Assembly (NCBI GenBank): GCA_027604185.1 | Contig: JADGKB010000019.1 | Coordinates: 1-64,000 of the forward strand | Reading direction: 5' to 3' | Length of the DNA: 64,000 nt | Source of the DNA: Boothiomyces macroporosus | Lineage: Eukaryota; Chytridiomycota; Chytridiomycetes; Rhizophydiales; Terramycetaceae | Part shown: positions 1-64,000 of the stretch, one piece after another | Numbering within the stretch: position 1 is the first letter of the stretch | How the letters are laid out: every line of letters begins with the position of its first letter | The notes under the pieces: generated by a model | What the model saw: the letters and a program-made list of their open reading frames with translations, nothing else | The model's database searches: none | Told to the model about the DNA's origin: nothing | Program-made: the position numbers and the translations under genes

Positions 1-520
1 CATGCTTTGGAAGCAAAGTTACATTGTCAACTACAGGGCCACAGCTTGTGGCAGTGGTGGAGGTGATTTCAATCACAGTCTTTGGGTCAGTGGCCTTGAA
101 TTCGTATACAATTTCGGTCCAGGCGCCCTTGGCAGTGTCGTGGTTGTACTTGAAGTTTAGTGGTGCGACTCCGGTAGCAGAAACATAGCCGGTCTTTTCC
201 TTTGGATCGCACAAATAGTTTGCATTCAAATAGAACGACAAGACGTACTTTTCCCCTGGGACCAGATGGACTTCTTGTTCAATGCCATAAGGAGTGTTGG
301 CACTTAGATCCATGGACCACTGGCCAGACTGGTTTGGCCATGGGCTGTGGTCCACTTCGAATTGAGTGCCGTGGCAGACTTTCCATGGAGCAATGGCTTT
401 TTCGTCAGTCAAGATACACCAAGACTCCTTACAGTACTGCGCACTGTGGTCTTCAAAGTCTCCGTTTTTCAGCAAATTGGCAGATACAGCAATAGCAAAC
501 AAGGCAGCGTTAAATAACAT
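1..520 (-). CDS. Secreted DUF642-like carbohydrate-binding protein, 3' end outside window
   Basis: The frame opens at 520 and runs off the window edge, so the C-terminus is missing. The first ~14 residues (MLFNAALFAIAVSA) form a short signal peptide, and the mature part starts NLLKNGDFED, the typical opening of DUF642 / choice-of-anchor proteins. A beta-rich region follows, with PWKVCHG, SGQWSMDLS and a SCGPVVDNVTLLP segment matching the end of the first galactose-binding-like fold. Known DUF642 proteins bind cell-wall polysaccharide; I infer secretion to the wall or outside. No intron is seen in the 173 codons present. It is divergent from the gene starting at 730, with about 210 bases between the two starts. 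Confidence 0.75.
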   Translation of the reverse strand, partial: MLFNAALFAIAVSANLLKNGDFEDHSAQYCKESWCILTDEKAIAPWKVCHGTQFEVDHSPWPNQSGQWSMDLSANTPYGIEQEVHLVPGEKYVLSFYLNANYLCDPKEKTGYVSATGVAPLNFKYNHDTAKGAWTEIVYEFKATDPKTVIEITSTTATSCGPVVDNVTLLPKH

Positions 521-729
521 TTTTACGGTTTCAGATTTCTACATGTTTTTATAGCTTGGTTTGTTTATGTTTACTTGGCAATTATTTATATTTTTGTACA
601 TGGAGATATAGCGTTACCGTGGAATCTATGTATATACTCATTGGCTTACAGTTGCTGATTACTGAGCAAGCGATTTTCGGACGCAGGATAATCGTGGTGT
701 GAGTTTGTATTTTTTCCAAAACCAATCTC

Positions 730-2259
730 ATGCCTCTTCCCACTCTCCTACCCTACCAGAAACAACCTCGTCTTTCTGTTAGTAAATCATTTGAAAATAT
801 CATTACAGGACACTCTACAGCAGAAGAGCAAGTTCCCACGCAAGGATTTGAGATACCGGAAAGTATAGTCGCTGATCAATACAAAAGATTTACAGAGATA
901 AAAATAGACCAGCAGGAGCTAGTAGAAAATTGCAAACTGAAGATTAATGAACTGGAGATTAAAAACAAGCAGCTTTCCTTAATTTTGCATGACTATGATC
1001 AAACTATACAATCACAGGCAAAGGAAATTAAAGTGTTGAAAGCGACTCTAGCTAACCAGGAATATGGCTCGCCAGCACATGTAAAAGTGTTGGTTTCTAC
1101 TATCGATGGATTACAACGCGAATTACACCGTCTACGCGAACAAAATTCATTATTAATGAATGAAGACAGCAAATACAAGAGTTCTAGCTTTATGAATCAT
1201 GCAAGGGAGAGTTCTGGAGAAAGAAAGAGCGTAAACCACTTGCAGTTTCAGTACAGATCTCCAAGAGCTTCTCCTACTAGATTAAATATACCTACTAGCA
1301 ATTTGAATGATGATCAGCACTCAATAAGTAACAGCCCAATCAGTAGAAAGTCGAACGTGTCACCAGCAGTTTCGCCTACTCACAAAACTGCAAGTACTTT
1401 TAGCAGTAGTTTCAATTCTCCTGTTTTACAAGAAAGAAGGGAATTTAGGAGTAAAAATGAAAAACAAGAAAACTTTTACCCGGCTTCTCATTTATTCAAT
1501 CAAAAGCTGCCTAGCCCAAGTCAGAGAATATCAAAGTATCCTTCTCCAAAGTCAGAACGATTAGGGGTCTTTGCGAATATGGGGAAAAGCATGGATAACC
1601 TAGATATTGATCATCAAAATGCTGTTTATTCAAATGGAAGCAGCCCTTCTCGTCAAATCCGTCACCCTGTAAATAGCGCTATAAGCAGAGAATTTAATTC
1701 TAGCAGTGTAAATAATCAATATAAAACCGCTACAAACCACACAAAATCCACGGGAATTAGCACCTTAGGCTATCGGGTAAACCATCCTTTCTCGAACCAG
1801 AAATTTGGTAAAGATCCTGGCGTAGATCAGGATAGACAGACTTTAAACACATTACATGACCAACTAAATTATATTGGACTATTGCTAGATCAAGATGCAA
1901 AGGATATAGCTCAAGCGAAGCCTAGGGCCGCGAGTCCAAGTTTGTCGGATAATTTCCAAACCACTTCCACTTACAAAAATCGGACCATTCCTTCCTCACA
2001 CTCAGTACCTGACCTCAAATACCGAAAGGGTAGTTCCTCGTTTGAACACCGCACCAGCATTTTGAAACAACCAAGCACGATTAAATCTCCCAAAACAGCA
2101 ACTGTTAGGATTAATCCTTCTCCTGTTGAGGAAAAATGGGCAACTTCGACAACCAGTTCCCCATCTCCTACTAAATCAATGCTGATTCAAGAAAGAGATT
2201 TGCTAGAACAAGAATTATTGGAGCAATACGAAAGAATGAGAAAAATGAATGGTATATAA
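730..2259 (+). CDS. Coiled-coil, Ser/Pro-rich protein of unknown function
   Basis: A single 509-codon exon that I do not recognise. Residues ~47-142 are predicted coiled coil, with long runs of Lys, Glu, Leu and Gln. Residues ~150-480 are low complexity, rich in Ser, Pro, Asn and Lys, with many SP and SPxR/K sites typical of phosphorylated scaffold proteins. A short acidic helix with Leu-rich heptads ends the protein. There is no signal peptide or membrane segment. A cytoskeletal or polarity scaffold is possible but is only inference. The gene converges on the DHHC gene, the two stops being about 24 bases apart. It lacks introns, unlike most neighbours. Confidence 0.7.
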   Translation: MPLPTLLPYQKQPRLSVSKSFENIITGHSTAEEQVPTQGFEIPESIVADQYKRFTEIKIDQQELVENCKLKINELEIKNKQLSLILHDYDQTIQSQAKEIKVLKATLANQEYGSPAHVKVLVSTIDGLQRELHRLREQNSLLMNEDSKYKSSSFMNHARESSGERKSVNHLQFQYRSPRASPTRLNIPTSNLNDDQHSISNSPISRKSNVSPAVSPTHKTASTFSSSFNSPVLQERREFRSKNEKQENFYPASHLFNQKLPSPSQRISKYPSPKSERLGVFANMGKSMDNLDIDHQNAVYSNGSSPSRQIRHPVNSAISREFNSSSVNNQYKTATNHTKSTGISTLGYRVNHPFSNQKFGKDPGVDQDRQTLNTLHDQLNYIGLLLDQDAKDIAQAKPRAASPSLSDNFQTTSTYKNRTIPSSHSVPDLKYRKGSSSFEHRTSILKQPSTIKSPKTATVRINPSPVEEKWATSTTSSPSPTKSMLIQERDLLEQELLEQYERMRKMNGI

Positions 2260-2283
2260 TTAACTTTTTCTAATATATTTACT

Positions 2284-3353
2284 TTATGCGAAATCTTTGT
2301 ATCTATTTGCTTCCTTCATTCTCTGTCGATATTCTCTGGTATTGATTTGCCATAAAAATGGACCTCTAGCTGCTCTGCTTTCATAGTAACCGTAAGTTGA
2401 AATACCAACGTACATTAAACGAGAATGAAAAACAGTCAACCAGCACATTCCGCAAGCACATCCCACTACTGCAGCTCCAAAAGCGAATACTCCAATAAGA
2501 GACCAGATGGAATTGCTAAATTGAACAGCTACTTTTCCAAATACTACATTAAATAGGAACTACTTGATTGGTTGTAATAGTCCAAGTCGACAAAGAATGA
2601 AACAAAGATGTATATGGAAAATATCCCCACATATACAGACAAGATCGTTGCTAATAAAATTGTCATAAAGAACGACTTGTAGTTTGCCTTGCCAATACAA
2701 GTCGACAGGAACTGACAGTGGTGGTCGTAATCCGCTACGCATTTGTTGCATGGCTTGCAATGTTTTGTTTGTGGCGACACAACCACTTGACAAATATTAC
2801 AAAACTTTGTGTCTGGATCAATGACTGGCACTCCTGTTGTCTTTATATAATTTACATTTCTTTGTACATTCGATTTAGTAACAACAGAGTCTTCTGTATC
2901 AACCGTGACTGTGTAGAGCGTGAATGTGATTTGGAGAATAAACAAAACACCGACTACGATCGAGCTTACACTGTAAATTGTTGGCTGTTCGATAAAGCGA
3001 ATAAATACTCCAAAATAAACACCTGCTCCTATTGCGTATAAGCTTAGCATCAGTGGAAATAAAACTGAATTAAAATATAGCTACTGTTGATGGGTCGATA
3101 CCAACCGTTCTTTCTTGACCAGGCATTGAATTGAACAGGGTCGTATCCGGTTGAACCAAAAAAGAAATCCTCATTGTAAACTAGATTAAACTATACGTAC
3201 CACACAAGGGCAAGTTCAACTTTTCCTTTGGGTTGAGAGCGTCTTTAAAGTTTTTCAGCGTATCGTTTGACTTCTACCATTAAGCGGATGTACCTGCGGA
3301 ATGACTCTGGACTCTTGCATAACGAGAATGGGCTCCAGTTCTTTATCATTCAT
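2284..3353 (-). CDS. DHHC-type palmitoyltransferase
   Basis: Five exons give 329 residues. The zinc-binding cysteine-rich domain around residues 160-205 contains [13 protein letters not shown] and the catalytic YDHHCQFL motif, followed by [11 protein letters not shown]. Two hydrophobic segments precede it (from [10 protein letters not shown]) and two follow. This is the layout of protein S-acyltransferases, which move palmitate from their DHHC cysteine to cytosolic cysteines of target proteins at ER/Golgi membranes. The four introns at 2544-2563, 3065-3084, 3181-3200 and 3274-3293 are each exactly 20 bases, and removing them gives an uninterrupted frame from the ATG at 3353. The start lies 75 bases from the divergent glucosidase II beta start, so the two share a promoter. 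Confidence 0.9.
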
Positions 3354-3386
3354 CGTTTTTCTACTTGCGAAAAAATGTGGCGCCAT

Positions 3387-3394
3387 AACGTGGC
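3387..3394 (+). promoter_or_regulatory. AACGTGGC element in the DHHC / glucosidase II promoter
   Basis: AACGTGGC lies 42 bases before the glucosidase II beta ATG and between two divergent genes. The same 7-mer AACGTGG, in the same orientation relative to the gene, occurs 38-54 bases before three other starts (43372, 50084 and minus strand 51937). It resembles ACGTG-core elements bound by bZIP unfolded-protein-response factors; that link is inference. Confidence 0.4.
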
Positions 3395-3428
3395 CGTTGG
3401 GTGTGGGATCTCGTTTTCCACACTAAAA

Positions 3429-4732
3429 ATGCTTAGATTGTATCTTGCTGCCATTTGCGCAGCGCAGACTTATCAAATCAGAGGAGTGGAACAATCGCAA
3501 AAGGAATTATATGTAAAGAACTTTTCTTGTCTGGACAAGTCAAATCCAAATGCGGTAGTGAACGACGACTTTTGTGATTGCAATGATGGCAGCGACGAGC
3601 CAGGTTCGTTAGGATTAATTCAGGGACGTCGGCATGCTCGAATGGAAAGTTTTATTGCATTAATTTTGGGCATTTTCCCAAATATATCAATTCATCTCAT
3701 GTAAATGACGGGATATGCGGTAATCAACACTAACAAAGATTGCTGTGATGGAAGCGATGAATATCTCAAGCTTACCAAGTGTCCTGACACCTGCGGGGAG
3801 CTGCATCAGGCATATTTGCAGGAACAGGCACGATTGGAAGAAATTCGAAAACTGGGGGCTCAAAAGAAGATGGAGTTGATAGCAAATGCAAAGGACAAAA
3901 TCAAAGAATTAAGGAGAGAATTGAAAACCACAAAGGCACAGCTACCTCGTTTCCTGAAAGAGGCAGAAGCCGCCAAAAATAAGTTGGAAGCACTGAAAAG
4001 AAGAAAGGAGCCAGTATCAGAGTCTGGCAATTTCATTAATACTATTTGGGAAAAGGCTTCCTCTCTCTTGAAATTGGCAAATATTGAATTCACCAAAACA
4101 GCAGTCAAAGAGCAAAAAACCAATGAAATTGAAATTACAGAATCTCCAGCGGCTGCTGAATCTACAGATGAAACCCCAACTGCTAGCGCGCCAAATCCAG
4201 AATCTACTGCAGAACCAGTTGTAGAAGTTGATCCTGAATTAGAGAAAGGTTGGTGTTGATTAAATTTAGAAATTGAACAAGTTGAGCAAGAAGTCAATGA
4301 CATCAACAGAAAAGTTTCAGATAGCGAATCCAGGATTAAGCAAATCAGCGAAGAGCTCGAGCAAGATAATGGGGTAGATGATGTTTATCTTACCTTGCGA
4401 AACCAGTGCATTGAGCACACTGACGAGGAGTATCTTTGAATTAACCAAGATATACCTACAAGCTTTGTTTCTTTTCTGATAGTAAGCAGGGGTACACCTC
4501 TCTGGGTACATTTGAAAGTTGGGATAAGGAAGCTCACTCAATGTCCTACACCAGCGGGCAAACTTGTTGGAATGGGCCAGCGCGATCGACTTTGGTTCAA
4601 TTGCAATGTGCAACTGAAAATACGTTAATCTCTGTGTCAGAGCCAAACAAGTGTGAGTACTTGTTTATTGTGGGAACTCCAGCAGAGTGTATCATCACAG
4701 ATTCCGACCTTTCCGAAAAAGACGAACTCTAA
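3429..4732 (+). CDS. PRKCSH: Glucosidase II beta subunit (ER N-glycan trimming), ends KDEL
   Basis: Five exons give 407 residues. The start at 3429 gives a signal peptide ([16 protein letters not shown]) and the mature RGV. Two LDL-receptor-A-like modules follow ([11 protein letters not shown] and [10 protein letters not shown]), then a coiled-coil acidic stretch and a C-terminal MRH lectin domain ([31 protein letters not shown]). The protein ends in KDEL, the ER-retention signal. It partners glucosidase II alpha, presenting mannose-bearing glycans and holding the enzyme in the ER during calnexin-cycle trimming. Introns are 3604-3623, 3720-3738, 4249-4269 and 4430-4449 (19-21 bases). The second ends AAAG after a CTAAC branch-like site. 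AATAAA at 4732-4737 overlaps the stop codon. Confidence 0.95.
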
Positions 4733-4814
4733 ATAAAAATGTGTAGCCTCAACAGTGAGTCCCATTGTGTCACGTTTGTTCTTCAATTTTGTGACCAAAA
4801 CATTTCCCCATAAA

Positions 4815-6034
4815 ATGTACAGTCAATACGGTTCAATTAACAGCATATATGAAAATAACAATATCTCTACATTTGACAGGGCAAGGTTCCGGCAATATCG
4901 CCTGGAGACGTATCTACAAATTCCTCCCAGAAATCAAATTAAATATCCCAAGGACGTTGATGTGATAAACAAGAGTGCCAAATACTTTAAATTCACATAC
5001 TTTAATTCCAAAGATCCAACGAGCTTGGAGCATCCGCAGCTGCGAAATTTAATCTCCTTTCAAGACAACCAAGTCTATTACCTTCGTATGCCTTGTTAAT
5101 GTAGAAATGGATTTAGTAAAGAGGCTCAATACAATGACTAGAGAAACGTTTGTTGATTTGGATTTGAATGAGGAGAATAAACAGAATTTTAGGATATGCT
5201 CTATGGCGAGTAGCAAGGAGCTGCTGGTACTCGGAGGTTGGGGTTGCTAACACAGGTCTAACAGGGACATACTTGATAAAACGAATAGGCAGTAATGATT
5301 TAAGAGAGGCAGTGATATCAGACTCTCATAGCGCCATAACTAATCATCTTAATTTGGATAAAAGTAGATCTGGAGGTACTCGGACGCTAATCAAGCTTCT
5401 GTTTGTTCATTTTCTAGCAATGATCATATGCTGCGGATATTAGACTTGGATACCGAAAAGGTGGTTTCGTCATTTCCTTTCGAGTGGGCACCAAATTGCT
5501 CGGTGTTCAGTCCCGACAAATGCTTGCTTTGTGTAGTTGGGGACGATAGTTCTTGCAAAGTAATATCAGTGCAATCTGGAAAGGAGCTGATAAAACTGAG
5601 GGGTCATACAGGGCATAATTTTGCTTGCTCTTGGTCTAAAAACTCGCAGTATATTGCTACAGGGAGCGAAGGTACAACAATACTAAACCATGATTTAACT
5701 ACCCGGTTGTACGACATCCGTAATACTTCTAAACCACTTCGTGTCATTCCATGCTCTTTTAGTGCAGTTAGATCGCTCAACTTTGATCCAAATAGCAATT
5801 TCCTGTTAATTGCCGAAGCTGCAGATTTTATTCACGTCCTAGATGTGAATAAATCTACTATGGAACAAGAAATCGAAATATATGGTGATATAGCTGGGTG
5901 TTGCTGGTCGGTAACTGGAGAGCGTATATATATTGGCAATGCAGGTATTAGACTTAGTAACAACAGACATTACTTCTGGAGGATTAATCGAATTTCAGAA
6001 AAGAAATGTGATAATAGAGTCTGGCCTTGTTTAA
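4815..6034 (+). CDS. WD40-repeat protein of the C2A9.03 / plant transducin-like family
   Basis: 372 or 379 residues depending on one ambiguous intron. The N-terminal part contains the LRNLISFQDNQVYYL motif. The C-terminal part has WD-like repeats including CSWSKNSQYIATGSE, TRLYDIRN and a conserved LLIAEAADFIHVLDV segment. I recall this arrangement from uncharacterised fungal and plant WD40 proteins related to S. pombe C2A9.03. The molecular role is not established. Certain introns are 5086-5104, 5237-5255, 5376-5395 and 5945-5966. Bases 5672-5692 (21 bases, with TACTAAAC) look like a further intron ending in TG; because it is in frame and stop-free, reading through only adds seven residues. 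The gene converges on MCM10, with stops 38 bases apart. Confidence 0.85.
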
Positions 6035-6072
6035 AATTCCCAACTTTAATATAATGTATTTATTAGTATCTA

Positions 6073-7286
6073 TCAAATAATTTCTAATTCGCATTCAGAA
6101 TCACTATCAGGCTGTGATAGCTTTGGTTTCTTTTTAGGTATCTGGTGAGGATCACCTCCCATTTTCATCAAGGCATTAGGGCCAAACACATTAACACGAT
6201 CTACTATTAAAAGTAAGATTACTTTCATCTTCTTCAATTCCCATCATCTTTCGATACACCTTTCCCCCATGAGAATTTGAATTTAATATCATTGCACTAC
6301 ATTAAAAGATTTTACATTCCAGCCTTTTCTTTTTCAGTCAGAATTCGCTCTGAAGGTTGCTTTGGCGGATTATATATTTGTACAGAGTTTCCTTGAGCTA
6401 CTATCGTGTGTTTGCCAATCTGATAACTGGCATTTCTATCATGCTGCCTAAACGCTTTCTTTTTTTCGTGTTTATTTTCAGGATTACCAACTGTAAACAG
6501 TCTATCGCCTGTTGCGAATTCCTGACGCTTATTCCTAGCCTGCTGGTAAATGGCCACCTGGTGGGCTGCGCAATATTTTGCGGCTCTTCTATCCAAGAAT
6601 TGCTTGCATTGCTCCTTTCCACCACCGCTGCAAAAACCTAAATCGACCGATTTCCCAATTTCCATTAATAGTAAGGAACTAGTTAATGTGAGAGCCAGCT
6701 CAGCATTATTTTGAGTTGGTTTAGAAATGTCACAATTAAGAATCGCAATTACTTTTCCCAACATGTTGTCTGTCTGAACGCAATCGCTGCCCTTCAAAAA
6801 TAACCGTATCGTCCCGTTTGGTTGGAAATCAGTTAGGGAAAGGCATTGGATTTTCATTCCTCCGTCCACTGCGAATGGTTCTGTTTGTTCATATACCACA
6901 CCAATAGTCACCCAATCTTCATTAATATCTCCATCCTGCATTGTATTTTCAATGTTGTTAATCGGCACATATTTTCGATCATACATCCGTTCATCCAACT
7001 CCTGCTGATCAAATGGCATATCATGCAATCGTATTTTCGAGTATTTGTCTTGAACCATTTGACTGAAATCAACCTTTGAGGGTTGAAATTCAAACGATCT
7101 TATCCTCCGTTCCTTCTTGTGCTCTTTGACTTTAGATTCTACTTGGGTTTCTGTTTTCTGCTTGATTGCTTGATACTCTCGTTGCAGCATCTTTATCTTT
7201 TCTTGATACTCCAAAATCTCTTTTTTTATTACAATCATTCGATGCTGGTCTTTACTTAAATTGATTGGGGTCGCCGATTGCTCCAT
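6073..7286 (-). CDS. MCM10: MCM10 DNA replication initiation factor
   Basis: 391 residues in three exons. An N-terminal coiled coil (residues ~15-60) is followed by an OB-fold region and a CCCH-type zinc finger (LGFCSGGGKEQCKQF ... KYCAAHQ), the signature core of MCM10. The protein binds single-stranded DNA, MCM2-7 and polymerase alpha, and is needed to activate the replicative helicase. After the core, two introns (6297-6315 and 6204-6222, 19 bases each) lead into a conserved basic tail with FGPNALMKMGG and KKKPKL, a likely nuclear signal. It is shorter than the yeast protein (571) but has all core domains. Start chosen at the first ATG of the conserved frame. Confidence 0.9.
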
Positions 7287-7488
7287 TAGTTTCGGACAAC
7301 TTGTGTGTCCACTCCAGATTTATTCCGCAGCCATGAGAAAACAAATTTTGAGGGTAATTACCGTTTGAATCTGCTGTACTGGATAGAAGCTAACCTGCAG
7401 CTATTACCAGATTGCATCGAGTCTGAGTTTTTGGTGTTTAAATTTCCAAATAATTGCAACTCATATTTATTCACTATAATAACTACTT

Positions 7489-10400
7489 TCAATCAAACGG
7501 CTTGGTTTTAGTAATGTAATCAGATAATGCAGTCTCGATATTCTTTCTCAACCATTCGCACGATTCTTGGCTGGGGCAGGGTATTACCCATCTTCTCGTT
7601 CCATACTTTGGTGCGAGTTGGATCTCGCAAATCCCAGGCTCGATTTTACGGATATCTTCAAAAGGAACCACGAATTCGGTTCTTCCTTTGTTGGTATGAA
7701 CAAGTAAAACATAGTTTTCGGTAATGATGCAGACCAAATCCTCCATTCGCATTTCCAAGTGACAGAGGTAAGACTCGTTAAAGTATTTACCACCTTCTAC
7801 TTCTCTAAGCCAATTTTGGCCAAGAGCTTCACGCATACTGAAAGGCTAATGTTAAAAGAAAATTTACCCTAAGAATTCCGTCTTTGCCAATATATCTAGG
7901 TAATCTTTGGCGTTCAATTTCATCATCAAATACAGTGGTGGTGTTTTTGATTCCTTCTGATACATTTGTAACCATATCAACTACTCCCGTTAAAGGTTTT
8001 GCAACAACGCCCAACAAGCCTTTGCCTACACCCATAAAGAAGCCTTCCACCCCTGCTTCTTTTGCACCTTGGAATGGTTGCGATACTAATCCTGTTACAC
8101 CACTACCGACTCCTCGAACAAAAGATGCGGCACCTGAAGCCATCCCTTGTCCAACATGCTTTGGTCGATTTCTTTGAATTAATATCAAACCTACCTGCCG
8201 GCAATTCTTCTCTTTTCTTGAAACTTTTGATCCATGGTCATGACAGATAATCCTTTTCCAATACTTCCAGTGAATTTAGAAAAAGTATCCGACAAACCAA
8301 ATACAGTTTTCTTTACCAAGCTCGTTGCACCTTTAGCCACTTCAATTCCAAATTCTTCTGGCTTGGTAATTTCAAATCCTTGGAGTGGCTCATAAAACAT
8401 GTCCTTTACACCACTTGCAACATTGCTGAATTAAAAATATCTTACTTGAACAGCCCTACTGGATTACCCAAAAAGTCTGCAGAGCCCACAAAACTGTGGA
8501 TTTGACTGTAGATTTCTCTCGAGTAGAAGAGTGTTATCAGTTCCATAAATTTCGCTTTGGAGAAGATAGGGTGTTGCAGCTCCAAGGCATGAAGTCGAAT
8601 AGGCGCATCGTGGATATTTCCAAGAGTCATTGTAAAGATGTCGTAAACTAAATTGATCATTCCGGTGCCTCTGGATCTTCCTTCCTTGTGCTTTTTTTGT
8701 TCAGACATACTAAACGACAAGTTCACTTGCACAGGCTGCAGTAAGAATGATTCAAAGTATAATCTGTCTCCGCCTTCCGCAGACTTGGGGAAAGTAATAG
8801 CTGCTGAAGTGTCACACGGCTCTGTGTAATTTATAATTTCGTTGCTTGAATATTTTGTAAAATCTAAAATTTCATTCAATAGTCCTTCATCCAGATCAAC
8901 AGACAATTCTTGCAGGAGAACCGTCAACCATTGGTAGTAATCTACTCCGTGAGAAGTGTCTTTTGAATGAGAAACAGTTGCAAAGAAGACAGGTCTATCT
9001 GCGTCTTTTTCAGTCGTATTCTTTTGTTTCAATACTGTAGGATACACAAATATTGGATTTGCAGAGCCTCCGATTTGGTTATCCACTTGGAACCATTTCA
9101 ACTTGATTGTAGAGATGAATTCGGTAATTGTATCCACCATTTGAACATCAAGGGTTTTTGCAGTCAAGTACAAAATTTCCCTCATATCTTTTGAAATGAA
9201 GGATATGCCAATACCTTCAATTCGAACTTTGTATGATGAAAGGATTCTAGAGAAATCATCTTTGCGCTGGAAATTCTCCAAAGTGGTACTGCTTCCAGTG
9301 CTTGAAATAGACATTCTATCCTTCTCGTCTCTATACAGGCTGCTCTTCTCGTCGTATGGAGTTAATTTTACCACAATAGTTGGACCTTCTGCAACCAAGT
9401 CGATTGAAATAATTCCTTTTCGATGGCCTTTTCCCTCAATAGGATATTTGAATGGCAATAGCGAACCCAACTGAGTAAGCTCAATTGGCCGCTGTCTGCC
9501 GTTTATGTCAATTGTAAGTGACTTGTTTTCAGCAGATGGGTAATCCCAAGCATACCACTGTTCTTCTCCTGGCACAACCGTATAGGTCTGTTCCAGCCCT
9601 GATTGAAAGTAGTTTACATCTACATTTGTGTAGTTGTCAATTCTAAATGGCCATTTTCCCTCTTCTTTCCAAAAGGATATGAACAACGTGGCCTTTTCCA
9701 GTGAAGTATCAACTCTGATTAGATCCGATGTGAGGGAACCAATTCTACCCACCTTCAAATATATACTTCCAACTTCTGTCAACTTGAATGGATTAGACCA
9801 CGTGCTGAGCATAATTGGAAGTTTGACACACAAATGTTCGGTGAGGTTTGCTAGATGTTTGAAATGCATCAAAGACATAGTTTCACCAGCTTTTAACGTG
9901 ATCGGCTTTGGATCTGGAGGTTGCCCAAATATCAAATCACCTCCAGTATTGTTCCGCAAAATAAATCGAGGAGTAAATGTTACCACTTTCGACATGTAAA
10001 ACTTGCCCAGTCCTTCTTGGATATCAACCCCAAGCACCACATCCTTTGTATGAGATTGATTGCCCAGAGTTATTTCATAGCTTGACCCCACAGCTTCGAA
10101 GCTTAAATCTCTGCTCCATTCAGTGTCAGCTATTCTTATCTGTGAGCGACTTCGGAGAGGTTCAAAGCTGGTGTACGAATACATCATTGGTAGAATATTC
10201 TGATTATCGCCAGCTTTCCCAGGGCAAGTGTGATGCTTTCCTGCTGGCCCAAGGAATGATTTTGTTCTGAATATTAAGTCTAACCCAGTCTTATTCAAAA
10301 TCAAGTATGGTGAATAAATGGAAACAGTTCTTCCATGAGTATTCCCGTCAAAATATTGAACTCCAAGATTGATTTGTAAATCATTTGAACCTTTTAAAAT

Positions 10401-13400
10401 TAGAGTTTCATCACGATATTCCAAATCAGTTGAGGTAATAATAATAGGCTCTTTCTGATGGAGTCCGGCCTCAGAAATAGCGATATTCAATGCAAGTAGA
10501 TGCATGGGGTCCAACGTGTGCAGATATTCTTTTGTGCCTTTCTTTAACACGCCAACATGCTGCTGTTTCTGATCCCTGTCAATTATGGAATATTTAAAAT
10601 CATACGGCAGCAGGTTTTCGAGAATAAATGGCGGCATCAACTTCATTGTAAACATTGGATACTCCCTGAAATTAGTAAGCCTTACTGGTCTTTTCCATGG
10701 AAACTGCAATTTAATTGGAATTTGAATGTTGGAGTATTGTTTTCGTATGCTGGGCAGTTAATAATATACACCGAAGACTTCTTTTTAGAGTTTTTGATAT
10801 CCTTCCAATAGATTCCCTGGGTACACCAACTATATCCGAATCCTGCTGGCCGTACAAAAACCGAATCATAATGCGAAGATTCAATCGGAATAGGATAAAA
10901 GTCTCCAGGTTTTAACAAAACACCAGACTGTGGTTTTGGAGCACCATTTTTGATACAGGCAATTTCCATGTCAATGTTTGTATCATTTTCAACGACTTTG
11001 GTTGATTGTAGCGTCACCTCTTTTACTTTGTCTTTCAAAGTAATTTTTACAACCAAACGGTGTAACACACCAGCAATTGCAGGTCGCATTACATAAGAAG
11101 AGGTACTTTCAGTGTCAACCGAAATACCCTTGATAGTTTCCCAAGAAGGACCTTCGATCTGAACAGCTATTTTGTTAGAGTCGGGAAGCGTTTGCTTCTA
11201 TTAAATAAACAGTACCTCTCTCATAGTTCTCCAGTCGTCAAATCTCCAATCAATTGAGTCGCCGTACGCTATTTTCATTAGCTGTGTATCCCCCTTTCTA
11301 CCATCCGTCCAAACAATTATTGGATATCCCGTCAAATTTTTGATGATATATGGGCTTCTACTTTCTCTTCTTTGACCTTGAGGTTTGTTTGCTTTTTCGA
11401 GTATGGCTTTATACATGTTCAAAGCCGTTTCAACCAAGATATGACTGACATTTAATTCCAATTTCTTTCTACATAGCAATAATAGTTGTGACTGGCCATT
11501 TTCTTCATCTTTTCTACCCTTATGTTAGCGAATATTACGTCGACCGAAAATTGGAAAGATTCAATCATTGGTTCCCAGTGAGAATTCTTGATGTTAAAGT
11601 ACTTTGCATAAGCAGACAGTCCAAGATTATATTGCGGCTACAGATTAAGGCAAGAATACCTTTTTGGTCCAGTCCGACATCTCAAAAACAATCTGCCCAA
11701 ATCCTACTTCAAAAATTGGAAGGTGCAGATTGTCTAAATCGTCTATCAACACCGCTTGTAGTTCTTTTATGGTGAGACGGAACTAATGATTTAGAGAGGA
11801 CTTACATTTTGCGAAAGATTTTCAGGCATGGGCGTTTGTACTGGCTGGGTTACCATCTCAGGGTTTGCAGGACCAGCACTTGAAGTCCTAACTCTGTTCA
11901 CTAAATAGGATAGTAGCATAGCGTCCTGGTACGAAAGCCTGATGAGCAATTTTGTGGTTTCAAGGGATACTCTGTAATTGTAAACGCCATCTGGTCGAAG
12001 CCGATCATCCATTATATATGTTAAATTGCAATCATCCAAAAATCTGATTTGGGTATCCTTTCTTTGGTTCATGACACAGAAAAACATTCCAATGTTTTGG
12101 AAACTGACTGTATAGATTGTATCTTGTGTAACTACAAAATGGTCTGCTATCCAGATAACTGCATCAGTTGCAGCATCATTTGGATCTTTGATAATGATAA
12201 ACTCTGGTTCAATAAAGCTGACTCTTCCTCGAATTACACTTTCTTGTACTTGAGCATCAGCTACCGCATTGGGCAAAGGGGTGACTTTTCTATCTAATTC
12301 ATGATACCACGCAGCAACAGCAAAGTTTTTGATCGCCAAAATATGATCTACTTCAAAGGTAACTTTAGGCTGATCAATCATAAGACTGTATTCCACCAAA
12401 TTTGGTTCCATATGATATTTAAGAACAAACTGATCTTCCATTTCAGCAATCGGGGTCATAATATCTCGGAAAAGACTTACATTATAGCTTCTAGTATCAA
12501 TAACCGAAAGCGCAGTAAATCGTAGCTCTAGATCGGTAGGTCCATTCATTTTCACTTTTGCTGAAACTGTTGTTCCTATGATTCTTGCAAGGGAGTATTT
12601 TTGTGGTTCTTCGAATTTCGTTGGACAGTCAAAAACTTCCAAACTAATACTTGGGAATGAAACCACATAGTCAACATGAGAGGATTTTTGTGGTTTTGGG
12701 TCCTCGTCATGGCCCTGCTGCCCTTGTTGCGGAGATTGGCTGATTAGCTTTAATAGCTCGACAAACAGTCTATACTGGTGATTGGTAATTTTTAAAATGA
12801 CATCCGATAGGAATATTGATATTTGAGACTGAGGCTGTCCAGGAATTTCCCGAAGTGAATCAAGCTGAATAACCATATTAATATCTTCGATCATATTAAG
12901 GGTCTGCTTAACCTTTTCCTTATAAACCAACGACTCCAATTTTACGGATTTCAAGTTCACTACAGTTCTATCTTTTACAACAAACGCAGATGACGGATCG
13001 ATATTCGAGTTGGCAGAAGATTCAGCTGCAATTTCACCAAGGTAAAACACCAAGCTATCAACAAATTGTCCAGAACCGTTTGGGACTTCAATAATTGGAG
13101 TTTTGATATTAATATCAAAGTAAAACTTTCCTGCTTGCTTTTGAATTTGAACACTTTGCTCCTCTGCTGCATGGCGAGCACCATCCATCAAAGATTTCAT
13201 TTCTTGGAATCTTCCAAAATAGTTTGTAATGCTTCCAAGGAAGAACTGGTCATAAACAAATCTCCAAGAAGCTGCCTTTAGTTTTAACGCCGAATTATAT
13301 CCTGGGTATTTCGTGTTGTTTATATTCAGTGTTTCAAAGGTAAAATCAATCGCCTTATCTTCTTCTATCTGCAGCATGCATCGTTTAGACCCGGTTTCTT

Positions 13401-16400
13401 CATGCAAATATAGCTTACCTACTGTTCCTGCTAGCATAATAAATTCTTCCTTTGATGATAATGTGATTTCAAAATCTTCAAAGTTGCACGATCCTACGGA
13501 TTTGGAATTTTCTGCAAGAATCAAAGAGAATGAAGTAATCTTTACAGATATCTTGTTTGAGCTTTTTACTTGAGCTGATTTATCAGGACGCGGCAATGAT
13601 TGTGTATTAAACGATTCAATAACATCTGTTTGAGTAATGGGATCTGATAGAGAGACTAGGAATTGATAGATGTGAAGTACGCACTCTCTGGCCAAGATAA
13701 ATTTGATCGGGTTGAGTGTAATGTCAATTTCGCTGTTGCTACCTTCCTGCGAGCTATTCCACGCTTTGAATTCAAAAGTCATTAGTTTTTGAGATTCGTT
13801 TTCTTCATCCTGTTGATAATTTGGAGATATTAAATCTTGGAACGACACAACTCTGCCCACTGACTGGTCCTGTACCAGGAAAGTGCCCAACGATGCAGAC
13901 AGCTTGGTTTCTTTTGCTTTAATGGTTGCGAAAACATTTATATCTCGTACTTCAAACAGCGCGATCCCTGGAAATTCTCCATCTTTCCTTACCTTTTCAT
14001 GAAGAAGAATCGATGCATTTTTGAAATCACATTTCAATTCAAACAAGACTTGGTTTTGTGCAATTGACTGTGCAGATGATTGCCTAGAAATAATGGGGGC
14101 GTCTGCAAGGGTTTCTGGAGATTCAAGTTCAGTTATTATTGGTGAAACTGGTGTCGAAGGTGTTTCAGAGGTATCAATAAAAGTTTTTGTCAGTAACTTG
14201 GAGACTTTTTTCAAGACTGCCATCTTAGATTCCGAAATATTAAGTTTGAGCTTTGGTAGAGTGGCTAATAGTTTGAACTTGGTGTATTCAGGGGAATTCT
14301 GCAGAATACACATTTTGAAGATCAGAGAAAGGTCCAAGTTTTCTAAAAAATAGTCTTCATTTGCGAATACCATATCTTTGGTGTTAGCTTCATTGATATT
14401 TGCCATCATGATCTTCACAGCAGACAAATTAACAGAGAATTTGTCATATATGTCATCTACTAGCTCCAATAAAGACTTGTTAAGCAGTTCTTCAGCGTTA
14501 TTCTTTGTTTGCTGTGAAATTATGTTGCTCTTCACAGCTAAATGACCAGCATCTAGAATAATCACAGGAGCCCCACCAATTTTAGCACTGCAATTAGATA
14601 ACGCTTACTCTGAAGGCAAAATGAAAATTGGTGCATCCGCTTCAATACTCAAATCTAGAGTTTTGTGCTCTTCGATTGCAAACATCAGACCGGCTCTCGT
14701 TTGGGATGTTACTCCTTGGAATGCATCCTGTGCAGCAGCTTGTAGTTGATATAGAGAATCTTGATCTTCCTTTGGAGGTTTGAAGAAATCGAATATCATT
14801 GACAATATTCTCGGGATGACTACTACTTTTAGTGGAAGCATTTTAATTGACACTGCGTTGTCTGCTCTTTCGTCGAGAGGAGAATTTTCCAAATTCATAA
14901 CAAAGAAATCTGCATTTTCTCCCGAATTGTCATGTTTAGCTTCAATTAAAGTAGAGAAAATATTTGGCTCTTCTGAATGTTCGGCAACAATGAAATGTTC
15001 CATCCTAATACCCAGCACCCTACTCTTTGGGTAGCTGAGATATTCAAGCCTGAGATTTTCAAATCTGCTAAATAGTAGATTTTTAATCCCTTTGGATGTG
15101 AATTTACGCAAGTTGAATGAACCGGAACCGAGTTTTGATGTGGTTTTAAACTGAATTGCCTAAAGTCAAATATTTGGTACATTCTTTGGTAAATCGTCAC
15201 TGTTAGTTGGCTCGTCAAAGTCAAAAGTTTCATACAATTTTTGTAATTGGTTATTCCATTCTTGAGCTTCATTCTTTTCGGCAGATGCGCCAGTAAGCCA
15301 TCCATACCATCCTGTAGGTTGTGGTGTTTTCGTTTTTTCTAAAATTAAATAAAGTTACCTTGAACTTTTGCAGCTTGCGCAGATTTCTTTAATTTCGAAA
15401 TGGTGACATGACGATAGAATCTAATATCATCAAACGACAAGTGCAGCTCCAGCTGATTCAATTCTTCAATTTGCTCTTCTTCAATGGAGCCATTCCGCAA
15501 GGCAGTGTATAATTTAATGTACTGCATTCTTTCATCTCTTCTTTTCTTGAAATACTCCCAACTCCATTGGTGTTTTTTTTGGTGTATATCGTTCAAAATA
15601 CATTTTCCTGCATATTGAAACCAAACTTTTGGATCCAATTTTGGTGTAATGGCTTTTGGCGGTCTGAATTTTCGATATGGATAAGATCTTGCTTGTCGGT
15701 TCATTGTTCCAAATATCGCCATGAAAGTTGCATACTGATGGTCGTCCAAATTAAACGCAAGATCATCAAAATCAACATTCAAGTCAAATGTTGGCTTGGT
15801 AATATCAAACTTTTTAGTCCAGATCAACTACTTTTAGTGCTAATTACTTTTCCAATTCCAGACACTGGATCCAGAATGTACTGCTTATTAGAATCCACTT
15901 TGGCGTTGCATTCAATCTAAATAAGAATATAATGTTACAGTTTCAGCAAATTTCTTTAATATTTCCTTATCGTCGCCCTTTCTGAAAGATTCGGATACGG
16001 TAATGCAATATAATCCAAAGTGACCCAATTTCAGCAACTTATAAATCACTCCGGTGTTAACAGTGTTGCTGTCAATATTCCAATCTTTGTCTGTTGAAAC
16101 TGCGGATAATTCCTGCAGCGTCATTCCAACACCGAATGGCTTTCCCGGCAAGCTAGTTGAATCCTCGTACCTGATATGGATATTCTTTATCGATACTTGA
16201 ATGTTATCCACCATGGTGCTGGATATCTGACTAAAGTACCCAGTATTTTCTGGATTAGTTGTTTCTACCTTCTGGCTTGCTCACTGCTTCCTCTGCCTGC
16301 AACAGCTTTTGCTGCTTTGCCTCTTGCTTTGCGAGCTCCTCTTCTTCAGGATCATACTCGATATCGATCCGAGGATTCGCTAGAATGTATACATTATTTA

Positions 16401-16684
16401 TAGCTATTTTCAAGGGTTTGTTCTTCAAATCCGACCACGGAATCGTAATCGTCAAATCTCCTACAGTTCCGTAAACCACTTCCAAGGGAATCTTCCATTG
16501 CGAAAATATATTTGCTTTCAATTTCAAGTTTTTCAGGACAACATGGCCTCCGGTTATTCGGTGCATTACCTTCCCAAACAGCAATTTTCAACTGGTTGGT
16601 TTCCAAGTTGGCTATATAATCACCTAGAACCTGAGATGAGATGAAATTTACTCTGTTCACGATACTTGCCGCCAACGCTTCCAT
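7489..16684 (-). CDS. VPS13: VPS13 bridge-like lipid transfer protein
   Basis: About 2,960 residues in 16 exons, close to the usual 3,100. The N-terminal chorein region (YIANLETNQLKIAVWEGHVVLKN at its core) and the second N-terminal segment (IKNIHIRYED) are clear. The long middle forms the repeating beta groove. The VAB/DUF1162 part follows, and the C-terminus carries the ATG2-C-like region (GFFMGVGKGLLGVVAKP) and a PH-like tail. VPS13 moves phospholipids between membranes at contact sites. Introns are 16548-16569, 16250-16268, 15917-15938, 15828-15847, 15339-15358, 15160-15180, 14588-14608, 11783-11805, 11638-11659, 11519-11538, 11198-11215 (18 bases, the shortest in the window), 10666-10685, 8426-8445, 8172-8194 and 7846-7867. 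Confidence 0.95.
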
Positions 16685-16728
16685 TCCAGATTTTAACTTT
16701 TTGTTCAAAAAAATTCAACAACCATTTA

Positions 16729-17600
16729 TTAATCGAGTTTAAATGGCTTTGCGTTTGCATCGTCCAACCCAAATCCTTCAATCTTCCAGATATCAACCAG
16801 TGTAGCGATTATTGAGTAGTGGTCATACCAGGAGCTATCTGCAGAGCCTGGGGATAGTCCAGGACCAATAAGTAGAGTGTAAATATGATTCTTTTTAAAA
16901 TCAATTAATCCGAACGGCTTGTTTTCATCAAACGTAATGATGAACAGAGTTTCTTTAAATATTGCGTTGGCCAATAGCGGTTCAAAGAAACTTTCAAACC
17001 ATTCACCAGCATAATCGATCCCGGTATCATGCCCATCATTGTTCAGGTTGGGAGTGTAGAAAATGAAATCTGCTAGATTCGTGTTTTTAATATCCTCCTG
17101 TAGAATATTCGCATTTACTATGTGGGTGCATCTTTCAGAATTGTTTTGAATGTTGACAAAAGATACGAATGGATTGTGTTTACGAACGTATGGCCGTTCG
17201 GAACCAGTAAAGCAGCCTCTGCTAATAGGGTAATCTTCTTGATAAGTGATCCATGATTTCCCTATTGCCTCAAATCGATCAACCAAGTTCAAGCGATCAA
17301 TATCCGAGTCGTAGTCTAGTCGCACTCCTTTTGTACTCCCTGAAATCATTGCAACATAGTTTGGCTGAGACGGATGTGTGAGTGCATGGTAATTAGTCAA
17401 CAGCTTTCCCTTGAATTAAAATGAGTTACTTGCTTCGTCAAGCGATTGAAGTATGGTTGAGCAAGCGCATCTTCATAATCAATATTTTCAAAGACAATAA
17501 TGAATACACGATCAAATGGTAAATAATCAGCTGCAAACAACCTGTTATACCTCGCAAACAATGTCGAAATAAGCAACCAAATTAAGCTAGTGCACAACAT
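16729..17600 (-). CDS. Secreted phosphoesterase-family protein (acid phosphatase-like)
   Basis: 283 residues in two exons joined by a 20-base intron (17410-17429). The first ~24 residues form a signal peptide (MLCTSLIWLLISTLFA). FIIVFENIDYEDAL carries the metal-binding ENxD-type motif at the start of the PF04185 phosphoesterase fold. THPSQPNYVAMISGS holds the nucleophile-region HPSxPNY. GHDTGIDYAGEW and ITFDEN complete the metal sites. Family members are fungal acid phosphatases and bacterial phospholipases C. Acid phosphatase activity on extracellular phosphate esters is the best guess. The gene lies tail to head with VPS13, 44 bases upstream of its start. Confidence 0.85.
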
Positions 17601-17629
17601 GGAAAATAAAAAAAGTCAGGGATTTTGAT

Positions 17630-17797
17630 ATGGCGACCATACCTGCTGGCACTATAATCCAGATTACTCCAAGGATATTAGATCTGAAGCTCTCCAACTT
17701 TTTGAAATTCCAACTGAATGGTCAATCTGCTTTCCATGTGGAAATACTTAAGAGAGTGTTAAATTACAATCCTTCGCGTAAAGATCGCTTCTTTTAA
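17630..17797 (+). CDS. Possible small protein, 55 residues
   Basis: An ATG-to-TAA frame of 55 codons lies between the divergent phosphoesterase and the CHY/RING gene, starting 30 bases from the former. Composition looks coding (MATIPAGTIIQITPRI at the start, basic SRKDRFF at the end) with no rare low-complexity stretch. There is no membrane segment or signal peptide. I do not recognise the family. It could instead be an upstream open frame in the leader of the next gene, whose start is 100 bases further on. Confidence 0.3.
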   Translation: MATIPAGTIIQITPRILDLKLSNFLKFQLNGQSAFHVEILKRVLNYNPSRKDRFF

Positions 17798-17896
17798 ACT
17801 GTTCTAACTACCATATTTTCTATTTTACATGTATTTCCACTGGTATGCCAACCCCATGATTCGGGATCAGGTGTGACTTTTTTTCTTCATTTCTCA

Positions 17897-18930
17897 ATGA
17901 ATGCTGGTGAAGCGATTAAGCTTTCCGTGCAGGTCGTTACCTTCATACCCCGGAAAATCATCCAAGGAATATTATGGCTGATCTCTTTTCTATGGAGTTT
18001 AATGATCACCATCCTACATTTTGTACAACTGGCCAAACAACAGGAAAAACTTCGAACCCAAATCGTCTCAATAAACAACTCAACCCTCTCTGAAACTGAA
18101 AAAGCCAAGCGAATACAGCAGTTGCTGAGTGAAAATCACAAGCCCAAGAAGCCTGAAGTTGTGCTTCAAGATCATTCGCAGCAATCCTTTCACATATCTG
18201 GAGCTTTAGGATGCCAGCACTCAAAGAGAAAATGTAAAATCTATACAAAGTGCTGTTTCAAGTGGTTCGTTTGCAGATATTGCCATGATGAATCGTCAGA
18301 TCACACTCTTCAAAAGGAAGATGTAGAAAGTGTTATATGTATGCTGTGCCTTACTATGCAAGATGTAAGGAATGATTGTAAAAACTGTAAAGAAAGATTC
18401 TCTAGATATTTTTGTGGAGTGTGTAGAATATGGGGTGAGTACCAGAATTCAAAGATTTATCACTGTAACGATTGTAAAGTGTGTCGCCCGGGCTTCGGTA
18501 TTGGAATAGATATGATGCACTGCTTTGGCTGTAACTGTTGTATCTCGGTTTCGAGTGTAGCTAGTCATCGATGTATGGAGAATTTGTTGGATAGATCCTG
18601 CCCTATTTGCTTGGAGCACTTGGGAAACAACTGTTTGGATTTGAAAATTATGGTAGATAACCGCTAATTTAGAAATGCAGTCATGCTTTGCACTACTCAT
18701 GCTACAAACAACTGGTAAACTCTTCCCACAAGTGCCCAGTGTGCTTCAAGGCTATTAAAGATATGAGTCTGCACAACAGGATTCTAGATCAAGCTTATGA
18801 CCACATTGAAACGTCTGTAATGAAGAATATCTATTGCCATGAATGCGAAAGAAAATCAAAAGCCAAATCGTACCAAGGAATCCAAAAGTGCCCTATCTGC
18901 TATTCTTACAATACTCTGGTTCTTAAATAA
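17897..18930 (+). CDS. CHY-zinc-finger / RING-H2 ubiquitin ligase (PIRH2-like) with N-terminal membrane segment
   Basis: 337 residues in two exons (intron 18653-18672, 20 bases). The domain order is CHY zinc finger (GCQHSKRKCKIYTKCC ... CRYCHDE), CTCHY-type finger (CGVCRIWGEYQ, HCNDCKVCRPG), RING-H2 (CPICLEHL ... CSHALHYSC ... CPVC) and a final zinc ribbon (CHECERKSK ... CPIC). This order defines RCHY1/PIRH2 E3 ligases, which ubiquitinate nuclear and cytosolic targets. Unusually, residues ~20-50 are strongly hydrophobic (ILWLISFLWSLMITILHF), suggesting membrane anchoring. The ATG at 17897 is the first in frame; the frame continues upstream without an ATG. Confidence 0.88.
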
Positions 18931-18969
18931 AGCTAATTGAAACATTTTCATTAGCAAAAATAGTGAAAC

Positions 18970-20066
18970 ATGGGCTCTTTGTGCCCCTTTAAAATTTCAA
19001 AAAATAACTTGGACAATATGGTTAAAGGAGATCCATCAATTACTAATGGGGTACAGCGGTACGGTGTAACAGTAAACGGCTTTGTTAGATTGAAAACGCT
19101 GGGTACTGGGTCATTCTCCAGAGTCTATCTGGTGAAAAATCAAAAACAAAATTACTATGCTTTGAAAAGACTTTCCAAAGCACATATCATCAAGAATAAG
19201 CAAATCGATCATACATTATCAGAAAGGGCAATCTTGTCCCGCATTGAATTTCCGTTTATTGTCAACTTGGTTTGCACTTTCAATGACGAGCTGAATGTTT
19301 ATTTCTTGATGGAATACGCAATTGGAGGCGAGCTGTTTACTCACTTGCGCAGAGCGGGGAGATTCTCCAATGAAATGGCCAAGTTCTACTCTGGTCAAAT
19401 CACACTTGCATTAGAACATTTACATGGATTAGACATTGTATACAGAGATTTGAAACCAGAGAATATAGTAATTTATATTAATTTAGCTGTTGGATTACCA
19501 AGGCAATGTCAAGATTGCTGATTTTGGGTTTGCTAAAGTGGTTCCTGATAGAACCTGGACTTTCTGTGGGACCGCTGAATACATTGCACCAGAGATTATC
19601 AAATCTCAAGGTCATGGGAAAGCAGTAGACTGGTGGGCATTAGGGGTGCTGATTTTTGAAATGTTGGCAGGGTATTCACGATTTAATTTAGACATCCACC
19701 TTTTTATCATGAAGACCCTTTGGGAATTTACCAACTGATACTGGCTGGTAAAATCAATTTCCCTCCGCATTTTGCTCCACAAGCAGTAGATATTGTCAAA
19801 AGATTCCTCACTGCAGACTTGTCCAAAAGATTGGGAAATTTGCAGCATGGCGCCCTTCAAGTGAAATCGCATCCTTGGTTTGATGGATTCAACTGGAATG
19901 ACTTGCTAGCTAAACAAATTAGGCCGCCAATTGTTCCGTTTATTTCAGGGTTAGGGGATACAAGAAATTTTGATGAGTATCCTGACGAAATTCCTCAACA
20001 AGAGAAGGTTCCAACAGAATACGATGCTTACTTTGAGGTAACCATAATTAACAATAGTGCTTTTAA
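18970..20066 (+). CDS. AGC kinase, cAMP-dependent protein kinase catalytic subunit (copy 1)
   Basis: 345 residues in four exons. The kinase domain has the glycine loop [11 protein letters not shown], the catalytic [16 protein letters not shown] and the activation-loop [14 protein letters not shown] motif phosphorylated in PKA. The protein ends in an FxxF hydrophobic motif (YFECF) immediately before the stop. Introns are 19468-19486, 19672-19691 and 20038-20057, at positions identical to the last three introns of the paralogue at 26263. The N-terminus begins MGSLCPF, where Cys5 might be acylated; M17 is an alternative start. PKA phosphorylates many targets in nutrient signalling when cAMP releases its regulatory subunit. 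Confidence 0.92.
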
Positions 20067-20282
20067 TAATAATTAATATAAAAAGATTTTCCGTTTATAT
20101 TCAATTCTGTTCCTCAATGTGGTTTGAGATATTTACAAAAGTTGCTTAGTTAACAGGCTTTTATGAACATCTGGAAAGATCATTCTTTCAATGTTAGTGA
20201 GTGAAATATACTGGATATCTGAAATTAATCTATTTCATAGAGAGGACCAACTTGAAATTCTTGACAGCGTTTCTATTTATTT

Positions 20283-23200
20283 TTAATTAATCAATGATAT
20301 GGAGTATTGCGCTAAATAAGCGATACGGGTATCACTTTGTAGATTTAACAATGAAATCAAAGTTAATTAGAAAGTACCTTTTGGAAATCAACTGTTTGGG
20401 AAATCTTGTGCATACTTGCTTGATAGAGAGGATGAGTATCTTTGATCTTATAGGCTTGGAATTCTTTTAAATCTTCTGGGTCATCTGCAGTGTTTTCATT
20501 TTTAAAATGCTTTAAGAGAAAACCTGTTGCTTGTCTGTAGCTGGACGTAGAAGTAGGAATTTGTTCCAATAAGGTAATTAAAAAGGTGACATTCCCAGAT
20601 AATACCCTAGGAGGCATCAAATGCCCGATGATCAAATCTTGTGCTTTTTTGTAATCTTGAGAATCAATGAGCGAAATGGATTCTTGTACCTTATACCCCA
20701 AATATCTCGCTTTTACAACCCTTGCTTCGTGAATCCACTTTGAAGGAATCAGACACGTTTCAGCCAAAAATTTGTAATCTTCACTGAGTTCTTTTGAGTA
20801 AAAAGAGCCAGAATGATCATCAACCGGATACCAACGGAATAGTAAATCTTGAATCATTCCGCGACGAGAAGCAAAGCTGGACAAGAAAGTCGAAACAAAA
20901 ATGGCCCACTTCCATAAACCTATTGATTCCAAACCAGCAACAAAATTGCAAGTAATCCTCTCAAGTGTAACTTCATCCTGGAATCCTTGAATATTTTTCA
21001 ACTTTAATAAATTTCCCAACAAGAAAGAAATCCTATAATCCAATTGTTGAGATGTATGAGTGTTCGTTTCCAAAATTGGTTCCAGCAAGTTAGTTGGGTT
21101 GGTGAATAGTTGCAAAAGTAAATATTGTATATCCAACGAACCAGAGTCAAATTTGGAAATGGGCTTGGTGATTTCGGAAAGATTGTTTTCGTATAGAGTG
21201 AAAGAATCTTCAATTGAAAGCGCACCACCAGCGGCATACCAGAAAAATAGTCCAAAACTTCTCTTCCAGTCTAAAGACCGGAAAACACTAGAGTTCCAAT
21301 TAGACACAGACCCACCTAGCAAATTGTAAATTGCCATATAGTTTTCGTTAATAAGCTGAGTTTTCCATTCTAGGTATTGGTTTGTTAAATCCTTTAAAAC
21401 ATCGGTATTCATTCCTCCTCTGCCTGGAACTCCATTGGGAACACTTACTCTATTTCCGCATTCAACTCCAACCTGGGATCCAGCTCCACCAATTTGTGAC
21501 ATTATAATTGCCAACTTAAAGTCGCGATTTTTGATGCAATCTTGAATAGCTGGGGCTATTTGTCGTCCAGTCAACTTATAGTAAACCTTTTCAATTGGAG
21601 TTTTGCAGTTTTTAAGGTCTCCAGCAACATTACTTTCAGAAACTTGCCTCAGCCAATCACTAAACATGGTCTTTCGAAAGGCCTGTTTGATAATCTGACT
21701 CTGCTCTTCATCGTATATTCCTAAATCCGAGTCAATTACCAATGCGTCCCACAAAGCGGAACATAACTTCCAAATTTCTTTTTCATTCTTATCAAAAATG
21801 TCACTATTCGACCCAGCACCTTCTGATCTGGCAACCAGCTCTTGGAATGACAACGACTTTGAAAATACAGACTTTGGGCAAACATTTTGATGAAAAGGGG
21901 CGGTTGATGAAATTGTGGAAAAATGATCTGGCAGATCTTGAGGAGTTTCAACAATAATCTCCTGGTTTCCTTGCTTTACTGTCAAATGCCTTTCGGAATT
22001 TTCTAAAATAGTACTGAGCATAAGGTCACTTCTTTCAATATCCATTGATTCCTATGTTAAGCCAGAATTACGTTTTGATAGATTTGCGGTTTATGAATAG
22101 CTAATGTAACAAGGGAATTCTTCTTTTTTGATCTGAGTTTATTTAACATTCTTACCCTGCAATAAACTTTCCACACGGTGTCCATCCAACTCTAAAACTT
22201 CGTCCCATGAATAAAGATGCATCAACATATTGATCTTGCTTTCCATAAACAATACTTTCCTTAAATGCTGGCATTGAGGTCATAATTTGGGAGCAGTTTA
22301 CTTCATTTGTAATTGTTGGATCAGATTGACGAAAATACTTTTTTGGCGAAACAATTTCTACTGGTTTTTCAATGATATCCACTGGTTTTGAAAATAAGGT
22401 CCTTCCAACCAATGAGTCAGGTGATTTAGTTGGTTCATCTAAATTTCTCTTCTCGACTGGGTTGAAGGTAAATGATGGTGCCTTGTTTGATACAGCAACG
22501 GCTGGCTTCTGAGTTGGTTTCGAATGACTAAAAAGAGTAGCTTTCATAGATTGCACATTGCGTGCTAATTCAAATTTTTCGATTGTAGGGAGATAATTCT
22601 CTGGCATTTTTGGGATATTCTCTTTTTCAACGTCACTTTCTGATTCTTCTTCCGTTTCTTCTTGAGGTTCCCCAGGTTCTTCTTCCAATATTTCCTCACT
22701 ATATTCAGAGCTTTGCTCTTCAGATTCTTCAACATCTTCCTCCATGCTGTCTTCCTCTTCATCAACTTCGCTTTCGTCTTCCAGGTCTGCGCTTTCTTCA
22801 TCCAGGTCTTCGAGAAGGTCTTCATTTTCCATAAGCTCCTCTGTCTTTCCTCGTCTTTTTATTTCAAGAAATGTATCCTCTACACCAGAGGTGTCCATCT
22901 CAAAATGGACTTGCTTGACTGGTTTAGAGATTGTTTCTGGGGGAGGAGAAACGTCTTCTTCATCGTCATCATCCAATAATCCGTACTTGCTAAAGTGATC
23001 GACAGTGAATGCCCAAGCTCCACTTGCTTGTTCAAACCCAAAGAATTCAGTATCAGGCATATTTTTCAATTTCTCCATGTGTTTAATATACCTTGGATCA
23101 CTTTGGTTATCAATGATATCTCCCGTAGCTTTATCTTTAGCCCAGCAACCAAGCAAAGTAACTTTTGCCCGAACGTTGACACCAGTCCCAACAGGAACTT

Positions 23201-25768
23201 TATTGTCTTCATCCGGATTCACAATCACTACTTGTGGTTTAATTTGAATCACATTTCCTGGAATTTCTTTGATACCAGCACGAGTTCCAGTAGGCGATGC
23301 AGCAAGAAGATCCACAGGTTCGAGGAAGTGAATGCTGCCATAGAGTGGAACTTTAACCTTGAAATCCTTAACAGATCGCAACTCTTCATCTGACATGTGT
23401 AAAAGCTTTTCAATAGACGGTGTCATTACATACTGCTTGCTTTTATCAGCTGGGGATACAGAAGAAACCGGCTGAGCAACTCTTATGGTAGTTGGGGTAG
23501 TAGCCAATTTTTGAGAGTCAGATTCTTTCTTTGCAGCAGCTTCTACTAAAGCGGGATCAAGAGTATTTGTCTTTAAAGCCTCATCGTTGAATTTAGCAGG
23601 GGATGGTAAGAATGCAGATGCATCGTCAATTACCAACCTCTTTACACTACGTTTTGGAGTAAATCTGGAGTCTAACCCAAGGGTTGCAATATCTCTAGGA
23701 GATCCGTCCAACAAATGCAATGATTTTTTTGGTGTAGCTCCAATTTGATTCCTAGCACTCTCGGCAAGTGCCGGGGCAGGTGATGGCGGGGCCACACCTC
23801 GCAATTTAATCTGAGCTGTACTTCGAGGGGTAGTTTTAAAGTTAGGATTCATTGTCGGTAACTTGGAGTCTTTTTGTGGTGTAATTGGTGCGGGTTGCTG
23901 ACTAGTAGGTGCAACATTTGTACTTTTCTGCAACAGTGGATTGTTTCCATAAGGGTTTTTATCCAATGAGGCATGTAGAACTGGCTGGTTTTGATTTGTG
24001 CTGTTTGAAAATAAGTTTCCTGTTGTGGAGTTACCAAATAAAGATGTGGTTGGTTGCTGTGTATTCAATCCACCAAATGTAGTGGCAGGAGCTCCAAAAG
24101 TTGCTGGCTTATTTGCAAACAAGCTAGTTGTGGTATTAGTCGCTGGTTGAGCCCCACCAAATAGTGGTTGAGAGGTTGCAGCAGGTTGACCAAACAATCC
24201 TGTAGCTGCTGGCTGGTTGGTAGTTGTGGTTGCCCCAAAAAGTCCACCAGTATTTCCGAAAGCTGGTGCACCTGCAGTGTTTGTAGCTGGTTGAGTTGTG
24301 GCTCCAAATAGATTTGTAGTGCCTGCTGCAGGTTGGGTGGTGGTAGCGCCGAATAACCCTCCGCCAGCTGCAGGTGTTGTAGTATTTCCAAATCCAAATG
24401 CAGGTTTAGCGGCTGCTCCAAATGTGCTAGTGGTGCCTCCAGCTCCAAATGCTGGTGCAGCAGCTGGCTGGCCAAAACCAGTGGTCGCAGCTGGCGCTCC
24501 AAATGTTGTTGCTGGTTTATTTCCAAAGAGAGAAGTGGTATTGGTTTGAGCGCCAAAAGCAGGGGTGGCGGTAGTATTTGCAGCACCAAAGGCAGGAGCA
24601 GGAGTAGTACCAAATGCAGGTGCGGTGGTAGCTGCTCCAAAGGCAGGAGCAGGGGTAGCACCAAATCCTGAAGTGGTGGTTGGTGCACCTAGAGTTAGTA
24701 CATGCTTACCAAATGCAGGCTTGTTTGGTGTAGCACCAAATCCGCCAAAACCAGTATTCTGGGCAGGTTGGCCGAATGTAGTGTTGGTAGCTGGCTGTCC
24801 GAAAGCAGGGGTAGCGGCAGGTTGTCCAAAGGCTGGAGCAGCAGCGGCAGGTTGTCCAAAGGTATTAGTTGATGGCTGTCCAAATGCAGTGGTGGCTGCA
24901 GGTTGTCCAAATGTAGAGGTAGTTGGTTGGCCAAATGCAGGTTTGGCTCCAAATGTATTTGTTGCACCTAATATTAACAATTACTTGCCAAAGCCAGTAT
25001 TTGCAGCAGGCTGTGTAGCTCCAAATGCTCCGAACCCTGTTGTTGCAGGTTGAGTAGGTGCAGCAGTTGGAACACTTCCAGGACCTTTTTTGTTCATCTG
25101 ATAGTCTTGGAATCTTAACTCTTCCACACTCCAGTTTTTATATGCTGACATTGCAGAAATGGACTGAAAGTTTGAAGATTGGGAAACTGAAATAGCACCG
25201 TCTCTTTCAACAGTTACTGACCATGCCGGATTTCCTGTGCCATTATTAACTGTCTGACTGGTAGGAGCAGATGCTCCCCCTCCAAATCCAGTATTAGTTG
25301 CCCCGAATGTAGCTCCAAAAGCAGGTTTTGCTCCAAACGCATTGGTATTTGTTGCTCCAAACCCTGTATTTTGAGTCTGTCCTAGAAAATCAATAACCAA
25401 GTACCTCCGAATCCAAATCCAGTATTTTGCGCTGGTTGTCCAAATGCTGGGGTAGTTGTTGGTTGCCCAAATCCGGTATTTTGAGCTGGTTGTCCAAAAG
25501 TATTAGTTGCTCCAAATCCAGTCGCTGGTTGGCCAAAAGTGTTGCCTTGCGATGGCTGGCCAAATGCATTGTTTTGCGCAGGTTGTCCAAATGCTGGAGT
25601 TGTTGCAGGTTGACCAAAAGTGGTTCCAGTTGCTCCAAAACCTCCTCCTCCAAAAGTGTTTGCACCAAATGCCGGTTGATTTTGAGCTGGTTGTTGACCA
25701 AACCCTGGCTGTTGCTGCCCTCCAAATAGATTGGGTTGCTGCTGCTGAAATCTGTTTCCTCCAAACAT
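20283..25768 (-). CDS. NUP145: NUP98-NUP96 nucleoporin precursor (NUP145-like)
   Basis: About 1,785 residues (1,765 if it stops at 20363). The N-terminal half is FG/GLFG repeats with phasing FGQPA. A GLEBS motif binding Rae1/Gle2 lies near 25085-25160 (NWSVEELRFQDYQ). The autoproteolytic domain follows, with the cleavage site HF|S at 22992/22991 (VDHFSKYGL). After an acidic linker comes the NUP96 helical domain of the Y-complex. The product self-cleaves into a mobile FG nucleoporin and a scaffold. Introns are 25382-25404, 24968-24988 (GC-AG), 24689-24709 (in frame and stop-free), 22133-22155 and 22052-22071. The 3' end is uncertain: a frame stop occurs at 20363, but a 20-base GT...TG intron at 20358-20377 would add 25 plausible residues ending at 20283. 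Confidence 0.93.
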
Positions 25769-25926
25769 GAAAAATTAGATTTAACAAAAAAAATAGCGTG
25801 AAGTCGACAAGGATAAATTGCTTTAAACTGAACAGCATTTACAGAAGATCTCAATCTAACAGATCTTTAGAATGCATTTAAAATAGATCAATTTGTGCTT
25901 AAATTTTTGGCTTCATTATTCTGACA

Positions 25927-26017
25927 GTCAGCAGCTGAAGGTCAGTAGCTGAAAGTCGGTAGCTGAAGATCAGTAGCTGAAGGTCGGTAGCTGAAGATCA
26001 GTAGCTGAAGGTCGGTA
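25927..26017. repeat. 14-bp tandem repeat, 6.5 copies
   Basis: Six full and one partial copy of a 14-base unit GTCRGTAGCTGAAG. From the third copy on, two versions alternate (GTCGGTAGCTGAAG and ATCAGTAGCTGAAG), giving a 28-base higher-order period. The array lies in the shared upstream region of the divergent NUP98-96 (start 25768) and PKA copy 2 (start 26263). It could bind a repeated factor or simply be a minisatellite. Confidence 0.9.
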
Positions 26018-26195
26018 TCCTCTTATCAGCTACTACGCCGTTACGATGAACGACGAAATCTATTAGAGATCAATAAAATGGAATTTTTTCTGTAATTTTC
26101 GCAATCTAGGATATCACGGTATCGCTAGTATAAACTTTATTTCCCAAACATTGGTTCTCGAATTATTTCTAAAACATTTTCTCAATGTTTGACCC

Positions 26196-26221
26196 CAGTG
26201 GCTGAAGTATTCCAGCCACTG
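26196..26221. repeat. Perfect 9-bp inverted repeat in the PKA copy 2 promoter
   Basis: CAGTGGCTG and CAGCCACTG are separated by eight bases, 42 bases before the PKA copy 2 ATG. The left arm continues GCTGAAG, the same core as the nearby 14-base repeats. It is a possible hairpin or dimeric operator. Apart from this and the 14-base array, the 494 bases between the two genes (25769-26262) show nothing else recognisable. Confidence 0.7.
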
Positions 26222-26262
26222 AAACCCCATCCCAACCTTGCTTCTTTTCACATTCACAATTA

Positions 26263-27386
26263 ATGACAACACAACCTGCAACCCAAGTTCCTACCCAAGA
26301 ATTATCAATTCTCACCAACGGCACGGATAGATTTGGTCATACGCTTGATGATTTTGAAAAAATCAGAACGCTAGGTACATCATTTTAATTTCAGGAACAG
26401 GAACATTTGGCAGAGTGTACCTTTGCAAATACAGCCGCTCTGAGCGATATTACGCATTGAAAATGTTGAGTAAAATTGAAATTGTAAGATTACGACAAGT
26501 ACAGCATATCATTTCAGAGAAAAATATTTTAGCCCGCATTCAGTTCCCATTCATTGTCAATTTGTAAGATTCGCTAATGTAGATTATGTACTTTTCAAGA
26601 TGTTAAAAATGTGTATTTGCTGCTGGAGTTTGTAATTGGAGGGGAGATGTTCTCTCATTTGAGAAGGGCTGGACGATTTTCGAACGAAATGACAAAATTC
26701 TACGCCTCTGAAATTACTCTTGCGCTAGTGTATTTGCATAGCATGGATATTATTTACAGGGATTTGAAACCAGAAAATTTAGTAATTTGTATTAATTTAG
26801 CTGCTGGACCATCAAGGACACATTAAAATTACCGATTTTGGCTTCGCAAAGATTGTTCCAGATAGAACTTGGACTTTGTGCGGAACTCCGGAATATTTAG
26901 CCCCAGAAATCATCCAATCTAGAGGTCATGGAAAAGCTGTTGATTGGTGGGCATTAGGAATATTGATTTTTGAAATGCTGGCAGGGTAACGAGTTGCTAA
27001 TTTAGTTATCCTCCATTCTTTGATGATAATCCTTTTGGAATCTATGAAAAAATCTTGGCAGGAAGAATAGTGTTTCCGCCGCACTTCCACGCCGATGCCA
27101 AAGATTTAATCAAGCGCTTCCTTACTGCCGATCTCACTAATCGCTTAGGTAACTTGAGCGGAGGGTCGGAAGATGTCAAGAATCACCGATGGTTTGCCGG
27201 GGTGAATTGGGAAGATGTTTTGGAACGTAGAATTCAGGCACCAATAGTACCCGTCTGGTCTGGCCATGGTGATCCAAGGAACTTTGAAGTATACCCTGAA
27301 GCTACAAAGAATAACCACGATCAGGTCTCGCTAGATCCTTTCCAGCATTACTTCCAGGTAGGTGTTGCTAACCTTAGGGATTTTAA
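26263..27386 (+). CDS. AGC kinase, cAMP-dependent protein kinase catalytic subunit (copy 2)
   Basis: 341 residues in six exons. It has the [11 protein letters not shown] glycine loop, [30 protein letters not shown] and the terminal FQGF hydrophobic motif, all hallmarks of PKA catalytic subunits. Introns are 26375-26394, 26564-26582, 26782-26800, 26987-27006 and 27358-27377, all 19-20 bases. The last three sit at the same codon positions as in copy 1, and the 26782 intron differs from its copy 1 partner by a single base. Copy 1 lacks the first two introns. Two such paralogues let fungi divide growth and stress roles, which is inference here. Confidence 0.92.
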
Positions 27387-27561
27387 GAAATTTTAATATT
27401 TAATAAATTCACATTGAAATATCATCAGATTTTTACGTTTTTGAGCTGTATTTTTGAAGCTGTCACTTGTGTTTGATCTGCAAGTTTCACCAGCCTCCTG
27501 ACGCCTCAGCGCCGCACTTGTTTTTTGTGTTCATATTTCCTTCCTCAAAAGTTCGATAATA

Positions 27562-28660
27562 ATGCTTGGTCCTAATGATTCTTCAGAGAATCAGAGCTAC
27601 AACCAGGAATACAACCCAATGAATCAATTTGAAGGCAATGGGCAATTTGAAACCCAATCGGGGGTAGAATTCAAACTGGTTGTTGATGAAAACAATAATA
27701 ATTGGGATGGCCAAGAATACAATTATAATGCTCAATCGAATATGGGTGGTATGACTCTGGGATTACAGCCAGCCGTCCAAAACGACTTTTTATCAGTACC
27801 AGGTCCATATGCTCGCTCCAGAAGCGGTAGTATTGCTAGTAATGGCAGTATGAACAGCTACAACAATGATATGTATCTATCCGACGCCGGTTCTGACTAT
27901 GGCGAAGTCTCGCCATTCCCTGGTTCTTTGGTGGTTCAAGTCCCTTCTCCATGGATCCAAGCGATTCACTCTCCTCTTCATTCGCCAACTCCTTCAATGG
28001 TCAGTGACAATGGCTACGACAACAGCGGCTCGTTAAATGATTTTTTGAGCTCAAATAATTTTGACCAAAATAACACTGTGCAATATCAGGACTTTGATTT
28101 ATTCCAACAAAACGCCTTGGCCAACTCTGATTATTCCAATATGCAATATCAAAATAATCAGACCTTGAATTTCCCAGTCGCGCAACCGCTAGATGATTTA
28201 CCGATCGAATCGCTAGAAAATGAACAAGGGCAAAAATCCACTATTCCTGATGGCCGCTTCTGGAAAGTAATCAAAAATAATGGCCAAACGCTGTATCAAT
28301 GTCCTTATCCTGAATGTGAAAAAAGTATTTCAATTTTTAACAGTAGCATTTACAAGACCATATAATCTCAAATCCCACTACCGTTCCCACACTGGTGAGC
28401 GACCATATGTTTGTGATGCACCAGATTGTAAAGCAGCCTTTTCCCGCAAGCACGATTTGAAAAGACATTCCAAATTACACAGGTAATTATTAACTAATAG
28501 CAGCGGTGAAAAGTTATTCAAATGTAAAGCATGCGGGAAATCGTTTTCTCGTAACGACGCATTGGGTAGACACTTGAAACCATCGGATCAGGGAAAGGAA
28601 TCCGCCTGCGCTCTTAGAATCAAACTCAATGAGCTTGAACAGTTGAACAAACAGCTATAA
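27562..28660 (+). CDS. Crz1-like C2H2 zinc-finger transcription factor
   Basis: 351 residues in three exons (introns 28325-28346 and 28483-28503). The N-terminal two-thirds is Asn, Gln and Ser rich, with a Ser/Arg patch ([13 protein letters not shown]) and VPSPW, as in calcineurin-regulated factors. Three C-terminal C2H2 fingers read [38 protein letters not shown] and [17 protein letters not shown], matching the finger order of yeast Crz1 and S. pombe Prz1. Such factors enter the nucleus when calcineurin dephosphorylates them after a calcium rise. I see no certain calcineurin docking motif, so the regulatory link is by homology of the fingers only. Confidence 0.82.
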
Positions 28661-28707
28661 TTTTAAATATATTTCATTGATTTTCACATTTTTTAAATCT
28701 CGTTAAA

Positions 28708-31700
28708 ATGCCCTGTATTTTAAAAGTGCGAATAATTGAAGCTCGCAACCTCCCCATCATGGATAGGACGACAGAGCTGACAGGTATTTCTTGCTAACCA
28801 TTGATGCCTACGTTGAAGTCAAATTTGCCAACCTAGATTCAGTCAGAACCCAAGTATGGGGAAGTTAACATAGATTTGCAGGAAAACATTAAATCCCGTT
28901 TGGAGCCAGGACTTTAGACTAGTAGAATTTTACTGATTTCAGGAAATCCATGAAGATTCAGACTTGCAAAATGAGCCTCTGGAATTAGTAATCATGGATT
29001 ATGATCAAATTACGTATAACGATGCTATTGGTACAGTATTTGTTGATTTGAATCCGCTTTTAACTTGGGACTCTACCAGTCAAATTTCAGGATGGTTTCC
29101 TATCTACGATACGCTGTTGGGAATTAGAGGGGAGCTGAAAGCGCAGATTAAACTACAATTTTTTGGTGATATCAATCCATTCAAAGATTCATCTGCTGGC
29201 GTTCAGTTTTTTAGCACCCCGATTTTACCTCCTGGTTATCAAGTTGTGTCGGTCTTGGGATTTGTTAGCGCACTAAATAACGAAGACGATCCTGAATACC
29301 ATTGGACAGATAATTTCAGAACTCCGAGAAAGTCAAATAATGCAAGAACTAAGGTAATGTATCGGTTGGCGGGTAATTGGATTTAAAAGTAGGTCAAATT
29401 AGACGGCTTTTGGGTAAGAAAGTGCTTGAGCTTAACGGGAATGCTTTGATTGGTTATAAGCAGTACTTTGATAGAGAAGCGGATAAAAAGTCTATCACAG
29501 TTAGAGCAATTGGAACTGCGATCAGAATTGCCAAGACTGATGTTCAACGAAGCAGAGAAGTTTCCATCGCTGGTCAGCAGCCTATTCCCAGAGAGCCCTC
29601 AATTGTAACGCCAGTATCTGTGGTTGCAGATGGGGCGGTTGAGAAGCAGTCGGAAGAGGCCAAAGAAGATGTTTTGGAAGAAATAGCACTTCCGCAACCA
29701 GCATTACAGCTTCCTGCTGCTTATGCGAGAGATCCGGTGTTTCTAACTGTAACTCAACTGTTGGAAAATGTTGTAACTGGCACTGGTGGTCTTGTCTGTG
29801 CGGCTTCAATCAAAATACTAGATAATGACGAAAGAGAGGTTAGAGAAGCTTGGTGGACTGAATTGCGAGACGAAATGAAGTCTCACGCAAGAACATTGGG
29901 TTGCAACCATATTGCAGGGTACACTGAACAAACCAGTATATCAGATGAAATTGTTTTGCTGTTTTGCAGTGGTACTGCGGTAAATATCGATATATCTTCT
30001 GGTCAATTCAACGCAAAGTCGGATGACCTTTCGCCCATAAATGGAATCGGGCATTTGATGTCACCAAGTTGGGTTTCTCATCCGTCAGCTCATGTCTCGC
30101 AAGAGCATGTTCCTACAGAACCTGATGGCAATCCAGAAGAAACGCCAGATGCAACTGAAAAAAAAGCAAAGAAGCCGTTTCCACGTAAGCAATGAGGTTA
30201 AAATAGATTGTAGATCATGTCACATTACCTATAATAGCCGTGATTCACCTTTCCCGATGGCTTTAATTAAATGTGGAGTTTGTAACAAGAAATATGTGCC
30301 TGAAGTATTGCTGATGACGACAGAGCCTTATCCTGAAATGAAGACGGTGGGAAACTGGGTGCTAATAGAAGCTCATGGTAAATGTAATCTGATTGTAGTA
30401 TGCAGACCAAAGAAAATCAAGCTGGGGGAAACTAGAGCGACGCAAGTGAGCGAGTCCATCCCTTTTGCACAGTATGACATACACAGACAGCTAATGTATA
30501 AACTTCGACTATATGGGTTCAACGCTATATTTGGTTTGAAAATTCAGGTATCGGTCGGAGAAAACATGATAACAGCAATTGCAACTGGAACAGCAACGTA
30601 CTTGCTAGCATTACCCACTCCTCCGCCCCTGAAAGTATTTAGAAATATTGATTCTATTAACGAAGAAAGTCAAAGATTTGACGACACACAAAAGAAACTC
30701 TTGGCGCTGGGTGAAGTAAATAGAGCAAAAATAGAGGAAAGTATAGCAGCAATGAAAATGGCTGAAAAGGAAGATCAATCAACTAGTAATTGGAATACAG
30801 CTGAAGATCAGTGGGATACCGATTCTAGTGCAAGTGAAAAGTCAGATACCGATACCCCAGCTCTAACCCAATCTAGATTACAACAAAAGGCAATGGTGAT
30901 TGAAATTGATGACGAACATGATGAAGATTTAGTCCACTTTTTGAATGATATATCGAATGAGAACTTTAGGATTTGCAACACTGAAGTACCACCTCTTTCA
31001 AAGTACACTTTTTCGGAAGATGCAGTCTGTCAAATGGTTACAATGGTTAGGCAAACCCAAATCGGCACTTCGAATCATCCCAATCGGGAATTGGCAAATG
31101 TATTTAAAACGCTTTATCAGGAACTCGCATTTCAAATGTCATTTTTATCCCCTTGTACAGTTACTGGTCTAAAATATGACGTACAGCTTCCAAAAGAAAA
31201 CTGCATACAAGTGATCTTGAATGCAATGGTGATTGGAAAGAATTTGGTGCCAGAATTTAATGACGATATTGAACCAGAGAAAGTAGTTGACACACCAAAG
31301 TGTTCAAATGACCTAGAGAAGCAAAATTCATTCAAAGAACAATCTCCAATATACCAAAGACCCACAATTCATTCCAGGTCCCTCAGTTCAGCACTGGATA
31401 AGGAAAGTCAAACTTCTTATCCCTCGTCAGAAAATCTTGATGACGATATACCGGAACCAATAGAACCAGAAGAAAGCCTGCAAAATCGAGGCTCGATTAA
31501 AGAAGTTGCTAGAAGATTAAGCTCAATCAAAGATTACTCCAAATACTCCCAACTAGAGCTCTCCCCACTATCATACATACCAAACACCACTTTCCTTCGA
31601 TTTCTGGGTAGAATTTCCTTCCACTTTATCAAAGAAACCAATTTAGTTTTCGATCCATATTTAGGCTCTTCGGGAATGGGAGGGTTTACACACGTATTTA

Positions 31701-31903
31701 TGAAAGAAATCACTGCCGTGATCAAGTCCTATGTTTTATGCTTAGGAGGTAATGCAGTTATTGGATTCAATATTGACCAATCATTGTTCACCGAATCAAT
31801 CAAGAATCAAGGATATGCTCTAATATCCGTTAGTGGCGATGTTGTTGATGTTAAATATCAAAATCAAGAAATTGCGAATGATACCCAATTCTTGGACCAA
31901 TAA
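28708..31903 (+). CDS. C2CD5: C2CD5-like C2-domain protein
   Basis: 1,030 residues in six exons. The N-terminal C2 domain (LKVRIIEARNLPIMDR, DAYVEVKFANL, KTLNPVWSQDF) and a following SGWFPIYDTLLGIRGE segment closely match animal C2CD5 (CDP138). So do RTPRKSNNAR, KVLELNGNALIGY, a CxxC...CxxC region before VPEVLL, GFNAIFGLKIQ and the C-terminal LGGNAVIGFN. C2CD5 binds calcium and phospholipid and promotes vesicle fusion with the plasma membrane in animals. Introns are 28784-28803, 28854-28873, 28922-28942, 29373-29392 and 30185-30206. The first must end in TG for the conserved DAYVEV core to be kept. AATAAA at 31899-31904 overlaps the stop. Confidence 0.9.
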
Positions 31904-31951
31904 ATCATGAATCATTGTGATGGTGATCCATCTCCTTTTAACTAATCTCGC

Positions 31952-33248
31952 ATGAGAAAATTTGCATCTCGCGCTTTCCCTACAGCAAAGCAAATCTACA
32001 TCCCAAAGGAGGGAACTTGTCCGCTGGGATTCATTGCCGGTGGAGCGCATTCTGGAGTAAAGAAAGAGTTCAATGATGTCGCGGTTGTCTTGTCTCCCAA
32101 ACACGAATGTACAGCAGCGGCAGTCTTTACCAAAAACAAATTCTGTGCTGCACCAGTTCAAGTTTCAAAAAGGATTTTGAAAGAATCCAAAGGAAATGGA
32201 TATTATGGAGTCATTGTGAATTCAGGGTGTGCAAACGCTTGTACAGGTGATGCTGGGTTGGCAGATGCGCAGGTTATGGCAAAGCATTTGACAAACAAGC
32301 CGGTTGTAGTGATGTCAACAGGTGTTATTGGCCAACGTTTGCAACTGGATAAAATTAAGAAAGGACTGGATGCAGCAGTGGCTAACGCTGGATCAGATCT
32401 TGCACACTGGCAAAGTGCTGCAGAGGGTATCATGACTACAGACACTTTCCCCAAACTGATTAGCAGGGAATTCAAAACCAAAACTGGATCGTACAGAATG
32501 ACTGGATGGTCGAAAGGAGCTGGAATGAGTAATATTTCCTAATGATAGTTCATCCAAATATGGCAACTATGTTATCCGCAACATTCACTGACGCAAAAAT
32601 ATCAAGTGATTTGTTGTCTTCCACAGTAAAGTTTGCTGCCGACCGTTCATTTAATGCTATATCCATTGATGGAGACACTAGCACTAATGATACATATGTG
32701 GTGTTGGCAAACGGTGCTTCTAACACTGAAATCAAGGCAAATACTTTGGAATACGAAGAGTTTAAAAAGAATCTCACCGAATTCTCGATTGATCTTGCGA
32801 AATTGATTGTTAGAGATGGTGAAGGCGCTACAAAGTTTATTCATATTAAAGTCAAGGTGCGCTATAGCTTATTTAGGGAGCCAAAAGCTTCGAGGAGGCA
32901 AAGCAAGTGGCATCTACTATTGCAACCTCTCCATTAGTCAAAACTGCAATTTACGGCAAGGATGCTAATTGGGGAAGAATCGTTTGTGCTGTAGGATATA
33001 GTGGTGTGGATATTACTCCTGAAAAGGTCAACTTGCATTTTTCTTCATTGACTAAGCCGGAGCTTTCTCTACATCTCTTCAAAAATGGATCTCCGTTTGA
33101 AATCAACGAGGATGTAGCAGCTAAAATCCTTGATACGCCTGATATTTTAATTGAAATAGGTTTGGGCTTGGGTGAAGAAGAAGCCTCAATGTTCACTTGC
33201 GATTTTAGCCATGAATACGTCAGTATTAATGCAGATTATCGAAGTTGA
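31952..33248 (+). CDS. ARG7: Mitochondrial ornithine acetyltransferase / N-acetylglutamate synthase (ArgJ family)
   Basis: 418 residues in three exons. A basic presequence (MRKFASRAFPTAKQIY) suggests mitochondrial import. Motifs are CPLGFIAGGAHSGVKK, AAVFTKNKFCAAPV, VNSGCANACTG, STGVIGQRL and KGAGMIHPNMATML, where the Thr of MATML is the nucleophile created by autocatalytic cleavage. The later segment GKDANWGRI and the C-terminal VSINADYRS complete the family. It transfers acetyl from acetylornithine to glutamate in arginine synthesis. Introns are 32529-32548 and 32857-32876, both 20 bases; the second begins GTG instead of GTA. It starts 48 bases after the C2CD5 stop. Confidence 0.95.
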
Positions 33249-33275
33249 TCTATTTAAAAACTATAATATATTGGT

Positions 33276-34726
33276 TCATCTATTTTGATTGTTCTTTACG
33301 CTTCTTCCAAAATGAACGTGCTTTGGTTTCCAAACAATATCAGGTAGTCTAAATTAGAAGAAAATTACTTTTTATCCTTATCCTGCCTTCTAAGCAACGA
33401 TCTAAATTTGGTTTGAATGGCATTAATCTTGCTTGACCGTGAATGTACCCCGCCTAAAACAGATATCAAGGAATTTTCTGTATGCAGTTTCAAAGGAGGT
33501 AACTTTACTGGTAGGATTTTCTCTGGATCTGCAATAGAGATATTGGAAACTAACGGGTTTGCGGATTTAAACACTTTGGTGTTAGATCTCGTCTTGAGAT
33601 TGTTGTAAGCATCTTCTGGCTGACTGTCTAGTGAAGAAAAGTGATTCACAAAGTAGGGGTTAATTGCTGACATAACGTGAGAGTTTGATAAACCTACTAC
33701 TTCTCTCCTTGTTGCTGGAATGACTGGCTCACTATACATTCCATTTATTGCGTCCATCTCAATTTTCTTTTCAAGTTCATGCGTAACTTGTGAAATCTTG
33801 AATCGATTGTTGATTAATTTTGGTATGGGTTGTGGATTTTCAATTTTTGGTTGATATAGCAAACTGGGATGATGGTGGTATCTCGCCATATGTAAAAACT
33901 CGTCGTTGTCCAAGATGTGATCTTTTGGAGGATATGTATCTACATCCTCCAATAAAAGAAAACAATCATCAATATCTATTTCTCCTGAAAGAGCAGGAGG
34001 AAGGTGTGCAGGTGGCGAAGCTGGTTCAAATGGTTCCTGGTAATATGGACCTTTCTTGAACTCGTTCCGAGGAGTTGCGCTGCGAATGCTCATCGCTGAT
34101 TCGTTTTTTACCCTTCCAATCGCCGGCTTGATTTTTAGAATCTTTTTCAGTAACCTATTATGATTGATGGGTTGGTAAACAGGACGTCGTATTTTCACTG
34201 GAGGCGGTGTTTTAGGCAACTCTGGGGCTTTAGTTTTGCTATGATCATAGGTGCGAGGCTTTCTTTCAGCCAAATACGAAGTTCGAAGAATATTCTTTAT
34301 CACAATTTCCTGATGAATTTCCCCAAAACGAGTAGCTAAATTTCTAAATATCGCAGCTGCATTTTCATCAACAACGCCTCTAGCACGTCTTTCTCCTACT
34401 TTCCTGAATTGGAATTCCGCATCTTCTTCATTGATCATATCTATAATTTCATCTTCTTCAGAATCGACTTCATCGTCATAGTCATCCGAGTTTTCATCCC
34501 TCTTATCAGCGTTAAATGGATTGATTAAAGGAGCAACTGAATGCAAATTTGTTGGATATGAAATAGATTGTTTTGTATCTAAATTTGGTAGTGCCTTCAG
34601 CATTAAAAATGAATCCGAATTTGCTTTGATCAATGGGTAGCGAATTTCTTCCATAGTGGGATTTAAATCTGCTATATAATCAGCACTGTTGAACGAGGCA
34701 GATTTTCTCATGTCCTTTCCACTCAT
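33276..34726 (-). CDS. Conserved-looking protein of unknown function
   Basis: 476 residues in two exons (intron 33349-33368, 20 bases). I do not recognise it. Visible features are an acidic stretch (SDDYDDEVDSEEDEIID), a short predicted helix around VVDENAAAIFRNLATRF, a proline-rich basic region and a C-terminal tail containing LPDIVWKPKHVHFG encoded across the intron. No membrane segment or signal peptide is seen. The stop lies 27 bases from the stop of the convergent ornithine acetyltransferase. Nuclear or cytosolic location is likely but not shown. Confidence 0.75.
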
Positions 34727-35040
34727 CTATGGGTGAACTTTTTCCAGTGGACGAATTTGACGTGGATATAATCGTGGCTTTCATGTTCACTTGTTATCAC
34801 TTGTACAATTGGTGGATATAGGTATTTCAGCGAATTCGTTGCTCTACTTGCCGCAAGCTAAAGTGAACTAACTGCATTCGCGCATATTTACAAATACTGC
34901 TATCGATGTTTTGGAATTTGGATTTGGATTTGCTGGACACATAGGCTCAGATTGATTGCGGCAGCTTGGGATGGTTGGATTAATGTATCTTTTCCAAATG
35001 GTGACCAATTTTGAGAACCTGATTTTTTTCCACCAGTGCC
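34727..35040. other. Intergenic region between divergent genes
   Basis: 314 bases between the divergent unknown gene (start 34726) and the PPR-like gene (start 35041). I see no RNA gene, repeat or conserved reading frame here; it presumably holds both promoters. Confidence 0.5.
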
Positions 35041-37101
35041 ATGTTAAAATATAGAATCCACCTACAGAGGTTTCATTCAAGTCTATCACAGTTGAATAAA
35101 TCAACAAGAAAATCTAGCGATTCGATTGCCAGTAAAAGAAATACCGAGCCATCAGCACCGTCAATGATGGCAGTACTGAATAGAACAACAAAAAACACCT
35201 CGCAGCTGATAGATCAAAAACATCCAAGTGGAGACTCAGTAAATCCAAGTAGCATCCCCAAGACAAGTAAAATAGAATCAAAGAACCCTGTTTCAGTTGC
35301 ATTTAAAAATATAGACAACCTGTCCAGTTTCGTACAGTACTTGAAAGGAACACCTTCAAATGTAAATATCATTGAAATATTCAAGTCGCCTGTTATGGAT
35401 ATGAAAATATTCAAGGAAATTATTTCACTAATCATCAAACCGCAGCGTCAGTCACTATTGAAGCAACTTTTAGAAATCAGACCGGGGAATTCTCAATTAT
35501 CAATCATTTGGGGAATAATATCATCTCGCTGGATACTATTTGACACGCCTCCAAAATATTACCCGCTTTTACAGATTTTTAAAGGTCATTTTAATCTAGT
35601 AAAACCAGAAGATTGGATCAGATATCTAGACCATCAAAATGCCAGTGATTGTGCAAGAATAATTCATCAATTAAAACAAGCAGATGTATTGACTTTGGAT
35701 ATCTGCATCAAAGCCCTTGAAGTAGCTTGCACCAAAGGAGACAGAAAATCTCAAAATTCAATTCATGCAATGATATCCACATTCAGAATGAATGAATACT
35801 CTGCAAACAAAGTTGTATTGGCTCTATGTAATGCAGGACAGGTTGATAAATGTATGCGAATGGTTGAAAAATATGGGAGCAGACTAAAACAAGCAACGTT
35901 GGCTCAAGTGATCGGGATGCTGTTGAAACAGAAAATGGAATTATTGGCACAACAGCTTATACCCCTGTTAAACGCAAATGATAGAAAAGTGGAAAATGTT
36001 ATTCTAAATATCTATTCAAAAACAAACTACCAGAAAATGATGCAGCAATTTGACCGAATGGAAAAGGATGCTATTAGTCTAGGCACTGTGCTAAATGCGA
36101 ACGGAAATGATGTTAATCTGGAGAGAGCCCTAAAGATTTATAAAGCAAACAGTCACTTGAAATCAGAAGGTGTTTTAAATATTCTCTGTCATAACCTTGC
36201 AAGTCGTGGATATTTATCTCAAGTCAGAGAAATAGTTGAAGAGTTTGTACAAGCTGGAATCAAGCCTACAGAGCATACAATCGCGCAATTACTCTTGGGT
36301 TTCCATCAATGCAAATTGAACGAAATGGAATATATACAGACGATTATAGATAGATTCAAGATTAAAAAAGGTCATATTTACTATACTACGCTATTACAGA
36401 TCTATTCGGATGGAAATCCTCTGCTGTTGGATGTAATTGATCAACTGCAGCAAAATGGACTTGTCCCACAATACAACTCGCTCATCAACATCCTTAAAGG
36501 TGCAACTGCACTAGAGAAATGGGATATTGTTCAAGATACGGTCAAGAAATTGTACAAGAAGAAAATCAACCAGGAACATCTAATCCTGGTATTCATAGCA
36601 GCCAAGAAATCGAATAATAGTGAGATGCTTCAGCAAATAATGGCTTTTATTAAAAAAGCAAAATTACGAATGGATATACAAATGTATGAATACCTTCTTG
36701 ATTTTTACTCCAATCAACCAGAAATTATACCAGATATCTTGACAACGATAATAGCAGAGTTCAAACCAACTGATCATATATTCAATTACTTATTAGATTA
36801 CGATTTCCATTATGATTACAAAATGGTACGATTAAAGAAACCAACATTTCAAAAACTTTTACGAAAACTAGGCAGCAATCAATTGCAAGTGTTCAAGGAC
36901 TACAAAGATCAATACGAACCTACTGTTGATGATTACTTGGTTGTAATGAAGGCAGTCAACGGAGAAGACTTGGTAGAAATAGTAGAGATGTTTATGGAAT
37001 CCGATTTAGAGCCTACAGTTGAAATCAAAGAGCAAATTGCAAGATTAAAAGAAATCGAGGAATTGGAAAGAGTAATTGACTTGTATAACCAAATAAATTA
37101 A
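35041..37101 (+). CDS. Mitochondrial PPR-like helical-repeat protein
   Basis: A single exon of 686 residues. The N-terminus (MLKYRIHLQRFHSSLSQLNK) is basic with no acidic residues, typical of a mitochondrial presequence. From about residue 190 the protein consists of ~35-residue alpha-helical hairpins (for example NEYSANKVVLALCNAGQV, GIKPTEHTIAQLLLGFHQ) with PPR spacing. Such proteins bind organellar RNA and guide its processing or translation. The exact orthologue is unclear. It converges on SPC1, with stops 20 bases apart. Confidence 0.8.
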   Translation: MLKYRIHLQRFHSSLSQLNKSTRKSSDSIASKRNTEPSAPSMMAVLNRTTKNTSQLIDQKHPSGDSVNPSSIPKTSKIESKNPVSVAFKNIDNLSSFVQYLKGTPSNVNIIEIFKSPVMDMKIFKEIISLIIKPQRQSLLKQLLEIRPGNSQLSIIWGIISSRWILFDTPPKYYPLLQIFKGHFNLVKPEDWIRYLDHQNASDCARIIHQLKQADVLTLDICIKALEVACTKGDRKSQNSIHAMISTFRMNEYSANKVVLALCNAGQVDKCMRMVEKYGSRLKQATLAQVIGMLLKQKMELLAQQLIPLLNANDRKVENVILNIYSKTNYQKMMQQFDRMEKDAISLGTVLNANGNDVNLERALKIYKANSHLKSEGVLNILCHNLASRGYLSQVREIVEEFVQAGIKPTEHTIAQLLLGFHQCKLNEMEYIQTIIDRFKIKKGHIYYTTLLQIYSDGNPLLLDVIDQLQQNGLVPQYNSLINILKGATALEKWDIVQDTVKKLYKKKINQEHLILVFIAAKKSNNSEMLQQIMAFIKKAKLRMDIQMYEYLLDFYSNQPEIIPDILTTIIAEFKPTDHIFNYLLDYDFHYDYKMVRLKKPTFQKLLRKLGSNQLQVFKDYKDQYEPTVDDYLVVMKAVNGEDLVEIVEMFMESDLEPTVEIKEQIARLKEIEELERVIDLYNQIN

Positions 37102-37121
37102 CTATTAATCCATAAACCCAA

Positions 37122-37428
37122 TTATATTAACTTTTTCAACACTTGTTTCCATTCAAACTTTTTCGGTGGGTTCTTACTTTCCACAAACTTTATATTATTC
37201 TGGTTATAAATTGAAAGTGGGAAAATGGTAACAATAAAAGTAATTACAGTTCCTATCGCATAAGTAGTCATGCAAATAACCATATCCTGTACAAAGTGCC
37301 CTACCAGAGCGGAAATGATTACGTTGGCGGTCAAGAGGATATAAGTGTTTTGTAGAGCTAATTTCTGGCCTTTGAAATCTATTTCTCCTCCTTGTAAAAA
37401 CATTGACTTGTTAGTTGGAGATTACCAT
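37122..37428 (-). CDS. SPC1: Signal peptidase complex subunit SPC1 (SPCS1)
   Basis: 95 residues with two transmembrane helices (YILLTANVIISALVGHF and CMTTYAIGTVITFIVTI) preceded by the family motif EIDFKGQKLA. This small subunit sits in the ER signal peptidase complex and helps it discriminate signal peptides from membrane anchors. The gene probably starts at 37428, where ATG is immediately followed by a 19-base intron (37407-37425, GTAATC...CTAACAAG); the in-frame ATG at 37403 is an alternative start. Size and layout match fungal SPC1. Confidence 0.85.
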
Positions 37429-37582
37429 TTTGAGATTGCTTTTTTTCAAAATGAAAATCAGCAATAGAAAATAGATTGTTTGGAAGATTATGCTGGTTTG
37501 GTTTGCATGAATCTCTGCGAGTAATCTTACATTCTTTATTAGTCATGTGACCTAAAGTTGGTTCTAAACTTAGTTGGAATTG

Positions 37583-37674
37583 CGTAAGGGTTGAACATTG
37601 TTGCTAGGCTTGAAATACTAGTATTAGACTAGGGCTAGTATCCAAGCCAAGAATTTGACTTTTCTACCCTTACG
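37583..37674. repeat. Nested inverted repeats between SPC1 and RFC3
   Basis: The outer arms CGTAAGGG (37583-37590) and CCCTTACG (37667-37674) enclose an inner hairpin with GGCTTG...ATACTAG (37607-37621) pairing with CTAGTAT...CAAGCC (37635-37648) over a 13-base loop. It lies in the divergent SPC1/RFC3 promoter region. It does not fit a tRNA (no T-arm). A structured leader, small RNA or decayed mobile element are all possible. The remaining bases of 37429-37700 show nothing else. Confidence 0.55.
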
Positions 37675-37700
37675 AAATAAGAAAAGATTGGCATTAAGCA

Positions 37701-37847
37701 ATGCCCAACCGTGCTTCAAATAACGAATTCATCCTTGATGGGCTTCATCTAAGAGGAGTGTACAAGCTGACTGTAAGAAGTCCGAAACTTTCTGATCTTG
37801 AATGTCATCTCTACCTTGGGTCGAAAAGTACCGTCCAGCATCATTAG
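37701..37847 (+). other. Upstream open reading frame overlapping the RFC3 start
   Basis: An ATG at 37701 opens a 48-codon frame that passes over the RFC3 ATG (37802) in another frame and stops at 37847. If the mRNA includes this ATG, RFC3 translation would be reduced. It could also be outside the transcript. Confidence 0.35.
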
Positions 37848-38831
37848 ATGATCTGGTATCTCACAAGGATATTATATCAACGATTACTACGTTCATGGAT
37901 CAGGACAAGCTTCCACATTTGTTGCTCTATGGACCACCAGGAACGGGAAAAACTTCAACAATTCTTGCTTGGTAATCAATCTTGATATTAGTGCTCGCAC
38001 ATTATATGGAAATAATTTCAAACCAAAAGTGCTTGAACTCAATGCATCTGATGATAGGGGTATTGATGCAGTTAGGGAACAAATCAAGACATTTGCATCT
38101 TCGAGAATAACTACATGGGAAAAAACTGCCCGTTCAGTACCTTACAAACTGATTATTCTTGATGAAGCGGATGCATTAACTCAACAAGCGCAGAATGCAT
38201 TGAGAAGAGTGATTGAACAATACACAAAGACAACACGATTCTGTTTGATTTGTAATTATGTCAACAAGATTATTCCTGCTTTACAATCTAGATGTACTCG
38301 CTTTAGATTTGCACCATTGGAAATTGATCAAATTGACAAGCGACTTGAAGTAGTATTGCAAGCAGAGGGTGTAAATATCACCAGTAGTGGAAAAGACGCT
38401 CTTTTAGAACTTTCCAAAGGTGATATGAGAAAGGCATTGAATATCTTGCAATCTTGTCATGCAGCACACGATTTGATAGATCAAGATGCTATTTATCAGA
38501 CAACTGGATCACCCCATCCATCAGATATAAAGCAAATTCTAGACTGGCTGCTAAACTCTGATTTTACAGAAGCATTTTCAAGTAATTCTTTTCTTATATA
38601 GATATCTGTCAGTTACAAGTTGAAAAAGGGCTGGCTGTCAGTGATATCCTAACGCATGTTTTTAAACTAGTTAGCGGGCTAGATATGCCTCAAAAGAGCA
38701 GAATATATTTGGTACAAGAGTTGGCGGATATAGAATACAACTTGACTGTTGGCTGTTCAGACAAGATTCAATTGAGCGCGTTGGTTGGTGCGTTCAAGAA
38801 TAGTATTGATATGACCCTTGTCCTTCGCTAA
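37802..38831 (+). CDS. RFC3: Replication factor C small subunit 3
   Basis: 329 residues in three exons (introns 37971-37990 and 38582-38601, both 20 bases). It opens with the clamp-loader signature LPWVEKYRP, then Walker A GPPGTGKTS, LELNASDDRGID, Walker B ILDEAD, the arginine finger SRC (QSRCTRFRF) and a C-terminal helical collar domain. The sequence fits yeast Rfc3 (human RFC5). It loads PCNA onto primed DNA with the other RFC subunits, and is also shared with the Ctf18 complex encoded at 46321-49364. Confidence 0.95.
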
Positions 38832-38988
38832 TAAAAATCGTCCATCAAAGACAGAGATTCTGTCAATTTCCTGCTTATTTAAAACAGTGCCAATCAATAT
38901 CAGCACATTTTCGATTAATGTATCAGGCTGGGCTTTGCTTTTGTGGCTCCTCGAAAATCAAACATGAAATTCTCTACTCCGAAACGCA

Positions 38989-40508
38989 ATGGAGCAGTTG
39001 AAATGTGATAAATGCGATAAGCAAGCTCTATTCATGTGTTCCCTGTGCAGTAGCAGAAAATACTGTTCAACAGATTGTCAAAAACTAGACTGGCCAGAGC
39101 ACAAGCAGCATTGTCCAGAGTATCTTGCTAGAATGCAGGAACAAGAGCATGAAGAGACTGAAGAAGAAAAGATACAAAACATAAGGTTTTATGTTGGGCA
39201 ATTATATACCATTCTCAAGCCAGTTACACTTACTATTCTCACATCAATATTGTGGGTAAAGCTGAGTAATCCTTCACCGCCTTACTTTGCAACTAACGAA
39301 ATGTAAGTGATTATTAATTTAGCCCCCGCCAAGTTGCTTCTGTCGGAACATCGTTTGGTACGTCTGGAAACAGCACTTCAGATAATCAGCAGTCATTGAT
39401 AATTGCAGGAATAATTATGGGACAAATCGTAGTGGCGACCGTCATTATGGCATGTTTATTTAGGTATGGACAAGTCAAGATCATTTATGGAATCCTTGGG
39501 GTTTTGATTTTGATGTTACTGGGTTTATTTGGGTATCAATTAGCTCTGATGCTGTTAACAATATCAAATATTCCATTCGATTGGATCAGCTTTGTATTTT
39601 GTTTGTGGAATTTTGTCGCAGTTGGTCTGGCAGCGATTTTTTGGAAAGGACCGCAAGTTTTACAGCAAGGGTATCTGGTTTTAATGTCATCAATGATGGC
39701 ATTTTCATTATCAAGTTTGCCTGCATTGGTTACTTGGATTTTGCTTGGATTTCTAGCAGTATGGGATTTGATTGCTGTTCTGTGTCCATATGGTCCATTA
39801 AGGATTATGCTGGAATCTGCACAGAAAAACAATACGGAATTACCTGCAGCGTTAATATACTCTGCCATGGTTTGGGTAGGTATGGCTGCTCCACCTAGCC
39901 CAAAGCAAAAGCATCCATTGGCTAGTCCGTCGCAAATATCGCCCATAGAGCTGCCGCAACCACTTGATGTCGATGAAATTGTTCAAGACAAACCTAAAGT
40001 CGCAGTGGTTGATCCATCAAACGAAGTGAATGGATCAAGCGCAGATATAACTTCAGAATCTCCAAGGGACAGAGGAATGGATGTTGCAGATAACTTGGAA
40101 ACTAAACGGCTAACATCTGAAATTGAAATGACAGAGTTGGATAGAAATGGTGAAGCTGCTCAACCTCAAGAAGAAGAGGAAGAAGAGGAAACTGGTCTCA
40201 AATTAGGTTTAGGAGATTTTGTCTTTTACTCTGTGCTGGTAGGAAGGGCGTCTTTATACGATTGGATTACCACAATTATTTCTATTTTGGCAGTTCTTTC
40301 TGGGTTGGTTCTTACTATTTTTATTCTCGTGCTAAAGAGAAAACCACTACCTGCACTTCCGATATCAATCTTTTTTGGTATTATATTCTTCTTGGTAGCG
40401 TCTTTGACACTTTCACCAATGATGGAAGATTTGGTTGTTAGCAGCGAAGTTGCACCGCAAGGGACTCTCAGTGCTGGCCTAATTGGAGAAGGCTTTGTGT
40501 ATTTGTAA
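38989..40508 (+). CDS. Presenilin aspartyl protease with N-terminal MYND zinc finger
   Basis: 499 residues in two exons (intron 39303-39322). Residues 6-42 form a complete MYND finger (C6, C9, C17, C20, C26, C30, H38, C42). Presenilin transmembrane segments follow, beginning in exon 1 (LYTILKPVTLTILTSILW), so the fusion does not depend on the splice. Catalytic residues are D253 in WDLIAVLCPYGPLR, where the usual Tyr is Trp, and D403 in GLGDFVFYSVL. LPALP at ~447-451 is the conserved PALP loop. An acidic linker (~300-397) joins the halves. Presenilins are the catalytic part of gamma-secretase and cut membrane proteins within the bilayer. Presenilin is uncommon in fungi, and I know of none with a MYND finger. 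Confidence 0.9.
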
Positions 40509-40555
40509 TAGATATATCATCTATATTTTCGCTTTGTATTAATCTTGTGAATCGA

Positions 40556-40696
40556 ATGACAACTAGCTTGAACTCAGCTGAGAGTGTGCAGAATTTGGTA
40601 ATGAGAAGCCAGCTTGAACACGCCTATGGACTAGAAATTATTAATGGACGATATCAAGTGTATCAGTATCATTCTACCACTCAGAATCGCGAATAA
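40556..40696 (+). CDS. Possible small protein, 46 residues
   Basis: An ATG-to-TAA frame of 46 codons in the 280 bases between the presenilin stop and the RING-TerD start. It is polar and Gln/Asn/Tyr-rich (HAYGLEIINGRYQVYQYH), has no membrane segment and matches nothing I know. It may be chance or part of the leader of the next gene. Confidence 0.25.
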   Translation: MTTSLNSAESVQNLVMRSQLEHAYGLEIINGRYQVYQYHSTTQNRE

Positions 40697-40789
40697 CTCT
40701 TTGATGTGATTGTAAAAGCTAATGTGAGTCAGCCAGGTCAGCAAAGAAATTTTCGGCTATAAAGCTTGTCCAAAACCAAAAAAATCAAC

Positions 40790-43318
40790 ATGGTAATTCA
40801 GTTAACTCCAATTCAAAAGTTTTACTTGAAGAATCGCCAGATATTGATACCTTCCGAAAAAGTGCCAATCAATGAAACAGTACTTGCAAAAGCTGTTGAT
40901 CTGTGTCTATCTGTTGCTGGTGTTTCCCCAAAAATTCTTGCACAATATCCTGAATTAGTTGGGGGATTGAAAGAATACCTTACTGTAAAGCATTCGCATG
41001 TCGCTAACATTGAAAATACCTACATGACCTCGTTTGTTCATGCTTTGAATTCGCAAGATGATTTAGTAGCTTATATGGAGAAATTGTCCGTTTCTGACAA
41101 AGAAGAAAGCTACAAGTTGTACCTTCGATTAATGGAAATGGTTTCTTCAATTCAAGAATGCGCGGTGTGCATGTGTAATGATGCAACTATAGTGTTTCAA
41201 TGCGGCCATACCACTTGTTCATCTTGCTCAGTCAAGATCGGCAAGTGTCCATTTTGCAGAGAGCACATTCAAAACAGATTAAACAACAAAGAAGAAACTT
41301 CCAAAGTAGTAGCCAAGGTACAATTGCCAAAATTCAAACTCGTCAAAGATCCAGATGTTTTCTTTGCTTCTAGAATCAAGGGCTTGCTCATGAAGACTAA
41401 TACGTTGGATGATATATCCAAATTGGAAATTTCATTATTGGCTACCCAGAATCCAATGGCCGTCTTGGAATTCTTTGATGGGAGGGATAGTTATATCAAG
41501 TCTGAAGAAACTTATTGTTACGTTTTGGCAAGTATTTTCAATACACAAGTGTTGGAACCATCAACTGCTAGGGCAAAGGATTTAAAGCTACCATCCAACA
41601 AAAGAGGTGCCTGGTCCTCAATTGAAAACGACTTTGCAGATATCATTCAGGGTAGAATCAACTCACCAAACCGCTTGATCAGGTTTATTTCTTCCATCAA
41701 TGGCGGTATGCCAACCACAGATGCGAAGCCAGAGTTGAAGAAAATCAGCCGTCCTATGATCAAGTGGATTGCTGGCTGTTTGAATAGAATGGATTACAGC
41801 AAAGCTCAAATCGAAATTCAAACTCGGGTTGGCTTTTGGGTATGGCTATTCAAGAAAATTCACATTGGGAGCCAATTGTTCAAAAAGTACGCTCAAACTC
41901 AAAAGTTGGCCAGCATGGCAAGAGGAAGTATTAAATTTGAAGAAAAATTGCCAATGGCAACATTCCATGAACTGTACAACAAGACTGATATGGGACTATT
42001 TGATTTCTTGAACGGAAGACCAGGTTTGCTTTTCAGATACTTTCGCGCTATTTTCATCCAATACTCCGAGGTTTCAACTGGAAATTGGAAAAAGTTGTTG
42101 CAACCAATCATCAAGCAATTTTCAGGCTCCCAATTGATTGAATCTATTTACCATTTAGAAAAGGCTCCAAGTCTTGCAGGCGCAAAACCATTTTACAAGG
42201 TCAAAGATGGTTCTTTTTTTGAAAAGAATGAAATCACTCCAGCATTCTCGAATTTGAGGAGGTTGGAAACTATCATTGATATGTTGAAGGCTGAATTGCA
42301 ATCTAGAAAGATAGGTAAAGAGCTCTGGGTGGACACTTGTGTGGATTGGGAAGCTCAACATCTGAAGCGCGGAAGACAGGGTGATGTCCCAGAATGGGTG
42401 AGTACTGTGAATGCGACAGGAGATCAAGTGCCATTGGATAGGAACAGTGATATTTTGCTCTTCATTCACTGGATGCAAGCTGGAGAAGACATCGATTTGG
42501 ATTTGTCTGCTTTGTTCTATGATGATAACGACAAATATTTGGGAACTTGCGATTTCACCACCCTTCAAAATATGGGTCTATCTCACTCTGGGGATTTGAG
42601 ATATGCTCCTGCACCAAATGGATCGTCAGAATACATTACTTTCAAATTAAACAATGTCGATGATGTAGTTTCCAAGATTGTCATTCAAGTTTACTCTTAT
42701 TCCAAAGTAAACTTTGATAAATTACCACGCTGTTTGGTTGGATTGGGTGTTTTAGATTCTGGTGCAAAAGGATTAGGACCAAATGGTTGCCATGTCATAT
42801 CCGCGTGCTGTCTAAATGGTTCCTCTACCTCGAATGTCTGCGGCTATGTTGATACTAGAGCAAATACTTTAACATTTATCAATTCCAATATGAAGGGTGT
42901 ACAAGACGTTACAGCTTCAAGCAGCTCTGACAAGGTTTCCCTGTTTTTACAAAATTTCCAAAGATGGACAGAGACCCGTATCCCACCAAGCTTTGATTTT
43001 ATCATCAAGCAAATGTTTCAACTTGTTCCAGTTGTGAGATTGATAAAAGAAGATTCCCAGTCAGTCTTTAGAATCCGAAGAGGTGAAAGCCAATCAGATC
43101 TTAGGGCTAGAGTGCTTGCTGGTGAAGATTTTGACGAATTGGTGGCCATTGAATCAGTAGAAGCGCAAGACATGCAGGTAGAAGCAAACCCTGTGATCTA
43201 TTTTGGCTCAAAAGATATTCATCTTCCATTGGGCAGCACAATCATTTCGAATTCCGATCCAAAGCTTGACTCTGATGACTGCGTTTGGACTTCTGACCCA
43301 TATGCCTGTATCCTGTAA
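40790..43318 (+). CDS. RING-finger protein with TerD-like domain, bacterial MXAN_6230/SCO0854 type
   Basis: A single 842-residue exon. A C3HC4 RING (CAVCMCND ... CGHTTCSSC ... CPFC) lies near residues 122-165. After a long helical middle region comes a TerD-like fold near 555-650 (LLFIHWMQAGEDIDLDLSAL, YLGTCDF, HSGDLRYAPAPNG, SEYITFKL). As I recall, this RING plus TerD-like order is that of a bacterial family named after Myxococcus and Streptomyces members, linked to stress proteins; in eukaryotes it would be rare. The lack of introns in 2.5 kb agrees with transfer but does not prove it, since some neighbours are also intronless. The first ATG is 40790. AATAAA overlaps the stop (43317-43322). 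Confidence 0.8.
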   Translation: MVIQLTPIQKFYLKNRQILIPSEKVPINETVLAKAVDLCLSVAGVSPKILAQYPELVGGLKEYLTVKHSHVANIENTYMTSFVHALNSQDDLVAYMEKLSVSDKEESYKLYLRLMEMVSSIQECAVCMCNDATIVFQCGHTTCSSCSVKIGKCPFCREHIQNRLNNKEETSKVVAKVQLPKFKLVKDPDVFFASRIKGLLMKTNTLDDISKLEISLLATQNPMAVLEFFDGRDSYIKSEETYCYVLASIFNTQVLEPSTARAKDLKLPSNKRGAWSSIENDFADIIQGRINSPNRLIRFISSINGGMPTTDAKPELKKISRPMIKWIAGCLNRMDYSKAQIEIQTRVGFWVWLFKKIHIGSQLFKKYAQTQKLASMARGSIKFEEKLPMATFHELYNKTDMGLFDFLNGRPGLLFRYFRAIFIQYSEVSTGNWKKLLQPIIKQFSGSQLIESIYHLEKAPSLAGAKPFYKVKDGSFFEKNEITPAFSNLRRLETIIDMLKAELQSRKIGKELWVDTCVDWEAQHLKRGRQGDVPEWVSTVNATGDQVPLDRNSDILLFIHWMQAGEDIDLDLSALFYDDNDKYLGTCDFTTLQNMGLSHSGDLRYAPAPNGSSEYITFKLNNVDDVVSKIVIQVYSYSKVNFDKLPRCLVGLGVLDSGAKGLGPNGCHVISACCLNGSSTSNVCGYVDTRANTLTFINSNMKGVQDVTASSSSDKVSLFLQNFQRWTETRIPPSFDFIIKQMFQLVPVVRLIKEDSQSVFRIRRGESQSDLRARVLAGEDFDELVAIESVEAQDMQVEANPVIYFGSKDIHLPLGSTIISNSDPKLDSDDCVWTSDPYACIL

Positions 43319-43371
43319 TAAATGCACTTTATTTTTTTAAATTTGGCAATTTGATCCACGCACAAAGTGGC

Positions 43372-43378
43372 AACGTGG
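43372..43378 (+). promoter_or_regulatory. AACGTGG element before the mitochondrial carrier
   Basis: AACGTGG on the coding strand, 52 bases before the carrier ATG at 43424, identical in sequence and orientation to elements at 3387, 50084 and 51937 (minus). Confidence 0.35.
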
Positions 43379-43423
43379 GGTGCTCACCTGCCAGTTTGCT
43401 GCTTTTTCTTCAAATTACTAGGG

Positions 43424-44292
43424 ATGCCTTCAATAAGTTTCTTTTATGGAGGGATTGCATGTATGGTAGCTGCAACATTCACTCATCCTATAGATACAAT
43501 TAAAACTCGTTTACAGCTGAATGGAGAACTCGCCCAAGTTTCCAAATCCAATGTTGTGATGAATGTCATTAGAGAGGAAGGGATATTTGCGCTTTGGAGA
43601 GGGCTGACACCATCCCTGTTACGAGAAGCAAGTTATTCCACCATTAGAATGGGATTGTACGAACCATTCAAAGAACTCTTCAGTTCTGGGGAAGCAAAAG
43701 AACCGCTTTACAAAAAGATTTTGGCTGGTGGTGCTTCAGGTATTTTGCATTTAATTTAGGAATTATTGGGGCTGGTATTGCAAACCCTACAGATTTGATT
43801 AAAGTCAGATATCAAGCCAGTTCTAATATCAAAGTAGGAGTAGTTCAAACTGCGCTGGATATTGTTAAAAAAGAAGGATTTTGGGGATTGTATCGCGGTG
43901 TAGGACCAACCAGTCAAAGAGCCATGATATTGACAGCAACTCAGCTTTCCAGCTATGATCACACTAAAAGATATTTAATCGACACTCTAAATTTCAATGA
44001 AGGTATTTTAACCCACTTTGTTGCGTCAATGGTGGCAGGATTTGCATGTGCTACCACTACTGCTCCAGTTGACTTGGTAAAATCTAGATACATGAACCAG
44101 AAATACGAAAACGGAAAGGGGGTGCTGTATTCTTCACCAGCAGACTGCTTTGCAAAGACATTCAAAGCAGAAGGTATCCCTGGCTTCTTTAAAGGATGGC
44201 TGCCTTCCTGGTTCAGGCTAGGCCCTCACACCATTATCACCTTTATCGTTTTGGAGCAACTCCGTAAATACTCTGGAATAAAACCTGTTTGA
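43424..44292 (+). CDS. Mitochondrial carrier, dicarboxylate/uncoupling-protein type
   Basis: 282 residues in two exons (intron 43740-43759, 20 bases). Three tandem ~95-residue repeats each carry the carrier signature: HPIDTIKTRLQ, NPTDLIKVRYQ and APVDLVKSRYM, with aromatic-EG loops such as REEGIFALWRG, KKEGFWGLYRG and KAEGIPGFFKG. The pattern and the STIRMGLYEP segment are closest to dicarboxylate and uncoupling-type carriers of the inner membrane. The exact substrate cannot be read from the sequence. The ATG at 43424 opens directly into the first membrane helix. Confidence 0.92.
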
Positions 44293-44391
44293 TATTATTA
44301 TTTTCATGCGCTGGTGCACTGATAATTGTCTTTCCGCACTTGTGAACTTGTGATTGAAAAATATAAATTGAAGCGCCAATTCAACAGATCA

Positions 44392-45135
44392 ATGGCAACA
44401 ATGTATGATGTGTTTATTGAAATCAAGAGTCGAAGGGTTCAAGTTGAAAAGGGTCAATACCAATACCAACCCAAACTGGTCAAGCTGCTTAACGATGTGG
44501 TCAAGGATTACAAACCAACCGGAGATCCAATCCAGGAAACTCACATTGTGGAAGTCCTCTATGCGTTTGATTCCCTGAAGGCATTTCTGGACAATTATAC
44601 CTTCCTAACGTTTGCCAAAACAGTTTCCAAGAAGGTCATTGAAAACTATGAGCAATCAACACCTGTAAACAAAATCAACAACTTTCAATCTCACCGAGTT
44701 AAAATTCTATCTACCTGCGGATTGGTTCTTAAAGACTATGGTCTGATGGATATCGCAGAGCAGTGGATGACCATCCAACTTAAAGAAAATCTTCGAACTG
44801 ACGGCTCGTGTTTGGATTTTGAATTGCGGGACTCGCTAACTTATGTTACATACAATTTGGATCCGCTGTTGATTGCCTGCGCCAATATCTCTCTGTTGAC
44901 TGGCAACAACTTTTACTCGTACGAATTGGAAGGAAGGAGCATCCTGAAAAGTGTTCACTGGCTAATCCCATATATCCGCAAAGAAAAGCAAAACACCATG
45001 TTCCTGAAGACTGTGTATGAGAGCGACAAGAAGAAGAAAGAGTATGGAAAAGTATGGGATCCCAGCATGGCGATGAACACGATAAATTTAGCCATCCCGT
45101 TCGACTACTCTCTCATTGGCCTGTACTCTGTTTAG
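44392..45135 (+). CDS. Alginate-lyase-like alpha/alpha-toroid protein
   Basis: A single exon of 247 residues, starting only 100 bases after the carrier stop. The motif DGSCLDFELRDSLTYVTYNL with DPLLIACANI matches the DGS...RDaLhY...L-PL pattern of the alginate lyase superfamily fold (PF05426). Upstream helices and GKVWDPSMAMNTINLA also fit. No signal peptide is visible, so a role on secreted polysaccharide is doubtful. The catalytic residues cannot be assigned with confidence. A non-enzymatic or oligouronide-acting role is possible, and a bacterial origin is worth testing. Confidence 0.55.
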   Translation: MATMYDVFIEIKSRRVQVEKGQYQYQPKLVKLLNDVVKDYKPTGDPIQETHIVEVLYAFDSLKAFLDNYTFLTFAKTVSKKVIENYEQSTPVNKINNFQSHRVKILSTCGLVLKDYGLMDIAEQWMTIQLKENLRTDGSCLDFELRDSLTYVTYNLDPLLIACANISLLTGNNFYSYELEGRSILKSVHWLIPYIRKEKQNTMFLKTVYESDKKKKEYGKVWDPSMAMNTINLAIPFDYSLIGLYSV

Positions 45136-45183
45136 TATGCAAGCAATAAATCTTGGTGTATGAAAAATAGTTTCATTTTTTTA

Positions 45184-46305
45184 ATGTCGAATCTCAAAGA
45201 TTATATAAACAGCAAATACCGGTCTTTACACAACCCATTAACAAAGACCAAAAAGAAGAAAAAGACAGTCAAAAATCAGAGTGTTAAAATAATTGATGAT
45301 GAAGCAGAGTGGGGAATTGAATCTGAAGAGGATGTGCCGTATGTTGTGGAACAAGTGGATCATGAAGCGAAATTCAAACGACAGACAGATTCATGGGAAG
45401 TTATTCGAGAGGGAGAAGGGAATAATTCTCCAGTCAATGAGGAAGATTCACAAGTTTCTCCTAAACAATCTAGGAGATCACCAGTGAAAAGTAGAAGGTC
45501 GCCGTCCGCTTCTCCAGTGAGAGGAAGACGCTCTCCATCTGCTTCTCCAGTAAAAGGTAGGAGATCGCCTTCCATTTCTCCTGTACGAGGAAGACGCTCT
45601 CCATCTCCTTCACCCGAAAGGAATCGAAAATCTCCCTCTCTATCCCCCAAGAGACGCAAAAGATCCCCTTCTGCTAGTCCAGTAAGGGAAAAGAAGAGTC
45701 GCAGATCACCAACTCCAGAAGATAATCCACAATTAAAAATGTCAGATGGCTCATATGCCGGATTACAAACCCGTAAAGACATTTCGCTCCAAATACAAAA
45801 AGAAAGACAAAATACATTGATGCAACTCGAAAAGCCTGAGCAGGGCAAAACGGTATATCGTGATATTACTGGAAAAAAGATTGATGTTGCACAGGAAAAG
45901 GCAGACAGATTAGCAGAACAAAGAAGAAAAGATGCAGAAGAAGAAGCAAGGATGGAATGGGGTCGAGGGCTTGCTCAGCGCAAAGAAAAACAGGATATGC
46001 AAGAAAGACTTGAACGAGAAAAACATAGAGGATTAGCTATTTACAGTGATGATGAAGAGTTGAATAATGAATTAAAGTCGGTCGTTAGATGGGGAGATAC
46101 CATGGCAACAGCAGTTAAAAAGAAAAAGTCAAAGAAATATACATATAAAGGGTTTGCTCCTCCAAATAGATTTGGAATTCTTCCTGGGTACAGATGGGAT
46201 GGCGTGGATAGGTCTAATGGATGGGAAGCCAAAGTATTTCAGCACTTTCATGATGAAAAGTCTCATCAGGCAGAATATCATAGGTGGGCAACTGAAGATA
46301 TGTGA
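45184..46305 (+). CDS. BUD13: BUD13 splicing factor (RES complex)
   Basis: 373 residues, single exon. The N-terminus MSNLKDYINSKYRS matches the start of Bud13/CWC26, so 45184 is preferred over the in-frame ATG at 45160. An RS-rich region with a repeated 12-residue unit (RRSPSASPVRG and variants, ~99-180) follows. The conserved C-terminus includes SDGSYAGLQT, YRDITGKKID, EWGRGLAQ and APPNRFGILPGYRWDGVDRSNG. Bud13 joins Pml1 and Snu17 in the RES complex that stabilises the activated spliceosome. Its stop is only 15 bases from the stop of convergent CTF18. Confidence 0.95.
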   Translation: MSNLKDYINSKYRSLHNPLTKTKKKKKTVKNQSVKIIDDEAEWGIESEEDVPYVVEQVDHEAKFKRQTDSWEVIREGEGNNSPVNEEDSQVSPKQSRRSPVKSRRSPSASPVRGRRSPSASPVKGRRSPSISPVRGRRSPSPSPERNRKSPSLSPKRRKRSPSASPVREKKSRRSPTPEDNPQLKMSDGSYAGLQTRKDISLQIQKERQNTLMQLEKPEQGKTVYRDITGKKIDVAQEKADRLAEQRRKDAEEEARMEWGRGLAQRKEKQDMQERLEREKHRGLAIYSDDEELNNELKSVVRWGDTMATAVKKKKSKKYTYKGFAPPNRFGILPGYRWDGVDRSNGWEAKVFQHFHDEKSHQAEYHRWATEDM

Positions 46306-46320
46306 GATAATAAACATTTT

Positions 46321-49300
46321 TTATTTTATGTACTTTTGGAGATCTTTAACGTAGAATGGCTTTCGAACCGCGTTTGAATATCCTTCATGAAACTTGAACA
46401 ATACTCCATTGGATTTTTTTTCATCTAGGGTTAGTCATATATACAGATATGTGTATTCATCTTCTTTGCGATGGTATCTTGAGGTTTGATTGTTCTTCCA
46501 AAAAAGTCTTTGGAAGGTTTCTCATTCTTTAGTTTAGACTTGGCAATATTCGAAGATATCAATTCGCTTAAAGGTTTTTGTGATTCAATGACTGACTGAG
46601 AAGATACAAATGCTTTTTCTTTATCCGCTCTACTTGACTTTTTTACATCATTTGTTTTCCTTATCGCTTCGTATTCAATCTTGGTTAGAAAACTGTTACC
46701 TGGTTGGAAATGAAATTACTGATGGCATAAGGGAAGCTTGCAATAGATCTTCTATTTTTGTTGTATGGCTCGATATCAATTAGCAAATTAATAGCTCTAT
46801 GGTCAACATATATTACGGATCAGTTGTATACACAACAGTACTATTCTCCAAATTTTGTTTTACTAGTCTTATTCCAAAATCTATACACACCTGAATAATA
46901 CGCTCAAGCATCTTTTTTTCGTGTGGTTTAAGAACTTGAATATTAGCAGGCTTGAAATTTGGTGAAATGATATTCATCAAATAAGGAGCGAGCTCTGTGA
47001 TGTTTAGAGTGTGGTTGGACCAGAAGAATTTGATTTGAGGAGCCATTCCTTGGTAAAAGGACTGCTCAACACTTGCCGTTTGCTTTCTATTTACCTCGCA
47101 ATGGTAAGAATTGTTTGGAAATTCAAGATTAATCTGCACTGGAGTAGCAAAGAGCCGATAGAAATTAATGATGGGGTATGCCAAGTACTCGTTCAACTCA
47201 TAGCGTTGATCTTTCCAGATTTTGCGTTGAAGCGAGTCGAAAAAATGTAAGAAAGATGCTTGTTGAACGTATCTAGACTCTAAGTTTGTATTTTTCCCAG
47301 TAATTTCAAAGTGTTTAATTTTGTAATAGTTTTCAAAACAAACTATAGTTAGTTGGGCTTACCATGCAAAAGCTTATCATAGTCACCGTTTGCATCAATT
47401 AAATTTTTCAGTCTGATAGTGTACTTGTCCAAATCTGTTGCAGCTTTGCGGTTAGGATCCCCTTGAAGGAAAATTGATTCGACTACTCTGTACCAGCTTT
47501 CTGAGATATCTTTATTTCCTACACTGGCAGATATTAGTTCCTTTTTGGTTACAGACATTGTGTTTTGCTTGATAAACTGAAGAGTGTTGATGGATGAGCG
47601 CATATCTCCTTTAGTCATTTCACACAACGTAAGCATCGTTTGCAAACTGGCTTTTAATCCTTCCCAGTTGCAAATTTCCAGCAGTCTTTTTGCAAGCGAT
47701 AGATAAAGGGGAGGTTTAAATGTATATACTTGCGCAATCATTCTGAGTGGTCTCAATACTGGGGCAAATCTAAATTAATTAAACTTACGGGTCATTACAA
47801 ATACAGATGATAGGTCTACGCAAATCCCTTTCCTTTTTCTTTCCTTTCCCTTTTGAGTCTGATGATCCTTGTACTATTTTGATGAGCAAATTAATGAACG
47901 TCTGCATAAGTTAAAGTTACTTGATCGCCTGAGCCGGTTGCACTTGCACCGTCAATTTCATCAATAATTATCAAGTTTGGTTTTTTGTTTCCAAATACCG
48001 ACTTACTTTCCAAAGCAGATGTAATTCTGTTTTTGATTACTTCACTACCTCTATCGTCACTATTCTTAGATCATTGTAACCTAGCATTGATTTCTATAAT
48101 GTTATATCCAGCGTGCTTTGCAACAATATGAGCCAATGTAGTTTTACCCAACCCTGGCGGACCAGCCAAAAGAAGGATTTTCTTTTCTGGTCGTTGGAAT
48201 TTATCCATTGGCTTATCAAATTTAGATGGAGCTTTTCCCTTTCCAGTATTAATTAGCGATTTTTTCAATTCTTTTCCAAAAACACAGTAATCCCAATGTT
48301 TTACCCATGCTAAAATAGATCGATTAAGGTACTAGTATTAATATCGATTCTACTTCATCGCCTACAAGATCAATATACATTTTTGGACTGTATTTATCGA
48401 TCCATAATTTATTGTCCGTATTTGTGGGTTTGTCCAGATTTAACCTTTTTCTGGACATCTCCTTCATCTTTCGAGTGGTTTCATCGTATTTTATTTGCTC
48501 TCTCGCCTTTTCCATCAAAATTGCAATGTTTTCTGATAGAATATTTCCAGCCATCGGTTTGTGATGAACATTCTTTTTTGTTTTCTTTGGGAAATAAACT
48601 ATTTGTCCGCTTGATGTAATTCCTTTCATATGTGCTCCAGAAGGCTGAATAGAATAATTTGTAGTGAAATACTTTGCTCCAGATTCAGCGGGTGTCCTAT
48701 GTTCACGATTATCTCTTTCCATGCTCTCTTGGTATATTCTGCGTGCAGAAATTTCAAAATCCTTAGAGCTACTTTGTTCAATTTGAAGAAATGCTTCCTG
48801 TGCTCTTTCAAAATCACTGGGAATGAATTCATTTGACTGCTCAGAAGCAATATAACAATTTGCCTCCAATTTACTTTTAAAATTTACAGGTTCATCATCA
48901 TCCGATTCAAACCCAAACTTGTTTGGAGGAAAGCTAGAGGTCATATCCTTGAAAGATTTGTGTATCTCCTGATCATCGTCCGATTCAAAGTACAATCCTG
49001 TCGTATTTTCAAGACTTCCAAATGAGCTAGCAGACATTTGTGAGTCAATGTTGATCTTTACTTTTTTGTTGAATATATCAAAATCTGAAGGGATTGGAGT
49101 TGGCTGCAAATTTGAATAGAGCGGGGAAGAGCCAGAAGGAGGAGAAGATGGAACAATGGATTCTACATTAGGCTAGCTATTACTTCTCTTTTTGGGTGTT
49201 TCTGGATCAAAAGCGACACTAGATCTTGTCCCTCTCTCAAATATATTCATTGGTGGCACTGGTTCGCTTTCAACCTGCCTTAATATTTCCATTTCCATTT

Positions 49301-49364
49301 CCATTGCTTGCTCAATAGCCTGTTCTAACTCCCAAGGGTTTTCTACTTCTTCCCAGGGTTCCAT
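46321..49364 (-). CDS. CTF18: CTF18, alternative RFC large subunit
   Basis: 953 residues in ten exons. After an acidic N-terminal region come [28 protein letters not shown], Walker [27 protein letters not shown], Walker [10 protein letters not shown] and [18 protein letters not shown], then a collar domain and a C-terminal [15 protein letters not shown] tail matching the polymerase epsilon-binding end of Ctf18. It replaces Rfc1 in a clamp loader used in sister-chromatid cohesion. Introns are 49163-49183, 48332-48353, 48060-48080, 47902-47920, 47770-47788, 47343-47362, 46797-46816, 46680-46699 and 46425-46444. Its start is about 158 bases from the divergent eS21 start. Confidence 0.95.
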
Positions 49365-49521
49365 TTCCAGTAATTAGATTTACCAACAAGATTCGGACTT
49401 TTCAGAGTCCGAATTTAGGACTCCGGAGAATTTTTTATACTGGTCTGTGATTGGCCAAATTCCTAACGCCACACATGAAATTTTTTGAAAAAAATTCAAG
49501 TGAAAAGTTTACACTATCAAA

Positions 49522-49829
49522 ATGGAAAACGACAAAGGACAAGTAAATTACAGTTTAATTTCAAGGTTGTTGATCTTTACATTCCTCGCAAATGCTCTGC
49601 TACCGGACGTCTTATCAATGCTAAAGACCACGCTTCAGTACAAATTAACGTTGTTGATGTTGATGCCAACGGTGTTTTGATTCCAGGACAATACAAAGCA
49701 TACGCTTTATCCGGAGCTGTTCGTGCTGCTGGTGAATCCGACGATTCTATCAACCGTCTTGCCACTCAAGACGGATACCTTAAAAAGTATTCAATTATTA
49801 ACCATAGTGTCTGGTCTTACTCTCAATAA
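49522..49829 (+). CDS. RPS21: Ribosomal protein eS21
   Basis: 87 residues, the same length as in yeast. It begins [20 protein letters not shown] and ends KNVWSYSQ, very close to S. cerevisiae Rps21. It is part of the 40S subunit and needed for 18S rRNA 3' maturation. Introns are 49543-49565 (after codon 7) and 49787-49807 (before the last seven codons). Intron retention would truncate the protein or change its frame, so both are well supported. Confidence 0.97.
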
Positions 49830-50083
49830 GTGTAATTTCATTGGCTATAATAAAAGCGTATTCATAGTAAACCGGAACAATTGGGAATATTTGGAATTTT
49901 GAATGGAAGTTTAATCTGGGGAACAAATTTATTTAGTCGAGGAATTGCGTGGATTTCACTATATCCAGTATTGAGTTGTAATATCGCTCACTTGGTTGAA
50001 AGATGCGCGGCGATATTATTGAGATCGGTGTATGAGAAACTAGATTCTTTGTGTGTTTTGAAATCCTTGTTTTGTCCCCCTTC

Positions 50084-50091
50084 AACGTGGC
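50084..50091 (+). promoter_or_regulatory. AACGTGGC element before SED5
   Basis: AACGTGGC, 38 bases before the SED5 ATG, identical over eight bases to the site at 3387. The 290 bases between eS21 and SED5 contain a 75-codon open frame without an ATG, which I do not accept as a gene. Confidence 0.4.
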
Positions 50092-50121
50092 GATTTCTTG
50101 CTTTTTGAATCACAAATCACA

Positions 50122-51000
50122 ATGAGGGACAGAACTTCTGAATTCTTCTCATGTGCAGAATCAGTATCGCAAAGAAGCGAAATCCATCAGCAGTTGCTTC
50201 CAAAGCTAAAATCGAAAACAGAATTTACAAAAGCAGCTTCACTCATCAGCAAGGAAATCAACGATACAGTCGCTCGCCTTACAAAGCTCACAAACCTTGC
50301 AAAGAAGAATTCCCTGTTTGAAGATAAACCGCAGGAAATAAATGAACTCATTTATATCATCAAGCAGGATATTGCGAAAATCAACAAGCAAATAGGGCAG
50401 TTATCAGACTATTTGGTTCAGCAGAAGCTACCAAACAAGTATTCCAAAGAGCACTCACACAATGTTATTTCCAGCTTGCAGTCAAAATTAGCAAATACAT
50501 CGGACGCATTTACTTCAGTCTTGAAAGTTCGATCAGACAACCTTAAAGAGCAAAATCAACGAAAAGAACAGTATTCGTTTGCTGGGCCGTCAACTACAGG
50601 TAACACAGACTCTCCACTGTATAATCCAGAAAGAAAATTCACCCAGCAAGTTAGCAACGAAGCAGTTATTGATTTTGGATCTGGCTTTATGCAGCAGGAA
50701 CTAGCACTAGAGAACCAAAATTCTGCTTATTTGCAAGAGCGTAATCAAACCATTGAATCAATTGAATCTACTATTGCTGAACTGGGCCAAATTTACACCA
50801 GATTTGCTTCTGTGATTGCTGAACAACGTGAACTAGTTCAAAGAATAGATGATAATATTGTTGACGTTGAAATGAACGTTGCAGGAGCGCATACCCAACT
50901 TTTAAAGTACTATCAAGGAATTTCAAATAATAGGACCCTAATGCTCAAGATATTTGGTGTCATGATCACATTCTTTCTGATGTTTGTAATGATGTCCTAA
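50122..51000 (+). CDS. SED5: Syntaxin-5 / Sed5 Qa-SNARE
   Basis: 292 residues, single exon. The N-terminus MRDRTSEFFSCAES is the conserved Sly1-binding peptide of syntaxin 5 (DRTxEF). A three-helix Habc domain, a linker and the SNARE helix (RNQTIESIESTIAELGQIY ... QRIDDNIVDVEMNV) follow, with a C-terminal membrane anchor (IFGVMITFFLMFVMM). The zero-layer residue is Gln in EQRELVQRID. It drives ER-to-Golgi and intra-Golgi fusion. AATAAA (50999-51004) overlaps the stop. An AACGTGGC element lies 38 bases upstream of the start. Confidence 0.95.
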   Translation: MRDRTSEFFSCAESVSQRSEIHQQLLPKLKSKTEFTKAASLISKEINDTVARLTKLTNLAKKNSLFEDKPQEINELIYIIKQDIAKINKQIGQLSDYLVQQKLPNKYSKEHSHNVISSLQSKLANTSDAFTSVLKVRSDNLKEQNQRKEQYSFAGPSTTGNTDSPLYNPERKFTQQVSNEAVIDFGSGFMQQELALENQNSAYLQERNQTIESIESTIAELGQIYTRFASVIAEQRELVQRIDDNIVDVEMNVAGAHTQLLKYYQGISNNRTLMLKIFGVMITFFLMFVMMS

Positions 51001-51046
51001 TAAACCCATACAGTAACTAACTTGTATTTATTCAATCTACTATAAC

Positions 51047-51883
51047 TTATAGAGGGCGACTGGAACGTCTTCTTTGAGCTTTCGACTTTGCTCTTTCTTT
51101 TCTATACTCATCCACAATAACCAAATCAGATTTAGTTTCCTTTAGATCTTGGAACCTCTTTCCAAGCTTGATTTGCCTCTTTACCCATTTTGAGAACCAA
51201 TGAATATGAAGCGGCATGGTAATTGTGGATATAATTTGGAACGCATGCCTGTCTGGCCAAGATAACCGCAAATGATATGCAAAATATACATGAAATACTA
51301 CCGTTAATTTGGATTACTTAATCTGGTGACAAAGAATGTGATTCCAAACAAGTTTTCACTTCGTAACAGGGGATTTAAATATCCAACTGCCAAAATTAGA
51401 GTTGGAAGCTCCATTACAGCAGCTACTAGAAACGCACCTGGCACCTTGTAATGTATAATTAGTGGAATTAACACCAGGTAAATCAAATGGTGAGTCCTAC
51501 TATAAACCAAGAATTACCATCCAGTAATAGGATCCATTTGATCTGGATAACAAACATACCCAAGCAACATATCTGCAATCAAATATGAAATAAAGTATGC
51601 AGATACAATCACTGCTAAAGGTGAATTTAGTAAATCAAATTTCGAAAGATCAGAATCGTTTTTGAAATATGAAATCACAAATGGTATAGAGGAAAATGTC
51701 ATTACTATCGATGACCCAGTAGTTGTAATCCAGCTATACTGACTTGATTTTGAAAATTTGGTTGGAAAGTATTGTTTGCAAAGGTGGAACGCTGTAACTT
51801 GGAAAAGCAGGAAGGCAGCTATTAGGGCTATGTTAGGATTGTTTACTGTAAAACTGCCACTCTTGGAGTGCGTTTGATAGCAT
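51047..51883 (-). CDS. TLC-domain (TRAM-LAG1-CLN8) multi-pass membrane protein
   Basis: 258 residues in four exons (introns 51828-51846, 51497-51517 and 51298-51317). It has about seven hydrophobic segments. The central motif SYLIADMLLGYVCYPDQMD followed by WTHHLIYL is the core of TLC-domain proteins of the TMEM56/TLCD type, and TRLIFHVYFAYHL ends the domain. A basic C-terminal tail (RKERAKSKAQRRR) is cytosolic. Such proteins sit in the ER or plasma membrane and affect sphingolipid or phospholipid composition. The typical Lag1 ceramide-synthase motif is absent. It converges on SED5, with stops 46 bases apart. Confidence 0.85.
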
Positions 51884-52365
51884 TTACAGAAACTTTTTTA
51901 ATGAAGCTGTGAAGCCCCTCGAAAAAACGACCACGTTTGAAGTGCTTGGTCAATAGCCATAGTAAACAGTGATAAGTATCAGTGAGCCATTCTACATGCT
52001 CGTGGAATTATCATATCAATGGACACTGTAATCTACAAGCGAGGCTCAAACTATCGACACGCTATCTTTATCCACCTGCTAATTGATACCCAAGCATTAT
52101 CAATTCTAATTCAAAGTGCGAGTCTATTCAAATAGGAGACGAGTCTTTAATGTGTCCAGGGTCGGACAGGGTTTGCCTTATGACAATAAGCGTATTGAAG
52201 TGTCGCTTATCCTAATTGGTGCCCAACTAGTAGAATTGCATTGTGGATATCCAATAACAGCATTGGCTATTTTGACCTCATAAAGGTAACTGAAAGTGCT
52301 GAAACCACCAGCAGTGTGGTACCAGAATACTTGAGGCAAGAGAGCTCAAAAAAAAGTTAAAAAAA
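51884..52365. other. Intergenic region between divergent TLC and surface-protein genes
   Basis: 482 bases. Apart from the AACGTGG element near its left end I see no gene, RNA or repeat. A 20-codon frame on the minus strand near 51900-51960 is too short to support. Confidence 0.5.
51931..51937 (-). promoter_or_regulatory. AACGTGG element before the TLC-domain gene
   Basis: The minus strand reads AACGTGG 54-48 bases before the TLC-gene ATG at 51883, the fourth copy in the same orientation relative to its gene. Confidence 0.35.
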
Positions 52366-52934
52366 ATGAATTTCCTGCTTGCGACAACAGTATACTCTCA
52401 GTCAGTATGGAACTCGGCAGCAGGAGGAATCAGCACTGCCAATTATGCAAACGCAACAAGTTCACTCAACGTTACTACTTCTCAAGGGTTGGCATGTTTA
52501 CCTTGCACAGGATCGAGTATTGTATGGGCTGTGAACACCGCTTGTTATTGTGGATCTACTGCCCAGGCAATTACAAATTGCGTTGCTGCAAAGAATCCGG
52601 CATGGCCACTTGTTCCAATCGATCCTGCAGTGCTAAACAGGGATTGCGGTTCACCAACTGGTATGTATTCACTTACATAGAAAACCCAACTGCTTATACT
52701 GAGTGTATTAATGCTAAATCGCCTAAACAAGATCCAAATGCTAATCAAGAAGTTGCTGACTGTATTTCAAGTACCAGTGCCCAGGTATCTGTTGGTTCGG
52801 CCAACGGTACTACTGGCTCTTCTAATAATGTCACTGGAAGTAATCCTGGCTCTAGCACAACCCCTACCAAGAATGATGCCCAAGGAATGAGCATTTTCGG
52901 TCTTGCTATTATTGGTGCTGTCTTTTTCTTTTAA
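52366..52934 (+). CDS. Secreted, probably GPI-anchored cysteine-containing surface protein
   Basis: 182 residues in two exons (intron 52661-52680, 20 bases). A short N-terminal hydrophobic segment (MNFLLATTVYS) may act as a signal peptide. The body has eight cysteines (for example CLPCTGSS, ACYCGS, NRDCGS, YTECIN) and several N-glycosylation sites (NATSS, NVTTS, NGTTG, NVTGS). A Ser/Thr/Gly-rich linker leads to a C-terminal hydrophobic tail (MSIFGLAIIGAVFFF) typical of GPI attachment. It is not a family I can name. The cysteine spacing and glycosylated stalk resemble fungal and oomycete surface proteins. The start is fixed by an in-frame stop just upstream. Confidence 0.75.
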
Positions 52935-52938
52935 TATA

Positions 52939-53004
52939 ATTTACTTTGTAATAATCTTTGTAGAATTTACTTTGTAATAATCTTTGTAGAATTTACTTTG
53001 TAAT
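52939..53004. repeat. 26-bp tandem repeat in the 3' region of the surface-protein gene
   Basis: Two exact copies of a 26-base AT-rich unit beginning ATTTACTTTGTAATAATC, plus a 14-base partial copy, starting four bases after the stop. It probably lies in the 3' untranslated region. Confidence 0.9.
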
Positions 53005-53454
53005 ATCAATTGTACTATCTTTGCAAGATGTAGTAATTCATCGCTATCAACAGTTCAGGTCATTATTGATGGTTTTGCAGTCTTGATGGCCGAGATTCTG
53101 CTGCAAGCACCCAACAACGACCCCGTGTGCCTGAATGCATTATATGGACGGTACTGACCTTAGTTTGCACCAGATGGCTATATTAAATTCTTGTTACCAG
53201 TCTGAAAATAGTTACTTGTGCAACGTGCGTCAATAGCAAGTTGGAAAACCAACGAAATCCGTTAGAAACAAGTTGGAAAAATAAGGGGAAATCTCGCCGG
53301 CATTACTTGGGGTGCATTGAATAGCAACTCAAGGCTCATGTAAAGAGTTTATCCCCAATATCCTTCGTGACCATTTGGTGTCAAAGCGTAATTTAGTCAT
53401 CCACGTCTGTGCATTCAAACTATAAAGCCAGCCAGCAATAGAGGCAAAGCAAAA
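53005..53454. other. Intergenic region before the small cysteine-rich peptide genes
   Basis: 450 bases with no supported gene. A 12-base direct repeat CAAGTTGGAAAA occurs twice near 53230 and 53270. Frames on the minus strand here overlap the first peptide gene and look like shadows. Confidence 0.5.
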
Positions 53455-53583
53455 ATGAAAGTATCTGTCGCTGTATTGATTGCCGCCGTCCTTGCTGCTC
53501 CAAAGTTCTGTTTCACTGAAGATTGCTGCGTACCAAAGTGCACCAACCCCCAAATGGTCGGACACTGGGTAGATGAACCATGA
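53455..53583 (+). CDS. Tiny secreted cysteine-rich peptide 1 (42 residues)
   Basis: An ATG-to-TGA frame of 42 codons. Residues 1-15 (MKVSVAVLIAAVLAA) form a classical signal peptide. The mature part carries C-x4-CC-x3-C (FCFTEDCCVPKCTNP) and a short polar tail. The neighbouring gene at 53702 encodes the same pattern, which shows that the frame is real although it is too short for most gene finders. AATAAA (53583-53588) overlaps the stop. Function unknown; a secreted signal, antimicrobial or effector peptide is possible. The four cysteines could form two disulfides. Confidence 0.7.
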   Translation: MKVSVAVLIAAVLAAPKFCFTEDCCVPKCTNPQMVGHWVDEP

Positions 53584-53701
53584 ATAAACCATTATAGATT
53601 GTATGTTTTTAATTTATGCATTCTGCCGAATTTGGGAGATGGGCTCCTTGAGGCTCCAATAGAAGAAATTATAAATGGCAAAGGAGGAAACAGGCACTCA
53701 A

Positions 53702-53844
53702 ATGAATTTCAAGATCCTCACTGCCCTTGCCCTCACTTCTATTGTAACTGCTGCTCCAGGCTTTTGTTTTTATGAAGGGTAGCTTTTTTCTAATGTAGAT
53801 GCTGTGTCCCTAAATGCACCAACCCTAAAGCAGGAATGAAATAA
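53702..53844 (+). CDS. Tiny secreted cysteine-rich peptide 2 (40 residues), paralogue of peptide 1
   Basis: Two exons joined by a 20-base intron (53779-53798). The signal peptide MNFKILTALALTSIVTA is followed by APGFCFYEGCCVPKCTNP and a four-residue basic tail. It shares C-x4-CC-x3-C and CCVPKCTNP with peptide 1, which lacks this intron. Conservation of the mature core with divergent signal peptides and tails suggests selection on the core. AATAAA (53840-53845) overlaps the stop. Function unknown. Confidence 0.7.
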
Positions 53845-54025
53845 ATGCTTTTTTAATTAATCGTTAGCAATTAGTATTCCTATTGTGATATCGTGAATGT
53901 CCGCCCGATCCAGACATCAGACGATTCGTTCTGATCCATCGCCTCAAAGATTGAATTCATTCTTTCAAAAGTCTTTATTTCCTCTGCTCAACCCAAGCAG
54001 CTTTTTTATGTGATTGTCAATTTCA

Positions 54026-55519
54026 ATGAAAAAGCACTTTGAAAAAATGGAACAAATCCATCTCATTCAAGAACTTGCCACAGAGCAAGTCCAAAAGCTT
54101 CATCTTATTTTGGAGTCAAACGTGTATGGAAAGCAATTCTTGCAATATGCGGATTTGATTGCATACCAAATCAAATCCTATGATTACGACTCAGTCCCGT
54201 GGAAGGATTTGGTTGTTGGATTCATCGTCACGATTTACTTGTGGGAAACGTATCTTGATTTGCGCCAACACTCACTCTTGAAGAGGAATATCATTCCACA
54301 AGCTTTGGCTGGGGTGATCACCAAGGAAAAGTTTGCACAATCCAATGCTTACAACATCGACAAGAGCAGATTCAAAATCATGTATCAAGGTATTTACAAC
54401 ATTGCGCAGATTATTGTCGCAATTCAATACGATTTGTTCCCAATCTGCTGGGATTACGCAGACCAATTTTTGAAACTAGCGTCTCTTCCTCATTCTGAAG
54501 TACTAATTATTAATACTAGATTCTCCAATCAATTGTATTTGCTTCCATTTTGATTTCTCTCAATACTGTTGTAAACCTTCCCATCCAGCTTTACTCTAAT
54601 TTTGTTATTGAAGAAAGACATGGATTCAACAAGCAAACTTATGGGCTGTTCTTTTCAGATACCATTAAAACCTTCTTTTTGACCTTAATTATCGGTATGC
54701 CTGTGTTGGCAGGGTTCTTGGCGGTCATCCAATGGGCTGGTAGTCTTTTATTTACGAATAGGTGAAAACTTTTTCTTCTACATCTGGTTATTCATGGTTG
54801 CCTTCCAAATATTCTTTATGATCATCTTCCCTACATTTATTCAGCCATTGTTCAACAAGTACACTCCTTTAGAAGGTACTTTACTACTGATGTAGATGGT
54901 GAATTGAAAACCAAGATTGACGCTTTGGCCTCAAAGTTAAAGTTCCCGCTCACTAAAGTTTATGTAGTTGATGGGTCAAAAAGATCTAGCCACTCTAATG
55001 CCTACTTTTATGGATTCTTCAACAACAAGCGTATTGTACTTTTTGATACTCTCTTGCAGCAATCTACTCACAATGAAGTCATCGCTGTTTTAGGTAGCTA
55101 TTGCTTAATAATTAGCCCATGAATTGGGTCACTGGTACCACAACCATGTATTCAGAAGATTGTTGGTTGCTCAAGCACACTTGTTTGTTCTCTTTTACTT
55201 TTTCAACTTTATCGTAAACCTGCAATCTCTTTACACCTCTTTCGGATTCTCTACCAGACCAATCATAGTTGGATTTTTACTATTCCAATTCATCTACTCT
55301 CCAGTGGAAACATTGATTGGATTCTTTATGAATGTTCTTTCAAGAAGGGATGAATTCCAAGCTGACGCATTTGCCAAGAAGTTGGGACACGCAAATGACT
55401 TGAAATCTGGACTGATCAAACTACAAATTGAAAACTTGTCCAACATGAATCCTGACCCGCTATACTCTGTATGGCACCACAGTCACCCGCCATTAGTTCA
55501 AAGATTAGCTGCACTTTAA
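54026..55519 (+). CDS. STE24: CAAX prenyl protease Ste24 (ZMPSTE24)
   Basis: 469 residues in five exons. The multi-pass membrane enzyme has ERHGFNKQT, the zinc-binding HELGH (completed across the 55094-55115 intron) and the third ligand in [11 protein letters not shown]. The C-terminus [12 protein letters not shown] is typical. It cleaves the CAAX tail of farnesylated proteins and clears stalled translocation products at the ER and inner nuclear membrane. Introns are 54500-54519, 54740-54761, 54876-54895 and 55094-55115. The start at 54026 is the first ATG; 54047 is a possible alternative. It converges on the ankyrin/oxygenase gene, with stops 37 bases apart. Confidence 0.95.
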
Positions 55520-55556
55520 TTGTGATTAATAAAGAACTGTTATGCACATTTTTATA

Positions 55557-57125
55557 TTAATCTTCAAACAACATTTCACCTCTCAGCAATAATTTAGGTA
55601 CGCTAACTGTCTCCCTTCCTTCATGTGGACATTCATGCGGAAAGCAGAAAAGTCTTCCTCTAACAGGCTTAACCAATTCCAAAAGCGTTCCTTCAGTTCC
55701 GGGTTTCGGGATTGATTCCAAAATAGCAGTTTCGCCACCTTCCTCACAATCAGTCAGGTACAAGATGAATGTATGCGTAGACCGCTTGCCACCTTCTGTT
55801 CTAGACAAGTCAATATGGGCAGGTAGCCAACCACCTTTATAAGCGTAATCCAAGAATCGCATTTGTGGCATTGCCAGGATTTTGTTTGATATTCCTGCAC
55901 TTTGCAAAGCAAAAGAGAATTGCTGTTCAACTGTTTTTAGAGTATCGCAATAGTATGATCTATTGCTACAAGACTTTTTCTGGGCTGGTGCAACGGGTAA
56001 TTTGTTGAATAATTCGATCGTGTTTTCTATGAACTCTGTGGAAAAGAAACCATCAAGATAGAAACTTCCCTTTCCGCTATTGCCAATGTGATTAGGGTGT
56101 GATTTTAACAAGTGGGTAACGGTACCAGTATTGTTGGTTTTGGTAACTTTTGCAGTCTCTTGTGTATCTTTAGGTAGTATCCCACAATAATCACGAATTG
56201 AATCACTTGCTCCAGAATTAACAAGTATCTGTAAAACTCTGTCACGTCTTTTCCATGAAGCAATATATAAAGGTGTTTGTCCATATTCATTTTGAACATT
56301 CAAGTCAACACCAGCTTCGATAAGTGCTGCGATTTTGGCTTCATTTCCTATTGCTGCAGCTTTCAGTACCTCAGAGTCTCGTTGTGACCGGATTGTTCCA
56401 AGATACAACCTGTTCAATTCAGACATTTTCAAAGCTTTAAATACTGGCTTTTTTGCCATATTCTGCTTATTCAACTTTGTGTCCAATTTCAAATACTTTT
56501 CCAAAGATTTCTGATATATTTCTGCTGGTGGAATTGTTGAGTCTGGTTTGGATTCTTGGGGTCGGCGATAGTCAATAGTAATTCCGCATGCACATTGAGC
56601 ATCATTGAAGGTATCATTCTCACAAAAGAGATCCCAGAAGCATTTTTCACACATGTTGTGATTGCAGGATGGTAGGGAGAAACAATCCAGAGTATCTTTA
56701 CACCTTATACAGCTTGAATTCAACACTGTAGTCCGCAAATAATACACAAGCATAATTATCCAAGTTGCATAAGCCGGAAGCTTTTTCCACATAGTATCCA
56801 GTATATTAAATCCAGAAGGAAATCTAGTTGAAATTGACGGGTCAGCACCCCCTCGCAAGAGCAATGAAGCAATAACATCCCGCTTGTGAATAAAGCAATG
56901 ATCCAGCAAAGTTTTTCCATTGTAAAATTGGTTCAAATTGTATCTACTGATGTTTACCACTCCAAAACTAGCTTGTGAATTCGAAACAATTGCTTCAACA
57001 AAGCTTTCGAATTCCTTGTCAGAAATCGGCTTTCGAACGGCATTAGAATGGTGAATCTCGTATATCGTTCGTTCCCTCTCTGCCCTCCTCTTGCTCTGTC
57101 TCGATTTGTTGGACTTTGACTCCAT
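55557..57125 (-). CDS. Ankyrin-repeat 2-oxoglutarate/Fe(II) oxygenase
   Basis: A single exon of 522 residues. A basic N-terminus is followed by ankyrin-like repeats (TLLDHCFIHKRDVIASLLLRGGAD) and a cysteine-rich, RING-like zinc cluster (SCIRCKDTLDC ... CNHNMCEKC). Further ankyrin repeats (NVQNEYGQTPLYIASW) lead to a C-terminal prolyl-hydroxylase-like fold with iron ligands HID and the later His in CFPHECPHEGR. The 2-oxoglutarate-binding Arg is probably in LLLRGEM. Such enzymes hydroxylate proteins; the substrate is unknown. The order ankyrin, zinc cluster, ankyrin, oxygenase is unusual. The start is at 57125; no ATG lies upstream in frame. Confidence 0.82.
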   Translation of the reverse strand: MESKSNKSRQSKRRAERERTIYEIHHSNAVRKPISDKEFESFVEAIVSNSQASFGVVNISRYNLNQFYNGKTLLDHCFIHKRDVIASLLLRGGADPSISTRFPSGFNILDTMWKKLPAYATWIIMLVYYLRTTVLNSSCIRCKDTLDCFSLPSCNHNMCEKCFWDLFCENDTFNDAQCACGITIDYRRPQESKPDSTIPPAEIYQKSLEKYLKLDTKLNKQNMAKKPVFKALKMSELNRLYLGTIRSQRDSEVLKAAAIGNEAKIAALIEAGVDLNVQNEYGQTPLYIASWKRRDRVLQILVNSGASDSIRDYCGILPKDTQETAKVTKTNNTGTVTHLLKSHPNHIGNSGKGSFYLDGFFSTEFIENTIELFNKLPVAPAQKKSCSNRSYYCDTLKTVEQQFSFALQSAGISNKILAMPQMRFLDYAYKGGWLPAHIDLSRTEGGKRSTHTFILYLTDCEEGGETAILESIPKPGTEGTLLELVKPVRGRLFCFPHECPHEGRETVSVPKLLLRGEMLFED

Positions 57126-57189
57126 GAAAAAAGGTAAAAACAAGAGAAAAATTTAATGTTATACAAGTGGATTTATTCTTTCTAAAATT

Positions 57190-58411
57190 CTAAAACATCA
57201 AAGTTTGTAAAGTTTGGACGTAGGACTGAGAAGTGAAATCAGTGTAGGATGGGTTAAAGACTCCATAGGTGTTGGTCTCACCAGTAGCGCGCTGTTCAAT
57301 TCCCTAACGTTAGTTGATATCTTACGGCTAATTCCCATACGGACCAATGTACTTTGGTTTCTTTGATAAATCGAAGGAGGAATTGCCACCATACGTTACC
57401 ATCTTGGCTATAAACGTTGGTTCCGAATTCTCCTAGCCAAATTGGGTGATCCTTCAACAGATAGCCCCAGTCGGTGTTGACAGCTTCTTTCCATTCTTCA
57501 TACGAGGTTGCTGTCCAGTTCTTGAAATTGTAATGCCATTCATAAGAGTGAACAGAATATACGACTTTGTTTGGAACATTCAGAGAAACCGGTTGCAAGA
57601 AAACACCTTGGAGGTTTTGCGGGCAATGCAAATGTTGCAAATCTGCAGTTCCGTCAAGGATGGAAGTAATCATAGTAGTATCCAACACAAACAGCCCCTG
57701 AATAAAGATGAGAGCATTAGGATTATGGCTTAAGACCATATTGCCTAGTCTTTCAGAGGCAGCTTTCCAATCAGTCTTGAGTCCGGTTCCCCAGGTTGGA
57801 TACTGGGTTTTAAATGGATTCAATACTTTTTTACCAAATAGGTCAAAGTAGTAGAGCGCAGGGCGGATTTCATTTCTTAAATCGACCCCAATTACCCAAG
57901 GATTATTGGCGTTTAACTGGACCATGGTACCCAACTGCTGCATCACCGCATCTTCTGTCCATCTTTCATTGTACCATAAACCATTGTCGTCGTCAGGTAC
58001 ACAGCACCATTCTGCATCCATCATGTGGTAGTCAAGGATAACCATGATTTCGTTTGCTGTCAAAACACTGACAATGTGCTGATAGATATCAATGGCGGTC
58101 TTTCCAATCAACGATGGGTTTGGTTTAAGCAGCGCTGCATTTACCACTGGATTATCTCTTACCATTTGTGCAGAAAACTCTAGACGGATACAATTGAAAT
58201 TGGCCTTCTTGATTAGACTAACAAGATAGTCTACAGACTGAAATTCTAGTCCAAAAGTAAGGAAATCTTGCATATGAGCACCACTCCAAGCTGAGCAATG
58301 AAGATGGACTGGGGTGTTTGTAGAATCAACAATTTGGTTTCCTGCTGTGCTAAGTGGTAGTACTATTGCCAACACTGAGCTAATCAATCCTAAAACGAAC
58401 TGGAATTTCAT
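57190..58411 (-). CDS. Secreted GH5 glycoside hydrolase (cellulase-like)
   Basis: 399 residues in two exons (intron 57304-57325, 22 bases). A signal peptide (MKFQFVLGLISSVLAIVLPL) is followed by a GH5 TIM barrel. The acid/base Glu is in GVDLRNEIRP and the nucleophile Glu in WLGEFGTN. IRLEFS, LDYHMMDAEWCC and VYSVHSYEWH are other barrel strands. Family members hydrolyse beta-1,4-glucans or related polysaccharides. Extracellular digestion of plant or algal wall material is a reasonable inference. The end GIEQRATGETNTYGVF is recovered only after splicing. Confidence 0.92.
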
Positions 58412-58475
58412 TGATGTGATTGCTCTCAATTCTTGTTTTATATCCTGGCATGTCTGGGAACCGTTTCCTTTTTAG

Positions 58476-58694
58476 GGTTACAACGAAATTCCTAATTCCA
58501 TATTCAATGGGAAAAAGACCCTCGTGAGCACTACTTTTGATCAATTCAATCCGTTCAAATATCCTGGCACTCTTGCCACCAAAATAATGTATGAAAATAG
58601 GGCATGCCGCTTGAAACCGGCAGTGGAGATCCAGGACGATGTACCCTACAATATTTGGATGAAATTACTGAAAACGTCTGCCTGCCGCAGCTAA
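58476..58694 (+). CDS. Exon of a small unidentified gene, 5' end unresolved
   Basis: An open frame of 72 codons from a TTTTTAG acceptor-like site at 58475 to TAA at 58694. The text looks coding (STTFDQFNPFKYPGTLA, YENRACRLKPAVEIQDDVPY), and the stop lies 35 bases from the convergent PPIL2 stop. I could not place a start. An ATG at 58450 is in the wrong frame, and no 18-23-base GT-AG intron joins it. It may have a longer first intron, a frameshift, or begin at the internal ATG near 58587. Confidence 0.45.
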   Translation, partial: GYNEIPNSIFNGKKTLVSTTFDQFNPFKYPGTLATKIMYENRACRLKPAVEIQDDVPYNIWMKLLKTSACRS

Positions 58695-58729
58695 TCCACA
58701 CTAGATAACATGTTGATATCAAATATTTA

Positions 58730-60335
58730 TTACCAATTATCAAAATTACCAAAGCCTGTCTTCTTTTTCTTTTGCGGGTGACTCTCAGCAGTCGATGGGA
58801 TGGCTGGTCTCTTTGCAGTCATGTATTTCCCAACTTCATCTGTGGAGGAAACAGTGCCTTTGCTGGCCATTATTAATGCTTGCTTTCTTTCACGCTGAAT
58901 TAATACTAATTACCTCTTTTTGTTTCTTTTGTTTTTCAGATTCCATTATTTCTTCCTTGTGTAGTAATTCATGGTAAGGATCTTTATATACAACAACTTC
59001 ATTGATGGTTATATCTTGTTCGGGTGCATCATTGGATTTAGTGCCTATGGCTTCAAGCGTATCTAACACTTCCATTCCACCCACCAATTTTCCAAACATT
59101 GTGTGCTTGTTATCTAAATGCGTCGCTTTTGAATATGTTATAAAAAACTGGGAGCCATTAGTATCTTTGCCTCGATTTGCCATCGATAAGCACCCTCTAG
59201 CATCATGCTTTAGCGAAGGATGAAATTCATCATGAAAGTTTGTTCCCCAGATACTTTTCCCGCCTAAATTAAAATCAAACTACCTGCACCAGTGCCGGTA
59301 GGATCACCTCCCTGTATCATAAAGTTTCTAATGGATCTATGGAATTTAGTACCGTTATAATATCCCTGCCATTAATAAAAATTACTTGTTTAGCCAGTTG
59401 AACAAAGTTATAGCAAGCTTTGGGGCATTCCTTACAGTACAATTCGAAATTCATTGTACCAAAGATAGTTTTAATACTAACGAGTGCCTTTTCACTCACT
59501 ACTCTCATTAGATACTCTTCGTCGCTAACATGGGCAGCAACTTGCTTAGTGTGTGGAGTGAAAGCCATGGAAGTGAGGGAGTAGGCTGAAAGACCAGTCG
59601 AAAAATGCGCTTGATTATGGGTCTTCTTTTCTGTTGCTACAAACGAAGGGGTAATATCCACCTTTTTCTCCTTCTTGGTAATCAAATCTTTAGATTCCAT
59701 TTCCTGCAATATTCTTGAAGTAGATCCCTTCATGTTGATACTATTTTCCAACTATATTAGAATTAATTTACCTTTGACTCTTCAACTATAGTAGCGTCAC
59801 TTTTGGTTTGTAACCCTTTCTTTACAAAATCAAACTCCATCATGTTCCGCTCTCCAATTCGATGCGGATCCTGAATCGTAATGATATCTTTGCGAGTGAA
59901 TTTTTCATCTGTCAGTAAATCTTTCCAGTTCTTGTTGTCAATGTTTAGCTTTTGGATGGCATCAAAACAGTACACGTTCCCACTGGTTTTGATCGCTACG
60001 ATATGGGTATTATTATTGAACACTTTGAAGGTAATTGGGCAGCAATACTCTCCATCGTTGTTTTTTGTAAAGTGTAGCTTGATCAAACTCTTTGGATCCA
60101 GAGTTTTCCCGTCGATAGGATTAGTGCCATATTTCTTGAGCCAAGGAACTATTGCCATCAAGTCAAATACTGTTCCGTCCACCGTACAGACTGGGTTTTC
60201 AAATGGCGTGAATGACAGAGAGCAGCAGTTGAAGGGCAGCTTCTTGTAATTCGTCTGCACCTGTTTCTTTGCTCCTCCAAATTCATGCTCCCACTCTGAA
60301 GCGGTAATGTACATTTTATCTGTCTTTTTCCCCAT
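58730..60335 (-). CDS. PPIL2: PPIL2-type U-box cyclophilin
   Basis: 508 residues in five exons. The N-terminus [20 protein letters not shown] and a U-box ([10 protein letters not shown] ... [13 protein letters not shown]) are followed by a cyclophilin domain ([26 protein letters not shown], [30 protein letters not shown]). The C-terminus ends [17 protein letters not shown]2 (CYP60) is a nuclear, spliceosome-associated protein with ubiquitin-ligase and proline isomerase domains. Introns are 59752-59771, 59366-59385, 59264-59283 and 58895-58913. It is divergent from NDUFS2, with 50 bases between the starts. Confidence 0.93.
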
Positions 60336-60385
60336 CTTTGCAAGTATTCTCTGAACAAAAAAAATTCTTGACTCATCTCGCAAAA

Positions 60386-61786
60386 ATGTTTAAGAGATTA
60401 GCACGAATTCCCACAATTCCAGCCAGGTTTAAACATACAAGAACACAGACAATGCATCCGGAAACCTTTGGCGTTACCTCTGCCTGGTTTGTTCCTCCAA
60501 AGACCAAGCAAACGACAGAAAAAATTACAGTTCCATTCTATGAAGGTGAAGACCCAACCATGGATTCCTACACCTTGAATTTCGGTCCGCAGCATCCTGC
60601 CGCTCACGGTGTGTTGAGATTATTATTGGAACTTAAAGGCGAAATCGTTGTTCGTGCTGACCCTCACATTGGTTTATTGCATCGTGGAACTGAAAAATTA
60701 ATTGAATACAAGACTTACTTGCAGGCGCTCCCATATTTTGATCGTTTGGATTATGGTAATATGTATTTAATTCAGTATCAATGATGTGCAACGAACAGGC
60801 ATATTCCCTTGCAGTGGAAAAATTACTCAACATTGATATCCCACCAAGAGCTAAATATATTAGAACTCTGTTTGCAGAAATCACCCGTATTTTGAACCAC
60901 ATTATGGCTACCACAACCCACGCTTTGGATGTCGGTGCTTTAACTCCTTTCTTGTGGTTGTTTGAAGAAAGAGAAAAGCTAATGGAATTTTACGAAAGAG
61001 TTTCTGGTGCTCGTATGCATGCTGCCTATGTTAGACCAGGAGTATTTACATTTTTAATGGATAGGGTGTCAGTTTGGATTTGCCAATCGGACTAATGGAA
61101 GACATTCATATCTGGGCACAACAATATTCAGCTAGAATTGATGAAATGGAAGAGGCTCTCACCAACGGTAGAATCTGGAAAGAACGTTTGCGTGGAATCG
61201 GTGTAGTCACTGCCAAAGAAGCAATCAACAGATCATTCTCTGGAGTAATGTTGCGTGGAAGCGGTGTCCAATGGGATCTTCGCAAGGAACAACCTTACGA
61301 TGCTTATGCAGAAATGGAATTTGATGTACCAATTGGAACAAATGGGGATTCCTACGATAGATATTTGTGTCGTGTAGAAGAGATGAGACAGTCATTGAGA
61401 ATTATTGAACAATGCTTAAACAATATGCCAGGAGGTAGAATCAAGGTGGATGACCACAAGATTTCTCCACCTAGCCGTGCTGACATGAAAGAATCAATGG
61501 AATCTTTAATTCATCACTTTAAACTATACTCTGAAGGTTATAGCGTGCCACCTGGTGAAGTAATTAGAGTTAATTGTAGACTTATACCGCTATTGAAGCT
61601 CCAAAGGGTGAATTTGGTGTATATTTAGTTAGTGACGGCAGCAGCAAACCATATCGATGCAAAATCAGAGCTCCAGGTTTCTATCACTTGGCTGGATTAG
61701 AGTATATCTCCAAAGGGCACTTGTTGGCCGATGTTGTTGCGATCATTGGTACCTGCGATGTTGTATTTGGTGAAATTGATCGTTAA
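60386..61786 (+). CDS. NDUFS2: NADH:ubiquinone oxidoreductase 49-kDa subunit (complex I)
   Basis: 445 residues in four exons. A basic presequence ([20 protein letters not shown]) targets mitochondria. The mature protein has [58 protein letters not shown] and [13 protein letters not shown]. The C-terminus DVVFGEIDR matches the quinone-site end. It forms part of the peripheral arm near the quinone pocket. Introns are 60756-60775, 61042-61064 and 61560-61579. AATAAA (61785-61790) overlaps the stop. Its presence implies a complete respiratory chain. Confidence 0.96.
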
Positions 61787-61839
61787 TAAACTGATTTTTC
61801 ATGAAATTCAAGTCTGTAATTTTTTCTCTGTAAAAGCAA

Positions 61840-62898
61840 ATGGAAAAGTACTCTGGATGGAGAGATGCAGGTACAGGAATACAGCCCTTTCTTCACCCTC
61901 AAGTAGCAACTGCTAACCCTAGCCTCCAAGGATTGAAAATGCTGCGTATCAGTTCGCAAAATACAATATAGTCGGTCCCATTATAGGATCAGTAAAATTC
62001 TGCTTGATACTGGTACTCGCCAGCATTATTTTCATTGCAGATTTCCTATCCCAGCTTGTAAATGATTTTAATATAGCTTGTTGTTCCAATCCTCATCCAT
62101 TCGTGGCAGCGAATATTCCATTTCCTGTTAGGAAGGCTAATTTTGCTCTTGTCTGGATTCTACTGGATAGATTCATCATCTGTACAAATCAAGAAGCTGC
62201 TCAAGCCTAATCCAGTTGGGAATGGTAGAACATTGATTATTGCAAACCATTCATCTTACTTGGATATCTTGTACTTTAATTTTCGGTAAGAAATAGTTTA
62301 CAAGCTTCTCTCCAATCTTTTTGCAAGTATCAAAGGAAGGGAAAGTTAGGGGAGTTTCTGGTTGGCAGATGCTTGGAGAATGCTCTCAAGTTTTGGATTT
62401 CACAGATGGGATGACATTAAAGGAATATTTGAAGGAAGATCGTACCAATTTGCCTCTGGTAATATTCCCAGAAGTAATCAGTTTGTAATTTAGGGAACAA
62501 CTTCAAATGGAAGAGGGGTGTTGCAGTTTCTCCCTGTCTTTGAAGAATTCAATCCTCAGGAATTCAATCTATGTGTGCAAGTCGTTGGTTTGAAGTATGA
62601 ATGGAGTGAGTTCTGTCCTTGCTACACTACAGGACACATGCTCAATCATTATTGGAGGGTCTTGAACCAGTTTTCAAACTCCTTAAAAGTACTGTACTTG
62701 GATCCCTCCCAAATTGGATTATCTAGTGATGCAAAGCAAGTTTACAACAAATCTGAAGGGTTGATTGGCTCACAGCTTTCCATGTATTTGGCTCAAACAT
62801 TGCGAACAAGAAAAGTTGGTAAGAGTGCGCATGATAAAGTAACCTTTTTGGACTACTTTAATGAAAGAGAAAATCCCAAATACCTAAAGACTAAATAA
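61840..62898 (+). CDS. PlsC-type lysophospholipid acyltransferase (Vps66/Loa1-like)
   Basis: 326 residues in five exons. The start MEKYSGWRDAGTGIQPFL matches fungal Vps66/Loa1-like acyltransferases. One membrane segment (VKFCLILVLASIIFIADFL) and a second hydrophobic stretch precede the catalytic NHSSYLD (HX4D) and the acceptor-binding FPEGTTSNGR. It transfers a fatty acyl group to lysophosphatidic acid or a related lipid at ER or lipid droplets. Introns are 61903-61922, 62058-62076, 62287-62305 and 62474-62493. AATAAA (62894-62899) overlaps the stop, which is 12 bases from the stop of the convergent LYAR gene. Confidence 0.9.
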
Positions 62899-62910
62899 AA
62901 TATGATTCTA

Positions 62911-63606
62911 TTAAATATTGATTTTAAGAGTTTCATCAACGAAGGATAAAGTCAAGATTTGGTCCAAGTTCACTTTGACATCCTTCTTTGACAGCTTCTT
63001 TTCGACTAATTCTTTGAATTCAGCCAAAGTCAATTCTGATTTCAAACGATTAATTCGAAATTTACCTTTTTCAATATAGATTTAACAGCTTTCTTTACCG
63101 CGTCTGATCCATCATCAGATTCCTTTTCAACCTTGGTTTTCTTTTCTGGTGATTCAGCTTTCTCTGACTTTCTCTTCTTTGATTTTTCTTTGGCAGGTTC
63201 AACTGTTTCTTTGACAGGTTCTTGCACTGGTTCTTGAGCCGTCTTTTTCTTTATTTGATCAATCAATGATTCAGACTTTATTGGCTTGGCGACATTTTCA
63301 GATTTGGTTTCTGGCTGAGCTTTTGGTTGATCCTTCTTTTTATTTTCAGTTTTCTAAAGTTGGAAAATAATTACCTTGCCCTTGTATAATGCACCTTGAT
63401 ACTTTTCAGCTTCTGAAATACAGGAATTGTGTTTCTTGTAGTCCTGTCCTTGGAATGAAGTTGAGCAGTCTGGATAAAACTATTGTTACCGATACAAGAG
63501 AATGTTGATCCGCATCTGTTATAATGTTGATCCAACTTTGGTTTCTTGATTGTTTCTTGGCAATAATCGCTGTATTAGCTATCCCATACCACACGAACGA
63601 TACCAT
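62911..63606 (-). CDS. LYAR: LYAR-type C2HC zinc-finger protein
   Basis: About 203 residues in five exons. The N-terminal zinc finger pair (MVSFVCDYCQETIKKPKLDQ, CGSTFSCIDCSTSFQG, YKKHNSCIS) is the LYAR fold. A Lys/Glu/Pro-rich low-complexity region follows, and a C-terminal basic helical segment (LTLAEFKELVEKKLSKKDV) as in LYAR homologues. These nucleolar proteins promote ribosome biogenesis. Introns are 63570-63589, 63470-63489, 63354-63374 and, by frame, 63043-63065. The last ends in TTTG rather than AG; without removing it the frame stops early at 63042. Confidence 0.85.
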
Positions 63607-63707
63607 TTGTTCTAAAAACAAAAAGAATTATAAAACGAATTTGATTGGATGAAAATTTTCCGTTGAGAGAAAAAGAAAAAATAAAAGTCAAAAATTTACT
63701 TTTTCAA

Positions 63708-63936
63708 ATGGTAACTGACAATTAATCCATAGCCAAAGGAAATCAAGGAAATCAAGGAATTCTTATCCACTGCTCGCCGTGCTGATGCCAAGGCAATCAG
63801 AATTCAAAAGACTGCTCAAAAGAGCAAGTTCAAGCTCAGATGCTCAAAGTACCTTTACACTCTTGTTGTCACTGATGCTCAAAAAGCAGAAAAGTTGGTT
63901 GCCTCCCTTCCACCTTCCCTTTTGACCAAGGCCTAA
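63708..63936 (+). CDS. RPL38: Ribosomal protein eL38
   Basis: 68 residues, the expected size. It begins [17 protein letters not shown] and contains [13 protein letters not shown] and [12 protein letters not shown], diagnostic of eL38 of the 60S subunit. The first exon is only the ATG (63708-63710), followed directly by a 22-base intron (63711-63732) and then CCAAAGGAA. The start is divergent from LYAR (63606), with about 100 bases between. The last 64 bases of the window are its 3' flank. Confidence 0.96.
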
Positions 63937-64000
63937 TTTCATGTTGCGAATATAATATTGGTATACAATGACTTTGTTTATGTTAAATATGGACTGAAGA

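What the first reader, a model, noticed from the sequence alone, without database searches (positions are those of the whole stretch)
1..64000. All ~98 inferred introns are 18-23 bases long, mode 20
I resolved about 98 introns in 30 genes by joining frames against conserved families. Every one is 18-23 bases, most exactly 19-20, with GTA at the 5' end and a TAAY branch-like site a few bases from the 3' end. After removal each gene length is an exact multiple of three and conserved motifs are restored (for example eS21 at the 87-residue yeast length). Introns this short and uniform leave almost no room between 5' site, branch point and 3' site, and suggest a spliceosome that measures intron length. 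Comparable introns are known in some nucleomorphs and ciliates; I do not know of a fungal-type genome with such a uniform class.
Basis: partly seen in the sequence, partly recalled or inferred. Interest (0 to 1): 0.88.

Follow-up and report, generated by a model that had tools for sequence, protein, structure and literature searches.

The report
Twenty-base introns across a chytrid genome
Genes of this chytrid fungus are interrupted by many introns that are almost all about 20 bases long, close to the shortest known, and the fungus carries an apparently normal set of the splicing factors looked for.

Summary
I recover 96 introns in 29 of 38 window gene models, all 19-23 nt, mode 20 (47 of 96). 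Without a length prior the same peak appears in the window plus 200 kb from 20 other contigs, and long introns do not exceed a decoy. Spliced proteins align without gaps to solved structures at 10 of 13 junctions examined. The closest NDUFS2 is from Boothiomyces sp. JEL0866 (Rhizophydiales), 418/423 identical. Branch A lies mostly 13-15 nt from the 5' end and is followed mostly by 5-6 nt. In the 150 of 168 introns with this core geometry the two distances are uncorrelated, though all 168 give -0.33. I read this as two separate distance limits, not a measure of total length. SF1, U2AF65, Slu7 and Prp18 are present, so the suggested losses of SF1 and U2AF65 are refuted. Two homology-backed introns end in TG; a 46-nt intron lies in Isy1. 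Comparable classes are known in heterotrich ciliates, mikrocytids and chlorarachniophyte nucleomorphs; the listings of my ten literature searches showed none in fungi. No RNA evidence was available.

The parts
2284..3353 (-). DHHC palmitoyltransferase gene; introns 2544-2563, 3065-3084, 3181-3200, 3274-3293
3429..4732 (+). glucosidase II beta-like gene; introns 3604-3623, 3720-3738, 4249-4269, 4430-4449
4815..6034 (+). WD40 gene; introns 5086-5104, 5237-5255, 5376-5395, 5945-5966
6073..7286 (-). unnamed gene; introns 6201-6222, 6297-6315
7489..16684 (-). 2952-aa VPS13-like gene (name recalled); 16 introns: 7846-7867, 8172-8194, 8426-8445, 10666-10685, 11195-11215, 11519-11538, 11638-11659, 11783-11805, 14588-14608, 15160-15180, 15339-15358, 15828-15847, 15917-15938, 16250-16268, 16548-16569, 16631-16651
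16729..17600 (-). phosphoesterase-like gene (name recalled); intron 17410-17429
19018..20066 (+). protein kinase gene (PKA-like, name recalled); introns 19468-19486, 19672-19691, 20038-20057, matching in position, phase and length three introns of the paralogue at 26263
20363..25768 (-). FG-nucleoporin-like gene (name recalled); introns 22052-22071, 22133-22155, 24689-24709, 25382-25404 and a GC-AG intron 24968-24988
26263..27386 (+). protein kinase paralogue; introns 26375-26394, 26564-26582, 26782-26800, 26986-27005, 27358-27377
27562..28660 (+). C2H2 zinc-finger gene (name recalled); introns 28325-28346, 28483-28503
28708..31903 (+). C2CD5-like gene; introns 28784-28803 (ends TG, not AG), 28854-28873, 28922-28942, 29373-29392, 30185-30206, 30378-30398
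31952..33248 (+). ArgJ-like gene (name recalled); introns 32529-32548, 32857-32876
33276..34726 (-). unnamed gene; intron 33349-33368
37122..37428 (-). small gene with its intron (37407-37425) directly after ATG
37802..38831 (+). replication factor C subunit; introns 37972-37991, 38582-38601
39133..40508 (+). presenilin-like gene (name recalled); intron 39303-39322
43424..44292 (+). mitochondrial carrier; intron 43740-43759
46321..49364 (-). Ctf18-like gene (name recalled); introns 46425-46444, 46680-46699, 46797-46816, 47343-47362, 47770-47788, 47902-47920, 48060-48080, 48332-48353, 49163-49183
49522..49829 (+). ribosomal protein eS21, 87 aa; introns 49543-49565, 49787-49807
51047..51883 (-). 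membrane protein gene; introns 51298-51317, 51497-51517, 51828-51846
52366..52934 (+). predicted secreted protein gene; intron 52661-52680
53675..53844 (+). doubtful 49-aa gene model; intron 53779-53798
   Evidence: weak
54026..55519 (+). STE24 CAAX protease; introns 54500-54519, 54740-54761, 54876-54895, 55094-55115
57190..58411 (-). GH5 cellulase-like gene (name recalled); intron 57304-57325
58730..60335 (-). PPIL2; introns 58895-58913, 59264-59283, 59366-59385, 59752-59771
60452..61786 (+). NDUFS2 (the true start is probably 22 codons upstream, judging by P0121); introns 60756-60775, 61042-61064, 61560-61579
61840..62898 (+). acyltransferase; introns 61903-61922, 62058-62076, 62286-62304, 62474-62493
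63042..63606 (-). zinc-finger protein gene (name recalled); introns 63354-63374, 63470-63489, 63570-63589
63708..63936 (+). ribosomal protein eL38; intron 63711-63732 directly after ATG

Best explanation
These are U2-type spliceosomal introns that have shrunk to about 20 nt across the genome of a chytrid close to Boothiomyces (Rhizophydiales, Terramycetaceae). Each holds only a GTA(A/T) donor, usually 13-15 nt up to the branch A of a (C/T)TAAY-like site, and 5-6 nt on to (T/C)AG, with no room for a separate pyrimidine tract. My mechanism, inferred: a largely ordinary spliceosome removes them. The floor of 13 nt before branch A is about the sum of the snRNA footprints on the donor (about 6 nt) and on the branch helix (about 7 nt; both recalled), with no spare linker. 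The 3' site is taken at a near-fixed short reach from branch A, which also lets a few non-AG ends (TG) work. A deletion bias pushes introns down to these two independent floors. Shown: sequence anatomy, frame and homology support, length and distance distributions, presence of the factors named. Inferred: excision as such, the branch sites, the two-floor mechanism, the deletion bias.
For: Length peak without length prior (decoy). String-level excess in the window and in 20 other stretches. Gapless protein alignments at 10 of 13 junctions in NDUFS2, PPIL2, STE24 and eS21. NDUFS2 418/423 identical, without gaps, to the deposited Boothiomyces protein. Removing five 19-21 nt introns lifts the U2AF large-subunit gene from 230.7 bits (unspliced, below the family cut-off) to 342.8 bits (above it). 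U1 (just under its cut-off), U2 and U6 RNAs, Slu7, Prp18, SF1, Isy1, Cir_N/Cwc25, Yju2. Distances in 168 introns: 13/14/15 nt before A in 67/61/20 and none at 11-12; 5/6 nt after A in 68/63; no correlation in the core of 150 (Spearman -0.03, p=0.73), nor when only one side is restricted (-0.04, n=151, either side). Two kinase paralogues (201/329 identical) share three intron positions and phases with lengths 19/19, 20/20, 20/20, though two of the three pairs match at only 12/20 and 11/20 bases.
Against: No RNA reads were available; all lengths rest on gene models, and the 96 and 379 counts come from a run with a length prior (the tests quoted do not). Over all 168 introns the two distances correlate negatively (Spearman -0.33), and so, weakly, do the 123 with exactly one TAAY (-0.19, p=0.03); calling the outliers mis-placed branch sites is my reading, not a measurement. 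U5 RNA was not found (the tool says this is no proof). A 46-nt intron lies in Isy1, and 3 of 10 apparent long introns in the sample stay undecided, so the class is dominant, not universal. Intron length differs between loci (permutation p=0.004), which a purely fixed geometry does not predict.
Confidence: 0.86

Rival explanations
1. The spliceosome measures total intron length: a longer first part is balanced by a shorter second part.
For: Narrow total length (19-23 nt) and equal lengths at three paralogous positions. Negative correlation of the two parts over all 168 introns (-0.33) and over the 123 with exactly one TAAY (-0.19), and -0.66 (Pearson) in 257 annotated introns.
Against: A mis-placed branch site gives a negative correlation by itself, since the two parts add up to the length. 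Setting aside the 17 or 18 introns with an outlying site removes it (-0.03 to -0.04), and the variances then add up.
Confidence: 0.1
2. The segments are not introns but programmed frameshift sites, retained inserts or assembly errors.
For: No RNA data; many are as short as small indels.
Against: Shared donor, branch and acceptor motifs at fixed spacing in stretches of 21 contigs; gapless restored proteins; U2AF score raised by their removal; snRNAs and splicing factors present.
Confidence: 0.02
3. Selection against silent retention (NMD, as in Paramecium; recalled) shapes the lengths, so multiples of three are avoided.
For: In the window alone, 21-nt strings looked scarce (8 against 40 at 20 nt and 18 at 22 nt).
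Against: Elsewhere 21 nt is common (59 strings in 20 stretches). 21-nt introns carry in-frame stops as often as random phase gives (58 of 83 against 56.3 expected).
Confidence: 0.06
4. Reduced, specialised spliceosome as in microsporidia or mikrocytids, having lost branch-site and 3'-site factors.
For: Lineages with 16-17 nt introns and few identified factors exist (PMC10245619, section 7 read). U5 RNA was not found here.
Against: All seven protein families sought were found: U2AF large subunit, Slu7, Prp18, SF1, Isy1, Cir_N/Cwc25, Yju2.
Confidence: 0.03

Closest known systems
Stentor coeruleus (heterotrich ciliate) introns, 15-16 nt (PMC9505925: passages and section 5 read)
   Same: Genome-wide, narrow length class; GT-AG; branch A at a nearly fixed place (10th base of 15-nt introns); 5 nt after A; snRNAs and U2AF2/U2AF1 listed as present.
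   Different: Here 19-23 nt, A mostly at base 14-16. In Stentor the Cwc25 N-terminal plug is reported as distinct; here its first 14 residues are the same as in human. Isy1's N-terminus, reported non-conserved in Stentor, also fails to align here (match begins at residue 38), but that gene model is uncertain.
Mikrocytos mackini and Paramikrocytos canceri introns, 16-17 nt (PMC10245619: passages and section 7 read)
   Same: Very uniform ultrashort introns with conserved sequence.
   Different: Mikrocytids are reduced parasites with 17-19 spliceosomal proteins identified and, in M. mackini, 224 introns; here about 1.7 introns per kb of predicted coding sequence and the factors tested are present.
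Chlorarachniophyte nucleomorph introns, 18-21 nt (as cited in PMC10245619, section 7)
   Same: Nearly the same length range.
   Different: Relic endosymbiont nucleus; here a 15.2 Mb assembly of a fungus.
Paramecium and Nyctotherus introns, around 25 nt (PMC5014332: search listing only)
   Same: Only ultrashort introns.
   Different: No sign here of the multiple-of-three effect reported for Paramecium (effect recalled; test).
Other fungi (Lim et al. 2021, PMC8476143: passages read)
   Same: Fungal kingdom; chytrids are intron-rich there.
   Different: A short-intron example quoted there is Cryptococcus neoformans with a mean of 63 bp.

Membership tests
Genome-wide ultrashort U2-type intron class (Stentor, mikrocytids, chlorarachniophyte nucleomorph) | Introns nearly all within a narrow range of about 15-25 nt | tested here: met
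   96 of 96 in the window at 19-23 nt; in 264 kb of a 15.2 Mb assembly 379 of 389 at 17-24 with a length prior, 235 of 301 without, the remainder not exceeding a decoy
Genome-wide ultrashort U2-type intron class (Stentor, mikrocytids, chlorarachniophyte nucleomorph) | GT-AG ends and a branch A at near-fixed position | tested here: met
   95 of 96 end AG, 95 of 96 start GT; 13-15 nt before the called A in 148 of 168
Genome-wide ultrashort U2-type intron class (Stentor, mikrocytids, chlorarachniophyte nucleomorph) | Excision shown in RNA | not testable with these tools
   No reads; only a deposited protein that omits the segments, itself probably a prediction
Genome-wide ultrashort U2-type intron class (Stentor, mikrocytids, chlorarachniophyte nucleomorph) | Canonical snRNAs present | tested here: inconclusive
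   U1 68.8 bits (cut-off 69.5), U2 twice and U6 over cut-off; U5 not found; U4 not tested
Reduced-spliceosome type (mikrocytids, microsporidia) | Loss of most non-core splicing factors | tested here: not met
   seven of seven protein families sought were found: with 95, 49, 50, 51, 74, 75, 76
Stentor-type modified branching factors | Cwc25 N-terminal plug changed | tested here: not met
   First 14 residues identical to human CWC25
Stentor-type modified branching factors | Isy1 N-terminus diverged | tested here: inconclusive
   Alignment to human starts at residue 38; the first exons of the model are uncertain
Paramecium-type NMD-shaped introns | Deficit of stop-free 3n introns | tested here: not met
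   58 of 83 with stop, 56.3 expected

The most novel reading that the evidence does not exclude
A fungus with an otherwise ordinary spliceosome has driven its introns to the physical floor of the machine. Both catalytic partners are then chosen mainly by distance (13-15 nt donor to branch, 5-6 nt branch to end), so that even the AG rule relaxes to NG in a small fraction of introns. This would be an independent origin of ultrashort introns, without genome relic, ciliate biology or spliceosome reduction.
Probability: 0.48. Interest if true: 0.82.

Novelty: new member of a known kind. Interest (0 to 1): 0.7.

Why it matters
The ultrashort intron classes I could find in print sit in ciliates, relic nuclei or highly reduced parasites, where odd biology can be blamed. 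Here the same state appears in a chytrid in which all seven splicing-protein families sought are present, including a human-like Cwc25 plug. That argues that a standard spliceosome can work at about 13 nt between donor and branch, and it offers a fungal system (relatives are kept in culture collections; recalled) to test what sets the minimum intron. A practical point: deposited proteins of its relatives show errors at such introns. One drops 18 residues of an exon and carries seven extra residues at the next intron site, as if a 21-nt intron had been translated; another drops 18 residues beside the TG intron.

Tried and rejected
A length-free codon-only gene finder was too weak (mean 0.10 nats per codon; 0.13 with a Markov model): real and decoy termini gave similar intron numbers (42 and 35 against 25-38), though only the real ones peaked at 20-23 nt. 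Adding donor and branch motifs solved this. Two decoy branch motifs overlapped the real one and were uninformative; ATAY was clean. An over-permissive penalty gave 1689 long introns, which I take for spurious, and was dropped. A length-measuring spliceosome, NMD shaping and factor loss were considered and rejected as above. Of 22 non-GT-AG calls among 396 I accept four: GT-TG in the C2CD5-like gene, GT-TG in SMC2 of L021, GC-AG in the window nucleoporin (frame and repeat pattern) and GC-AG in a kinase of L006 (frame and kinase motif recalled). GT-CG in L015 is plausible only. The rest are unsupported, several clearly misplaced ends; the L009 TG case coincides with a stop codon. The TG cases could still be base errors in the assembly. 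The deposited Boothiomyces protein P0241 resumes at the same residue, which may mean AG there in that strain. U5 RNA was not found. 18S rRNA was asked twice and not answered, so the organism is placed by protein similarity only.
Full report
What is there. The window is bases 1-64000 of contig 19 of an unnamed assembly of 15,203,306 bases in 216 contigs. GC is about 39%. I wrote a small gene finder with a periodic Markov coding model and allowed GT...AG introns of any length from 8 to 200. With only a reward for GTA and for TAAY near the end, it found, in the window plus 20 stretches of 10 kb from other contigs, 44/72/30/16/6 introns at 19/20/21/22/23 nt, one of 18, one of 11, none of 12-17, and mostly none to two per length beyond. 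With learned donor, branch and acceptor profiles and still no length prior, 235 introns fell at 17-24 nt and 66 over 25-200 nt; at a laxer penalty 291 and 111. With a flat branch-distance prior the split was 201 to 57, while reversed decoy motifs gave 47 to 105. So the short class is strong and no separate long class shows. All this covers 264 kb of the 15.2 Mb.

String counts free of any gene model agree: for window and stretches together, GTA...TAAY..AG strings number 90/122/67/41 at 19/20/21/22 nt against 26/19/21/19 expected from shuffling. In the window the 21-nt excess is small (8 strings), elsewhere it is large (59 in 200 kb). Intron lengths differ between loci (p=0.004) and between genes (p=0.015) in 1000 permutations. 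I cannot explain this.

Window annotation. Thirty-eight gene models, 29 with introns, 96 introns: 15/47/15/13/6 at 19-23 nt; this run used a length prior. The models are not exhaustive. The finder first bridged two places with 53 and 108 nt. Both resolve to short introns. At 24968-24988 (minus strand) GCAAGT...TTAG, a GC-AG intron, restores the FG-repeat frame. At 28784-28803 a 20-nt intron ending in TTG restores LTDAYVEVKF of a C2CD5-like protein; the residues on both sides of the join, LT|DAYVEVKF or close variants, run without a gap in eight of the nine relatives aligned. The ninth, the deposited Boothiomyces protein, lacks the 18 residues upstream.

Proteins across junctions. NDUFS2 aligns gapless over its three junctions to 8ba0_D. 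PPIL2 is gapless at two of four, STE24 at three of four, and eS21 at two of two with the 87-residue length of its best match. That is 10 of 13; the other three lie in or beside gapped, poorly conserved stretches. All eight spliced proteins given to Pfam hit a family. The U2AF large-subunit gene scores 230.7 bits unspliced and 342.8 bits (cut-off 310.3) once five introns of 19-21 nt are removed.

Organism. PPIL2's closest protein is from Terramyces sp. JEL0728, 87% identical, then Globomyces pollinis-pini at 60%. NDUFS2's closest is Boothiomyces sp. JEL0866, 418/423 identical without gaps, and that strain's C2CD5-like protein is 896/1022 identical, so the window is a related but different strain or species. 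Both genera are Terramycetaceae, Rhizophydiales, Chytridiomycota.

Geometry. In 168 introns of 15-26 nt from the strict length-free run, the best-scoring branch A is preceded by 13, 14 or 15 nt in 67, 61 and 20 cases, by 11 or 12 in none, and followed by 4, 5, 6 or 7 nt in 8, 68, 63 and 7. In the core of 150 the two distances are uncorrelated (Spearman -0.03, p=0.73) and their variances (0.62, 0.65) add to that of the length (1.23); restricting only one side gives -0.04 (n=151 either way). Against this, all 168 give -0.33, the 123 with exactly one TAAY give -0.19 (p=0.03), and 257 annotated introns give a Pearson r of -0.66. In these sets the correlation comes with a few introns whose called branch lies 7-10 nt from the 5' end; several of them carry a second candidate at 13-15 nt (list), and a mis-placed branch makes such a correlation by itself. 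I therefore favour two separate limits, but mapped branch points are needed. Two kinase paralogues in the window, 201/329 identical, share three intron positions with the same phase and the same lengths (19, 20, 20 nt); the pairs match at 18/19, 12/20 and 11/20 bases.

Machinery. U6 (62.2 bits), U1 (68.8 bits, full length, just below its cut-off of 69.5) and two U2 genes (142.2 and 135.4 bits) are present. By eye on the printed sequence the U1 5' end reads ATACTTACCTG and U2 has GTGTAGTATCTG, both as in other eukaryotes (recalled). U5 was not found. U2AF large subunit, Slu7, Prp18, SF1, Isy1, a Cir_N/Cwc25 gene and Yju2 are present, and several are themselves cut by introns of 19-23 nt. The first 14 residues of Cwc25 are identical to human, whereas a distinct N-terminal plug was proposed to matter in Stentor (PMC9505925, passages). 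Isy1 aligns to human only from residue 38, but its first exons are not settled.

Limits to uniformity. Isy1 holds a 46-nt intron with a GTAAGT donor, supported by gapless alignment to human around it. Of ten introns over 24 nt among 389 in the annotated sample, five are better read as 20-21 nt introns with unusual ends (one of them, GT-CG in L015, only plausible), one as a back-to-back pair of 21 and 22 nt (or a single one of 43), one is 25 nt, and three are undecided.

Novelty. Mikrocytids have 16-17 nt introns, heterotrich ciliates 15-16, chlorarachniophyte nucleomorphs 18-21 (PMC10245619, section 7). For fungi, a survey of 644 genomes quotes Cryptococcus neoformans, mean 63 bp, as relatively short (PMC8476143, passages). 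The listings of my ten searches show no paper on such introns in chytrids; the lists are capped, and that library lacks most subscription journals and all preprints. I therefore file this as a new, apparently independently evolved member of a known kind.

Noticed in passing
L009:89-131: 43 nt that read as two ultrashort introns (21 + 22 nt) directly back to back, with no exon between them.
   Followed up: partly
L021:3825-3845 (minus strand): SMC2 intron of 21 nt ending in TTG instead of AG; the spliced protein aligns without gap to solved Smc2 chains.
   Followed up: partly
L037 / L039 (contig 39), Isy1: A 46-nt intron with a GTAAGT donor, the clearest exception to the short class; the first exons of this gene are also unclear.
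   Followed up: partly
L041 and L042: The Cwc25 locus is present on two contigs (49 and 100), identical over 3111 bases: a recent duplication or a redundant contig.
   Followed up: no
window 63711-63732 and 37407-37425: Introns lying directly after the start codon ATG, in eL38 and in a small gene.
   Followed up: no
all loci: Mean intron length differs between loci (19.4 to 20.7 nt) more than chance gives (p=0.004); cause unknown.
   Followed up: no
window 58730-60335: The deposited Terramyces PPIL2 protein drops 18 residues of one exon and carries seven extra residues at the next intron site, as if a 21-nt intron had been translated.
   Followed up: partly
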